From assembly GCF_021347895.1 (NCBI RefSeq), contig NC_067123.1, forward strand, positions 40,168,027 to 40,232,026: a stretch of 64,000 nucleotides of DNA, read 5' to 3'. The stretch's first letter is position 1. Each line of letters opens with the position of its first letter. Source of the stretch: Acanthochromis polyacanthus (Eukaryota; Chordata; Actinopteri; Pomacentridae). The notes under the pieces were generated by a model. The model searched no databases. It saw only the letters and a program-made list of their open reading frames with translations, and was not told where the DNA came from. Made by a program: the position numbers and the translations under genes. Below, piece after piece: positions 1-64,000 of this stretch.

Positions 1-206
1 TTTGACATCCTCATCCAATCCATACAATCGAAGGTATTCCCCATAATTGGATCTTTATAGAGTAAAAAATCGGAAATGAATCGTTCCTGTAAATGTTTGC
101 AGCATCTCACATTGAGTTTCTGCAGTGGAAAGCAACCTAAGACGAACGGATTTTATGAAATATTGCCTTGATTAACCATGAGATGACCGAGACTGATTGA
201 CTCAAA

Positions 207-609
207 TAGGGCTGCAACTAATGACCTGTCAACGAATCGTCTGAGCACGATACATCATCAAAAGCGGAAGTGAGCACACAATGCAACAGAAATCAGCGTC
301 CGACCGGACTGCGGAACACGGACAGACGTCGGCGTGGCATCGTGCACGTATTATGTATGCACGATGCAGCGCCGACGTTCACGTTTAGATCCAGCTGTAT
401 AGTAAACGCTGACATCCATGTTTACGATAGATCACAAATGTCCGTGCTGCATCGTGCATACATAATACATGCATGATGCAGCACCAATGTCCGTCTGTGT
501 TCCGCGCTCCGGTCGGACGCTGATTTCTGTTGCATTGCCTGATCACTTCCGCTTTTGATGACGTATCGTGCTCAGACGATTAGTCGACGCGTCATTAGTT
601 GCAGCCCTA
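207..609. mobile_element. hAT-type MITE, almost wholly palindromic
   Basis: A 403-bp non-autonomous DNA transposon. Both ends read TAGGGCTGCAACTAATGA inward, and the similarity between the arms continues for well over 150 bp, including a shared GCGTCCGACCGG block. The element is flanked by the perfect 8-bp direct repeat GACTCAAA at 199-206 and 610-617, the duplication size expected of hAT transposases. The middle holds a second palindrome built on GCATCGTGCA. It encodes no transposase, so it would need one supplied elsewhere. A transcript through it would fold into a long hairpin. The open frames inside are not meaningful. Confidence 0.85.
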
Positions 610-617
610 GACTCAAA

Positions 618-1999
618 TACAAAAGCTAGAAGAACTCAACCAATCACAAATATGAAGCACAGCAAGAAAAAGTCAAAGTTCCTGGCCTTGGAGAAAGTAC
701 CGCCCCTGATCATGGACCTTTTTAAGGTAAAATTGTTTCCTCAGAAGCTAATTTAGAACCTGCACTGTGTGGGGAAATGCACTCCAAAGGTTCACGTTGA
801 GGAAAGTTCTTGTGGTGGAAATGCAGCTTCTGTGTAACCAATAAATAAAACCCCGCGGCTGTTTGCCTTTTATTTATTTATTTATTTTGCATTTTGTCTA
901 TCTTTTTCATATATGTCACTTAAAGTTAGATCACATCTGAAACCATTCGTGTCAAGGTAGATTTTTCATATTTTTTCTGCCTGTCTTCCTGTACCTGTGT
1001 GAATAATCTAGCAGGATTCTGGTCTTTACAGAGACAAACGAGGCGTTATTGTCAGATTGTAAATTCCTTTTATGTCGTCTTTTCAACTTTGATACGATTT
1101 TATGGCCAATTTTACACATAAACATTAATTTTCCACCACTGCGAAAGCATGTCAAGTCTTGGAGAGGAGAGTTATGCGTTTTTTTCCTGCACATGTTCTT
1201 ACTTTGAACTGGCTTCTTCAAGGATTTCTACTCAGGAACTGCATGGTTGGTTTGTCTCGTCAAAAAGGAGGTTGCAGTTGCAGTCAAACCCCCATTTGAC
1301 TACAGGTTTAAATAAATTACATGCACGGATGAGCACTTGGATTTTAAGAGCTCACTGATGCTCATTTCTGACTCTCACAGGGTTTCGACAAACTAACATT
1401 GAAGCACATTTTAAAGTTTTGAGTGAATATGAGAATGTGGAACTATTTACACCTCATGAGTTATTTCAGTGTGTAGGAACCATGGTAGTTCTTTAAAATG
1501 TCCTCCTATAGACGCCTCCCTGTCTCTGTGTATCATCTTCCTCAGCTCACCCCAAAGAGTTCCTATACAGGTGTTTGCACAGGCCTTAAAAGAAAAAAAA
1601 ACGAGGGCAAAAATCAATACGCTGCAAGGTTATTCGTTGTGGATGAGGACAGACAGAGGCCTGTGTGCACCGTCAGAAAGCCAGATCAACTCCACCAGAA
1701 AGTTTAAAAAAATAACAGAAGAAGAAATCATTAATTCATGGACATGTGAACGTAGAGTCCTACTGCAAACCTCTGCAGCATCATTATCTGGATGTATGTG
1801 TACACAAATGATGGAACAGTTGACAGTGATGCTCTGAAGGACTGCAGAGAACCTGGTCGACCCGTCTGGCTCTGACCAGGCCAGCGAGGAGGGTGTGAAC
1901 ATGGGATCTGAGTGGGTTAGAAAAATTTAAACACAGCAGAAATGAGCCAAGATCCTGCAGCCAGAGGAAGTCAGATGGCTATCTATATATTTATATATA
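618..1999. other. Unannotated stretch
   Basis: AT-rich single-copy-looking DNA. It contains a short TTTA run near 868-884. I see no recognisable exon, transposon end or RNA gene. Confidence 0.4.
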
Positions 2000-2333
2000 C
2001 AGTCATGGAAAATATGATTAGACCACCCTTGTTTTCTTCCATTTCTTATTAATTTCAATGCCTGGTACAACTAAAGGTACATTTGTTTGGACAAATGACA
2101 ATGTAGCATTAGAACACAGGAGTGATGGTTGCTGGAAATGTTCCTCTGTACCCCTATGGAGATATTCCATTAAAGATTTCCAGCTGGAATAGTCATTTAC
2201 CACATTAACATCTACACTGGATTCATCATTCATTCATTTAATGCTATCTTCATTGTAGAAAATGTAATGTTATCTTATTTTCTTTCAAAAATCAGGACAT
2301 TTCTATGTGACCCCAAACTTCTGAACGATAGTC
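2000..2333. mobile_element. Chimeric Tc1/mariner remnant
   Basis: The left end follows a TA dinucleotide (1998-1999) and starts CAGTCATGGAAAATATGATT, typical of one fish Tc1-like inverted repeat. The right end, ACCCCAAACTTCTGAACGAT followed by a degenerate TA, matches a different fish Tc1 terminus. The text changes from one family to the other near 2100, around ACAATGTAGCATTAGAACAC. No transposase frame remains. It is either a recombinant MITE or one Tc1 fragment inserted into another. Confidence 0.6.
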
Positions 2334-4049
2334 TACGTCTACACATAAACGTGTGAGTTTGTTGTTTTGCCTCCGAGCCGGTTATCGTTGCAAAGTCCTC
2401 CTGCATTATTTACGAGGCTGTCAAAGGACGTGGAGAGACGAAGGGACAGCACGAGAAAAACAGCTCGGGGTACTCACAATGCATTTGCAGAGCGAAGCTG
2501 AGCCTGGGACACGTCGCTCGCTGCCAGCTGAGCCCGGCCACGGCGGCTCAGCTGATTGCACCGATACAGAGAAAGACCCACGTTGGGGCTGATAGCAGGG
2601 CTGAGTGCAGGTATGGTAATACTGTGGAGCCCCCGCTGGGCCCAGTGAACATCCAATTTCTCTGGGCAGTCATTGAATGGAGATTGCAGCAGCATTACAG
2701 GCATCATCATACAGACTTCTAAGCCTTTTCCATTATTGTTATGATTATTAACAATAAGGGCAGTAATGGCATACAACAGACTCAATTCTATGATGCATGT
2801 GGCTCCTTTTCAGTGTGCCGTCACACAGCCATTGATTTCAACTCTGCAGCGACTAAAGCTACAGTTTGGTTCTTTCTGGTGAGAGCTGTCATTCTACATC
2901 AACACACCCTTCAGAAAAGTAAAGTTACACAATTCAACCCTGCAAGTTAGCTCAGGTGGGGTCGCTCCTGCCGCAACATGCAACAAAACCTTTATGACAG
3001 GGCACGGCATGGGAACGCGCAGCCCTGCCTGCTGCTGCTGCTGTCATTTACACCATTTCATACGGTCCCCTTCAACGCCTGCATCCACTTAGAATTCAAG
3101 TTCCTGTTGTCTCTAACCAGCCTCTGTTGAACCAAGATGGACTTCAGAGTCTATCAGTGTCAAAAACCAAGTCTGCTAAACACATACTGCATTAAACCGT
3201 CCCACATAACTGAGCTGACATCAATTTATTTGCATTAAATTCATCTCTGAGGTAAATATTAGCTTTGACTGATGTGTGCGCGACAAAATCCTGTCAAGTG
3301 AAGTCACGTGCTGTAGTGTAAGACATCACTTTAGCTGAAATGTTGAACTTGCTGTCTACATTTGACCCTCACCTGTTCACGTCTGTTTGCTTTATGTGAT
3401 TGTGAATGAAGTTATGGCACCTCTCATGTCTGTTTTTGGAGTGATGAGCCAATATTCCGTCAATAATCAGGAGTCTGGAACGATTTGTAGACGTGAGATT
3501 AGGGCTGATCTTCAGCGCACAGTCAGAGGTTTTAGTGTAGAGAAGCTGCTGTAGTAACTAATGTCACTAATTTACTGCTAGATTTGGTTTGTATATCCAC
3601 AAAACCAATAAGTTTAACTTGATTCCTCTCAATTCAGGCTGCAGCTGTATTGTGCATATATTTGTTATCATATATAGTGGATTAAACAAAGCCTTGAGGC
3701 ATTTCAGTTATCAAATTACTCGAAGAGACATTGCCGCCCTACTTTCAATTCTATTCAATTCAGATATGAGATTAAATACTGAAGCTGTTTGTCAACCAAA
3801 CTGTTTGTCAGTTGTAAAAGACACTCCTCTGAAGACTGCAATAGCAATAATCCTAACAGAACCTCAAACTCCTCAAAATGGTTCTTAGAAGAATGTTTCT
3901 GAGTGACATCTGCTACAAGAGTTTCTTAATGAACCATTTCAAAGTCAAAAGGTTCCTCGAGACTCTTCTACTTACAACAGTCCATTAAACACGCTGCTGC
4001 AAAGATAATCAAACAGTAACTCAATCATTGTTCCCTGTTTTAATATAAA
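2334..4049. other. Unannotated stretch
   Basis: No supported gene. A short (CTG)n run lies near 3030. The text around 3880-3970 with repeated GGTTC motifs resembles an old degenerate repeat, but I cannot place its ends. Confidence 0.35.
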
Positions 4050-4057
4050 TAACATAT

Positions 4058-4406
4058 CCATCCATCCTCTATCTACTGCTTCATCCTCACTAGGGTCATG
4101 GGGGGTGCTGGAGCCTATCCCAGCTGACTCAGGTGAAGGCAGGGGACACCCTGGACAGGTCACCAGTCTGTCACAGGGCTACATATACAGACACACAATC
4201 ACACCTACGGACAATTTAGAGTAACCAATTAACCTCAGCATGTTTTTGGACTGTGGGAGGAAGCCGGAGTACCCGGAGAAAACCCACGCATGCACAGGGA
4301 GAACATGCAAACTCCATGCAGAAAGATCCCAGGCCGGGATTTGAACCGGGATCTTCTTGCTGCAAGGAGAAAGTGCTAACCACTACTCCAATGTGCAGCC
4401 CATAAC
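4058..4406 (-). mobile_element. tRNA-derived SINE, V-SINE-like
   Basis: A 349-bp SINE on the minus strand with perfect 8-bp direct repeats TAACATAT at 4050-4057 and 4407-4414. Its head is tRNA-like: a degenerate A box (AGTGGTTAGCAC, about 4373-4384) and a B box GGTTCAAATCCC (4336-4347), the internal RNA polymerase III promoter. Downstream is the block around GTTTGCATGTTCTCCCTGTG and CTCCGGGTACTCCGGCTTCC, which I recognise as the conserved central domain shared by vertebrate V-SINEs such as zebrafish DANA. The tail ends in a short GGAT repeat. It depends on a partner LINE for mobility. Confidence 0.85.
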
Positions 4407-4414
4407 TAACATAT

Positions 4415-6177
4415 ATATCAGCCAATATGCTGACTCCATAAAACTGGCATTGGTCCAAAAGTCTAGTGTTGGTTTGGTTCTTTATTTTCTCATTTTACAT
4501 TCATACAGTAAGATGTGACGGTTGGGCAGCGTAGTATTTGTCCTACCGTTTCTCTGCTGTGATTGGACAGCTGATTAGTACAGGTTTTTACCCAAAGTTA
4601 AGCATTTTCTCCTCTTAGCAGCTAGAAAAAAACAGAACAGCACAAAAATGGTGCTCTGTGCCCTTTTAGGCGTGATTCAGTGAACAGAGCCTCCAACCAC
4701 AGTCATCGAGAGAAAAATACGCCAGAAATGATATAAAGATACAAGACTATGATGTCAAATGCCTGAAGTTTAGTTCTTCCAAAGTCAATCGACAGCCTGG
4801 ACTTCTATATTTGATCTCACTAGAGGAGGTCGGTTGATTTGTTTGGACTCCACGCTGGCAGGACGACAGGTCAGCAAACTGTGTCCGGTACACAAGAGAG
4901 GCAAAGGGACTTTTGTTTCCAGGCTCCGGTTTGCTTTTAATCAGTCAGTGTGAACCTTAGCAATCCAAACAGTACAATAAAAGCAAAGTCACCTCAAATA
5001 AAACCTCCGAGCAGAAGCCCTGCATCGCTGTGAGGTGTCGTTTCCACTGGAAGTTGAATCAAACATATAGGAGCTGTAATCTGACACGACACTGGAGAGG
5101 CTTCCTGCTGCTGCTTCAGGACAGGAAAGCTGGACAGCACACGAATGTCAATAGGAAGGTTTAAAAAAAAAAAGGCTCAGAATCCAAACAGGCAACATGT
5201 ATCATTAAACTTTTAAAGGTCTGTCCGAACAAGAGCCAAAACTGTCAACAGCTTTGATATTCCAGTGCAGCCATGGGTGGGGTGGGGTGGGGGGGGATCC
5301 AGAGCGAAAGCTGAACTGTTTGAAGTCAGATGGATTCACGGTGGCCGAAACCTCCCTGTGTGCTCTGTTCTGTCCAGCTGAGACTGGCTCTCATCTGGAC
5401 GTTTACAAAGAAGTGTGGAGAACTCCAGCATGATATCAGTCTGAATAAAACTCCAGATCTGCCTGAACATTAAAACCACTGACAGCAGAAGTGAGTGACA
5501 TCGATGTAGTTACCATGGACGATTCTGCTGGGAAACTGGCTGGCATGTACCACCCACATACTCTGCAAAAACTGAAACAGAAACAACTTGAGGAACATGA
5601 CAAAGAGCCAAAAGCGTCGACACAACACAGCTTCCAAACTCTGCAGATCTCATTCGAAACAAACAGCAGCAGGAAGCGCCGGATCAAGCCTGACCCACAG
5701 AGTCAGGGTTCAGAGTTTCCTCTACATTCATTTAGGAGCAAATTTATTTCTTTCTTTTCCTCTTTTTTTTCATTATTGCAAACACACCACTGTCGCATTT
5801 CTCCACCTTCACAGCAGAGTCCTGCACTGGTTCAGGTACTCATGAGTACCAAGGTAACATACAGATTACTATCTTGCTCAGTATCTACTCTTTAGGGGGT
5901 TCGTGCGACGTTAATTACTCGTGAGAGTGTGGCCTTGAAAGTCACACATCCAGCATCCAGGCAGCAGGTCAGAGAGTCAGAGGAGTGTCGTCTTGGAAAA
6001 CAGGGCAGCGACTTACCGGAGAAAAGTTATTAGCTTAAGATAAATCATAATAGATTTTACAAGTTAAATAGACATTTGCAAAATATTGATTTCCAGCTTA
6101 CGTAGCGTCTCGGTCGCTTCAGTTAATTGGCCCGATGCTAACCCAGTGTCCATAACGTGAGTAAACTACTGATAGCA
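4415..6177. other. Unannotated stretch with a G-rich tract
   Basis: No supported gene. It holds a poly(A) run near 5162-5174, the G-rich tract listed separately, and a T-rich run near 5757-5772. Open frames at 5491-5895 show no domain and overlap on both strands. Confidence 0.35.
5275..5296 (+). repeat. G-rich tract with G-quadruplex potential
   Basis: Four or more runs of three to eight G separated by single T residues, in the pattern GGGTGGGGTGGGG, on the plus strand. The spacing satisfies the usual G-quadruplex rule. No adjacent promoter is evident. Confidence 0.6.
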
Positions 6178-6181
6178 TTAA

Positions 6182-6541
6182 CCCTTAAAAAGCCGGACCG
6201 AGTATACTGGTTCCTGCTTACTCGAACACACAGCCGAAACCAAACATTCTCGGCTCAACACGTGTGACTTGTTTATGATTGCTAATTAACATAAAATATG
6301 CACACGTCCGTATGTTTAAGTCGATATAAACATTGGCCCCAAATTTGCTTATTTCAAACGATAAAGCTGTATGAGTCGTTATAACGAAGCCGCAATTATG
6401 AAGCTCTTATTGGGGCCGCGTACCGGACGAAATTCAATATGAACGTCTATGACAATGCTACCTCGCAAGACTTGATCGATATTTTTATGGATTAGGTAGT
6501 TTTAGTATATGTACTTCTCCAGAAACATGGCCTTGTAAGGG
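6182..6541. mobile_element. piggyBac-type MITE in a TTAA site
   Basis: A 360-bp element flanked on both sides by TTAA (6178-6181 and 6542-6545), the exact target used by piggyBac transposases. The ends are CCCTTAAAAAGCC and, reversed, CCCTTACAAGGCC, 11 of 13 identical, and begin with the CCC usual for this superfamily. The interior is unrelated between arms and has no transposase frame. Confidence 0.8.
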
Positions 6542-6545
6542 TTAA

Positions 6546-8632
6546 GCTAATATTAACACCATGATGTAACAACTGTTGACTGCATTTTCAGATGAGCTCG
6601 TTCAAATCAAATCAGTTTTATTTTTTTATTTTATTATTTTTACATTCAGCCTTTAGAAAGCTATTTTTAACTGGTCATTCAATAAATAGGCTGTACAAGT
6701 AAAATCCGCAGTCAAGTGTTTACGCTGCCACGCCTCCCAGAGAGCCTGCCGCCGCCGCTGAAAACAATCAGAGAGGAAACACTGAAGGGTTACAGAACCC
6801 AAAGGTGCCACAAGACACCCTTACAAGTCCCATGTCCATGACCCGAAAAATCAGAGTTGTTCTGGAAGCACAAGGGGAAGCTAAACGATATTAGACAGTC
6901 GATACTGAGAGGATACCGATATGACATACAGCATATTTTTAGGAATGTAGGACAGGATAAATCTGTAATAGCAGGTAAAACGCAAGAAGAAAGGAAAAAA
7001 CAAGTCAGAGAGTTACACAAAGTTAATACACAGTTGTAAACAAAAATTTAAATATTGTAAAAAACATATAGTTGTGTTAATTGAAGTCTTGCGTTTCCAG
7101 TAATTAATTGAAATCTTCATTTTCTGGGATGGAATCATTGAAACATGCATCTTTGCCACATGAACGATCATGCTCTTTAGTTCTTTCAAAATGTATTATC
7201 GGTTTTCTGGAAATATGACAAAATCTGCCGGGTCAAAAATATCCACGCAGCGACTTAAATGATCCGTTCTGGTGATGTAGGCAGTTGTCTTTTTAAAGAT
7301 ACAGCTGTGACTGTACAGACAAACATAATACAGCCCTATTTGTCACACTATCCACACCGGCCCTCTTGCCACCTCACAATTCACATTTAACATCCCAACG
7401 CCTCTCTGATGAATAATGTCCATGAGCTCCTCTGGGCCACGAGCCACCAAGGTCCAGTCTGGTTTTACATGAAGGGATCGGCTCACTGGTCATCCCAAAT
7501 CACCTTTAATTGGATATGTTGGTATGTATTCATGCCTGGTTGCAGGAAAAGTCATCAAATTTTAATGTATTCGTGCTTTTTTTTTGAAGAATATTTAAAA
7601 TTACTATGAGACTGAAGGATATAAAGTGATTAATTAGGATTTACTTCACATTATTCCACTCTCTCACTGTAAATGTTTGGGGAACAATGGAGTATTAGAA
7701 TTGCTGCAGGGCTATCAGTGCACCGCCAACGTGCACAAAACCCCCGAGCTTCATCAGCAGCGACACAGGCGCAGGTAAACAAACCCTGAACAATTATCGA
7801 ATTGTTATTGGTCTCTTTACTCGGAAATGCCTTAAATAGTGTGGGCTAAGCAACAGGGAGACAAAGTGTAAATTGTCTTTTGTTTAATAAAGGCCCAGTC
7901 ATTTTCAATAACATTTCTTTAATTCCCTCCTGAGCTCCCCCTGAAGAGAAATTGCTTTCCTACAACAAGGCGCTCATTGATTTGCTGCACCTTTCCGCTA
8001 ATTGGGAAACCGCACTGAATCCGGGGCGACTGTACTCGATGTTCACAAAGAGACGCCACAAATACTGGTGGGGAGTGGTGCAGGAGCTGAGGCAATTAGT
8101 AAAACAACAAAACAAAGGTTTGGGACTCAAAGCATTATCTGCATACTTTGTGAACCTAAAAAGTGACAGAACAGTCACGGCATTTGGGGGGAACTGTCTC
8201 CCGGCTTTCAGAGTTTTCAGGGAAGTTCCTCAAAGGCCGGACTTTTAACTTTCTTGTTGGCTTACGTGTTCGGAGTGTTACAGTTGAAGATTCGAGTCTT
8301 ACATCACCGCTATTACAAGCACAGAGTAGAAAGCAGGAGGTAAAGGTCAAAGCCGCAGGAACGTGATGATGTTCCTGTTGTCGCCAAATGGCAAAAAGTA
8401 TCAAGAGTATGAAGAGGAAAGAAGCAAATGAAGGAACATAGAGAAAGGAGATAGAAGAGAGAGAATCACTGATTAGTTTTAATGTGCTCATAAACAAAAA
8501 GCAACTGAAGCTCTGCGGTCTAGTGGCAGCAGTGTAAAATGAAAATAAACGCTCAGTTTTTTCACTGGAAAAAACAGTAAAGAGCAAACTGAAGAGGGGA
8601 AGTTGGTGCACTCTCAGATCGTTTGGTGATCA
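6546..8632. other. Unannotated stretch, possible conserved non-coding DNA
   Basis: Near 6600 the string TCAAATCAAATCAGTTTTAT resembles the reversed tail of a fish LINE. The segment 7800-8060 is free of low complexity and has the balanced, TAATT-containing texture often seen in conserved vertebrate enhancers. An open frame at 7952-8248 starts at TTG and matches no family I know, so I do not call it a gene. Confidence 0.3.
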
Positions 8633-8682
8633 GGATGAGGCGCCAAAAAAAAAAAAAGAAAAAAAAAAAGGATGAGGCGCCA
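8633..8682 (+). repeat. Poly(A) tract bounded by 13-bp direct repeats
   Basis: GGATGAGGCGCCA occurs at 8633-8645 and again at 8670-8682, with only an A-rich tract, interrupted by one G, between them. This is the footprint left when a LINE machinery inserts little more than a poly(A) tail. A simple slippage duplication is the alternative. Confidence 0.65.
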
Positions 8683-8942
8683 TCAAAAAGTAGAGGAAAA
8701 AGTCATTTTGCATGAATGTGATGCAACATAGTCAAAACATGCAAAAGGAGCCAGCAGTAACCCTCAAGACATCATGCAAACACCATCAGAACCTGTGTTT
8801 TTGTGAACACCAGCAGCTGAAGGACCTACAAAAGCAGCACCATGCCAAAGTTAGCAAAGATCTCCGTCAACAAGTCTAGGATGAATCAACAACAACAACA
8901 AACGGCGTCGACCCAGAGACCAAACAACAATCGTCAGGTCAG

Positions 8943-8978
8943 TCAGGAGCATCAGGAGCATCAGGAGCATCAGGAGCA
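8943..8978 (+). repeat. Short 9-bp tandem repeat
   Basis: Four copies of TCAGGAGCA in tandem. On the minus strand it reads as a short repeated Ala-Pro-Asp peptide, with nothing to suggest it is translated. Confidence 0.7.
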
Positions 8979-9356
8979 CGCTGTTTTAGTGAATTTATCA
9001 TGAATTTGTCTTCCGAGTTCCACTGTAACGTCCTGTGCATGTGAAGGAGAACACTCATATGACCTGAACTGCAGCGCGACAACACCATAACCATGCTCCC
9101 ACTCACAGCACATCGACCATTCAGGGGTTTTTCAGCACAATCATCAAAATCACTGCTGTCTACCTGCACCTGCCACGACTTCTTCCTTCAAGTTGAAGGG
9201 TCTTTGTTCTGACACAGAAAAGGAGATCACATCACAGAGGATGTTTGACCCTGATACAAGACTTCATCGATGTCGTCACACAAGGACACAACGACCAAGT
9301 TTAAATCTGTTTTTCACTTTTAAATGGCACAGCACATTTCGATCACACCTTGCACA

Positions 9357-9389
9357 CATCCATCCATCATCCATCCATCCATCCATCCT
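9357..9389 (+). repeat. (CCAT)n microsatellite
   Basis: About seven copies of CCAT with one shortened unit. It lies in unannotated DNA just before hAT copy A. Confidence 0.85.
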
Positions 9390-9544
9390 TTTCATTTTGC
9401 TTAACGAGGGCTAAGCCGTGTATTCCAAACATCGCTCTTCCTGTTACGTCTAGAGGATCCCTAAACAGTCCTGAACAACGCCCACATTACTGCTAATCCG
9501 GTACACTCTGTGGACTTGGAGATTCATTCTATTGTCAGTCACGT

Positions 9545-10760
9545 TAATATAAATCATTTCTAGACCATGACAAGTGGTTTAGATCCTAAAGCAAAACACC
9601 AGACTGTTCATTGTCATTTTGTGTCTATTTTTTGTTATATTTTGTCTTGTTTTTGTTGTTTTTTGTCTTATTTTTGTCGTTTATCTCATGTTTTTGTCGT
9701 TCTGTGTTTCCTTTTTGTCTCGCTTGTGTTATTTGTCTTATTTTTGTCACTTTGTGTTTTGCTTTATTAGATGTGTCATTGGTGGGGTTTTTTTGTCTCA
9801 TGTCTTGTTTCGATAGTCTATTTTCTTTTAGTTGTTTTGTTTCTCCCATTTGTCATTTTTAGTCTTGTGTCATTTGTGTAATGTTTTTGTCTAGTTTCTG
9901 TCATTTGTCCATTTTTTGTTTAGTTTAGTTTATTTAAAAGGACAATGTGCAGTAACATTAAAAAGATGCCTGCACCAGATTTAGCACGAAGCTAATTTCC
10001 ATCTGCAGTCCTTTGCACAATAAAAATACATAACACTAACAGGTAATAAAATATTGCAGTCATAAAGATGGCATACAACATAGAATACAATACAAATATT
10101 ACATTAAAAACACATAAAATTCATAATAAAATACACATGAAATTCATAGAGAACAAAAAAAATGCACAAAAAATGCAGAATAGTCAAAATGTAAGATAAT
10201 AATGTGTAACAGCTTTACTATTACTGTCTGCTCCATATTTTAGTGAGTGCAAAACTGATGCTCTAAAAGCCAATTTTTGACCTCACGTGAAAAAGTTGTG
10301 ACTTTTTTGTCAAATTTTTTTGTCTCGTTTCATGTCGTTTGTCTCGTTTTTATTTTGCGTTTTGTTTTTTGTCATTTTGGATTTGAGTTTTGGAATATTC
10401 TGTCTTGTTTTTGTTGATTTTCTTTTGCCTTTTTTGCCCTTTTGATCATAAAGTAAATCCTCCATGGTTCAGTTCCAGGTGACTAAATGTTGTGTTCCTT
10501 TGTAGACACTCTGTGATCTGGAAGTTTAATGTGGAAATGATGAACTGAGGATGAATACTGCTGAAATAGCATTTAGTTTTCTTGATATATTTCAGGTTGT
10601 TCATAAAGTTTAGCTAAAAAAAAAGACAATTGATTAAATGTGAACATTTTCAGAATGTATTTTTGGCACTTAAATAAAAGAAACATTTGGAGTTGTCATT
10701 AGGATCTATAGGTTATCATGCTGTGATTTTACTGGAGATTAGATGGGTTGAATGTGGAAT
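9545..10760 (+). mobile_element. hAT-array family, copy A (5'-truncated)
   Basis: It begins inside the conserved left flank at ATCATTTCTAGACCATGACA, so the left inverted repeat is missing. It then runs through the TTTTGTC array (9605-9912 and 10305-10440) into the conserved right flank (CCAGGTGACTAAATGTTGTG). It fades at GGGTTGAATGTGGAAT without the right terminal repeat. The array is split by a LINE-like insertion, listed separately. There is no coding capacity. Confidence 0.8.
9918..10300 (-). mobile_element. LINE 3' fragment nested in copy A
   Basis: Read on the minus strand, this ends in GCACATTGTCCTTTTAAATA followed by the tandem tail AAACT-AAACT, the short 3' repeat tail of a fish non-LTR retrotransposon. 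It splits the TTTTGTC array in two, so it is a later insertion. Only the 3' end is present, with no reverse transcriptase frame. I cannot name the family. Confidence 0.55.
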
Positions 10761-11139
10761 CGCTGTACAATTCTTTCGAAGGTGGAAAAACCTGTTCTCG
10801 GGGCTTTTAGCTGTGAACAGAGAAACTGCATGAGTACCAATCTCTCCAGTCAGCTGCCAACGCCCTGATGTATCCTTGAGCTATGCAGTAAACCCTCAGC
10901 TTCTCATGTGCAGCTGCTCTTTGTTCATCTGAAGAAGACTGCACACATGTGAACTTGGTCGTTCTGCAAAAGAAGTCTTCCCACACCTGATCGATCACGG
11001 ATGCTGTCGTTATTTTGGCGTCGTTCTGCACCGGTCTGAAGGCTGAAGCAATTACAGTCAGACAATGGGTAGAAGCCGCACACATGTTGCCTTGGTTATA
11101 AGAACACGGCTCACACTGCCTCGTTTCAACGTGAATCTT
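10761..11139. other. Unannotated stretch
   Basis: An open frame runs on the minus strand at 10807-11085 but has no motif I recognise. No splice-site context is convincing. Confidence 0.3.
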
Positions 11140-11148
11140 ATGTCAAGC

Positions 11149-11722
11149 TACCCTAGCCGCGCTAGACAACCCACGGCAAAGAATTTAATTCTCTGCCAGG
11201 GTGGGTCAAGTTACCCTCCATAAGGCTCGAGGCTGGATCCTCCTAAAACTGGCCGGACCAATCACCATGAAGTGTAGAGTCAGAAGGCGGGCGTAACGAA
11301 GTGACGACAGAGGCGCGACGATTCTGACAGAAACAACCGGCGCACAATAAACAGTTATCTTTCGACTCGGCTTTGGCCACAGCCCTTAAAGATTTGAAGC
11401 TAAAATTCAACTTGAAAGAAAAACAAAGGACGGCACTGAAGTGTTTCATTGAGAAGAAAGACGTATTTGGACTTATGCCGACGGGATATGGCAAATCCTT
11501 AATATACCAGTTGGCTCCGCTGGTTGGGAAGCTAATGGGACTTAGCCACAATCCGCCGGTGCTCTAGGAACTACGTCAGCCTATTCGTTGCACTGATTGG
11601 TTGTATACCTACCCAATTGCTGCAGAGTGATTTGAAAGACAACCTTTTAGCCCGCCTCCCTCCCTGTCGAACGGCCCTAGACCCTTGTGCCTTCAGAACA
11701 TGGGTCTAGCGTGGCTAGGCTA
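11149..11722. mobile_element. TIR element with 9-bp duplications carrying a helicase fragment
   Basis: A 574-bp element. Its left end is TACCCTAGCCGCGCTAGAC; the right end reversed is TAGCCTAGCCACGCTAGAC, differing at two positions. The perfect 9-bp direct repeat ATGTCAAGC flanks it at 11140-11148 and 11723-11731. A 9-bp duplication fits Mutator-like transposases better than hAT (8) or Tc1 (2), but the superfamily assignment is inference. Inside, on the plus strand, is a captured gene piece (11373-11567). The ensemble resembles a Pack-MULE. I recall similar repeats being common in fish genomes, so it is probably multicopy. Confidence 0.7.
11373..11567 (+). pseudogene. RecQ-type DNA helicase N-terminal fragment
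   Basis: The frame reads 64 residues to a TAG stop. Residues 34-50, MPTGYGKSLIYQLAPLV, are the ATP-binding Walker A region (motif I) in the form typical of RecQ-family helicases, which unwind DNA 3' to 5'. A lysine-rich stretch ending LKCFIEKKDVF precedes it, as in RecQ proteins just upstream of motif I. Everything after motif I is missing: no DEAH box, no helicase C domain, no RQC or HRDC. The first codon of the frame is TTG, and no in-frame ATG precedes the domain, so it is probably untranslated. It lies wholly within the inverted-repeat element and looks like one captured exon, or the 5' remnant of an autonomous element's own helicase gene. Its family is clear; its origin is not. Confidence 0.75.
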
Positions 11723-11731
11723 ATGTCAAGC

Positions 11732-12679
11732 ATGAGTCACAAAACTTAGCATTAGCTGGATAATAGCACAGCCTGGCAATTTCCAGGAAGAAACCCTTCA
11801 AAGAACAGTAGATTTCCTGTATATTCACTGAAAAAAAACATAGAACAATATATCATAGCATTCCCACCGTTGCTGCAGAGAATGTAAAATTAACAGTATA
11901 ACAGTTTAATTAAGGATAATTTCCCCCTAAAGCAAAAGTAGGCCAAATCCTAATGTTTGGAATTAATGTTTTCTTTATGATGAAACATAAAAAGAAAACA
12001 ATTTTTGCACCGCAACCCGCAAAAAAAAAACTACAACTGGGACCAAAAGTGGGACAGAAACCGGAAATCCCCGCCAGCGCCGCTGCTGCATACAATTACC
12101 CAGCGAGCACTAATGCTTTTTTCTTTCTGGGGTTGTACAGCTACATACATCAAGCAGTCTAAAGAAGTCATTTTTCACTTCGCTTGGGGAATGCTAAAGC
12201 AGAAGGTCTGGCCAGGCTGCAAGGACAAGAGCCAGGCAAATTACTCTGTCTCCCGCAATCAAGTAATGCCGTCTTTTAGAGTGACCTTGCAGCCGGACGA
12301 CGCTTGAAGCTGACCGGGATGAGTTTCTGCCCAACTCATTGTCTCCTGCTTTATCTCAGAAAGAAGGATGAACATCCACCCGGGCAGGTGCTTTACGCTT
12401 TTTATTTATCAGTCAATAAATCTGCAAATAAGGTTCCACATGCAGCTAAAAATACTTCAAAGTCACAACGACATTTGCCAGACAGATCAAAGCCAGTGTT
12501 TTTTTTGTTGTTTTTTTAGCTTCTGTGCTTATTGATAAATCTAGTTTGAAGTGAGCGCTACCACAGTGATTACCCCGAGCAGCTTTGATTCCTGACAGCT
12601 GGACCATTTGTTGCGTGTCATTCCCCAACTCCTTTCCCATATTTCCTGTCTCTCTCCACTGTTTCTTTAAAATGAAAGC
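11732..12679. other. Unannotated stretch
   Basis: Short open frames on both strands (for example 11953-12162 and 12005-12307) overlap each other and show no domain. No transposon termini were found. Confidence 0.3.
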
Positions 12680-12775
12680 ACAAAACATAAGTCAATTAAA
12701 TTCAGTTTTATCTCTACAGCACCAATTAAAGGTCAGATTGTCTCAGGACGCTTTACAGAACCCATGAACTCTGAA
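12680..12775 (-). repeat. Old interspersed repeat tail
   Basis: AGTCAATTAAATTCAGTTTT followed by a CACC-AATT segment and GGACGCTTTACAGAACCCAT is a degenerate version of the widespread fish text running from CAATTCAATTTTATTTATA to a GCGCTTTACA motif. It is probably a retrotransposon 3' end on the minus strand. The boundaries are soft. Confidence 0.4.
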
Positions 12776-12829
12776 ACAAACACAGAACTTTAACCTGGGG
12801 AGCTGAGCGAGACTAGCTGTTAGCTACAG

Positions 12830-13216
12830 TTAGCAGCTACTTATGCTAAGCTAAGCTAAGCTGGAGCTTCTCATTTACAGCAGAAGAAGACTGGGAGAGA
12901 CGACTCTGGAGAGTTTGACCAAAAATTGTTAAAAATTGAAACAAATTTGTACAAAATGACATAAAATTGTCCACAATCATTGAATTTGTGTCAAAAGTGA
13001 CTCCCAGAAATAATAAAAGTGTGTCCAGAAAGAGTCAAAAATGGTTGAAAATGACTCAAAGATTGTCCAGAATAACAGAATTTCATCCAGGATCAAACTC
13101 GGAAAACATTAATTAAAAAAACGTCCAAAATAATGAAGAAATGGCCAAAAAGTCCAAATGTCCAAACCTCATTGGTAGCCTCAGTTAGCAGCTCTCTATG
13201 CTAAGCTAAGCTAAGG
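12830..13216 (+). repeat. AAAATTGTCCA-type array between GCTAAG repeats
   Basis: Two related blocks (TTAGCAGCTACTTATGCTAA and TTAGCAGCTCTCTATGCTAA), each followed by GCTAAG repeats, bracket about 250 bp of degenerate tandem text based on AAAATTGTCCA / AAAATGACTC. The second block is a direct copy of the first, about 370 bp on. I read it as a decayed minisatellite inside a duplicated fish repeat. Confidence 0.45.
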
Positions 13217-15202
13217 TGCTGCTGGAGGTTCAGCAGAGGATGATGAACAACAAAATAACCCTAATAAGTGGGTGAAGGTGATCTAGCTTCTACGGTTTTC
13301 TATTTTTAAAGGACCAAACTGATCTGAGATCATTAGTTTTACCCGATGTTTTACCAGTTTTTGTTAACTTGTGACATTCTTTTAAATTAGAAATATTGTG
13401 TGATATTTGTGAAGCTTTCTTTCAGAAGTCGGTGTCTCCTGAAGGTCAACACATGTAGGAAGGTTTGCCCTTCTCGTTAAAAGTCTTGCATGTTCTCGAC
13501 ATTTTCAGATTCTCTACCAACGATTCGACCTGCTGCCAGGGTCACCCAGCACGTCCTCTAGAAGAATCCATTAAAACCAGATGAGAAACTGCATTTCTTT
13601 GGGGAAATAAACCTGTTTGCAGTTCTATCCCAAACACGAGGACATACGAAAACTGTTTCCGTAGCAGTTTTGACCTCATCTTGTCTGGCTTTCATCCCTT
13701 TTCCACCTTGAGTCAGGAAAAAGTCCTGCATATTTTACATCTAAACGTTGCATCCTGTTCCATTTCAGTGCAAATTTATGAGATTAGCTTCGACGTCCAT
13801 TTGGAGTCTCGCCCTTCAGTATTTTGTGGGTCGCTCAATGATTTCATCATGAAGATGGTCGGGATGTATCGATTCTGTCATCAGTAATGGCTCTATTGAA
13901 GCTACAGCTTTAAAGTTGGAGCAGTTTCAATGCTGTAAACATCATCCAACATCTTTCAGAGGCAGGAGAAGATGCAGGACAGCAGGAAGATGGCAGTTTG
14001 AAAGGTAGAATACAGAGTTTGGAGGGCGAGGTGAGGCTGTCTCGCATGAACTGCACAGACAACAAACAGATGCAGAGCAGGAGAGGAATCAGAGGAAAGC
14101 TTCTTACTGCAGAACACAAGCAGAGAGGAGATAAGAGGCAGAAGTAAGGGGAGCAGTGAGATAAAGAGGGATGACATTTTGACTTATAGCTGGTTATTTT
14201 TCTGCCCCGGACGCTTCTAAAGCATTCATCCCTCATTGTGAGCCGCTAAAATAGAAGGATTTTTGCTGCTGTGTTTGAGGGGCACAGCTGGACTCAGATC
14301 ATCAGGCTTCTCTTTTCACTTTACAGGAAGTCAATAAAGCGTAGATGCTTGAAATAAGCGAGAAATGGGGCAGACGCACACAAAAAAGGACTCGTAACCT
14401 TCCATATACACTGAGGTTTAAGTCGGCTGCGTCGCAACAGTGGAAGTAGGTCACAATGAAGTCTGTTGTTTCCGAAGTCAGGCATAAAATCTGAAAAATG
14501 AATAAAAAATGTGTCATTTCAGCTTTTCTTCCTGAAACAGCCAGGAAGGAAATAGTGTGTCTGTTGGGGATTATTTTCAGAGCACATTTTTGGATCGCAC
14601 AATGGATTAAGATCCAAAAAATAACTGATTTTAAGTCCAATTCATGAAAAGTAGTTCTGTTTAGAGCATGATGAGAAAAGACGCAGCGCAGAGACTTCCT
14701 AACAGCTGCCCTCGTTAATTATCGTTCAACAAAAAAAGCCGAACAATGAAACGTTTCCGTGCAGCCCCAGATTTACTGCACTATAGGCCGTGGCCTGAGG
14801 AGGGAAATCATGAAGGAGGAAGAGAGAAATTAAACCACCGCAATAAAGATTTTCATGGACATACGTACCCAGAGCAGCAGCAGTGATCTATACCTCCTCA
14901 GCATTAATGAAAGCTCCAACGAGGAGAAGATTTTTATTCATTTTTTGAAAATATTTACAATTTTTTTGTTTTTTTGAATTTCTTTTTCTTGCCAAATTTG
15001 AAGATTTTTTTTAAACAAATAAAACTTTTGAGGGAAACTTTTAAGGACTTTTCATCCTGAAGATTTTGCAATTTTTTTTTTATAAATTTGGGGAATTTTT
15101 TGCTGAGTTTTTATTTATTTTTCAGACAAGGAAACAATATTTTCTGGTGCCGTAAATGAGAACAAGAGGAGGATTAAGACACCTAAACGGGACAATCCTG
15201 GT
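13217..15202. other. Unannotated stretch
   Basis: No supported gene. Poly(T) runs are frequent from 14935 to 15120. Minus-strand open frames at 13910-14236 and 14302-14640 show no domain. Confidence 0.3.
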
Positions 15203-15398
15203 AAAATAAAGTATAAAATAAGTTTCCTCAGCTAATTTTAAGATCCCAATATTCTAAATATCATCTCTTATTTTAAGAAATCTTACCGAGCCATTTTTCA
15301 CTTGTTCTATCGTCAGATTTTTTTTCACTCATTTCAAGGTAAAAGTTCCTTGAAATAAGTTTTTTTTCTTGTTTTGAGAGGAGCATTTTTTCCAGTGT
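15203..15398. mobile_element. Half of a CACTG-ended MITE
   Basis: The right end, GAGAGGAGCATTTTTTCCAG followed by TG, and the repeated TTATTTCAAG / CTTGAAATAAG words around 15338-15362 match a widespread fish MITE type whose ends read CACTG inward. The opposite end was not found, so this is a truncated copy. Confidence 0.4.
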
Positions 15399-16363
15399 AA
15401 AACAGATCTTTAAAGACAGTTGTCTCACAACGAGTTTTTTCCTCAGAAATCTCCACTTCAGCAGCTCTTACAAACAACAAACATTCCTGTTTTATTCCTT
15501 TCTACATTCTGAAGGTTGTTTATACAGCAGGGTTTGTTCATTTATCATTCATAACCTGGGTTTTAGAACATTTTACTCCTAAAACATGACAAAAAACGGA
15601 GGTTTTATCTGGCTATTGACAGTATTTTCTGACTTCTGGAGCCATAAAAACATCTCAAACTCTTCTTGGAGAAACAAAATTGAAACTTTGAAGCTGACTT
15701 TTTACAGTAGTCACATTTCTTGTCTGAAAAAAACTATAAATTAAGGCACATTTTGATCAATAACACCTTATTTTGCATATTCAGATATGACATTTGAGGA
15801 AACTTTTAATCCAAACCAGTCACTGCTTTGCTGGAAGTAATCAGCTGTGGGAGTTTAATGTTTTTACTCTGTTCTACTCTAAAATATAGTGACTATAACC
15901 TACAAACTGATCTGTTCCAACCCCACAGTGTTTGGAATGTTTGGAACAGCATTCCCATCCTCCAGGTATTACATCCTGATTTTCCCAAATGGAATTCCGA
16001 TTGGATGGCTGGTTTGACTCCTTTGGGAATGAAGAGAAAGAAAGACCTGCCTGACTCTAGTCTCAGTGTAGGAACTGTGTGGTCTGTTTGGAGGAAACTG
16101 TGACTTTTTGGTTCAGATTAAGTCAGACAGAGGAGTCTGTGATGTGAAAATGAAACCGCCACACAATATTTTAGTGTATTTGTTGCTTCTGAGATGCTTT
16201 TTCATGATTCCACATATTCTGTCACTGAGCCAGTTTGGTTTAAAGCAAATATTTCAAAATGAACAACAGAGTAATACAGTAGATTAATAGATGAGTCATC
16301 CAAAAGTAAATGTGTAAATGGCGACATCTGTAAGTTAAAAATGCATTCCATTCAGCTTTAATG
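15399..16363. other. Unannotated stretch
   Basis: AT-rich text with no supported gene. A short open frame at 15828-16103 has no domain. Confidence 0.3.
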
Positions 16364-16979
16364 TACGGTGGCCGACAGGTGCAAACGCGCTGCAAACACA
16401 GAAATGATCCAAAACCAAAAACTCACAAACACACAAAACACATGCAAGAAAAAAATGCTGCAAGAGAAACATGCTGCAATGACAGAAACGATGCAGAAGG
16501 AAAGACTTACAAAAACAGATGCAAACGAAAAATGCTGCAAATATATAAAAACACACACAAAACCCCAGAACAACCGCAAGAGAAAAACGCTGCAAATTCA
16601 ATCCACAACGGAAGTGCACCAGACACGAAGGAGAAAAAAGTGAAAGTGTCTGATGTTTATAAAGGAAAACGTACCTTTTCACACTGAAAGAAATTGCACG
16701 CCTTCTTTTTCTTCTCCTTCGTGTCTGGTGCACTTCTGTTGTGGATTGAATTTGCAGCGTTTTTCTCTTGCGGTTGTTCTGGGGTTTTGTGTGTTTTTAT
16801 ATATTTGCAGCATTTTTCGTTTGCATCTGTTTTGTGATTTCGTAAGTCTTTGCTCCTGCATCCTTTCTGTGATTGCAGCATGTTTCTCTTGCAGCATTTT
16901 TTTCTTCCATGTGTTTGTGAGTTTTTGGTTTTGGATCATTTCTGTGTTTGCAGCGCTTTAGCACCTGTCGGCCACCGTA
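16364..16979. mobile_element. 616-bp near-perfect palindrome (foldback element)
   Basis: The left arm begins TACGGTGGCCGACAGGTGC and the right arm is its reverse complement, ending at 16979. The arms are about 275 bp each with few differences, around a spacer near 16640-16700. Within each arm are loosely repeated words such as GCAAACGAAAAATGCTGCAA. TA at each end could be the target duplication; TAATG also lies just outside both ends. It has no coding capacity: the frames on both strands are mirror shadows of each other. Any transcript would be a long hairpin. The superfamily is unclear. Confidence 0.75.
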
Positions 16980-17931
16980 GTAATGACTCCAGGTGATGTA
17001 GCCGTCATAGTTTTGATTTTTTTTTTTTTTGCATTCTGTTTTATATATTCACACACATCCTTTCTGCTTACGTTTTGGTTGCTTCTGTGAAATAACTGAC
17101 TCGGTTTAATCACTGAAAACACTTCCTCTCGTTAGCCTCGCGGCCCCAGAGCCGGGCAGCGACGACGTACCGACGACAGAAAGTGTAACCCGCTCCTGTT
17201 TCAGAACCAGTGACGAATATTAAACAGTGTTCCATTATTGATGCGTTCGCCTGAAGGCTGCCTGAACGTTGAGGCCGGTCCAGGTGGAGCATCCGCCTTC
17301 CACTGATTTAAGCAGCTGGATACAGCAGAGAAACTGTGATATTATTCAGAAGAGAAACCGGCAAAAACTGCAAATGAGAGCCCAGACGTCAGATGAATGT
17401 AGAGCAACAAAAAGTGGAATGTCTTCCTGGAGAAAATGCACACGAGGGAAAGTAGAAAGTCTGACAGGAAAGTAGTAAACATGGAGGCAGCAGAAAGTTT
17501 GGACTGAGGGAGCTCATGGTTGGGTTAGTTTGTCTAATACGTCCTGCTAGCTTCTAGCTAGCTTACAAATGCTACTTTAAGAGCGTATATTTTGTCCTTA
17601 TTTTGCAGATTTCTTCAGTATTTTGGAAGTGCACAAACATATCAAAAACAGACTGAATGTCTTTGTCTCGAGTAAACTTACATCAAAAATCCTTTAATAA
17701 ATAAGTGATTTTCAACATAAAAAAACTTGATTGGAATCTCACAAATATTTCTTTTTTATTTAATAGAACAAGCTGTTCAAGTTGGAAACATATTGCTAAA
17801 AACACACATTTACTGACAGTTGGAGTGTTGGCTCTGGAAGTTTCCACAGATTTGTTCAATGGCAGATATCTCATTGTTGAATGGACGAGTTTTCTGGTAA
17901 TCAGTCAAAATACGGTTTTTAGCATTGTTCA
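16980..17931. other. Unannotated stretch
   Basis: It holds a poly(T) run at 17017-17029. No exon or transposon end is recognised, though the AT-rich part from 17680 adjoins the LINE tail that follows. Confidence 0.3.
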
Positions 17932-18110
17932 TCATTTTAGAATAGAACAGAATATCTTTTATTACTACACAAGGGGAAATTTGCAGCAAAGTGACAGTTA
18001 GAAAACAGAGAACACATCTATAAATTAAAGACACAAGATATATACACTGTATACACAATACAAATAAGAAAAAAATACACACTGGGACACTATTTTATAT
18101 CATTTATCAT
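17932..18110 (-). mobile_element. LINE 3' end
   Basis: On the minus strand the segment ends GCTGCAAATTTCCCCTTGTG, then AATAAAAGATATTCTGTTCT and ATTCT repeats. This is the standard 3' tail of a fish non-LTR retrotransposon. The body upstream is AT-rich 3' UTR. No reverse transcriptase remains. Confidence 0.55.
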
Positions 18111-18557
18111 CATATTTACCAATCTATAGAATTAGATTTATTATTATTGTACTTATTAGTGTAATTAGTAGCGGTAGTAGTATTATTATTAGTAATATTG
18201 TTATGAAGTAATTCTTTGTTTTTACACTTTCATAGCTACAAAATGTATTTTCATTATGGGAAATAATTTTATAATTTTTTTAGATGGTTGTTTCATGTTT
18301 TGCAGTATTTTTTCAGTTATTTTTTGACAGCCCACCTGCTGGAATATAACTGATTATTACTTTAGGTCTGTTTTTACGTTTTGTAACAGCGTACTTCATA
18401 ATGGAAATAAACTTTTAAAAACTGGACCAAGATGCTGAACCTATAAGTTCAAACTTTTCCTGCTGGTGGTTTTCCTTTATCACTCAGCTGGTGAAAAACA
18501 AGTCAACAAACAACTCTGCAAAGTGTTTTAAAGAGTGTTTCTGTCACTCAGACGCTA
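18111..18557. other. Unannotated AT-rich stretch
   Basis: Mostly A/T with a degenerate TTATTA run at 18138-18202. Nothing else recognised. Confidence 0.35.
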
Positions 18558-18622
18558 ATGGAGGAAGCAGGTATCAAACGGACAAACTTTACAATCAGAA
18601 CCACTGCACCACCTGAGCCAAA
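18558..18622 (-). mobile_element. Possible decayed tRNA-derived SINE head
   Basis: Read on the minus strand, TGGCTCAGGTGGTGCAGTGG resembles a tRNA D-arm with A box, and about 35 bp later CCGTTTGATACC resembles a degraded B box. No body or tail was recognised, so this is tentative. Confidence 0.3.
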
Positions 18623-19403
18623 CAACCCAGATCCAGCTAAACGTAGAATCGACTGGAAGCTGAGCTTAGTTGTGAAAACTTTGGCATTGTTGCCTCCAGG
18701 ATCAGAGCCGGTACTTTTGGATTGATTCTTTCTGTCGGATCCTTGAATCCCCAGCAACAGTCGAGAGCCAACCGCACCCCGAGAAGATCTCAAATACCGA
18801 AAGACGCTTTAAAAACGGTGGAAAAAAACACTGTGTGAAAGTGAAACAGGACCTCGCTTTAAAAAAAAGACGGTGCAAGCTCAGCTAAAGCCTTCCCTGG
18901 AAGACAGACAGACTCCGACAAAAAGGAGACACAAAGTCAGAAGAGAGGAAGGCAGGTAAAGACAGAATAAGGCAAAAAGATTCGCCATGGGTGATTTGGG
19001 GAAGGAGATGCGCTCGACGCCGTCTGCTGCTGTCATTCGGCGTCTCTGGCTGGAAGAAAAGAGGCGGAATAAAGGCTGAGAGAGGAGTCGGAGTAACAGA
19101 AGCAGACACGAGGCATTGAAGAAGAAGTCTCAGAAAAATACAGCTCAAAACCGCTTAAAACCCAACACTGGGCAAGAAATACGACACGAACACACTCAGA
19201 TGTCACGCTTGTATCACGATGCTTTTCTTTGACCTTCACTTTAGAACGAAGTACGCGGATGAATGAAGGATAATTAAAGCTAAATTAACCTAGTTTCTGC
19301 TGCATTTAATGTTTCTGCATTCAAGAACACATACACAGCACCAGTTTTGGCAAATTTATTTCTGTTAAAAGTGTTAAAGCTGCTTGAAATCACACGGATA
19401 TAG
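18623..19403. other. Unannotated stretch
   Basis: Purine-rich in parts (18890-19090). No gene recognised. Confidence 0.3.
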
Positions 19404-20091
19404 ATTAAAGCTGCAAGCAGCGTTGGTCGGGGCCTTGGCTATCCCACGCATGTCCATCAGGTGGCGCCGCAACTGAGAGCGTTTATCAGCCGATGGATGC
19501 GATTATGGCCCGACTCTGATCAAACATGTAAGGTTCGAGGCAGATTGGAGCATGTAGAGGGTAGTTAGGCAGCACTTCCTGTTTCACAGTAAAACATCCA
19601 AAATGGCCGCAATCCGCTGGTCGCCATTTCCACGCCCTCAGACTTTTGCTGAGCATTTTTGATAAATTTTGATCACCTATGCTGGTCCAATTTGAGCTCT
19701 CTCAGGGTTAGCCTGTTTGAGTTTAGAGCTTTTTAAAATGTCCAAAAGTGACCCAAAAGCATCCTAAATATGAATCATAATTCAAAATGGCTGACTTCCT
19801 GTTGGGTTTTGGGCATTGATGCAAGAGGCTTTTTGCGTGTCCTGATGAGTTACATATGTGCACTGAATTTCATAGCTGTAGGTGAAACGTGGTCTGGGGG
19901 CTGAATTTTCATAATATTCCAGGGGGCGCTATTGAGCCATTTTGGCACATGTGTCATTTTCTGTAAAATTTTTCGCCGGTCCTGATGGTGTGTGCCAATT
20001 TTCATGCATTTAAGTATTCTTAGGGCATCAAAAAAGCATTTTTCCCGTCCGTAGAAAAAGCATAATAGTATTTCCTCGCATTCCAATAGAT
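19404..20091. mobile_element. Fish interspersed repeat, AAGCTGCAAGCAGCG type
   Basis: It starts ATTAAAGCTGCAAGCAGCGT and continues with words such as CAAAATGGCTGACTTCCTGT, GGGGGCGCTATTGAGCCATT and CCAATTTTCATGCATTTAAG, all familiar from a very common teleost repeat. It ends at CATTCCAATAGAT, where hAT copy B begins, so copy B either inserted here or replaced the expected end. No coding capacity was seen. Confidence 0.55.
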
Positions 20092-20875
20092 CAGGGGTGT
20101 CCACCATGAGGCCCGTGGTCCAAAAGTGGTCCTCCAGAGGGTCCAACATGAGGCCCATGGTCCAAAAGTGGTCCTCCAGAGGGTCCAATCCCTCAAATTG
20201 GAAAAATTACAGAGAAGACATTAACTGCAGATTGTAAATTAGTAAAAGTATAAATTTAAAATCATTTCTAGACCATGACAAGTTGTTTGGATCATGAAGT
20301 AAAATACTAGATTGTTCTTTTGCGTCTCATTTTTGTTGTCTTGTTTTTGTTGTTTTTGTCTAACTTTCGTCGTTCGTCTCATGTTTTTGACGTTTTGTTT
20401 CTTGTTTTTGCCCATTTTTCTGTGGAATCTTTCGTCCCTTTTTTGTTTTGTTTCATGTCGTTTGTCAAACTTTTTGTGTCTTGCTTTTGTCATTTTATGT
20501 CTCATTTATGTATTATTTTGTCTGATTTTTGTCATTTGCACGTTTTTGTCCTTTTGCGTTTCCTTTTTGTCTCACTTGTGTTTTTTGTCATTTTGTATTT
20601 TGCGTTATTCGTTGTTTGAAGCCATTTTGTGTTTTTGTTGTCTCGTTTCTGTCCATTTTTTGTCACTTTGTAACGTTTTTGTCTCCTTTTTGTTTTATTT
20701 CCTGTTATTTGTCTAATTGCTTTGATGTTTTGTGTCTCAGTTTCACAATGTTTTGTCTTGTTTTGTTGTTTTTTGTCGTTTTTTTATCTGACTTTTGTCG
20801 TTTTGCTCGTATAGTAAAAACTGGTCTGGCCCACTTGGCACCAAACTGGGCTAAATGTGGCCCCTGGACTAAAAC
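20092..20875 (+). mobile_element. hAT-array family, copy B
   Basis: It starts with the left terminal repeat CAGGGGTGTCCACCATGAGG. The first 42 bp (GTCCAACATGAGGCCCGTGG and on) are tandemly duplicated. The conserved left flank to ATCATTTCTAGACCATGACA follows, then a TTTTGTC array at about 20300-20810. The right flank is mostly deleted, leaving ACCAAACTGGGCTAAATGTG, and the right terminal repeat is absent. Confidence 0.8.
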
Positions 20876-21760
20876 AATGCTGGTAATCTAATGAGCTTCT
20901 GAATATCAAGTTTGGAAATTTCATTTGCTCCCTGCTCTTAGGTAGCTGCGGTTTATTTGCCCACTCAGTATGTGTAAAATGACATCTACAAAAGCAAATC
21001 CAAACATAACACTGCATTATTTCTCAGCACTGCCTATCTCCATGCTTATAATTCCCCAGATTCATTCTATTCTCACATAGAAGCTGCCCTACAGCCGCCA
21101 GGAGACTCTGCTGGAGCGGGAACATGTGAATTATTTACCTCACACATCAGATAATCACGCTGGATCCTCTCTAATCAGGACTCGGGACACGTCGCCATCG
21201 CACACCGACTCACAAGGTCACTTTTGATCTAAAGGATCTGCAGCTCTGGAACCTCGAAAATAAGCGCAGCAGAGAGCAGGCAGAACTACGGCTTTGATTC
21301 ACATTTTAGCTGCTAAATCAGTGGGATGTGTGTTGTCTGTTGTCTGTCTTGTTCTTCGGGTTCAGTGTCATTTTATTTGCTCCCTGTAGGTTTTCTGGAG
21401 TTTTCCACGTCTTGTCTTTGCCTCTTTGAGTGCTTCGAGATTAAACAAGAATATCATGAAACGCTGTACACACCTGTGGGGAAAGTCCTGTGGAGTGGAG
21501 GAGCTAGAAATAATTGCTGTTCAGTCAGTTGGTAGTTGACTTTGAGGCCTCTCGTTCCTCGTCAGCTCACTAGACATCTGCTGTAAAAGCCTCGACCCGT
21601 CCGATTATTCGATCATGGTCCCACAAAGCTCCTCCTAAACCCCCATCAGCCTCAGGACAGCAGCCGAGATGATGATGAGACAACAACCTGCAGCTTTTTA
21701 TTCTATGTTTATCCTCACCATCAATCCCCCCGTTAGCTCACACCGCCTTTTCCTGTAGAG
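20876..21760. other. Unannotated stretch, possible conserved non-coding DNA
   Basis: The part 21010-21260 is free of simple repeats and contains homeodomain-like TAAT cores (CAGATAATCACG, CTCTAATCAGGA). No gene is recognised. The frame at 21326-21535 has no domain. Confidence 0.3.
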
Positions 21761-22590
21761 CAGGAGCGTCAAACATGAGGCCCACGGTCCAAAACCGGCC
21801 CACCAGATGGTCCAAAACCGGCCCACCAGATGACTTTACAAAGTGTAAAAATTACAGAGAAGACATCAACTGCAGATTGTAAATTAGTAAAACTATAAAT
21901 TTAAAATAATTTCTAGACCATGACAAGTTGTTTGGATCAGAAAGGAAAATACTAGATTGTTCTTTTGTCCTTTTGTGTCTCATTTCTGTAAAATTTTCTC
22001 ATTTTTGGTGTTTTTTTGTCTGGCTTTTATCATTTCTATCACATTTTTGTAATTTTGTTTGATGGTTTGTCATTTTTTTGTCTCGTTTGTATATTTTTGT
22101 AACGTTTTGTCTCATTTTTATCACTTTTGTGTTTTGCTTCGCGTCGTTTGTCTCACTTTTTGTCTTTTTTTTGTCTAACTTCTATCGTTTGTGTCACGTT
22201 TTTGTCGTTTTGCTTCTCGTTTTTATCTTTTTCTCTTTCCTTTTTATCTCGCTTGTGTTTTTGTCTCATTTCTGTCATTTTGTGTTTTGCTTTATTCATT
22301 GTTTTGTGCATCATTTTTGTAATGCTTCATGGTTTTGTCTCTGTCTCGTTTGTGTCCATTTCATTGCAACTTTTTTGTCTAATTTTTTGTCTCTTTTTCA
22401 TTGGTCTCATTTTTTTGTCATTTTGTTTCTCGCTTTTGTCGTTATGTCTCATTTTTTGTAATATTTTGTCTTGTCTTTGTTATTTTTTGTGTTTTTTTTA
22501 AAAGTAAAACACTGTATCGACTAAATGTTGTGTTCCTTTGTAGACACTCTGTAATCTGGAAGCTGTAGTGTGGAAATGATAAACTGAGGT
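21761..22590 (+). mobile_element. hAT-array family, copy C
   Basis: The left end CAGGAGCGTCAAACATGAGG is followed by GTCCAAAACCGGCCCACCAG, present twice in tandem (23-bp unit). That wording matches the sister family at 43197, but the rest (left flank, TTTTGTC array 21957-22500, partial right flank with CTAAATGTTGTGTTCCTTTG) matches the main family. The right terminal repeat is missing. It may be a recombinant of two subfamilies. Confidence 0.75.
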
Positions 22591-23740
22591 TCAGTCAAAC
22601 ATCCAAAACAGCTGGTAGGAAGTATAACGAGTTAACAATTCACTGATATCACAAAGAGGCAGTTATAGAAGGGTGCATGGGTCACGTCGGCTTTGGGGAA
22701 AGGGGAGAAAAAATAACCCTGGATTGCCATTTTCCAAGAGCAAGAGGCAGAAAAGTCTCCGGTGGAATGTAATCATCAATTGTACACAGCTGATTGATTA
22801 CGCAAGACCGCTTTCATCTCCGCCTCGTGAACAAAGGGTGTTTCTGAAGTGGGCAAAATGAGCAAATTAGAAGGGATTTAGGTAGAACTAAAGAGATCCT
22901 CTCAAGCAAATGGTGCTTATCATCCTATTAGCCTGTTGGACCGTGGGCAGATAGGGGGCATCTGAAGAAACTGCTCTGGGCAAAAAAAAAAAAAAAAAAG
23001 CTGCAGAAGAAGAGGTCGGCTGAAATTAAATCACAGCCAGCAGCATTTACAGGAAGTCATTTTTCCAGAAGGCTCCACGGCTGCAGCGCCGTTGTTTCTC
23101 CGGCGGGTTGATGATCCGCGCTGCGTGGGAGCCGTGAACTTGAACATACGTGTAGCGCCGTCGCATTCCGTTTCTCTGTGTCGTAAATGTCAAAGTGATC
23201 CTTCATCTGCTCGACACAAATGCCAAAAGCCAACCGTGTGGCGATGAGAGGAACTTTTTATTCTAATGTGAGTTATTGTTTGCTATCAGTCTGTGGGCTG
23301 CTTATCCGGCTCATCGCAGCATATATTATGAAGATGCTAATGTCCTCCATAAAAACCACTTCAACCACTCGTAATGGAAACCCGTCAAATGGTTGAGCAG
23401 CGTTTGACACCTTCCACTAATGTCCCATTTCAGCTTGAATATGAAATAAAACCTCACAGCTACTGAGACTGAGCTGGATTTAAATAACTGCTGTTGGAAC
23501 TGGAACTAGAACCAAGTCGAAGCATGATAAACTGACAAATGAAAAAATGGAAAAAGTGGATTTCATCTCAAAAACTCTATTAATATGTTCATCTATTATA
23601 GATAGTAGCTTTGTTTGCTCTCTTTAATTTGCAGTTTTATTGGTTCCCTGTGACTTGAATGCACAATCACTTCCTAAAACAGCTGCTATATCCAAGCACA
23701 GCCTCATTTATACGAAAGAAACATCATTTTAACAAGAAGA
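22591..23740. other. Unannotated stretch, possible conserved non-coding DNA
   Basis: A poly(A) run lies at 22982-22999. The segments 22650-22960 and 23000-23400 are complex, non-repetitive text without a clear open frame, the pattern expected of conserved regulatory DNA. This rests on texture only. Confidence 0.3.
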
Positions 23741-24244
23741 AGGGTGTCCAACATGAGGCCCGTGGTCCAAAAGTGGTCCTCCAGAGGGTCCAATCCGGCC
23801 CTCAAAGTGGAAAAATTACAGAGAAGACATTAACTGCAGATTGTAAATCAGTAAAACTATAAATTTAAAATCATTTCTAGACCATGACAAGTTGTTTGGA
23901 TCAGAAAGTAAAATATTAGATTGTTCTTTTGTCACTTTGTGTCTCATTTTTGTAATATTTTGTCAGTTTTTGTTGTTTTTTTGGTCTGACTTTCATCATT
24001 TTTTTCTTATTTTTGTCGTTTTGTGTTTCCTTTTCGTCTCACTTGTGTTGTCAGTCTACTTTTTTGTCGTTTTTGTTTCTCCCTTTTGTCATTTTTGTTC
24101 TTGTCTCATTTGTATAATTTTTGTCTCGTTTTTATTGTTTGTCCATTTTTTTGTCGCTGTGTCTCTTTTTTGTTTTGCTTCGTGTCGTTTGTCTCATTTT
24201 TTTCATTTTGTGGAACCTGAACTAAAATGAATTTGACTCTCCTG
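23741..24244 (+). mobile_element. hAT-array family, copy D
   Basis: A short copy of about 504 bp. It has the left end AGGGTGTCCAACATGAGGCC, the conserved left flank, a TTTTGTC array at 23925-24215, then a direct jump to the right terminus GGAACCTGAACTAAAATGAA and TTTGACTCTCCTG. The conserved right flank is deleted. Confidence 0.8.
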
Positions 24245-26033
24245 AACTAAACTACAGTGAAAAGAGCGAGCAGAGTGAATAAAATAGACGAGGTCTCCAT
24301 GAAAACATCTCACTAAAGTCTCCCTGACTTATATTCCTGCTTAAAGAGTATAAATGAAACAATTTACTTCTCCAGGTTTTGAAGGAATCTCCATCTGAGT
24401 GAACATGAAAACACATAAAACAACAGGATGATAGCAGACTGAGCTGGACTGGAATCATTTAGGCTCTCATCACAAAGAGTCTAAAATAAACCCTGAAAGA
24501 CTGGGTGAGCCGGCGTCGCTCAGCAGCTTCAGATAGAAGCTGGTTTGATCAGTCTGATCTTCAATCAGAGGAGGAGATAACTCAGCTTTTGATCTAATCC
24601 TGTTAGAAAACCACCGGTCTGAACGCTGGGATGGAGCACCTCTGTTCATGTGGGGTTGGTTTCTGTCTCATCCATGTTGACGGTATTTACTGCTTTTTGA
24701 TTGCAAATAAGACAAACATGAGATCAACGCATCTCTGTCACTTGTATATTATCTGCAGAACTCTTGTCAAGCATGTAAATCATTCACATCAGGGAAAATT
24801 ATGCACAAGTACATCAAAGCTGATGACTTTATCTGCTACGCTGAGAGAACATACTGGATATTTCACAGTTATCGAAGGAGAACGAATAAGATCCAAAATG
24901 GGATGTTCTGACTGGGGATGAAATTAGTGATGTATGATGTTGGATTTTTTTCTGATATACAATTTGCCGCCATTTTCCAACTCATTTTGACCAACTGTTG
25001 TTATATGCACTTATTTATTCCAGAACAACAGGTCCTTCCTGTAATAAAATCAACATATGATTATCCTACTCCAATGATCATGACACACTAAAAGTTGCAG
25101 ACATAAAATACTGTTTTTTCAAATGTACACATTTATTGTAACACATTTTTTGCCCCCAATCATAGTGATTTATTATTTAGTATTCACCGAACTGCCCCAT
25201 TCCGTTTTTTCCAAAATAATACACACTTAAAGTATTGTGGATGAGCTAAAGTACCTGTTAGCACTAGCAGACTGCTGTTTAATGCTGGAGTGACGAAAGG
25301 AAGGTCACTCAGACTCCAGGCAGGTGTGATGTGGGCACATGTAGGGGTTTAGCTTGTAAAAGGCCACCATGATAAAGTCTTTTATGAAACTTAATGACCT
25401 CCAGCCAGAGCTCATGCATTTGAGAGAAGATGGAATCAAGTATGAGAGCATCACCATGTCCCAGTGGCATATGTAAAGGATCATGTGACCCTGATCTAAA
25501 AACCTCTACACACTGTGCAATTGTCAGCCATCCCAGACCAAAGATACCAACGATGACAGAATGGTGGTGATATCATTGGTCTTGGCTCTGAATCAATGGT
25601 CCGACATCTCACTGTGAGACAGGTTCAAGGACAGCCGTTGTCATGGTGACCAAAGACAAGCTGCCATAAAATTCTGACTGTCAGAAATTCTGGGTGATCA
25701 TCTCACAGTGTTCAGTGCTGCTGGACCTACGACAACTAACTAACCAACAGAAATGCAGGATGAAATGACGCACTGATCAATAAACCCACATAGATGATTA
25801 GCGGCGACAAAACGCATCAAAACAAGCATGTAGGATTTAAACAAAGAAGACAGCCTAGTAGAGTTGTAGCAGCAGAAAGCTTTTAGACGTGTTCTCCAGC
25901 TCGGACTACAACCGGACAAAAAGGACGAAGCCTGGAAGGATATAGCGGTGGAACTGCAGCTGCCAGGTTAGTAAGCTAACATTAGCTGCTAGCAAACACA
26001 CAAACACATAAATGTCAGCAGGACGAGGGCTCT
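24245..26033. other. Unannotated stretch
   Basis: No supported gene. The frame at 24631-24921 has no domain. AGCTAGC-rich text precedes the minisatellite. Confidence 0.3.
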
Positions 26034-27360
26034 GTTCATGTTTGGCTAGTTTCCCTGTGATTGTAGGGCTCATGTTTGACTAGTTTCCCTGTGGTTGTAG
26101 TGTTCATGTTTAGCTAGTTTCCCTGTGATTGTAGGGTTCATGTTTGGATAGTTTCCCTGTGATTGTAGGGTTCATGTTTGGATAGTTTCCCTGTGATTGT
26201 AGGGTTCATGTTTGGCTAGTTTCCCTGTGATTGTAGGGTTCATGTTTTGGCTAGTTTCCCTGTGGTTGTAGTGTTCATGTTTAGCTAGTTTCCCTGTGGT
26301 TGTAAGTTTCATGTTTTGGCTAGTTTCCCTGTGATTGTAGGGTTCATGTTTGGCTAGTTTCCCTGTGACTGTAGGGCTCATGTTTGGCTAGTTTCCCTGT
26401 GATTGTAGGGCTCATGTTTGGCTAGTGTCCCTGTGATTGTAGGGTTGATGTTTGGCTAGTTTCCCTGTGATTGTAGGGTTCATGTTTAGCTAGTTTCCCT
26501 ATGATTGTAGTGTTCATGTTTGGCTAGTTTCGCTGTGATTGCAGTGTTCATGCTTAGCTAGTTTCCCTGTGGTTGTGTGGTTCATGTCTGGATAGTTTCT
26601 CTGTGATTGTAGTGTTCGTGTTTAGCTAGTTTCCCTGTGGTTGCAGGGTTCATGTTTGGCTAGTTTCCCTGTGATTGTAGGGCTCATGTTTGGCTAGTTT
26701 CCCTGTGATTGTAGGGTTCATGTTTGGATAGTTTCCCTGTGATTGTAGGGTTCATGTTTGGCTAGTTTCCCTGTGATTGTAGGGTTCATGTTTGGCTAGT
26801 TTCCCTGTGATTGTAGGGTTCATGTTTGGCTAGTTTCCCTGTGATTGTAGGGCTCATGTTTGGCTAGTTTCCCTGTGATTGTAGGGTTCATGTTTGGATA
26901 GTTTCCCTGTGATTGTAGGGTTCATGTTTGGCTAGTTTCCCTGTGATTGTAGGGCTCATGTTTGGCTAGTTTCCCTGTGATTGTAGGGTTCATGTTTGGA
27001 TAGTTTCCCTGTGATTGTAGGGTTCATGTTTGGATAGTTTCCCTGTGATTGTAGGGTTCATGTTTGGCTAGTTTCCCTGTGATTGTAGGGTTCATGTTTG
27101 GCTAGTTTCCCTGTGATTGTAGGGTTCATGTTTGGCTAGTTTCCCTGTGATTGTAGGGCTCATGTTTGGCTAGTTTCCCTGTGATTGTAGGGTTCATGTT
27201 TGGATAGTTTCCCTGTGATTGTAGGGTTCATGTTTGGCTAGTTTCCCTGTGATTGTAGGGCTCATGTTTGGCTAGTTTCCCTGTGATTGTAGGGTTCATG
27301 TTTGGATAGTTTCCCTGTGATTGTAGGGTTCTTGTTTGGCTAGTTTCCCTGTGATTGTAG
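26034..27360 (+). repeat. 34-bp minisatellite, about 39 units
   Basis: A head-to-tail array whose unit begins GTTTGGCTAGTTTCCCTGTG. Units differ mainly at two positions: GGCTA or GGATA, and GGGTTCAT or GGGCTCAT. The left third is more diverged. The right half shows a higher-order repeat: an ordered run of eight variants starting at 26756 recurs, after one extra unit, at 27062, exactly 306 bp (nine units) later. Since 34 is not a multiple of three, no protein repeat is encoded. There are no spacers, so it is not a CRISPR array. Confidence 0.95.
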
Positions 27361-29139
27361 GAACTCTATTTATGGTTCGGTTTATTTTTCATGAACGGCG
27401 CACACTGATGACGTTTTATTCTTGCGTGTTCACGTCGAGTCGCGTACATCGTAGGCTGAGATTCAGCTGCGTTTTCATCCTTAATCTGCACACATCAAAC
27501 TTCACGTCGTGCCCAAAGATTATTAGATTCATGTGGTGCAGCGGAGCAAGCTGGGAACGTATAAGATTGTTACCAATATGTGGTACTAATTATTTAAAAT
27601 GTGCATCCCAGGTGTGGAAAAACAACTGTGTTCTCTTTTTATGGAGCGTCTCCCACTGGATAGACTGGTTGTCTGTTGATAGATGAGACAGATAACAGTT
27701 CATGTCGACACCTTCAGCCAGCTGATAATCACCAAATAACCTGCTGTCCATGTCAGCGGTTCAGGGAGAACATGCAGACCACAGAAAGGCTCCAGCAGAA
27801 CCCTCATGCTGTGCAGTAACACTGGACCACTGAGACACTCACATGTTAAACATGCAATCATTATTTTTGTGCAATATTTTCAAGCTAAAATGAATCCTAA
27901 TTAGACAGACTCTGAATGACGCTCTCCCTGAGCAGCCCAGTCTCTACAGATTTAGATTCCTGTTCAAATAAACTGGATTCTCAGTTACATTTTGGGGAAA
28001 AACATATTTTCTATTTTGTTAAAATTTATTTCTGAAGTTTCACAAATGTGTTTCTTATAAACAAATCACTGCTATTTAATTTACTACTTTACCTCTCAGC
28101 CAACTAATCATGTATTAGAAGAGGTGGACCACCAGAAAACAGTCCAAGAAGCTTTTCGTGGTTGCTCTGAGACAATCCTGACAAAATGCACAACCAAGGA
28201 ATATGTGACCAGTTTCACAAGCTGCAAAACAAGTAAATAAATGTAGTGATGCAGCAGCCAGCATTAGTCAGCATCATCTGATCTGTCTGCTCATTCTGGG
28301 CTGAGAGCTTTTATCAGCCGATATGGATGAAGCACGCCTAATCTAAAGCAACACATTTAGAAAGACCAAACCATTCTTCAGCCTAATTCAGCATCCTATT
28401 AGGTTTCTACAATGAATTGCATCAAACATAAAAGCTGAAGGAACAAGAACCGACAGTGTGCAGACTGTTCTTCCTGCAAATCCAACATTTGTCTTATCGA
28501 ATCCAAAACATCCTTATTAATGTGACATTCTGACCCAAATTTGGAGTTATGGCTCCAAAACAATTCTTGATGATTGGAATTAATGGAGTTTTCACACATT
28601 TGTCTCAGACTGGACGTTTTAACATCCGTATAATTTGCCTCCCAAATGACAAAGGATCCATTAAATTTATTTCTAAAGAGTCATTTTAGATAGATGTGAA
28701 GCCACAGACGCTCTTTCTGAGTTTTTTATCGTATGGCTATTAAATACCAAGGCTGACTGATGCTGCAACACAGAGCCTGCTGTCTTGTTTTGCTTTTTTA
28801 ATGTTAACAGACAAATGTGGGACTCCTGCTGACTCGTGTTTGGCTCGGCATCGGCTGAATTACTGCTGTGACTCCAAAATGGATGCAGAAATGTAACTGT
28901 CGCTGCAGTTGAAGCAACAGAAACGTACAGATGTAACCTTGAGCAGCCTTTTCTATGTAAACTCCATTAATCTTCCCCTGAAGGAGCCTCGCCCAGAGGA
29001 CTGTGCTCATGCAGATTTGACATGCTCTTACACTGCATCACAGATTGTTCTGTGGAGGTTCTGTTTCTGATCTGCTTCACGTTCGTTCATCCCTTCTCGC
29101 CCAGAATAACCTCTGCTAGCCGAGGAGCAGCAGGAGGCT
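27361..29139. other. Unannotated stretch
   Basis: No gene or transposon end recognised. The first 250 bp after the minisatellite are richer in CpG than what follows. Confidence 0.3.
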
Positions 29140-29262
29140 AAGTGCCTTGCGTGCCTGCACCTCGGCAGCAGTCTTTAAGCGAAGGGGAAAGTGTTCCTCG
29201 CTCTGCTTCTCCCACCGGGCCTGTGCAGGGATTCGAACCCCGCCTAATTGGCTTCATTGCAT
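29140..29262 (-). repeat. Possible tRNA-related repeat with B box
   Basis: GTGCCTTGCGTGCCTGCACC, CTCGGCAGCAGT and the B-box-like GGATTCGAACCCC (reverse of GGTTCGAATCC) occur in the order seen in a common fish repeat whose text reads CTTGCTCAAGGGCAC then CGGCAGT. It is degenerate and has no clear A box. Confidence 0.35.
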
Positions 29263-29318
29263 TCACCGCACTGCAGTCACTGCAAGCTCCAGAGGCGGCA
29301 GGAGGCGGGGATCTAAGC

Positions 29319-30273
29319 CAGGGCTGTCCAACTCATCTTAGCTCATGGACAACCTGAAATTTCTGAAGAAAAGTAAGTTCAGTTTCAGCAACGTCATGCT
29401 TCAGTTTATCATTTCCACGTTACAACTTCCAGATCACAGAGTGTCGACAAAGGAACACAACATTTAGTCACAGCTATTTGGAACTCAATGATGTAGTATT
29501 TTACTTTATGATAAAAATGACAAAAATCAGACAAAAAAAAAACCACAACAAAAAAAGACCAAATATTGCAAAAATCAGATGCAAAATGACAAAGATGAGA
29601 CAAAAAAAATGAGAAATGAGACAAACAGCATGAAACAAAATTTTAAAAAGTGACAAAAAATTAGACAAAAACATTACAAAGATACAAAAAATAAAGACAA
29701 ATGAGACAAAAATGGCAAAGAAAGAAACAAAAACACAAAAAAAATTAGCCAAACAACACAAATGAGACAAAAAAAATACAAAATGACAAAAACATGAGAC
29801 AAAGTCAGACAAAATACAACAAAAACAAGACAAAATATCACAAAAATCAGACGGAAAATGACAAAAAAGACAAGACAACAAAAAATGCGACAAACGGCAC
29901 AAAACAAAACAAAAAAAAGGCAAAAAATTGACAAAGCGACCAAAAAAATGGACAAACGAGATAAAAAAAATGACAAAAGTGACAAACTTTTGTTTGTCAC
30001 TTTTGTCTCGTTTTTTTGTCTCGTTTTTTTGTCTCATCAACAAAAACAAGACAAAATACTCCAAAAATGAAACAAAACAGCAAAAGAACAATCTATTATT
30101 TTCCTTTCTGATCCAAACAACTTGTCATGGTCTAGAAATGATTTTAAATTTATAGTTTTACTAATTTACAATCTGCAGTTAATGTCTTCTCTGTAATTTT
30201 TACACTTTGAGGGCCGGATCGGACCCTCTGGAGGACCACTTTTGGACCACGGGCCTCATGTTGGACAGCCCTG
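29319..30273 (-). mobile_element. hAT-array family, copy E, full length
   Basis: A 955-bp minus-strand copy with both termini: CAGGGCTGTCCAACTCATCT on the left and TGTTGGACAGCCCTG on the right. Flanking 8-bp repeats are ATCTAAGC (29311-29318) and ATCTAACC (30274-30281), 7 of 8 identical. The array (GACAAAA orientation) spans 29513-30095 and contains a short inverted segment at about 29992-30038. Long minus-strand frames in it are low-complexity artefacts. Confidence 0.85.
29972..30007. repeat. Perfect hairpin inside copy E
   Basis: GACAAAAGTGACAAAC, a TTTT loop, and the exact reverse complement GTTTGTCACTTTTGTC give a 16-bp perfect stem. It marks the point where the array flips orientation. 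Confidence 0.85.
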
Positions 30274-30281
30274 ATCTAACC

Positions 30282-31985
30282 TGAGCCCTGATGATGGAGA
30301 GGAGAGTCACGTGGGCATTTTCTCCATGAAGAATCACCTCCCCCTCTGGAGCTCCTCTAAAAATATCCAGGTTGGATTTTTAGGAGAGAGTGGCGTTCAG
30401 GCTAAAAGTCGACAAATTCAGAAATGTACCGAGGCTGGGGGGGGTAACAGGCAGGAGAGGTTGAGCTGAGCTGACTGGATGGCTGGAATGGAATAGAAAG
30501 GGGGAGATACTGCAGGAACAGGGGAGAAAATGTGAAAGAAAAAACAGTGAGCAGTGAAAATCCTCAGGTGATGCAACGCTACAGGTTCTCCTCCACCTCC
30601 GTCTCTTCCTGTCCCCTTCATCCCTTCTTCTCACCACCCACCCTCTGTTGTTCAGCGGTGCCCTTGTCTCTGAACGCCACATCAGGTGGGGTTACAGGTG
30701 CACCGAGCAAATCCCCTCACCTCCCTCCTCCTCCCTCCCAGTCAGCTCCAGCCACATTAATCAGCTGATGCAGATTTACAGCGACAGGCCGGCCGCTCAG
30801 CCCCAGTTAGCTCACTTCACTTCTTCTGCTGAGCGTCCTTTTGTTTTTCACCCTTCTCTCCTCAAGCTGCTGCTGCTGCTGCTTTCTCTTTTTTTATGTG
30901 ATCCTGACCACGTTCTCTGCAAATATTTGATGTCGCTGCTGGGATAATCCCAGGTGAGGGATTACACCTGACCCAGACGCTAAGACGAGCCAAAGACGAA
31001 GCTCCACCCTGATCGCCGACACCACACAGCCCGTTATTTTGCTCTTTTCACATCTTGTGTCGCAAAAGCAGCCTAAATGGCTTTAAATGTTCTGCAGAAA
31101 CGCATTAATTCTCCATTTTTAGGGGGTAATAACACCCAGTTTGCGTGTGTTGGTGCATAACGCAGCGCGTAAATGTGACGTCCTGGTTTTAAATCTGTCC
31201 CAGAAATGTTTTTTTGAATGTCATCCATTTTGCATTCTCCTAATCCTTTGCTCTCTCTTTCCACCTTCAAATGTTTCACAAAGGAGAAGATGCTGAAAAT
31301 AAAGAAATAAAGCCATATGTTTTGCAGTTAAAGCTGCAGCAGTGTCCTCAGAGGAGCTCTTGGATGTTCAAAAGCTGTCCATCAGTTATAATAGAGCTGA
31401 TCTGAATCAAAAGCCTACAGCGGACCAGGCTATCGACTGAAATAATGGCCTTCTGCACAACAGTTATCACTGATTTGGTGGTTTGCAGGTCAAAGGAGAT
31501 ATGCAGATCGAGGTTGGACGGGGTTGCTCTTATTCCTGGGTACATGAGACAGCAGGAAAGTAGCAAAGTATAAAAATAATCTCATATCTGTGTGAAGGAG
31601 GAACACAGAAACAGGTTGATGTGTCTCTGTGATGCTGATCTTGAGCACATGTTTAGTTTTATTAACCAGTAACCCAGCAGTCATCCTGCATGATGCTCTT
31701 GGTTAACCAGCCCCACGTTATTTATGCAGCGTTCAACCAAAAACATCGACTCAAACCCCACAAAGGTTCAACGTCAGCACATAAACCTGTTTATAGTTCA
31801 CACACCCCACCACAACAAAGACAAAAACGAGCAGACACTAAATTAAACAACCGGCAGGGAAGCAGAAAGGTAGAAATGTGCAAACATGTGGCTCAAAGTA
31901 AAAGACAAACTGCTCAACGTCCATTCATCACCAAACCGAGTGTGAATCAGTGCAAAAACACAAACGAGACACAAAGAGAGGTACA
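30282..31985. other. Unannotated stretch
   Basis: It contains a (CTG)n run at about 30868-30883 and pyrimidine-rich text at 30590-30740. No gene recognised; the overlapping frames near 30380-30950 lie in this biased sequence. Confidence 0.3.
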
Positions 31986-32008
31986 AATGAATGAATGAAT
32001 GAATGAAT
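31986..32008 (+). repeat. (GAAT)n microsatellite
   Basis: Five to six GAAT units immediately abutting the left end of the inverted-repeat element at 32009. It may have grown from the target-site sequence. Confidence 0.8.
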
Positions 32009-32659
32009 GGGTCAATATTGAGGGACTTTAAGTAGTTTTTATTAAAAGTTTAAAAAAAGTTTATGTTCATTATGATGATGTCTTTTCAAATTCTATAATT
32101 ATTTATTATGGAAACAATCCCTTATTAATAAAAAATGACTGGATATCACTAAAATATCAACTAAATAATGTCTGAATTTAACACCAACCACCTTCTAATG
32201 AGCTAAACAATAATAAAATGAGCTGATTCACAAAGAGTTTGGATTGTGTTCTTTTATTAAGGTGAAATAATCATGACAGGTATTTCTTTTTGGCAGTATA
32301 TCAGATTTTATATGAAGAATAACAAATTAAATCCCTTTCCACTAAGTTCCCCGTTCCAAAAACACCTCTCCAGGAAGTGTGTTAATTCCAGATCACATGA
32401 CCTGCTCCACATGATGTCATTTCCTCCTGAAGAAAAGACTGGAAGACTCCAAGGCTTTCTGACTTATTTAATATAAAATAGTCAACAGGTTTACTATAAT
32501 AACTTTACATTTTACTCAGTTGTATATATAATATCTAGAAGAATCTTTCTCTAAAATACCATGTGGTGTTTGGTTATAGGCGGCCATGTTGGTTTTAGGC
32601 CTGAAAACAGCAAAAATGTGGACTATGATACAAAAAGTCCTGCAGTTATATACTGACCC
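32009..32659 (-). mobile_element. 650-bp inverted-repeat family, copy 1
   Basis: The ends GGGTCAATATTGAGGGACTT and, reversed, GGGTCAGTATATAACTGCAG share the first GGGTCA and a GGACTTT block. The interior, including CACATGATGTCATTTCCTCC and GGCGGCCATGTTGGTTTTAG, is the reverse complement of the element at 37346-38001. It is a non-autonomous DNA transposon by structure. I do not recognise the superfamily. Confidence 0.7.
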
Positions 32660-33075
32660 AAATAAAAATGGCCGTCCATCTCTATATAAACTATGTGTTG
32701 ATTCCCATGTTCACCCTCAGTGTTACAGAGTGAAATGATGCTCATCAGACCAAATCACTTTTTCCTTTCTTTGTGGAAACAAGGTTGAATTAAAGAGCAA
32801 ATTTAATTTGTTCTCTAATTGAATCCAACCCTCATAAATTCTGTCATAAAGACTCACATCAGTCTCTTGCTAACTTCTTTATTAGAAAATAAAACGGCAG
32901 GTTTCTCATCTTCTTTTCCATCTTGCTGTTTTTAGTTTTTTTTCCTCGCCTGCTGAGTCCATACCTGCTGAAAGCACACACTCTCCTGACACTGCGATGC
33001 GTCCACCAAACGTCATATGTGACCTCGGCGTGCATCGATTAACTTTGACGTCGCAGCATCTTGTCTCACATCATT

Positions 33076-34345
33076 CCAGCCTCCTCTCCACCAGCCCTTT
33101 ATCATCTCCCTCCTTTCTTTACCTTCTGTTGTTTTTATTTCCTTCACTTTTTCTCTTCCTTTCCTCTATGTCCGGAGTGTCAAACTCATCTGAGTTCAGG
33201 TTCCACATTCAGCCCAATTAGATTTTAAGTGAACTGGAGCAGTAAAACCACAGCACAATAACCCATAAATAACCACAACTCCAACTTTTTCCTTTGTTTT
33301 AGTGCAAAAATGTTCATTCTGAAAATGCTCACTTTTAAGTTATTATCTGTTTACATCATGAACAACCTGAAACTTGTTTAGAAAAATAAATTCAATTTCA
33401 TCCACATTCATCCTCAGTTTATCATTTCCTCATTACAAGTTCCAGATCACAGAGTGTCTACAAAGAAACACAACATTTAGTCACCTGGAACTGAACCATG
33501 GAGGATTTACTTTATGATCAAAACCACAAGTCAGACAAAAACAACAAAAATAATACAAAATATTCCAAAAATAAGACACAAAATGACACAAATGAGACAA
33601 ATGTCACGAAACAAAACAAAAAAGGCACAAAAAATTTCTTTAAAAAGTCGAAAAGCCACAAAAACAAGACAAAAATGACACAAATGAGAAAAAAAGTAAC
33701 AAAAAAAGAAACAAAACTACAAAAAGTGGACAAACAACACAAGAAAGACAAAAAACACAAAATGACGAATAAAGCAAAACACAGAATGATAAAAAATTGA
33801 CAAGAAACAAACGAGACAAAAAGGAAACACAAAAAGACAAAAATGAGAAACATATGACAAAAATATGACAAAAAAAGACAAAATGTTACAAAACTGAGAC
33901 AAAATGACAAAATGAACAATCCAGTATTTTACTTTCTGATCCAAACAACTTGTCATGGTCTAGAAATTATTCTAAATTTATAGTTTTACTAATTTATAAT
34001 CTGCAGTTAATGTCTTCTCTGGAATTTTTACATTTTGAGGGCCGGATTGGACCCTCTGGAGGACCACTTTTGGACCACGGGCCTCATGTTGGACAGCCCT
34101 GCTCTATGTGGACCCTCCATCTCTCCTCTTGACTGAATTCCTTTTCTTCATCTCTCTTCTCCCTCATCTCATCACCTTCCTTCTTCCATCTTTTTCCACT
34201 CCTCTGCTGTCCTTCTCATTTCATTCTAGCCTTTATATTCCCCCTTTCACCTCCTGTTTCCTTCACTCCTTCCTCCGTTTTCATCCTCTGATTCCTGCTC
34301 GTTGCCTCCTCTTTCCTCCCTACCATCATCCATCTCTGTTGATCC
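33076..34345 (+). repeat. Polypyrimidine tract split by hAT copy F
   Basis: The plus strand is mostly C and T at 33076-33171 and again at 34110-34345; copy F sits between the two parts. It is the left half of a pyrimidine-to-purine switch that continues at 34630. Confidence 0.65.
33172..34101 (-). mobile_element. hAT-array family, copy F, full length
   Basis: A 930-bp minus-strand copy flanked by the perfect 8-bp duplication CTCTATGT (33164-33171 and 34102-34109). Termini are CCGGAGTGTCAAACTCATCT and TGTTGGACAGCCCTG. The right flank is the longest intact version here, with GTTCATTCTGAAAATGCTCA and CCAGATCACAGAGTGTCTAC. The array spans 33530-33920. Together with copy E this fixes the element ends and the hAT-type duplication. 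Confidence 0.9.
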
Positions 34346-34414
34346 GACAGCCGGTCCACTCAGCTTCCCTCCACTCTGTTGACATTGGTCCTGAAGCAGA
34401 TATGCTGAAGGAGT

Positions 34415-34417
34415 GTG

Positions 34418-34497
<80 letters not shown>
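34415..34497 (+). repeat. (GTGC)n microsatellite
   Basis: About 20 uninterrupted units of alternating purine and pyrimidine, a sequence type prone to Z-DNA. The Ala-Arg-Thr-His and Cys-Val-Arg-Ala frames across it are artefacts. Confidence 0.95.
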
Positions 34498-34629
34498 GAA
34501 CAGAGAGGGGAGGGGGTGGAGTCATGTCGGAGCGTGATGAAACACACCTCCAGATGAATGCAGGTCCATTCATCTCCTTGTTCTCAGGCATCCATTCATA
34601 GGAGCTGATGGAGTGCCCCGATAAAGAAT

Positions 34630-35443
34630 AGGAGGAGGATGGAAACTGGAAAAAAAACATCTAAAAATCTGCAGATATGAACGGAAGCAAAGGAGCAAGT
34701 ACAAGAAAGACAGAAAGGGAAGGATTTGAGCTCAAACGTTGAGCAAAAAGCGAGAAGAAAAGAAGGAAATCTTGAAGAAAGAGGAGGCGAGAGAAAGAAG
34801 GTTTATTGAAAAGGTGTGGAGAGATGTGAAGGATGAAGGAAGGTGCAAACGGAAACGAAGTAAAAGCACAACAAGCAGAAAGAAGGAAGGAAAAGGCAAA
34901 AGGTCAGCACAAATGGAAAGAAAAGGAGTAAAGGAAAGAGGAGTGAAATCAAATAAAGTGAAATGATTTAAAGGAATGAAGAAGAAAGATGTGGAAAAGG
35001 GCAAAAGGAAAAGAGAGAGAAGGGAAGAATGGAAAACAGGAATACAGAAAGAAAGGAATAAGAAAAAAGTGGAGAAGCAACGGAAGGAATTCAGTGAAGA
35101 AGAAAGATAAGAATAGAGGTGGCAAGGAAGATAAAGAAGTAAAAGAAGGATAGAATATGGGAGGAAGTGAGGGAAGTAAAGAGGCAAAGCACAGCAGAAA
35201 AAAAGGTGGAATGGAAGCGGTAAGGAAGGAAAGATGAAGAAGGAGCCGAAGAATAATCAGAGAGCAAAGACGGAAATCATTCATCAAGAAGAAGAAACAA
35301 AAGGAAAAGAGCTGCAGGAAGAGAAACTAAAGGTAGAAGGAAACCAGGAGAAATCAACAAAGCGAGGGAGGGAAGAACATGCAGAAAAAAGACTAAGAAT
35401 AAGAGAACGACAAAAGAAAAAAGTGAAGGAGAGAAGGAAGAAA
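34630..35443 (+). repeat. Polypurine tract (GAAGGA-rich)
   Basis: About 800 bp in which the plus strand is overwhelmingly A and G in irregular GAAGGAAA words. Such DNA can form triplexes. It continues at 35985-36090 after the piggyBac-type insertion. The lysine/glutamate-rich open frames are compositional artefacts. Confidence 0.8.
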
Positions 35444-35447
35444 TTAA

Positions 35448-35978
35448 CCCTTTAAGCTTCAGTCAATTCCAGCCGTTTTCAGTACAAAAAATCGCTAATA
35501 TTCTATTTTTAAATAAAAAAAAATTACGAAAAATACGGGGAATATTGGACGGGCATCGCGAGGTGCATTTCCTTGAAAATGACCGATTCGGGGATTTTAT
35601 ACCGACTTCAGGACATGTTTTGGATAAAATAGTTTACTGGCTTGTGTCATCTGATGTAAAAGGTTGGACTATGGCCGTTTTTTGTGGAATCTTTTTTTGT
35701 GTGTAATAATGAACCCGGAAATGTGAGTCGCGCTGTGTGCGTTGAAGCCGTGTATAGAGAACGGATGGATGGATATTTGTTTTTGTCGGACAAATGTGTT
35801 TTTCTCACCCGCTGTGGTAATCACATCTGAAAGTGGTTTATACCGGCGGATTCATGAGAATCTAAGCTTTCCATCGGTGTATAGTGTTTGTATAATCGTG
35901 TTTGCAGCCGTCGGACATTCTTGAAATTCCTATGCAAATTAGTAGGTGTACCGCCGGCGGTACACTGAAGTTTAAGGG
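35448..35978. mobile_element. piggyBac-type MITE inside the purine tract
   Basis: It starts CCCTTTAAGCTTCAGT after TTAA (35444-35447) and ends with the reverse complement of CCCTTAAACTTCAGT, followed by TT and then TTAA (35981-35984). It interrupts purine-rich DNA on both sides, so it is clearly an insertion. The interior (531 bp) has no transposase and is unrelated to the element at 6182. The two extra T bases at the right junction are unexplained. Confidence 0.7.
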
Positions 35979-35984
35979 TTTTAA

Positions 35985-36090
35985 GGACGGCAAGACGAGA
36001 AAAGAGGGGAAATAGGAAAACTGTAAGGATGGAAGAGATAAAGGCCAAAAAGAAAAGATAAACAAAGAAAACATGGAAAAAGGGAAACAG
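35985..36090 (+). repeat. Continuation of polypurine tract
   Basis: A/G-rich text resuming right after the piggyBac-type insertion. Confidence 0.6.
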
Positions 36091-36197
36091 ATCATAAAGT
36101 AAAATACTGTTAAGTATTCTAACAGCAAAGTTCATGGGATTCTTGTCAAAAATACATTTAAAAACTGTCAAATCTGATGCTTTTTGGACGCATTCTA

Positions 36198-36586
36198 CAG
36201 CCATGGCCATAAGTTTGGACACAGCATGACTTCCTGTGTCTGTTTTGATGTCTATTACAGAACATAACTAATATTTTTTGACAGCACCAGTTTAAATAGT
36301 CAACAAATCAACAAGGGATATAATATTATCAATAAATTCCAACAATTGGAACAACTTTGTTCCCAAAACATAATATTAGAAGAAAATAACAAAAAAAGCA
36401 GTACTTTCACAACCGAATTTGGTAAGAATAACAAAATGACACCAAACTCTTTTGATGTTTTTTTTAAATATGAAACTTAATATAGTTCTCAGGAGTTGTG
36501 TACTGTATTGTAAGTGACAATTTTGTGGTATTTTCTAAGATTCACAAGCGTCATGGTACTTGTGTCCAAACTTATGGCCATGGCTG
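36198..36586. mobile_element. Tc1/mariner-type MITE
   Basis: A 389-bp element with perfect 26-bp terminal inverted repeats starting CAGCCATGGCCATAAGTTTG, flanked by TA on both sides (36196-36197 and 36587-36588). Inside is AT-rich non-coding DNA. The TA target and terminus style are those of Tc1/mariner. Confidence 0.85.
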
Positions 36587-36588
36587 TA

Positions 36589-37341
36589 CAAAAACGGTCG
36601 TGACAAATGAAGTGAACAGGAATTCTTTACACAGTAGCTCAGCTTTACGAGGATCAGTTTGAACAAAAAAAAACCTTTTTCTGTTGTTTGTGAAAGTGCA
36701 AAAATCGGCTTTTTGAAGTAGGAAGCCCCACATGAATATCAATGATTTTAAAAACTGCAGCCTTGCTCACATTAAATCTCTGATAAAAATATGTAGAGTA
36801 TCATCTAGTGCAGTAAAATAACAGCTAACCAACAGTTAATATCATGCTTTATCTGTCTAGGAGGCTATCCAGCTTACTTTATGCTGCATTAGCTTGCTGC
36901 TCCATTAGCCAGCTAGCTTGAATTGTTCGCTAACGTTGGCTAAACATCACTGCTGATTTTGAATTTTAAGTTATGAATTTAAATATCAACTATAACAAGT
37001 AATAGGTCGAACTTTTGTGCTACAGGCCCCTCAACTGTAAAAGATTTGCCAACAATAAAATTCTTTTTACTGCAGCTAAAATCAGAGCAAAATTGGAGAA
37101 TACAGTCAATTTAATGCACAAGAAAAAGGTCTGAACTGCACAAAGAGACATGTGAAGTTAATTTAAATCAAATTTAACTTTATAACAACAAAACTGGAGT
37201 CTGGTACGATTTATTTAGCTTCTAAATTTGTTCACTTCTGGTGTACGTCACTAAATGAGAACTTTTAAAAGAGAAAAGAGTTGTTCTTAAAGAAGCTTTA
37301 TTTTTTCAGTTTATTCTTTATAACTAAAGTCTAGTGACACT
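36589..37341. other. Unannotated stretch
   Basis: AT-rich, with AGCTAGC-type text near 36870-36925. No gene recognised. Confidence 0.3.
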
Positions 37342-37345
37342 ATTA

Positions 37346-38001
37346 GGGTCAATACATAATTGTGGGACTTTTTGTATCATAGCTGACATTTTTCCTGTTT
37401 TCAGGTCTAAAACCAACATGGCCGCCTATAACCAAACACCACATGGTATTTTAGAGGAAGATTCTTCTAAATATTAGACATACAGCTGAGTAAAATTGAA
37501 ACGGAAAGTTATTTCTAAAGATATCATAGTAAACCTGTTGACTACTTTACATTAAATAAGTCAGAAAGCCTTGGAGTCTTCCAGTCTTTTTTTCAGGAGG
37601 AAATGACATCATGTGGAGCAGGTCATGTGATCTGGAATTAACACACTTCCTGGAGAGGAGTTTTTGGAACGGGGAGCTTAGGGGAAAGTGATTAAATTTG
37701 TTATTTTCTATATAAAATTTGATATATTGGCAAAAAAGATATATCTGAAATACCTGATTCTCTCAACTTAATAAAAAGAACACAATCCAAACTATTTCTG
37801 AATCATTAAATTGGAACGGTTATTTAGTCGACACTTTAGTGATATCCAGTCATTTTTATTAATAAGTGATTGTTTCCACAATAAATAATTATGAAATTTG
37901 TAAAGACATGATCATAATGAACATAATTTTTTTACTTTTAATAAAAATGTATGCAGATATATCCCATGGACTTCAAAAGTCCCTCAGTTACAGGTTGACC
38001 C
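37346..38001 (+). mobile_element. 650-bp inverted-repeat family, copy 2
   Basis: The ends are GGGTCAATACATAATTGTGG and, reversed, GGGTCAACCTGTAACTGAGG. The 4-bp repeat ATTA flanks it at 37342-37345 and 38002-38005. It aligns end to end, inverted, with 32009-32659. It is non-coding. The 4-bp duplication and GGGTCA terminus do not let me choose a superfamily. Confidence 0.75.
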
Positions 38002-38005
38002 ATTA

Positions 38006-38722
38006 AACAGCAGGCCTCATGTTCTGCTGTAAATCAGTCTTACAGTCATTAACTCCTGCAGTAGATTCTGTTGCAGTGACAGCTTTAAAGTCCAGCCTTC
38101 AGCAGGAAAAAGACCCAAAATGGCTGAACTGATGGAGCCTGTGGAGCCTCTGAATGGACGTGGTGTCATCAGAGGAGAGAGTTTCAAAAACGCTGGGGGA
38201 TTATGTCAAAGAAATGAAGCATTCAGACGGCTTAGTGGCACAATTAAATGATGGTGGTGAAGAGACAGAGACAAAGAGACGGAGGGCGAGAGGGGAAGAC
38301 GGACGGACAGTCTGTCTGTCTGCCTCCTCGCTCTGCTTCGTCGCCGCTCCGCTGTGATGGATTGAGGGAGGTGATGACACATGACAGCTTCTACCTCTAT
38401 CCAAACACAGACTTCCCTGTGCACACTAAGTGGAGGGTTTGATTCCTGCTCTCCTCTCATTTCTCTCTCCTCGTCGCTGCTTTCTCTTCCACTTCCTCCT
38501 CCCCTCTCTTTGCGTTTGCTTCGCTTCCCTCCTTTACCTTCCAGGTGGGTGACGGCAGACACAGCAGCTGCAGCTAACGAGCTAGCAGCTGCTGCTAAAC
38601 CCTGCTGGCTTCACGTTTCTCCATTCTACAGTCTGTTCAGTCCACCCACAAGTCTAAGCAGCTCCACGGCAGGTTAATGGATAATTATACATTAGCACAA
38701 CTGAGGGCTTATTTTCAGATCT
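38006..38722. other. Unannotated stretch
   Basis: A locally G/C- and purine-rich segment at 38150-38600 with a GGACGGACAGTCTGTCTGTC palindrome near 38303. Overlapping frames on both strands carry no domain. Confidence 0.3.
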
Positions 38723-39384
38723 TAGGGCAGTCCAACATGAGGCCCGTGGTCCAAAAGTGGTCCTCCAGAGGGCCCAATCCGGCCCTCAAAGTGGAAAAAT
38801 TACAGAGAAGACATTAACTGCAGATTGTAAATTAGTAAAACTATAAATTTAAAATCATTTCTAGACCATGACAAGTTGTTTGGATCAGAAAGTAAAATAC
38901 TGGATTGTTCTTTTGTCATTTTGTGTCTCATTTTCTAATATTTTGTCTTGTTTTTGTTGGGTTTTTTCTTTTTTTTGTCTGACTTTTGTCATTTTGATCA
39001 CAAAATAAAATCCTCTGATTCAGTTCCAGGTGACTAAATGTTGTGTTCCTTTGTAGACACTCTGTGATCTGGAAGTTGTAATGTGGAAATGATAAACTGA
39101 GGATGAATGCTGATGAAACTGAATTTCTTTTTCTTCAGAAATTTCAGGTTGTTCATAATGTTTTGTAAAAAGAAAATTTCTTAAGTATTATAATAATAAT
39201 ACATTGTATTTATATGCACCTTTAATTCTTTAAATGTGAACTTTTTTGCACTATAACAAAGGAACCATCAGGAGTCGTGGTTATTTATCGGTCGTTATGC
39301 TGTGGTTTTACTGGTTTTACTGGTCCGGTCCACTGCGGATCAAACTGGGCTGAATGTGGAGCTAAGATGAGTTTGACTCGTCTG
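38723..39384 (+). mobile_element. hAT-array family, copy G (minimal array)
   Basis: The left end TAGGGCAGTCCAACATGAGG and the conserved left flank lead into only about 90 bp of array (38910-38998). A complete right flank and the end GATGAGTTTGACTCGTCTG follow. It is the best view of the element with little expansion. A small insertion at 39186-39232 (AATAATAATACATTGTATTT and on) interrupts the right flank. Confidence 0.8.
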
Positions 39385-42300
39385 TCTCAGGCCCTCGGTT
39401 CGCTCATCTATAAAAACACTTTGCTCACAGGTAGAACAGACCTGCAGACGTTTTGACTCGTCCCTGTGGGAAGCGTAGAGATTTATTAATCATGGTTACG
39501 TTGCTCTATCGGGACGTCTAGCTTCTGTGAATACCACCTCAGTGCCCCGTCACGCTGGGACACTTAAACCCCGTTCAGACACAGAATGTAAAACATCACG
39601 GCTCCATCAGTCTGCTGAAACGGCGACATTCTGTCATTCAGATATAGGTCACTCTGAATATTAAACTTCCTCACGCATCCACTCAGACAGAGCTGCAACG
39701 ATGGAGGAGATAGTGGCGGTACGTGCAGTATGATGAAATAAAACCGCAGATGACATCAAATAAAGGAGGTACTGATAGAAATAAAGCGAATAAATACAAA
39801 TCTAAGGCTGCAAGGTTCAATCTTAACTGTAAAAAATGGATTTGATGGGTTTTTTCCTTCATATTACAGATTTTTCTTGATATTTCTGAAAAACTGAAAA
39901 ATAGGGTTAGCATAACATACTGCAGTAACATATAAACAACTTTTTTCAACGTTAAGACTTAAAAGAGAAACTCTAATCTCTGTCTATTTCCCAAATATTT
40001 CCCTATTATTTAAACTTTACTCATGCAAAAATTATTTCCAAAATATATTTCTAAAATTAGATGCAATAAATGACAGAAAATACATTTGTTACTTAAATAG
40101 CAAATATTTATTATTGATGTTTGGACAACAAAAGGCTCAATGGACGGGTTTTCATTAGTTTATATCTATAAACAGTGGTAAGCTGTCAAAATAGAGGCTT
40201 TTATAATAATATATTATTTATGATTATATTTATCTATTATTCAGTTTTATTATTCTCAGTAGCATCTTTGCACATAAATATTGTTCATTTAACATTAAAA
40301 ACACATGATTTCATATCAAATTAAGGCAAACAAAGTCTTAATTAGAGATAATTACAAAAACTGGTATATTTTCTATGACTGTATAGCTTTTTGGGTGTCC
40401 CAGCTGCCAGAATAAGTTGATCTAACAGCTGATCAGCGTGGAGGCTGGATCAGCGCTGTGTACTTTACTTCAGCGTCAGCGCTCATCAGCTGCAGATAAA
40501 TGATGCTTCACATCACCACTGTCCTCAGGTTCAGTCCTGAGCTCCACCAAAGCTGACGGGATATTTTTATTTCGCTGTAAAATCTCATCCTTTTATAGTC
40601 AAACTGTTTTCCCGTCACATCAAGTTTGTCCTATTACTGAGATTTTCCAGCTTCACAGCCTCATGGAACGATGCTTTTGGCAGGAGTCTAATTATTGTGA
40701 GCATGGATGTGTTTCCAGAATTAGACCTCTCTAATCATTAAGGTAACAACCGAGTCACGCTCCTTGTCAATCTGAGTGTTTATCCGTTTAATAGGAGTGG
40801 ATGGACATGAGACTTGTGCCATAACTTCTACAGAAACGTGAGCGAGGTTCTCTGTCAGACAAACGCCTGAAATTGCTTTTAACCCTAGTGTCATCCTACA
40901 GACCATAAAAGAATCAAACCACAGGAACTTTTCTTTAAAAAGTTCCACAAACTATCTCATCTATCATCAAAACAGTTGACAAGTTGTCACGAATTCTGAT
41001 TCAGATTGTGTTTCTACAACAAAAGTCCAACATCTTTTGAAAAGTCAAAACGTCTGCCATGAAAAAAGGAAACATCTGGAGACGGCAACATCGCTAAAAC
41101 AAAGTCCGACAAGACGAGAAACATTCACGCACATCTCAGAATCTAAACCACGTTACTTAGAGTCCAAACACTTCAAACGTCTGTGCACATGAGCATGGTA
41201 AAAAGAAGACTTGTTCACCTTTGTTTTGTCTTCCAAAGAAAAGAAATTTGGCTCCTCTCTTGGTTTAAAACCCTATAATCAGAAATATGGGTAGACAAGC
41301 TGTTGGTATCCATCATAAAGGCTTCTATGAACACATGTACTTAATGCTACATATTTATGTCTGCTCCTATGTTTCCACATGAGAGTAAAAAGCACAAAAC
41401 TGGGACAATCATGAGTTAATCCAAATAATGAACCACAAACCACGATTGATATCTGTTCCCTCAGCCAGGCAGCCTTTCTTTATTCCATCTGAAGCCTCGT
41501 GTTCACGCCGCCTCCAGCCTCGGGAGGTAAATCAGGCTTTCAGAGTTTTGTTATTTTGTGTTACATCAGCAAGTTCCCGCCAAACCTCCTCAACTCTCAT
41601 CCTCACAAATCAGCCCAGTGCCGCCTGAAGAAACCACCACAGACTGCTACCTGTGGACATCTACTGTCAATTTCATGCTCTGCTGCAGCAACGCTGTGGC
41701 AAAGAAAAGCATGAAAGCTGCAGGAATGAATGATAGTGCTGATCAGGTGCTTTATATTTTCTTTATTCAACAGGGAGGTCTTTGAATCATCTGCATTATT
41801 TCTTTGTTTCAGGCTCAGATTTTGCAGCCCTCGTCTTCTCTCCAGTAGACCCCGCTTGGTTCAAATCTGCTCTCAGAAACGTTGCTCTGCGTTCTGTTGC
41901 TGCGTAAATGTGCTTCAGTTTAATGCACCTCCTCCACTCGGACTGCTTCTGTGCACTCGTGAAACTTCTACTTTAAGATTTGTGCTCTTGGATTATCCTC
42001 AACAAAAGCCCCCGACCGGGTGAACGCCAGCCATGACACTGATGCAGAAATTATCTGTGCCTCCCCTCCAGTCTTATTATATCCAACACATTTGTTGTCT
42101 TGGAGGACTTTTGGACTTACACCAGTGTCCTTTTTGTTGTTTTTTTACTATAATAGCAGCATATATTTGCTGCCTCGCTGCACATCGGCTTCTCGCCGCA
42201 TCGCTAGAGGAGAAAATGAGCTCAGTTACAGGTGGTTACTGTTTAACAGCAGGAGGCTGCCAGCGTGGATCACCAAGTCCAACACCTCGGCTCTTTATTT

Positions 42301-42545
42301 TATCCTCATTGAATGGGTGAAGTCTTATTTGTCTCACGAAAAAAAACATCCATAATATAGTTGGCTTTACAATCAGTGACGCAAACACTCCGTTACTAGG
42401 AAACAAACGACAACATAGACAGAAATGTCCCTTTCTCTGAAAAGCATTTCAGAAAATGTAGGAAAAATCTAGACATCAAAATAACATTCAGTGAAACTAC
42501 CACCGGAGAAGAACGCCAGTTTGGGATGATTATGCAAAATCCAGA
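39385..42545. other. Unannotated stretch
   Basis: About 3.2 kb with no transposon termini or gene recognised. The part 39780-40400 is very AT-rich. Several overlapping plus-strand frames at 41428-42355 show no domain or consistent splice sites. Confidence 0.3.
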
Positions 42546-43118
42546 GATGGATGGATGGATGGATGGATGGATGGATGGATGGATGGATGGATGGATGGAT
42601 GGATGGATGGATGGATGGATGGATGGATGGATGGATGGATGGATGGATGGATGGAGGGATGGATGGATGGATGGATGGAGGGATGGATGGATGGATGGAT
42701 GGATGGATGGATGGATGGATGGATGGATGGAGGAATGGATGGATGGATGGAGGAATGGATGGAGGGATGGATGGATGGATGGATGGATGGATGGATGGAG
42801 GAATGGATGGATGGATGGAGGAATGGATGGATGGATGGATGGATGGATGGATGGATGGATGGATGGATGGAGGATGGATGGATGGAGGAATGGGTGGATG
42901 GATGGATGGATGGATGGAGGATGGATGGATGGAGGAATGGGTGGATGGATGGATGGATGGATGGATGCATGGATGGATGATGGATGGATGGATGGAGAGA
43001 TGGAGGGATGGATGGATGAATGGATGGATGGAGAGATGGATGGATGGATGGATGGATGGAGAGACGGATGGATGGATGGAGGGATGGATGGATGGATGGA
43101 TGGATGGATGGATGGATA
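42546..43118 (+). repeat. (ATGG)n microsatellite, about 570 bp
   Basis: GGAT units with interspersed GGAG and GGA variants, increasing toward the right. Because four is not a multiple of three, all frames are open and give Met-Asp-Gly-Trp or Ile-His-Pro-Ser repeats. These are artefacts. Confidence 0.95.
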
Positions 43119-43150
43119 CTTTATTAATCCTGAGGGAAATTCAAGTTACT
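43115..43150 (-). mobile_element. LINE tail next to microsatellite
   Basis: Read in reverse: ACTTGAATTTCCCTCAGGAT, then AATAAAGTATC and CCAT repeats. This is the usual end of a fish retrotransposon, so the microsatellite probably grew from its tail. Confidence 0.55.
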
Positions 43151-43196
43151 GAATAATTACACCCACTGTTTTCAAAACACATCTAGTCATCCAGCA

Positions 43197-43400
43197 CAGG
43201 GGTGTCAAACATACGGCCTGGGGGCCAAAACCGGCCCACCAGAGGGTCTAATCTGGCCAGCGTGATGACTTTATAAAGTGAGAAAAAGATGGCAAGTTTC
43301 AGGAGCAAATGAAACCATGATTGAGTCAACTTGATGTAAAACACTTCAGTGAACATGCAGAATGTGAAATAAAATGTCAGTCAGGTTTGGTGGAACCCTA
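43197..43400 (+). mobile_element. Sister hAT family fragment
   Basis: It begins CAGGGGTGTCAAACATACGG, followed by GGGGCCAAAACCGGCCCACC and AGAGGGTCTAATCTGGCC. The terminus is shared with the array family but the interior is different and has no TTTTGTC array. The right end is not recognised. Confidence 0.6.
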
Positions 43401-43405
43401 TTGGT

Positions 43406-43699
43406 CAGGGGTGTCCAACATGCAGCAAAAACACGAAACAAATGACAAAGTCAGTCAAAAAACAACAAAAGAAGACAAAATATTACAAAAATGAGACACA
43501 AAATTACAAATGAACAATCTAGTGTTTTACTTTCTGATCCAAACAACTTGTCATGGTCTAGAAATGATTTTAAATTTATAGTTTTACTAATTTACAATCT
43601 GCAGTTAATGTCTTCTCTGTAATTTTTACACTTTGAGGACCGGATTGGACCCTCTGGAGGACCACTTTTGGACCACGGGCCTCATGTTGGACACCCCTG
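43406..43699 (-). mobile_element. hAT-array family, copy H (two left ends)
   Basis: Only 294 bp. Both ends carry the left-type terminus: CAGGGGTGTCCAACATG at the start and its reverse complement at the end. Other copies pair this with CAGGGGTGTCAAACTCAT. The array is only about 80 bp and the whole right flank is absent. Confidence 0.75.
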
Positions 43700-44291
43700 C
43701 TCTAACTGTTTGATAGGAAGTTTGCAACTTTATTAACATCCAAACTGCTCCCGCAACACCTCCTCTGTGTTCCTATATTAACCCACTGTCTTGCTCTAAC
43801 CCTCAATGAATCTGACAGCAGCTCTAGTTTCCGTCTTGTTTCATTTCGAGGTTCCTGACGTGACAAAAGGCAGCTTCATCCTCATCACCTGTGAAGGAGC
43901 GCTGGGTGGCTGACCCCTGAGGCTCAGATGATGCCTCGGCACTGAGCGGCCTCGCCTAAAGGGATGGGGAGGGAATATGGAATAAGCCTGGCAGCCTTTG
44001 ACAGTCTCAGCCAGAAAGCCACCGTCTTTATCCATCACACCTCGTCCGGCTTCAGCTCCTCACCAGAGATAAAGAGCCGGGATCGAGTCAGACAAGCCGC
44101 CGGCCTCAGGAACCTCATCCTGCTGCCTCAGCAGTCAGACGCCTCAAAATGGAGGAGAAGAGTTCAGCTCCCTGCTACCACCAGGCCACAGGTCACACAA
44201 ACATGTCCAAGATGCCAGTCAGCTCTGAACACAGACGGTCCACACAGTGCCTGCTGGGTAGACATCCACAGTGTTTCTGAAACCACTGGAA
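43700..44291. other. Unannotated stretch
   Basis: A 141-codon-sized plus-strand frame from 43964 runs into copy I and has no known domain. It may be exon-like text, but I cannot support a gene. Confidence 0.3.
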
Positions 44292-45545
44292 CAGGGGTGT
44301 CCAACATGAGGCCCGTGGGCCAAAAGTGGTCCTCCAGAGGGTCCAATCCGGCCCTCAAAGTGGAAAAACTCCAGAGAAGACATTAACTGCAGATTGTAAA
44401 TTAGTAAAACTATAAATTTAAAATCATTTCTAGACCATGACAAGTCGTTTGGATCAGAAAGTAAAATACTAGACTGTTCATTTTGTGTCTCATTTTTATT
44501 ATATTTTGTCCTTTTTTGTCTGACTTTTGTCATTTTGTTTCGCATTTTTTGTTTCATTTGTGTAATTTTTTGTCTTGTCTATTTTTTAATAACCTTTTCA
44601 AATTTTTTGTCTCTTATTTTGTTTGGTCTTTTTTCTCATTTTTAGTTATTTTATGCTCCCTTTTGTCAGTTTGTCTTGTTCTTGTCATTTTATGTCTCAT
44701 TTTTAGAATATTTTGTCTTGTTTTTGTTGTTTTTTCTCTTTTTTTCTGACTTTTGTCGTTTGTATCATGTTTTTGTCATTTGTGGAATATTTTGTCTTGT
44801 TCGTAGCATTTATTCATTTTTTCTAACTCTTCTTCCAACTTTTCTGTCTCTTTTTTGTTTTGTTTGCTGTCATTTGTCTCATTTTGTTGTTTTGTGTCTC
44901 GTTTTTGTAATATTTTATCTTGTTTTTGTTGTTTTTTGTCTTTTTTGTCTCACTTTTGTCGCTCGTCTCATGTTTTTGTCATTTTGTTTCTGGTTTTTGT
45001 CATTTTGTGTTTCCTTATTGTCTCGTTTGTGTTTTGTCTTATTTTTTTGTCATTTTGTGTTTTGCTGTATTCATTGTTTTGTGTGTAGTTTTGTGTATTT
45101 TGTCTCACTTGTGTTTGTCTATTTTTTCTGTTGTTTTTTCTCATTTTTATCACTTTACGTCTCATTTCTGTAACGTTTTGTCTTGTTTTTGTTGAGGGTT
45201 TCTGTCTTTTTTTGTGGTTTTGATCATAAAGTAAATCTTCTCTGCTTCAGTTCCAGGTGACTAAATGTTGTGTGTCTTTGCAGACACTCTGTGATCTGGA
45301 AGTTGTAATGAGGAAATGACAAACTGAGGATGAATTGCTGATGAAATAGAACTCATCTTTTTAAATTAATTTCAGGGTTTTGTGGAAAGATAATTCCTTA
45401 AATGTTAACTTTTTTTGCACTAGAACAAAAGAACCGTTAGGAGTTGTGGCTATTTATAGGTTATTATGCCGTGGTTTTACTGGTTTTACTGGTTTTACTG
45501 GTCCGGTCCACTGGAGATCAAACTGGACTGAATAGAACCTGACAT
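44292..45545 (+). mobile_element. hAT-array family, copy I
   Basis: The left terminus is CAGGGGTGTCCAACATGAGG. A 750-bp TTTTGTC array (44475-45225) follows, then the right flank with three tandem GGTTTTACTG decamers, fading at CAAACTGGACTGAATAGAAC. The right terminal repeat is lost. Confidence 0.8.
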
Positions 45546-45830
45546 TTCTGCTGTAGAAGAAAGAGGAGCTTTTAGTGGAAGGGGGTGAAGAAGACCTGCT
45601 AGCCAGGGAGGAAACCGTCTCCACATGCTTCGTGCATCACACAGGAAGAAAACAGGAGCGTTTCCAGCTAATGTCACACTGACCATCAGTCTGTAACTCC
45701 ATTATAGAGCGAGCTGCACTCAGAGCTGCTGTACAGCAACGGGAAGGGATGAACACGGTGTTTGCACTACATGACTGGAAACTCAATTCACACCGAGCTC
45801 ACAGGAAAACTGTTGAATCAGTCACACACA

Positions 45831-45859
45831 CATCATCATCATCATCATCATCATCATCA
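45831..45859 (+). repeat. (CAT)n microsatellite
   Basis: About nine uninterrupted CAT units. Confidence 0.9.
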
Positions 45860-46000
45860 GTGCCAGCAGGGCTTCGGTGGGGAGGGAGGGGTGCCTTCTT
45901 CTGGATCTGAATCCTAATTTCCCCCTGTCTGTCCTGGGGAGTGATCTTCACGCACACAGCCTGCTGCTCACTGTTGCACCAACTGCTGATGCACGAGCGT

Positions 46001-46008
46001 GCACACAC

Positions 46009-46061
<53 letters not shown>

Positions 46062-46062
46062 A
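46001..46062 (+). repeat. Compound (CA)n(GA)n microsatellite
   Basis: CA units with two CATA interruptions pass directly into GA units. Confidence 0.9.
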
Positions 46063-46169
46063 ACAGAAAACTGATCCTGGATCTGGTAGCTGCCCTACAG
46101 CTAATAATACTGGAGGGGGGGGGACAGAAGAGGGAGTAGAGGTGGAGGAGAGGTGGAGGAGAGGTGTGA

Positions 46170-47250
46170 GTCTCCTCGGTGCGGTCAGAACGCACATATG
46201 CGCAACAACCGGTTGGGGAAAATTTGCAGAATGTAAATGCCTGAAGGCGCAAAGGAGAGGCATGCGGGCTTTTTTTCTCCAGAAATGTCACATCTGAATC
46301 ACAGCTGTCTGCATCTGTATGTCTGTCTGTGTGCGCGCGTGTGTGTGTGCGTGTGTCTGTCTGTCACTGACCGCAACTTCAGCCCAGACTTCATGCGTGA
46401 CCAGCAGAAGAACAGAGGACGGATGGATGGATGTTTTTGCGCACAGGTCCGTACATGTGTGTGCGCATCTGGAGGGGGGGGGGGGGGGGGGGTGAGAGAC
46501 AAACCAACGCACGACCGTGTCGGCGTGCACGCGCATCAATGACAGAGGGGTCAAAGCGTCGCGCACCGGCCGGCTGCGTTCCTCTCCAAAGCCGAGGTTG
46601 CCACACATGCATGCCCCGGAGAGACGCAGCGGCGCGTCGCATCCACCCGGCAGCCGGAGACGTGAAGGGCAAAGCCGGGGACAGTTAGTCTGAGCCGCGG
46701 CGCAACATTTTCACCTTCAGAAACAGAGTGCCCAAAACGGAGAGAAATAAAAAAAAAAAAGAGGAAAGAATTTACTCACTGTTTTCAGGAGCCCGACACT
46801 CTTCTTCTTCTTTTCTCTTCTTCTGCTCTCTTTGCTCTCCGCGTCTCCTCTCCGTGCACCACAATCCATCCGTCCGTCCCTCCGCTGGACATTTCCTGCG
46901 GCATCGAGCCCTGATCGATTCTAGCGTTGCGGGATAATGTCCCCGGGATGAAACGCAAAAAACACCATATCACGGCAGCATCCCGCTATCACCCCCCCAC
47001 CCCGCAACAACTCCACACACTTCCAGCCCTCCGAAGAAACCCCCCACCCCCCCACCCAAAAAAAAAAAAAAGCCAGCAGAGGATCACGCGCGCGCACCGG
47101 TTTCGACCTTTCCTCCGCTCGCGAGGCTACATGTTGCTGACTGCTGCTCCGCGTCCCTCTCACTCCACACTCACTCTCCTCTCCCGTTATTTTGTTAAAA
47201 TTCACTATGTACGCTCCGTCACCTAGCAACGCCTCTCCTCCCTCCACCTC
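46170..47250. promoter_or_regulatory. Candidate CpG-island promoter
   Basis: CpG is clearly denser here than in the rest of the window, for example GTCAAAGCGTCGCGCACCGG, GACGCAGCGGCGCGTCGCAT and ATCACGCGCGCGCACCGG. It also contains a poly(G) run (about 46472-46491), C-rich and A-rich runs at 47041-47075, and a (CT)n run at 47250-47278. Vertebrate CpG islands usually mark promoters. A consensus-like splice donor lies inside on the minus strand. Which gene it would serve cannot be told from this window. Confidence 0.5.
46780..47200 (-). other. Candidate untranslated first exon
   Basis: On the minus strand, purine-rich 5'UTR-like text ends GGCTCCTGAAAACA directly before GTGAGTAAAT (46779 downward), a strong splice donor. 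The transcription start is a guess. Read on the plus strand, the same place gives TTTACTCACTGTTTTCAG then GAGCCC, a plausible acceptor at 46788, so strand is not settled. No start codon with a good reading frame was found. Confidence 0.3.
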
Positions 47251-47427
47251 CATCCCTCTCTCTCTCTCTCTCTCCTCCTCATCACTTCCTCACGACACGT
47301 GTTGAATGCTAAACTAAGTTGCTCCGATGTGGGATGCTTTTATTCTATTAAAAGCTTTACTTGACTATTACTTTTCTTCTTTCTTCACCTTCTAGTCTCT
47401 CCTATTCCTCCTCATCCCTCCTAATGC

Positions 47428-48731
47428 AGGAGAGTCCAACTCATCTTAGTCCAGGTTCCACATTCAGTCCAGTCTGATCTCCAGTGACCAGTAAAACCAC
47501 AGCATAATAACCTTTAATAAATAACCACAACTCCACGCGATTCCACTGTTTTAGTGAAAAAAGTACACTCTGAAAATGTTCACATGAAAGGATTTTTTTT
47601 CACAAAATATCACGAACAACCTGAAATTTCTTAAGAAAAATTAGTTGAATTTCAGCAGCAGTTTATCATCTGCAAAAAATATATTACAAAAACGAGACAC
47701 GAAAAGACAAAAAAAATGAGACAGACGACAGAAATTAGACAAACAAATGACACAAACGAGATAAAAAATGACAGATGCAAGAAACAAAACAAAAAAAGGT
47801 AGGCAAACAACACAAGACAAAAACACAAAATGACACAAAACATGCACAAAAAATGAATGAAGCAAAATATAAAATGTCAAAAATAAGACAAAAAACCCAA
47901 AAGTGAGTCAAAAAGGTAACACAAAATGACACAAAAGACAAAACCGTAAGACAAATGAAAAAAAATCAGGAAAAAACAAAACATTACAAAAATGAGACAC
48001 AAAATGGCAAAAATGAGAGGAACGACACGAAACGACAAAAAAGTGACAAAGAAAAGAGAGAAAAAGTTATGAAGCCAAAAAAAGGACAAATGAGACAAAA
48101 AAATGACAAAAGCGCAAAACAAAGCGTTAAAAACATGAGACAAGCGATAAAAGTCAGACAAAAAAGACAAAAAAAAGACAACAAAAATGACACAAATGGC
48201 AGAAGCAGGAAACAAATTAACAAAAAATGAGACAAAAGACAGAAATGAGACAAATAAATTACACAAATGACACAAACAACTTTGGTCTGACAAAAAAGAC
48301 AAAAAACAAGATAAAATATTACAAAAATGAGAGAAAAAAATAAAAGCGAGACACAAAACTGCAAAAATGAGACAAAAAGACAAAAACATTACACAAACAA
48401 CAAAAAATACCAAAAGCAAGACAAAATATTGCAAAAGTGAGACAAAATGACAAAAATGAGAAACGATACAACAAAAACATGAGACAATGACAAAAAAAAA
48501 AACAAGACAAAATATTACAAAAATGAGACACCAAATGACAAAATAACAATCTAGTATTTTACTTTCTGATCCAAACAACTTGTCATGGTCTAGAAACGAT
48601 TTTAAATTTACAGTTTTACGAATTTCCAATCTGCAGTTAATGTCTTCTCTGTAATTTTTACCCTTTGAGGGCCGGATTGGACCCTCTGGAGGACCACTTT
48701 TGGACCACGGGCCTCATGTTGGACACCCCTG
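47428..48731 (-). mobile_element. hAT-array family, copy J (longest array)
   Basis: A 1304-bp minus-strand copy with termini CAGGAGAGTCCAACTCATCT and TGTTGGACACCCCTG. The array is about 870 bp (47680-48545), the largest here. Flanking octamers TCCTAATG and TACTAAAC agree at only 5 of 8, so the duplication is decayed or absent. A 250-codon minus-strand frame is an artefact of the array. Confidence 0.8.
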
Positions 48732-49526
48732 TACTAAACTGTGTCTTCATCTGGATTCAAACCCTCGCCGTTTACAGAACAAAATGATCCCTGGGTCTTG
48801 CTTTTATCTTCCACCATCCCATCATCAGTAATGGACCTGTGTGTGTGAAAGAGAAAGATAAAGACAGAAAGAGGCGTTGTTGTTGTTGTTGTTGTCGGTG
48901 TGTGTACGCTTTTTTCCCTCCTCTAACCACTTGTTTTTTCCCCAGTTGCCACGGTACATGTTGTCTTCATAAATATAGAAAAAGAGGAGCAGCAGCAGCC
49001 GGTCGCTCGGCCAGTCAGCCTGCTGCTCGGAGACATTTAAAAATAGGCCCTAATTATCAGAGGAAAGGCTCCGACGGACAGACAGGCGGCCATCTTGGTT
49101 CTTGTTTACGCTGCTTGTTGTAAATTGGACGTCGGGAATCGACTTCTGGGCTCTGAAAAGCCTGCCTGTCTGCCAGAGTACAAATAAAGTGGAGAGAGGC
49201 CGACGGAGGGGAAATACAAAGAGGGTGGCACGCAAACACACACTGCAGACGAAGACGCTGCACATGGACACACACTGCCGCATGTAGGGTTTGTAACTCC
49301 TCTTTTGTGGTCACTTTGCAGATTATCTGGTTGATTAGAGGAGTTCTGGTGGTAAAAGCAGCAGCAAACCAGTAAAATTCATGCATTTCACAGCACTAAA
49401 TTATGAGCAGTAAAATGTTCTTTCAGTACCAAAAGTAAAAAGTACTGATGAGGAGCGGAGAGTGTTGCATTTTATTATGATGATGTGAAAGTGTTACTTT
49501 CATGTTGTAGCCGGGGTGACTTAACT
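48732..49526. other. Unannotated stretch
   Basis: A (GTT)n run at 48878-48896. The complex text at 48900-49290 could be regulatory DNA near the CpG-rich segment. No gene recognised. Confidence 0.3.
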
Positions 49527-50310
49527 GGATCAATATATAACTGCAGGACTTTTTGTATCATAGTCGACATTTTTGCTGTTTTCAGGCCTAAAACCAACAT
49601 GGCCGCCTATAACCAAACACCACATGGCATTTTAGAGAAAGATTCTTCTAAATATTATATATACAATTGAAAAAAATTTGAAAGTTATTTATAAAGATAT
49701 TGTACAGTAGTACATCTGTTGACAAAATGACTCAATGACACACAAAATTATCAGAAAAAGACGAAACGACCACAAACAGACTGATAATGACCGAAAATGA
49801 CCACAGAAAAACACAACATGACTCAATGAGACGAATAATTATCATATAAAGATACAAAATGACGACGAAAAGTTGCAAAATGACCACAGAGACACACAAA
49901 ATGATCTCAAAAAGAGCTAAAATGCCCACAAAACAGTCTGAAAATGACCAAAACAGAAACAACATGAGCACAAATACGTATAAAGCAACCACAAAGACAC
50001 ATGACAAAAAAATGACACAAAATGACCACAGAAAAACACAACATGACTCAATGAGACGAATAATTATCACATAAAGATACAAAATGACGAGTGACACACA
50101 AAAGAATGACAAAAATTTGCAAAACACACTGAAAACAGCCACAAAAAACACATCATGACCACAAAAATGCAGAAAATTAGCACAAAAAGACCTAAAATGC
50201 CTGCATTTTAATGATATCCAGTCATTTTTATTGATAAGTGATTGTTTCCATAATAAATAATGATGGAATTTGTAAAGACATGATCATAATGAACGTAAAA
50301 AGCATTAGTT
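49527..50310 (+). mobile_element. 650-bp inverted-repeat family, copy 3, with array
   Basis: The left third (GGATCAATATATAACTGCAG to about 49730) and a right piece (GATATCCAGTCATTTTTATT, 50213-50305) match copies 1 and 2. The middle third is replaced by a tandem AAAATGACCACA-type array at 49735-50205. The right terminus is missing. Confidence 0.7.
49735..50205 (+). repeat. AAAATGACCACA minisatellite
   Basis: Degenerate tandem words of the form ACACAAAATGACCACAAA. A block of about 65 bp at 49801 recurs nearly unchanged at 50026, 225 bp later, showing block duplication. Confidence 0.75.
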
Positions 50311-51428
50311 TCTTGCCTTTTAATTTAAAAAGTAGCTGATACGGTAATCACTTCAAGTATCACAAAACAGAAGAACTCAAGTGAAAGTATCTCAAACCTC
50401 CTTCCACCACCTCCTCGGCCTAAAACCAGCCTGCCTCCCTCCTACTGCTGCACAACTGGTCTCAGCATCCCATCGGACATATGAAGGTCAACACATGTCT
50501 CGACTTCTCAGTTAAAACTGGGCCAACTCTGACTGGACTGTCTAATTTGTGTTAGATTTTCAGGCTGAAGTTTGTTCAGACACCTTTCTTGTAACATAAT
50601 CTAAGTGTGAAACTGCAGGTGAAACCATTCCTCTGACTAACCTAGACGGCTATGAAACGAGCCAAAGTTGAGGCATCCTTCAACAGCCTCAGACACCAGT
50701 TTCACATCAGAGCTACCACAAACCACTCTATCATTTAAAAGCAGACATGCTTTTAGGTCAAAGTACATCTAGATGTCGGGGTAAAAACTCACTTGTTCAA
50801 AAAATACTTGTTCTTTCAGTAGTATGCTTTCATATGTGGTCAAAAAGCAGCCCAGCCACCCAAAAGTCACATTTTTCTACAAGTAATCTGTATTCTCAGT
50901 TACATTTCAGCTGGTTTGTGACACATCATGAGTAAATTTCTAGTCAACAAATATTTTTAGGTCTTTCCTGTTGCTCCTTTTCAGCCAAGACATTCATATA
51001 TTAGATGGGATGAAGCTCGTCACCTTGGTAACCCAAAAATGAACAAGTTTCAAACAAGTTGTATTTTAAGCCAAACCGTGATGTATTCTTAAACCTAATC
51101 AAGTAAGTCTGGTGCTTAAAACAATGCAAACTGCAAATGAAAACAACACTAAAGTCAAAAACTAATAGTTTTTAGGGAAACAATTTTTGAGACAAAGTTG
51201 TCAAAAGTGCTTCAAACCTAAATGTTCCACCAACATTTCCTCATCAGCTACATAAAGAACAGTTCACACACAGATGTCCAGGCAGCCGCTCACTCGCGAA
51301 CATTTTCAAGTTATAGAAACACAGCTTGCTAACTTGGAAAAGCCCCGTTCCAGAAGTAAAAACAACGATCCTTCAAGTTGAATCTCAATTTGGGGAGGGG
51401 GAAGAAGTCAGGTTGCACAGTGGCAGTG
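50311..51428. other. Unannotated stretch
   Basis: No gene or transposon termini recognised. Confidence 0.3.
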
Positions 51429-51482
51429 GGATGGATGGACGGACGGACGGACGGACGGATGGATGGATGGATGGATGGATGG
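51429..51482 (+). repeat. (GGAC)n(GGAT)n microsatellite
   Basis: A GGAC block passing into a GGAT block; the two differ by one C/T change. Confidence 0.9.
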
Positions 51483-54389
51483 GAAAGTCAAAAGCACAGC
51501 TGCGTTGTTGTGGCCAAAAACTAAATCCAAATGCAGTCGTACCACGGTTCAGGTGGAACGTGCTGAATGGTTTTCTTCAGGATGCTGCAGTAGAGCTCAG
51601 CTTTGACAGCCTGATCCTGGGGGAGGACTTCACAGAACCACGTGAATGTCAAGGAAAATGACGAGAATACTCCTGGTGGACTTCTGACTTGATGTGCTTC
51701 TTCTGACTGTTTGCTCTCTGGTTTGCAGATCCAAACTTTAGTCACCAGATCCTCAACATGAAGCTTGAGTCACCTCAGGACTGTTCACTGAGATCCTTTC
51801 CAGACTTCTACACAGTGCTGTTCTGCAGGTAAATCAGCACCTGCAAGTGGTCACAATGACGAGTAGCAAAGGTCCTGATGTTGACCGTGAGACGTCATGA
51901 GGAATCCTCATAAGAGCTGCTGCTAGCACCTGCTGCGTCTGAATGACACAACGGGAACAGACTGAACGTTTTGATTGCACCTCGTCCACCCACAGATCCT
52001 GATTCTAACCAGTTCTTCATATTTAAACAAACAGGTTTCCTACAGGTGTAACATTAATGAAGAACTTGAGAGGTTCTGTCTCCAGCACACAGAGCAAGAA
52101 CGAATACAAGGATGAGTCACATTTGACTAATACAAGATCGTTCCTAACTCTGGACTGATTAAAGTCTCTAAACTGCAGTATTTCAGTCAAACTGAAATCA
52201 GAACTGCCATTCACTGATGAGCCAAAGCATCACACCTGCAGCAGACCACAGAGGAAACACGGGCAGATGCTTCCAGACTGTAATCTATGCATCTGTTGGT
52301 CTCCTTCCACCCTGCTGCTGACATGTTGTACGCTGATGGGTGAACACCTCCGGCTGAAAATAGCCTTCCTCTTTAACCTGCAGAATGGTTTTGTAATAAC
52401 ATCCTGTATAATGTGTGCTGTAATGATTCCCCAGCAGATGATGTATCTGCAGCTGATGGCAGAGGAAAAGCTCTGAACAATGCTGCTGCTGTGACCTGTG
52501 CAGAGATCCAGGGTCTGTTCTGATGGACGGCCAGCGCTGATGCCATTAGGAAGATGCATTTCTGAGGGCTTGTTTCCTCACTGAGCCTCTGATCTCTGAT
52601 ATCTGGATATTTGACATTGCTGCTGAAAGATCAAAATTTTGGATTTCTGAGTTAATTTATTTTGTTTGTGTGTGTTTTCCCCCCTTTGGTCATCCTGTGG
52701 GTACACATGGTCTAAGTCCCACTCTAAGGGCTTCAATGAAAGGTAATGGGACTTCTCTATTTGGCGGTCTCACCTCTTATCCAAGAGGCTTCCTGAGCTG
52801 TGAATTAAACTGGACCAACTGGGAATGAGGATGCTGCACACCCTGGAGAGTAAATAGCAAATAGTCTGTCTTTGTGTAGTGCCAAAAATCTTCTTTAGAA
52901 TTCAAGAAATACTGAATGAGTTAGATTTTAGAATGAACTGCCACTGAATTTTATGCCGACATTCATGGTTTTAAGAACGTATCCTGCTGACTTCAGGGAT
53001 CCTCATCCTTTCCTTTAATGCAACCATGAGATTGTTACAGAATGTTGAGAACTATGGGATGGATTGCTATGAAACATGATGCTCATATTCCCCATCACCT
53101 TTAACTGCAGTCATATTGATGATCCAGTTGGTGTATCCAGGTTTCTATCACCTGCAAAACTAATCACATTACATCAAGTCTCACTTTCACTGCATTTTGT
53201 GCAAAATAGCAAATGCTAACCGCCAAACATGATGGTAAACTAAATATAGCATTTAGCTCAGAGCACCACCAGTGATTTAGTTCAAAGCTGAAAGCGTTGC
53301 TGTTGGCTCTTTGCTTTAACTCAAATCATGTTCATTCCCTAACCAAGGTGTGTTGTGTCTAAATTTTAGCGACAACTGTGCAAGTTTAGCAAAACTGGAG
53401 GACATTTAACAACTCATTTGGTTGTCTAATTAGCAGTACTGTGGGGGATTTGAGGGTTTTGATATGCAGGGACAACTATATTTTCGTACGCTTTCTATCT
53501 TTTGCTGCTACCACACATACAGAATAAGTGACGCTAAGTTCAGCCACTTGGTAAAGAGGGGAGTGCAGAAGGTTTGCAGAATGAGAGGAAGGAAATCCTC
53601 CAGGATGGTGAAGTACAACAAGCATTCATTCACCCTTCCAGCCTGTTGACATCACAGTGTAAGAGGATTTAAAATTAGCTATTCAAATCTTGATTCTTGG
53701 CCAGAAACCATCATGTCAGGTCTTGGATCTTTTTCACTGAGGCCCTATCAGGTCAAGTGTTATTTAATTCATCTTTACTTTATTTGTCTTGAGCCTGGAA
53801 ATCTGAACCACGGCGTTAAACAGGACTGAAATGAACCGAGGAAGACATTAGTATCATAAGAATAGACTCGCAGCACAAAAAGCCCGAGGTACAAGTCTGA
53901 GGAGCAACTCTGACATTCCTGCCAGCAGTTACAGGATGTCTGTGGGGTTTGCTAAATGTCAACAGGCAATTCATACAGACATAAAAAAATGTGGAACAGG
54001 GTCATTCAATACTGCTCCAGTCAGGTCAGATTAACAATGCACTGGGATTAAAAACGTTCTACAAAGCAGACATGATGAAAGGCACCAAAATACTACATCT
54101 AGGTGAAGTTACAGTATGGAAACATTTTGGAGGACTTGCAGATTTTTTCGTGTCTGTCAGTAGGAAAACACCGCCTGTGCCTGGACTTCTGCCAGTTCAT
54201 GAAGGATAACCCTACAGGAGGCTGCTAGCTTTGCATAAATGCAGCAAAGTCATATCTGTGTGTCCTTTGCATGAACGTGTGACTCACTAAATAGTTCTGA
54301 CACGCTAAACATGTCGGTAAAACGCATGATACGGTTACAAAGCTGCTCAAACACCAGTCAGACAACATTCTGACCTCTGACAGGTGAAG
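51483..54389. other. Unannotated stretch
   Basis: About 2.9 kb without recognised repeats, the longest such stretch in the right half. Scattered short frames carry no domain. It may include conserved non-coding DNA. Confidence 0.3.
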
Positions 54390-54838
54390 TGAAGAACTGA
54401 TTATCTCTATCATGGAACCTGTTAGTGTTTTGGATTTATTAGGCAGCAAGTGAACACTTTGTCCCTTAAAGTTGATGTTAGAAGCAGGAAAAATGAGCAA
54501 GCTTAAGGATTTGAGTGAATTTGACAAGACCACTGGATCAGAGCATCTACAGAAGTGCAGCTCTTGTGGGGTGTTCCTGGTCTGCAGAAACAGTGGTGAA
54601 CCAGAGACAGGGTCATGGACGGCCAAGGCTCACTGATGAGGAAGGCTGGCCCATGTGGTCCGATCCAACAGATGAGCTGCTGTTGCTCAAACTGCTGAAG
54701 AAATTAACGCCGAAAGCAGCAACAATGGACACACGAGCATCAGAACTGGACCAGGAGCGATGGAAGAATCCCATCTTCTTTTCCATGGATGGCCGGGTGT
54801 GTCGCTTAACCGGGGAACTCACGGCACCAGAATGAAGC
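54390..54838 (+). pseudogene. Tc1-like transposase pseudogene, internally deleted
   Basis: The upstream text TTAGGCAGCAAGTGAACACT and GAAGCAGGAAAAATGAGCAA, and then a start region reading SKLKDLSEFDK, match the common fish Tc1-like transposon. Further on, GGCTGGCCCATGTGGTCCGA corresponds to the DNA-binding helix-turn-helix region. The frame then jumps at about 54710, from GCTGAAGAAATTAACG to CGCCGAAAGCAGCAACAATG, deleting the end of that region. A remnant of the early catalytic domain follows (HQNW-like positions read ASELDQERWKN, then MDGRVCRL). The DDE catalytic aspartates and everything after 54838 are absent. Several frameshifts break it. It is inactive. Confidence 0.8.
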
Positions 54839-56794
54839 AGTCATGAAGCAGTGTCAGGAGCAGCTGAAACATCTCAAAAGTGACTATGGGTCCATCACAG
54901 CCGGAGTGGGTGTTGGAAGGGGTTTAACCAAACAGACGCCATTTACGGGCACCAACCGGTGAGCAACGGGAGGAGGAGTGGCCTCAGCTCCACTGCTGGA
55001 TTATTGGAGACCATGTTGGAGGACGGAGTGTTTAGTGAGTCCACCCACGATGAGGTGGTACTCAAATGGAATGGTGCTAGTGGGAAAGCGCTTTCAGTAT
55101 CCTGAGCAAACAATACAGCTTGATGTTCAGCTAAAACAGCTGCATCCTTTACAGAACACTGTTTACTGCAACTTTTCAGATGCTTATCATGAGAAATATG
55201 CCCTGAGAGCGCCGAGTCTGAGCGAACAGCTTCAGTGGTGTCAGGGAGAGTTCAGTTACATCAGCTTCCACCAGCAGTCCAGGTGCTTGTAGACAAACAC
55301 CTGAGGAAATTTGCACTGTGCAGATCATCTTTAGGTTCCCAAAACTGAATCAGTGCCTGCAGGCGGAGTTCACTAATGTGGCACACTCCTCTTTCCCTGC
55401 AGCACGAAACCAAAGCAGCCTTTTAATGCTGGTGTTGTACTTCAGTCACCGCTCTGTTTGCTCTTTTTGCTCTTTTTGCTCCACTCCTGCTGCTGTCACT
55501 GCCTCAAAGGCACTTTGCTATTTGCCTCTCATTCACACATGATGGCCGCCTCTAACGGCTGCAGCAATCTGAGGCTCGGTTCTTGACACTCGAACACGCG
55601 GACAAAAAAGGAGGTGGAAAGTGAATCACCAACCCTGTGATTACTGGAAGATTAGCTCTACCTGCTGACCTCACCTCTGACAAACACCCCTTGGCTCTCG
55701 GCCGTTATAATCAGGATGTTTCCTTGTGGGGGAGGAACAAGGTGAAAGCCAGACATTGAATATCAGCGCACATATGCTGCAGCCGCGCAATAATCCCTTC
55801 CATGTGGGCTGGCTGGCTGAATGCTCAGACAGCGTGGATCATGTTGCATTCTGCAGACTCATCAGGCTTAACACACACACTCACCCTTAATTGGCCACGT
55901 TCATCAAGTAGCCTGAACGTTTGCCAGAACTCAGAGGCAACCCACCAGAACCACTCAGCTGTTACCGGTCACCTCGGGAGGTAGAAGCGCTTTCTGGAAG
56001 TTCAATTCACAGGAAAAAACCTCACAGATAGCATCTGAATCCCGCGCTGCAGAACAGAAGCCGGGCTCCAACAAAGCGTCTAATCAACGTCGAGGGTGTA
56101 TTGCCGCGTGTGCTGCCTGTGCTTAATGAATAAAAGCACCACATTACCATAAGCAAATCCTAAAGCAGCACATTTATCATCTTGAAAATTTAGACAGCAA
56201 AGTGAAAATCAAAACACTCTATTCAAGTAACAGGGAAATGAATTACCTTGGAGCTCTGCCACAGAAAACATGAATGCCTTCCTGGTCTATTTTAAAGGAT
56301 TTTCAATCTATAGAGAGGATTAGAGGGTACAAATTAAAACAGCATTTGCATTTTTTTTTCCCGTTTTGAAAGACGGCTCAGCGTGATGCACGCGGCAGAG
56401 CTCTGCTGCAGAAGTATCATCTCATATGATCAAAAACAATTAGCTTTGTTGTCTTAAAGTATGATAAACTGGCAGAGGAGGTAATGTTTTAATTCAGCGT
56501 GAATGGAACGCTCTCTGTTCAGTTATGAAATGTATTCTTGGATATCTTTAAAGACAGCAGATTTGATTCTGAGGTTTGCGTGCACAGCTGCTGGGGTGGC
56601 AGAACCGAGAGCGTTTGGTTTGGAGTTAAACAGGAGGGCAGCTGCCAGTTTAATTGGCAGGAAAAAAAAAAGAGTTTAGAACGATTAAAGAAAAGCGAGC
56701 AGCTAAGCGGTTTGTACTACTGCTGTTACTGAAGAAAAAAGCCGACTTTTTTTGATATTTTTCTCATAGATGAGCGGTTCCAGACAAAAACCCA
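54839..56794. other. Unannotated stretch, possible conserved non-coding DNA
   Basis: No gene recognised. The parts 55560-55980 and 56160-56530 are complex, low-repeat text with TAATT and ATTTGCAT-like words, a texture seen in conserved enhancers. This was not testable here. Confidence 0.3.
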
Positions 56795-56862
56795 TCCAGG
56801 TGGTCAAGTGGTTAAGATGATTACTGTGTTCCTGTGATGTCCTCGGTACAAGTGTGCAGACA
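56795..56862 (+). mobile_element. Possible decayed tRNA-derived SINE head
   Basis: GGTGGTCAAGTGGTTAAGAT resembles an A-box arm, and CCTCGGTACAAGTGTG about 45 bp later a worn B box. No SINE body follows. Confidence 0.3.
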
Positions 56863-57072
56863 GGAAGTACAAGGAGAGAGGAGAACAACGGCAATATGAC
56901 AAAAACAGAAAAACTCTGAAAAAATGTGTGCATCTAGAAGAGGATGTCAAAATTCACTAAAACAGGAGGGAGGAGTGCATGTTAGAGGCTGTTTTAACAC
57001 AGAAACATACAAAGATGTGTTCTACTGAGTGTGGAACAGGAGGGTGAATGAGAGACAAATTAAAGTATAACC

Positions 57073-58248
57073 CAGGGGTGTCCAACATGAGGCCCGTGGT
57101 CCAAAAGTGGTCCTCCAGAGGGTCCAACATGAGGCCCGTGGTCCAAAAGCGGTCCTCCAGAGGGTCCAATTCGGTCCTCACAGTGTAAAAATTACAGAGA
57201 AGACATTAACTGCAGATTGTAAATTAGTAAAACTATAAATTTAAAATCATTTCTAGACCATGACAAGTTGTTTTGATCATAAAGTAAAATAGTAGATTGT
57301 TTATTTGTGCTTTTGTGTCTCTTTTTTGTAATATTTTGTCTTGTTTTTGTTGACTGACTTTTTGTCGGTTTGTAAATGGTAAATGGTCTGTATTTATAGA
57401 GCGCTTTTACTATACCTGCAAGGTACCCAAAGCGCTTTACATGATACATCACATTCACACATTCACACACTGATGGTGGAAGCTGCCATGCAAGGCGCTA
57501 ACCACGACCCCATCAGGAGCAATTAGGGGTTAGGTGTCTTGCTCAGGGACACCTCGAGCACGACGGGGCGAGGATCGAACCGGCAACCCTTCGGTTGCAA
57601 GACGGCCACTCTACCCACTGAGCTATGCCGCCGGTTTGTCTCATGTTTTTGTCATTTTGTCTTTCCTTTTTGACTCGCTTGTGTTTTCTTGTCTTATTGT
57701 TATCATTTTGTTTCTCGCTTTTGTCGTTTTCTGTCTCATTCTCGAATATTTTGTCTTGTTTTTGTTGTTTCTGCCTTTGACTTTTGTCATTTGTCTCATG
57801 TTTGTTGTTTCGTATTTCCTTTTTGTCTCGTTTGTGTCTGTCTTATTTGTCACTTTGTGCTGTGCTTATTCGTTGTTTTGTGTGTCGTTTTTGTCCTTTA
57901 GTGTTTTTTGTCTCACTTGTGTTGTCCATTCTTTAGTTCATTTGAAACAGTTTTGTCTAATTTTTGGACTCTTTTTTGTTTTGTGGCATTTGACTCATTT
58001 TTTTGTCATTTTGTTTCTCGTTTTTGTAATATTTTGTCTTGTTTTTGCCGTTTCTTGGTGTTTGCTGTCGTTGTGATCATAAAATAAAAAAGCTGTGACT
58101 AAATGTTGTGTTCCTTTGTAGAATTAATTTTATTTATCAGTCATTATGCTGTGGTTTTACTGGTTTTACTGGTTTTACTGGTCCAGTCCACTGGAGATCA
58201 AACTGGGCTGAATGTGGAACCTGGACTAAGATGAGTTTGACACCTCTG
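57073..58248 (+). mobile_element. hAT-array family, copy K, with nested SINE
   Basis: Both termini are present: CAGGGGTGTCCAACATGAGG and GATGAGTTTGACACCTCTG. The first 42 bp are tandemly duplicated, as in copy B. The array is split by a SINE (57374-57631) and resumes to about 58075. The right flank has three GGTTTTACTG decamers but lacks part of the middle seen in F. Flanking octamers do not match well. Confidence 0.85.
57374..57631 (-). mobile_element. tRNA-derived SINE inserted in copy K
   Basis: A 258-bp minus-strand SINE with perfect 8-bp duplications CGGTTTGT at 57366-57373 and 57632-57639. The head has A box TAGCTCAGTGG (57615-57625) and B box GGTTCGATCCT (57571-57582) in a tRNA-like arrangement. 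The body has GGTGTCCCTGAGCAAGACAC and the tail GCGCTCTATAAATACAGACC with ATTTACC repeats, a common fish SINE type. It looks young, with intact promoter boxes, and is transcribable by RNA polymerase III in principle. Confidence 0.88.
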
Positions 58249-58256
58249 GTTTAGAG

Positions 58257-59812
58257 TGTGTTTTGAGGATTAAAGTGAAGCTCTGTGGAACAGTGGAATC
58301 AGATAATACCAGGCTCTGAATGCAAAGATAATATTTGTTAGTGAGATCATTTCATTACTGGCTTTGGGTGTTTTCATGGGATTCATGGACAGTAAGAAAA
58401 ACTCAAATTTATATTCAGAGATTCTCACTAAAGCCTAGTTTGTGTCTTCTTGAGGCCATGTTGAATTAATCTTCCTACTTCTAAAGACTTGCAAGTAAAA
58501 CCTGCCTTGTATGAGCGAGAAATGATCCATTTCTCTGACTTTAACTGACACTTTGCTGTGTTTCTTGGCTCGGTTCGAAAACATCAGCATGAAAAGGGGA
58601 ACAAGATGGAAAACCAACCCCACCAACAGACTGATCAACAGCTTGCCCAACTTCAAGTCCTAAGATGATTAAAGTTAATGGAGATGGCTTTAAGTGTGTC
58701 ATCTCTGGACATGGAAGCCATGATGAGTATGATGAACCCAAGACTGAAGAAAATGACGAAGTTTGAGAAGTTAGAAGGTGTTAAAAATGCCACATAGACT
58801 GAAATCATCCCAAAGTTTGACTCACAAACTACAAACGCTTGATCGACTTGCTAAACCAGCGTGTTATTTTTATTTTTTTTTGTTTATCATGCAAAAAGAT
58901 CCCCCAGTAACTGCAGCCTGAAACAAAAGAGCATCGGATGACAGAAGACAATTTTTCAGAAACCATAGAGGTAAACGAATGAAGGCCAGCCCATGATTCC
59001 TTTGAATTCAATCACACTGACCCTGATCTTGTAGCCTAATCTTAAAAAACTTTTCAGAATTCATGCTTTCTTTCAATGCCTTGGCAGAACTACCTTTATT
59101 TACATGCAAACAGGTGTCTTGGACTTTTTTTTTTTTATCATGGCAGTATTACTGTATGGAAGCTGCATTTTACAAAGACAAACGGTTTTCCTTATCTACG
59201 ATTTGCAGCCTGTTGCTTTGAATCCCCAGTGCTTTATATCTTACATATGGTTCAGAATCAAATCATGTCACTAGCTTTCTGCATTTTATGTTATCAGAAT
59301 GGAAACAACCGTTTGGTTTACAGAGAGGGCAAACAGACAGGAAAGCATCAGAGAGCAGCTCAACAGGAATGCAGAGCGTGAACTGCTGCTCGTGGAGAAT
59401 TTTGATGTCGAATGAGTCACAGAATATTTGATTTTCTAATGTTTAAATAAAAAGCGACAGCCTCAGTGTGGCATAGACACACACACTAACTGCTTCAGAG
59501 CTTCCCTAATGGCAAAAACTTCCAGACGATACTTTTAATTGGCTCTGAAAAACTAATTCCACACTGTGTAATTCTGTACTGGACAAAATTCTTCTCATAA
59601 AAGTGTCATTTTTAATTTTTCTTGAAACTGTATCTTTTCTGTGGATGCATATTTTAGTGTTGTATTGAAAAAGGTTAAAAATATTAGAAAAGTCTTTCAT
59701 TATGAAGCAATATTTACAACAACAGCATCACAACTTCTATAGAACTGAATCAAAGGCTGAAAGGGAAAGTCGGTAGATCAGTTTAAATGAGCGAGCACAG
59801 CGTGGTCATGGA
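58257..59812. other. Unannotated stretch
   Basis: Poly(T) runs at 58870-58880 and 59126-59137. No gene recognised. Segment 59400-59600 is complex non-repetitive text. Confidence 0.3.
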
Positions 59813-60964
59813 ACCACAACTCCAAACGTTTCCTTTGTTTTAGTGCAAAAAACTTCATTCTGAACTTGTTCATGTTTAAGGAATGATCTATTTTCCAAAC
59901 ATTACGAATAACATGAAATTTCTGAAGAAAAATAAGTTCAATTCCATCAACATTCATCCTCAGTTTATCATTTCCTCATTACAACTTCCAGATCACAGAG
60001 TGTCTACAAAGGAACACAACATTTAGTCACCTGGAGCTGAACCATGGAGGATTTTAATTAATGATCAAACGACCAAAGTCTGACAAAAAAAAAGACAAAA
60101 TATTTCAAAAATGAGACACGAAATGACAAAAATGAGACAAATGACACAAAACAAAACAAAAAAAGAGACAAAATATTAGACAAAAAAGATACAAAGCGAC
60201 AAAAACATGGACAGGCAACAAAAATGAGATTAAAAAAATCACACAAAATGACAAAAATAAGACAAAACCACAATCAAGACAAAAAGGAAACAAAATGACA
60301 AAAACGGTAAAAGTCAAAAAATACCAAAAAAACAACAAAAACAAGACGGAATACTCCAAACACGAGACACAAAATGACAAAAAGAAAAAATTTAAAAGAG
60401 ACAAAAAGTTACAAAGAGACAAAATAAAAACAAACGACAAAAACAAAAATGACAAAAGCGAGACTCAAAACTACTAAAAAGTAGACAAACAAGGCGAGAC
60501 AACAAAAAAACAAAATGACACACAAAACAACAAATAAAACAAAACATAAAATGACAAAAAGAAGACGAAAAACACAATCGTGTCAGAAAGGAAACGCAAA
60601 CGACAAAAACATGATGACAAACAATAAAAGTCAAACAAAAAATGACAAATATACTACAAAATATTACAAAAATGAGACACAAAATGACAAAAACATGACG
60701 ACAAACAAAAGTCAGACAAAAAAGCAAGAACAATACAAAAAAATAAAGAAATGAGACAAAATGACCAAAGAAAAATGAGCAATCTAGTATTTTACTTTCT
60801 GATCCAAACAACTTGTCATGGTCTAGAAATGATTTTAAATTTATAGTTTTACTAATTTACAATCTGCAGTTAATGTCTTCTCTGTGATTTTTACACTTTG
60901 AGGGCCGGATTGGACCCTCTGGAGGACCACTTTTGGACCACGGACCTCATGTTGGACACCCCTG
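59813..60964 (-). mobile_element. hAT-array family, copy L
   Basis: A minus-strand copy truncated on its right-terminus side (starts at CCACAACTCCAAACGTTTCC). It has a full right flank, a 710-bp array (60070-60780), and an intact left terminus ending TGTTGGACACCCCTG. Confidence 0.82.
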
Positions 60965-62419
60965 ATCTAGCATTGATCACAAGTGTTTGTATTTTTTTGT
61001 TTTAATTCTAATTAGTTTACCTCCACTTAAAGATCTTCAGTGCCTCCTGTACATTTTATTCCAGTAGTAATTACTCAGAATGTTCTCTGATAACAATGCT
61101 ATTTCAGATTCAGTCTTCACTTAAAACACCAAATGTGATGTCATGTAATTCTTCAGTTTCCAAATCCTCTCACGCAGCATTTTGAATAATAACAGTAATA
61201 ATAAAAAGGATCATTTTATGTTCCGTTTGGGCAGTTCTCCTGAGTTGAACACATTTGTCAGGACCGGCCTGGCTGAGAAAACAGACAAAAAGCCATTTGT
61301 GAGAACAGCAGAAAGAAGCCCAAATAAGCCCCGGCCAAACCAAACACAGGCCGATTCTTGTCAAGTCTGCCTCCAGATCCTTCATAATCACTTTAAACTC
61401 ACCGCGGGAGCAACTCCAAGAATACCACCATCACTAACACGCTTATTCACCACATCAAATTCCACAAAGCTGTGATCTATAGAAATGCCATCAAAGAGAC
61501 GAAGATGCCGGTTAGCTGCTTGTTGATGGATTGTATTCTCTATTTCTGCAGTACTGTCAGCAGCAGCTCTGCAGTTACCAGCTGCAGCGATGAAGAGTGA
61601 CTCCAGGCCTTTCCCTTTTGCCCTGTCAATGGTAAATGTAATTAAAAGTGATTTTTATATGATTTACTGTTGTCATAACTACTGCTCAACTATTTAGAGA
61701 CTGAAAGTAAATGTCTCTTCATTTCTATGTGTCACACTGCTGCTTAGAAAAGGTTTATCTCTAATAAACACAAGTTCAGAAGTTATGGATCCATTAGTAA
61801 CTGATTTAGTCATGACACAAACTGAGCAGTGATCATTTTCTAGTGTGAAAATGACATTTTAGTCAACAGACATGTCATAAAGATCACAAAAGCAGCTCCG
61901 TTACCTATGCTACGAGGACATTTGAAAACCGTCTTCATCCATCCCATCTTAATTAAACACATATGGCCTTAATGGAAGTCATTAAGCGTCACCAAAAATG
62001 TTGTCATGGTGGCTTTTTACTGGCTAAATATGCTACAATTCTCCTTGCTTGCGAAAAAGACTACTCTGGTCACTATAGAAAAAAGCCCTCAGAGATCACA
62101 GTCCTCCTCCAAGGCTGCTCATTCCCACGTATGCCATTGTTAGAAATGCAGCTTTTGTTTTTGGTATTGACGATCAGAAATCTCGGCACCATAGAATATA
62201 GATGTACCCACAAACACACTGACCTTACACTGAGCACAGGTGCGTGTTACCCATGTGTACATTCTGTACGGATACCGGATCACGTGACCTACATATGTAG
62301 CAGGAATTGATGGGACTCAGAAACACCCCCACAGTTTAATCAGTTGTTCCTTGGATCATTTCTGATGGATAAGTCCTGATAAGTCCTCAGAGGTGGATTT
62401 GTAGTAGGATCACAATCAT
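60965..62419. other. Unannotated stretch, possible conserved non-coding DNA
   Basis: Segment 61150-61500 is complex text of the type seen in conserved elements. No gene recognised; the frame at 61963-62310 has no domain. Confidence 0.3.
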
Positions 62420-62640
62420 GTGATCATCATGTGTTGTGACACTGTGCTGCTATCTAACAATGATACAGAAATCTTTAACAATACGTAGATCCAGACTATG
62501 AGCTGCATCACTGCCAAAATCTAATCACTTGGTCCTCGTGTCATTTCTGACCTTCAATGAAAATTTCATCTGAATCTGTTACTGTGTTTTTGAGTAATGT
62601 TGCACACGGACAGACAGACCAACGCCAAACACTGCATAAA
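62420..62640 (+). repeat. Fish interspersed repeat fragment
   Basis: The order GAGCTGCATCACTGCCAAAA, CTAATCACTTGGTCCTCGTG, GAAAATTTCATCTGAATCTG and ACGGACAGACAGACC matches the end of a very common fish repeat. It is degenerate and without clear borders. Confidence 0.5.
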
Positions 62641-64000
62641 AAGTAAGTGGCTCCACCTGGTGGCTCAACCAGCTACTGCAGCTAATCAACAAAACTTGAA
62701 ATGTGTATTATCAAGGAAAATGGTGTCGGTATCAGCAGATAATAAACCAGTGACTAACTGGATCAGAGGCAAAAAAAAAAAAACTTGATCGGGTCATCTG
62801 TGTCAGCACTACAAGACTGTAGAGAACATTATATTTTTCTGTAAGAACTGAGTTGAAGTGGTGTTGTTGAAGTCCACTGAATACTATATAATGAAACAGG
62901 TAGGTAGAGTTGTACTTAGGGGATGAATTAATCAGCTCATAAGAACAGTTTCTGGGAATGTGAATGTAAAATGGAGCTACTATCTCTTGTCCCATGATGG
63001 TGGATAACATCTCAACCCTGTCGCCCTAAAATTACAGTCAGGTGTTGAATGAAAGCTTCACGTTTTCCACGTCAAGTCTTAAAATGGGTAAAGAAGGCGA
63101 TGGTCACTGGTCACAGCAGGATGGTGTCATGATGGAGTGACAGACATGAACTGAATGCCTCATTCTTCTTACATACACACAAACGATATCATTTTGTACC
63201 CAACATTAACTGGTTACACTGAGTTTGTAGTTTCCATGGTTTTTGTCTAATTTGCCTTTCTTAGTTCTTCTGAGTCTCAGTTCGCCATTGTTTCTGTGTT
63301 TATATGTAAACTCTCTTAATGGGTTTATAGTTTCTGAGTCATCTGCACTTCACCTTGAGCTGCGTTACCAAACAAATGAAGAGATTAATTAAAATAAGCT
63401 CTTACACCTGACACTACGGTATTTACTTTAAACTGTGCAATGTAGTAAAACAGTGCTGCAGTAAATCTTAATAGGGACAAAATTACAGAAACAGCTGTCA
63501 GCACAATTAAATAGCATCACAAAATATTTTAATTACCAATCCTGTAATTAAAAAAATTATCATTAAAATGTTCATGAGATTCAGATTTATGGCCCACAGC
63601 CACCGCACAAAACCTAAAAGAACCCAGGAATCGCAAAACATTCCCCAGTTTACCACTGGGATTTCAACTTCGAAAACATTCAGGGACATTTTTTCAACAA
63701 GTAGGCGAGCACCACTCTGGCCTTCAAATCACCAGAAGGATCAACAGCTCTGATTTTCTCTGAACTGAGAGACAATCATGTGAAACTCCAGCTCCAGGTG
63801 CAACCAATGAAACCCAATCACAACAGGGCCTCCAAACACAGCAAATGGGCCTGTTCTGGTGTTCTGAGGAGACGTTCTGGGAGTTTTAACCCTCTGAACT
63901 CAAAGCAGTTTCAGGGTGTTTTCTGCTGTCACATTTTTACTCATTGTGGGCTTATTTCTCACTGCAAACTAAAGTCCTGCACCTCTATGGAAACAGCAGC
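62641..64000. other. Unannotated stretch
   Basis: A poly(A) run near 62771-62782. No gene or transposon termini recognised up to the window end. Confidence 0.3.

What the first reader, a model, noticed from the sequence alone, without database searches (positions are those of the whole stretch)
9545..60964. A hAT-type MITE family that carries its own expandable TTTTGTC array
Twelve copies in 64 kb share two conserved flanks around a T/G/C-only array of words such as TTTTGTCTCATTTTTGTC. Array length varies from about 80 bp (G, H) to about 870 bp (J), while the flanks stay recognisable. Copies E and F have 8-bp duplications (7/8 and 8/8), which set the element borders and the hAT assignment. 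The element appears to seed long, strand-asymmetric minisatellites wherever it lands. Such arrays could affect replication or transcription, and their length should be polymorphic.
Basis: partly seen in the sequence, partly recalled or inferred. Interest (0 to 1): 0.75.

Follow-up and report, generated by a model that had tools for sequence, protein, structure and literature searches.

The report
Fish-like transposon carrying a minisatellite
A short jumping gene of a fish-like genome carries, at one fixed internal spot, an ordered block of T-rich tandem repeats that it most likely picked up from a minisatellite already scattered through the genome; such elements are known from frogs and clams, so this is a well-documented new case rather than a new kind of thing.

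Summary
In detail: twelve copies (A-L) of a hAT-type MITE with an internal T-rich array. Copies sampled from the 957-Mb genome confirm hAT borders: of 22 with both termini, 11 have 7-8/8 octamer duplications, against 0.4% of mismatched control pairs. The array is an ordered ~311-bp higher-order unit: true word order beats 30 permutations in 48 of 48 arrays of 250 bp or more (14 of them made the unit). Array length is unrelated to flank divergence. Array-less copies exist: 19 of 23 examined junction hits, 12 with a diagnostic base seen in 1 of 40 array-bearing copies. A ~30-bp direct repeat borders the array. Of 97 similar arrays sampled on one contig and in the window, 37 show no MITE flank; 28 of the 31 long ones fit a plain 21-bp minisatellite better; some stand against a second element family. 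So 'the MITE seeds minisatellites' is weaker than 'a MITE captured a dispersed minisatellite and amplified it'; a flank tree does not settle direction. Closest precedent: miDNA4 of Xenopus. New member of a known kind.

The parts
9551..10735 (+). copy A: truncated left flank (9551-9616), array 9612-9919 and 10305-10414 split by unrelated insert (~9925-10300), right flank 10440-10735
20092..20895 (+). copy B: 42-bp duplicated left end, left flank to 20322, array 20331-20801, degenerate right end (end approximate)
21761..22591 (+). copy C: left flank, array 21963-22490, right flank truncated
23739..24243 (+). copy D: left flank, array 23927-24211, only terminal part of right flank
29319..30273 (-). 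copy E: complete, array 29517-30077 (with an inverted segment near 29993-30033)
29311..29318 (-). target site duplication of E, GCTTAGAT (partner GGTTAGAT 30274-30281; 7 of 8)
33172..34101 (-). copy F: complete, array 33534-33912
33164..33171 (-). target site duplication of F, ACATAGAG (partner 34102-34109; 8 of 8)
38723..39384 (+). copy G: shortest called array 38911-38992
43406..43699 (-). copy H: left flank and short array (~43420-43515, below the array caller's cut), right flank not found, left-type terminus at both ends
44292..45550 (+). copy I: array 44481-45215
47427..48731 (-). copy J: longest array in the window, 47686-48543
57073..58248 (+). copy K: duplicated 42-bp left end; array interrupted by unrelated insert ~57372-57633; array 57635-58071
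59812..60964 (-). copy L: array 60082-60761, right flank truncated
49581..50330 (-). second element family (TE2, not the MITE; limits approximate) with its own T-rich array 49721-50187

Best explanation
A ~500-bp non-autonomous hAT element (ends CAGGGGTGTC..., 8-bp duplications) acquired, once and at one internal site, a stretch of a T-rich 21-bp minisatellite (unit about GTCATTTTGTGTCTC(A/G)TTTTT) already dispersed in the genome. The gain left a ~30-bp duplication of element sequence on either side of the array, as expected of templated gap or break repair. Inside the element the array evolved into a ~311-bp higher-order unit, and the composite was spread by a hAT transposase supplied elsewhere. 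Length differences (about 0.3 to 3.9 units) come from gain and loss of whole or part units by slippage or unequal exchange, not from growth with age. SHOWN: hAT borders, the ordered unit, the bordering repeat, array-less copies, arrays without MITE flanks. INFERRED: direction (capture), single event, the repair mechanism, the transposase, the way units are gained and lost.
For: hAT: 11 of 22 copies with both termini have 7-8/8 octamer match, control pairs 0.4%. Order: 48 of 48 flanked arrays >=250 bp score above all 30 word-permuted units (14 of the 48 had made the unit, 34 had not). Array-less elements: L057 (502 bp, duplication 8/8), L056 (492 bp, 7/8) and L058 (right terminus not recognisable) seen whole; 29 exact junction hits genome-wide, 0 control; of 20 more of these examined by 28 upstream bases 16 read as left flank, so 19 of 23 examined, 6 not examined. 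Array-less copies have T at a diagnostic site in 12 of 19 (28-mers read by eye), array-bearing copies in 1 of 40 scored (38 A, 1 G; 6 of 46 not scorable; p 6e-7). The flank consensus at both array edges shares 27 of 29 bases; a 33-base probe fits with <=12 mismatches at 44 of 60 left and 27 of 60 right MITE array edges, and never under 13 inside arrays or at edges of flankless ones. Arrays without MITE flanks: 37 of 97, 28 of 31 long ones fit the plain 21-bp unit better; TE2 is joined to such arrays at several positions while two window copies have none.
Against: The flank tree (26 array-bearing, 5 array-less) does not place array-less copies basally; they are scattered, as repeated loss would give. 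L059 has a right-type repeat at its junction and reads as a secondary loss; L060's junction is diverged (7 mismatches). 7 of 19 array-less copies have the array-bearing base A. At 33 of 60 MITE arrays the right bordering repeat is not recognisable at <=12 mismatches. No donor locus was identified. The TE2 junctions may be deletions rather than insertions.
Confidence: 0.64

Rival explanations
1. One reading: the array was born and grew inside the MITE; free arrays are old MITE copies whose flanks decayed or were lost while the array was kept uniform by exchange.
For: A few arrays without detected flanks carry the MITE words in MITE-like order (for example L031_1880, L039_4644; L039_4644 lies at a region edge); 3 of 31 long flankless arrays fit the 311-bp unit better; some MITE arrays have regular 21-bp stretches (L012_4126, L038_3766).
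Against: 37 of 97 arrays show no flank relic with profile models at E<=1e-4, the same 37 as with BLAST; 28 of 31 long flankless arrays fit the simple 21-bp unit rather than the MITE unit; no relation of length to divergence.
Confidence: 0.2
2. The array-bearing form is ancestral and array-less copies are losses by recombination between the ~30-bp repeats.
For: Scattered position of five array-less copies in the tree; L059 junction of right type; 7 of 19 array-less copies have the array-bearing base.
Against: Junctions of L056-L058 are of left type, though the query was right type; 12 of 19 array-less copies have the diagnostic T against 1 of 40 array-bearing; 5 of 19 array-less copies lie near contig ends. 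One search covered only left-type junctions, so it cannot count right-type losses.
Confidence: 0.2
3. Convergence: low-complexity T-rich arrays only look alike and the shared unit is chance.
For: Base composition alone produces many weak matches.
Against: 20-mer TTTTTGTCATTTTGTGTCTC (<=1 mismatch) in 29 of 60 MITE and 29 of 37 other arrays; a 45-mer of the 21-bp unit found 36 times, reversed control 0.
Confidence: 0.03

Closest known systems
miDNA4 MITE of Xenopus tropicalis (Scalvenzi and Pollet), as described in passages of the reviews PMC12628747 and PMC9659126; original not read
   Same: [quoted passage not shown] variable copy number; direct repeats beside the array; arrays proposed to end up without MITE ends
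   Different: Tc1/mariner, not hAT; direct repeats of 5 or more bp, here ~30 bp; a ~311-bp higher-order unit is seen here
Xmix MITE with Xstir repeats, Xenopus (Hikosaka and Kawahara 2004; seen only as cited in PMC9659126 and PMC12628747)
   Same: tandem repeats riding on a MITE, found also as separate arrays
   Different: there the repeats are thought to derive from the MITE's own internal sequence
Tandem repeat-containing MITEs of Donax trunculus (Satovic and Plohl 2013; title seen in a reference list, paper not held)
   Same: MITE with internal tandem repeats, by its title
   Different: clam; details not seen
Tetris / TIR-220 of Drosophila virilis (PMC4079207, passages seen)
   Same: transposon-borne repeats also found as longer arrays
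   Different: foldback element with repeats in its inverted repeats, expanded in heterochromatin

Membership tests
hAT superfamily | 8-bp target site duplications | tested here: met
   11 of 22 copies >=7/8, control 0.4%; 38 of 60 flanked arrays lacked two recognisable termini and were not counted
hAT superfamily | short terminal inverted repeats of the form CAG...CTG | tested here: met
   CAGGGGTGTC(A/C)AAC and its complement at the two ends; the CAG...CTG form as a hAT mark is recalled
hAT superfamily | preferred target octamer (nTnnnnAn or nnnTAnnn; recalled) | tested here: met
   left octamers n=40: pos 2 T 23, 4 T 29, 5 A 33, 7 A 30
hAT superfamily | related autonomous copy with hAT transposase and the same ends | not tested
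   PF05699 searches of the own genome did not complete
MITE | short, non-coding, high copy number | tested here: inconclusive
   array-less form ~500 bp; 623 exact 31-mers, 4115 first-look candidates of which 40 were scored; stop-free stretches up to 278 codons in copy J were neither placed nor compared with protein families
tandem-repeat-bearing MITE (miDNA4 type) | variable internal array bounded by direct repeats | tested here: met
   right repeat recognisable in 27 of 60 only
tandem-repeat-bearing MITE (miDNA4 type) | same repeat also outside the MITE | tested here: met
   37 of 97 arrays without flanks; two pairs among them are the same or duplicated sequence
tandem-repeat-bearing MITE (miDNA4 type) | repeat was captured, not home-grown | tested here: inconclusive
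   array-less copies with own diagnostic base, but scattered in the tree

The most novel reading that the evidence does not exclude
The 21-bp minisatellite itself is the mobile thing: it is repeatedly copied as templated filler into breaks, so that it turns up in introns, at several positions of one element family (TE2), and at one site of a hAT MITE, which then became its vehicle for hundreds or thousands of further copies.
Probability: 0.25. Interest if true: 0.65.

Novelty: new member of a known kind. Interest (0 to 1): 0.45.

Why it matters
It is an unusually complete series for the question of how transposons and satellite repeats give rise to each other: array-less element, array-bearing element with a bordering duplication, and free arrays, all in one genome. 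With sister species the direction of transfer could be settled site by site. The copies are also many, length-variable loci that could serve as markers.

Tried and rejected
Flank decay as the cause of flankless arrays: profile models found no relics beyond BLAST. Growth with age: no correlation. Clean quantisation of length in 311-bp steps: only loosely visible, unit counts spread 0.29-3.87. Bordering repeats at free arrays: 6 of 33 score >=24 against 4.4% of about 495 control pairs, best L027, L014, L012_8408; suggestive only. In the same test MITE copies showed no excess (15 of 58 against 28% of control pairs), as control pairs share the family repeat. Array position effect: end-clustering is marked in the young subfamily and in the plain 21-bp arrays (14 of 18), but the older A-type subfamily is near expectation (24 of 94 within 5 Mb of an end, expected 0.21), so the array does not by itself explain it; the 28 of 31 for array-bearing rows comes from the best-scoring of 4115 candidates. 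No control element family could be mapped (TE2 searches unanswered). First TSD script failed and was mended. Eight literature searches listed no paper that I recognised as describing this repeat or a hAT MITE carrying it; I judged by listings and a few passages.
Full report
WHERE. The window is C11:40168027-40232026 of an unnamed 957-Mb genome in 81 contigs, 1.5 Mb from the end of that 41.7-Mb contig. It looks like a teleost (inference from recalled features; not tested).

OBSERVATION. Twelve copies of one left flank (~190 bp) are found, on both strands; A keeps only 67 bp of it. The right flank (~350 bp) is found in ten by BLAST, as a terminal remnant in D and not in H. Between them lies a T-rich array, 82 to 858 bp as called (H not called). 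E and F have 8-bp duplications of 7/8 and 8/8.

GENOME SAMPLE. I fetched 47 stretches around array hits on contig C1 besides eight loci. With the window this is 359 kb and 97 arrays. BLAST finds MITE flanks at 60 (35 both sides, 15 left only, 10 right only) and none at 37; profile searches leave the same 37 without a flank. Among the 60, the two halves of copy A count twice. Among the 37, L009_9453 and L034_453 are one array fetched twice, L019 and L020 are near-identical duplicates, several lie at region edges (L031_10, L039_4644, L041_85), and a few (L027, L032_3858) are poor representatives.

hAT BORDERS. Of 60 flanked arrays, 22 have both termini recognisable; octamer matches are 8/8 in four, 7/8 in seven, 6/8 in one, 5/8 in four and fewer in six. 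Left octamers paired with right octamers of other copies reach 7 or 8 in 0.4%. Target preference is nTnTA(G/A)An.

THE ARRAY IS ORDERED. Lag analysis gives a 21-bp period, weak in MITE arrays (excess 0.064), strong in flankless ones (0.188). Ten word types tend to recur in one cyclic order in MITE arrays, a-c-d-e-c-f-g-h-i-j-f-k, with many gaps and departures. Fourteen arrays of 283-489 bp align from end to end at 77% mean identity over ungapped columns. Wrap-around alignment to the 311-bp unit beats all 30 permuted-word units in 48 of 48 MITE arrays of 250 bp or more (34 of them not used for the unit); the 21-bp unit does better in 7 of these 48 and in 28 of 31 flankless ones; the flankless ones, too, mostly score above the permuted units (28 of 31). 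Unit counts run from 0.29 to 3.87 in the 40 arrays with both flanks by profile search. Array length is unrelated to left-flank (n 46) or right-flank (n 41) divergence. Hence the array moves with the element and changes by units or parts of them; it does not visibly grow after landing.

ARRAY-LESS FORM. In the flank consensus the end of the left flank and the start of the right flank share 27 of 29 bases. A 33-base probe of this fits with at most 12 mismatches at 44 of 60 left and 27 of 60 right edges of MITE arrays, and never with fewer than 13 inside arrays or at the edges of flankless ones. Joining the flanks with one copy of it and searching the genome gave 4115 first-look candidates, 40 scored; the five best run across the junction. 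Three (L056-L058) have exact or one-mismatch left-type junctions; L056 and L057 have duplications of 7/8 and 8/8; L058's right end is not recognisable. L059 has a right-type junction and L060 a diverged one. The exact left-type junction occurs 29 times, control 0. Upstream 28-mers of 20 further hits: 16 left flank, 4 array or other (L067, L070, L082, L086). With L056-L058, 19 of 23 examined are array-less; six of the 29 were not examined. At one site they have T in 12 of 19, read by eye; array-bearing copies have T in 1, A in 38, G in 1, six not scorable. Against this, a tree of 26 array-bearing and 5 array-less copies scatters the latter; support values were not examined and branches are long. 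I read the dispersed T-type copies as the older array-less stock, some A-type ones possibly as losses.

ARRAYS ELSEWHERE. Flankless arrays lie in unrelated sequence, several in a region that reads like introns of a CREB3L-type gene (L012; name recalled). Some adjoin a second element family, TE2, which has two copies without an array in the window (about 32000-32660 and 37340-37930); in W49, L009, L010, L012, L014, L033 and L034 arrays stand against it at several different internal positions. A dispersed minisatellite that enters elements explains this better than one that comes from the MITE.

DISTRIBUTION. The young left-flank 31-mer (623 hits, first 100 listed) is sharply clustered: on C1 the 24 hits fill 9 of 70 one-Mb bins (simulated minimum 15), on C2 68 hits lie in 0.81-3.20 Mb and none from 3.2 to 28.5 Mb. 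Plain 21-bp 45-mers (36 hits, complete list, which I grouped into 18 loci) fall within 5 Mb of a contig end at 14 loci; the other four are two on C1 near 40 Mb, one on C2 at 29.4 Mb and one on C22 at 25.2 Mb, 5.35 Mb from its end. The older A-type subfamily (194 hits, 100 listed, 94 on contigs of known length) is near expectation (24 of 94; expected 0.21). Confirmed array-less copies: 5 of 19. So clustering belongs to the young subfamily, perhaps local hopping; inner patches might be old chromosome ends joined by fusion (speculation).

LITERATURE. miDNA4 is the nearest precedent: passages of the review PMC12628747 describe a MITE thought to have captured a tandem repeat, flanked by short direct repeats; PMC9659126 passages list Xmix/Xstir and others; PMC4079207 passages describe Tetris. 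The finding is thus a new member of a known kind, in the hAT superfamily, with a fuller set of intermediates than I saw described in those passages.

Noticed in passing
C1 and C2 of G000: The young MITE subfamily is confined, on the part listed, to a few megabase-size patches: 68 hits in 2.4 Mb of C2 and none in the next 25 Mb.
   Followed up: partly
window 49581-50330, ~32000-32660, ~37340-37930: Second non-autonomous element family (TE2) with and without a T-rich array; array junctions at different internal positions in other loci.
   Followed up: partly
window 26034-27361: 39-copy, 34-bp tandem array GTTCATGTTTGGCTAGTTTCCCTGTGATTGTAGG, 92% matches.
   Followed up: no
C9:1.69-1.73 Mb and C11:22.52-22.57 Mb: MITE left-flank hits spaced about 11.5-11.9 kb apart (one gap of 24.7 kb), suggesting a tandemly duplicated segment holding a MITE.
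   Followed up: no
C2:29353326-29355935: Free 21-bp array whose 45-mer hits are spaced 271, 272, 386, 271, 272, 386 bp and then irregularly: a higher-order unit of its own of ~929 bp.
   Followed up: no
window 43406-43699: Copy H has the left-type terminus at both ends and no right flank: a rearranged copy.
   Followed up: no
window 57372-57633 and ~9925-10300: Unrelated sequences inserted inside the arrays of copies K and A.
   Followed up: no
window 43200 onward: A related hAT-like end CAGGGGTGTCAAACATACGGCC just beside copy H, perhaps a relative or parent family.
   Followed up: no
L014, array 2629-3513: A free array also stands between two diverged copies of ~48 bp (GTGTTAATT...), as if gained with a duplication.
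   Followed up: no
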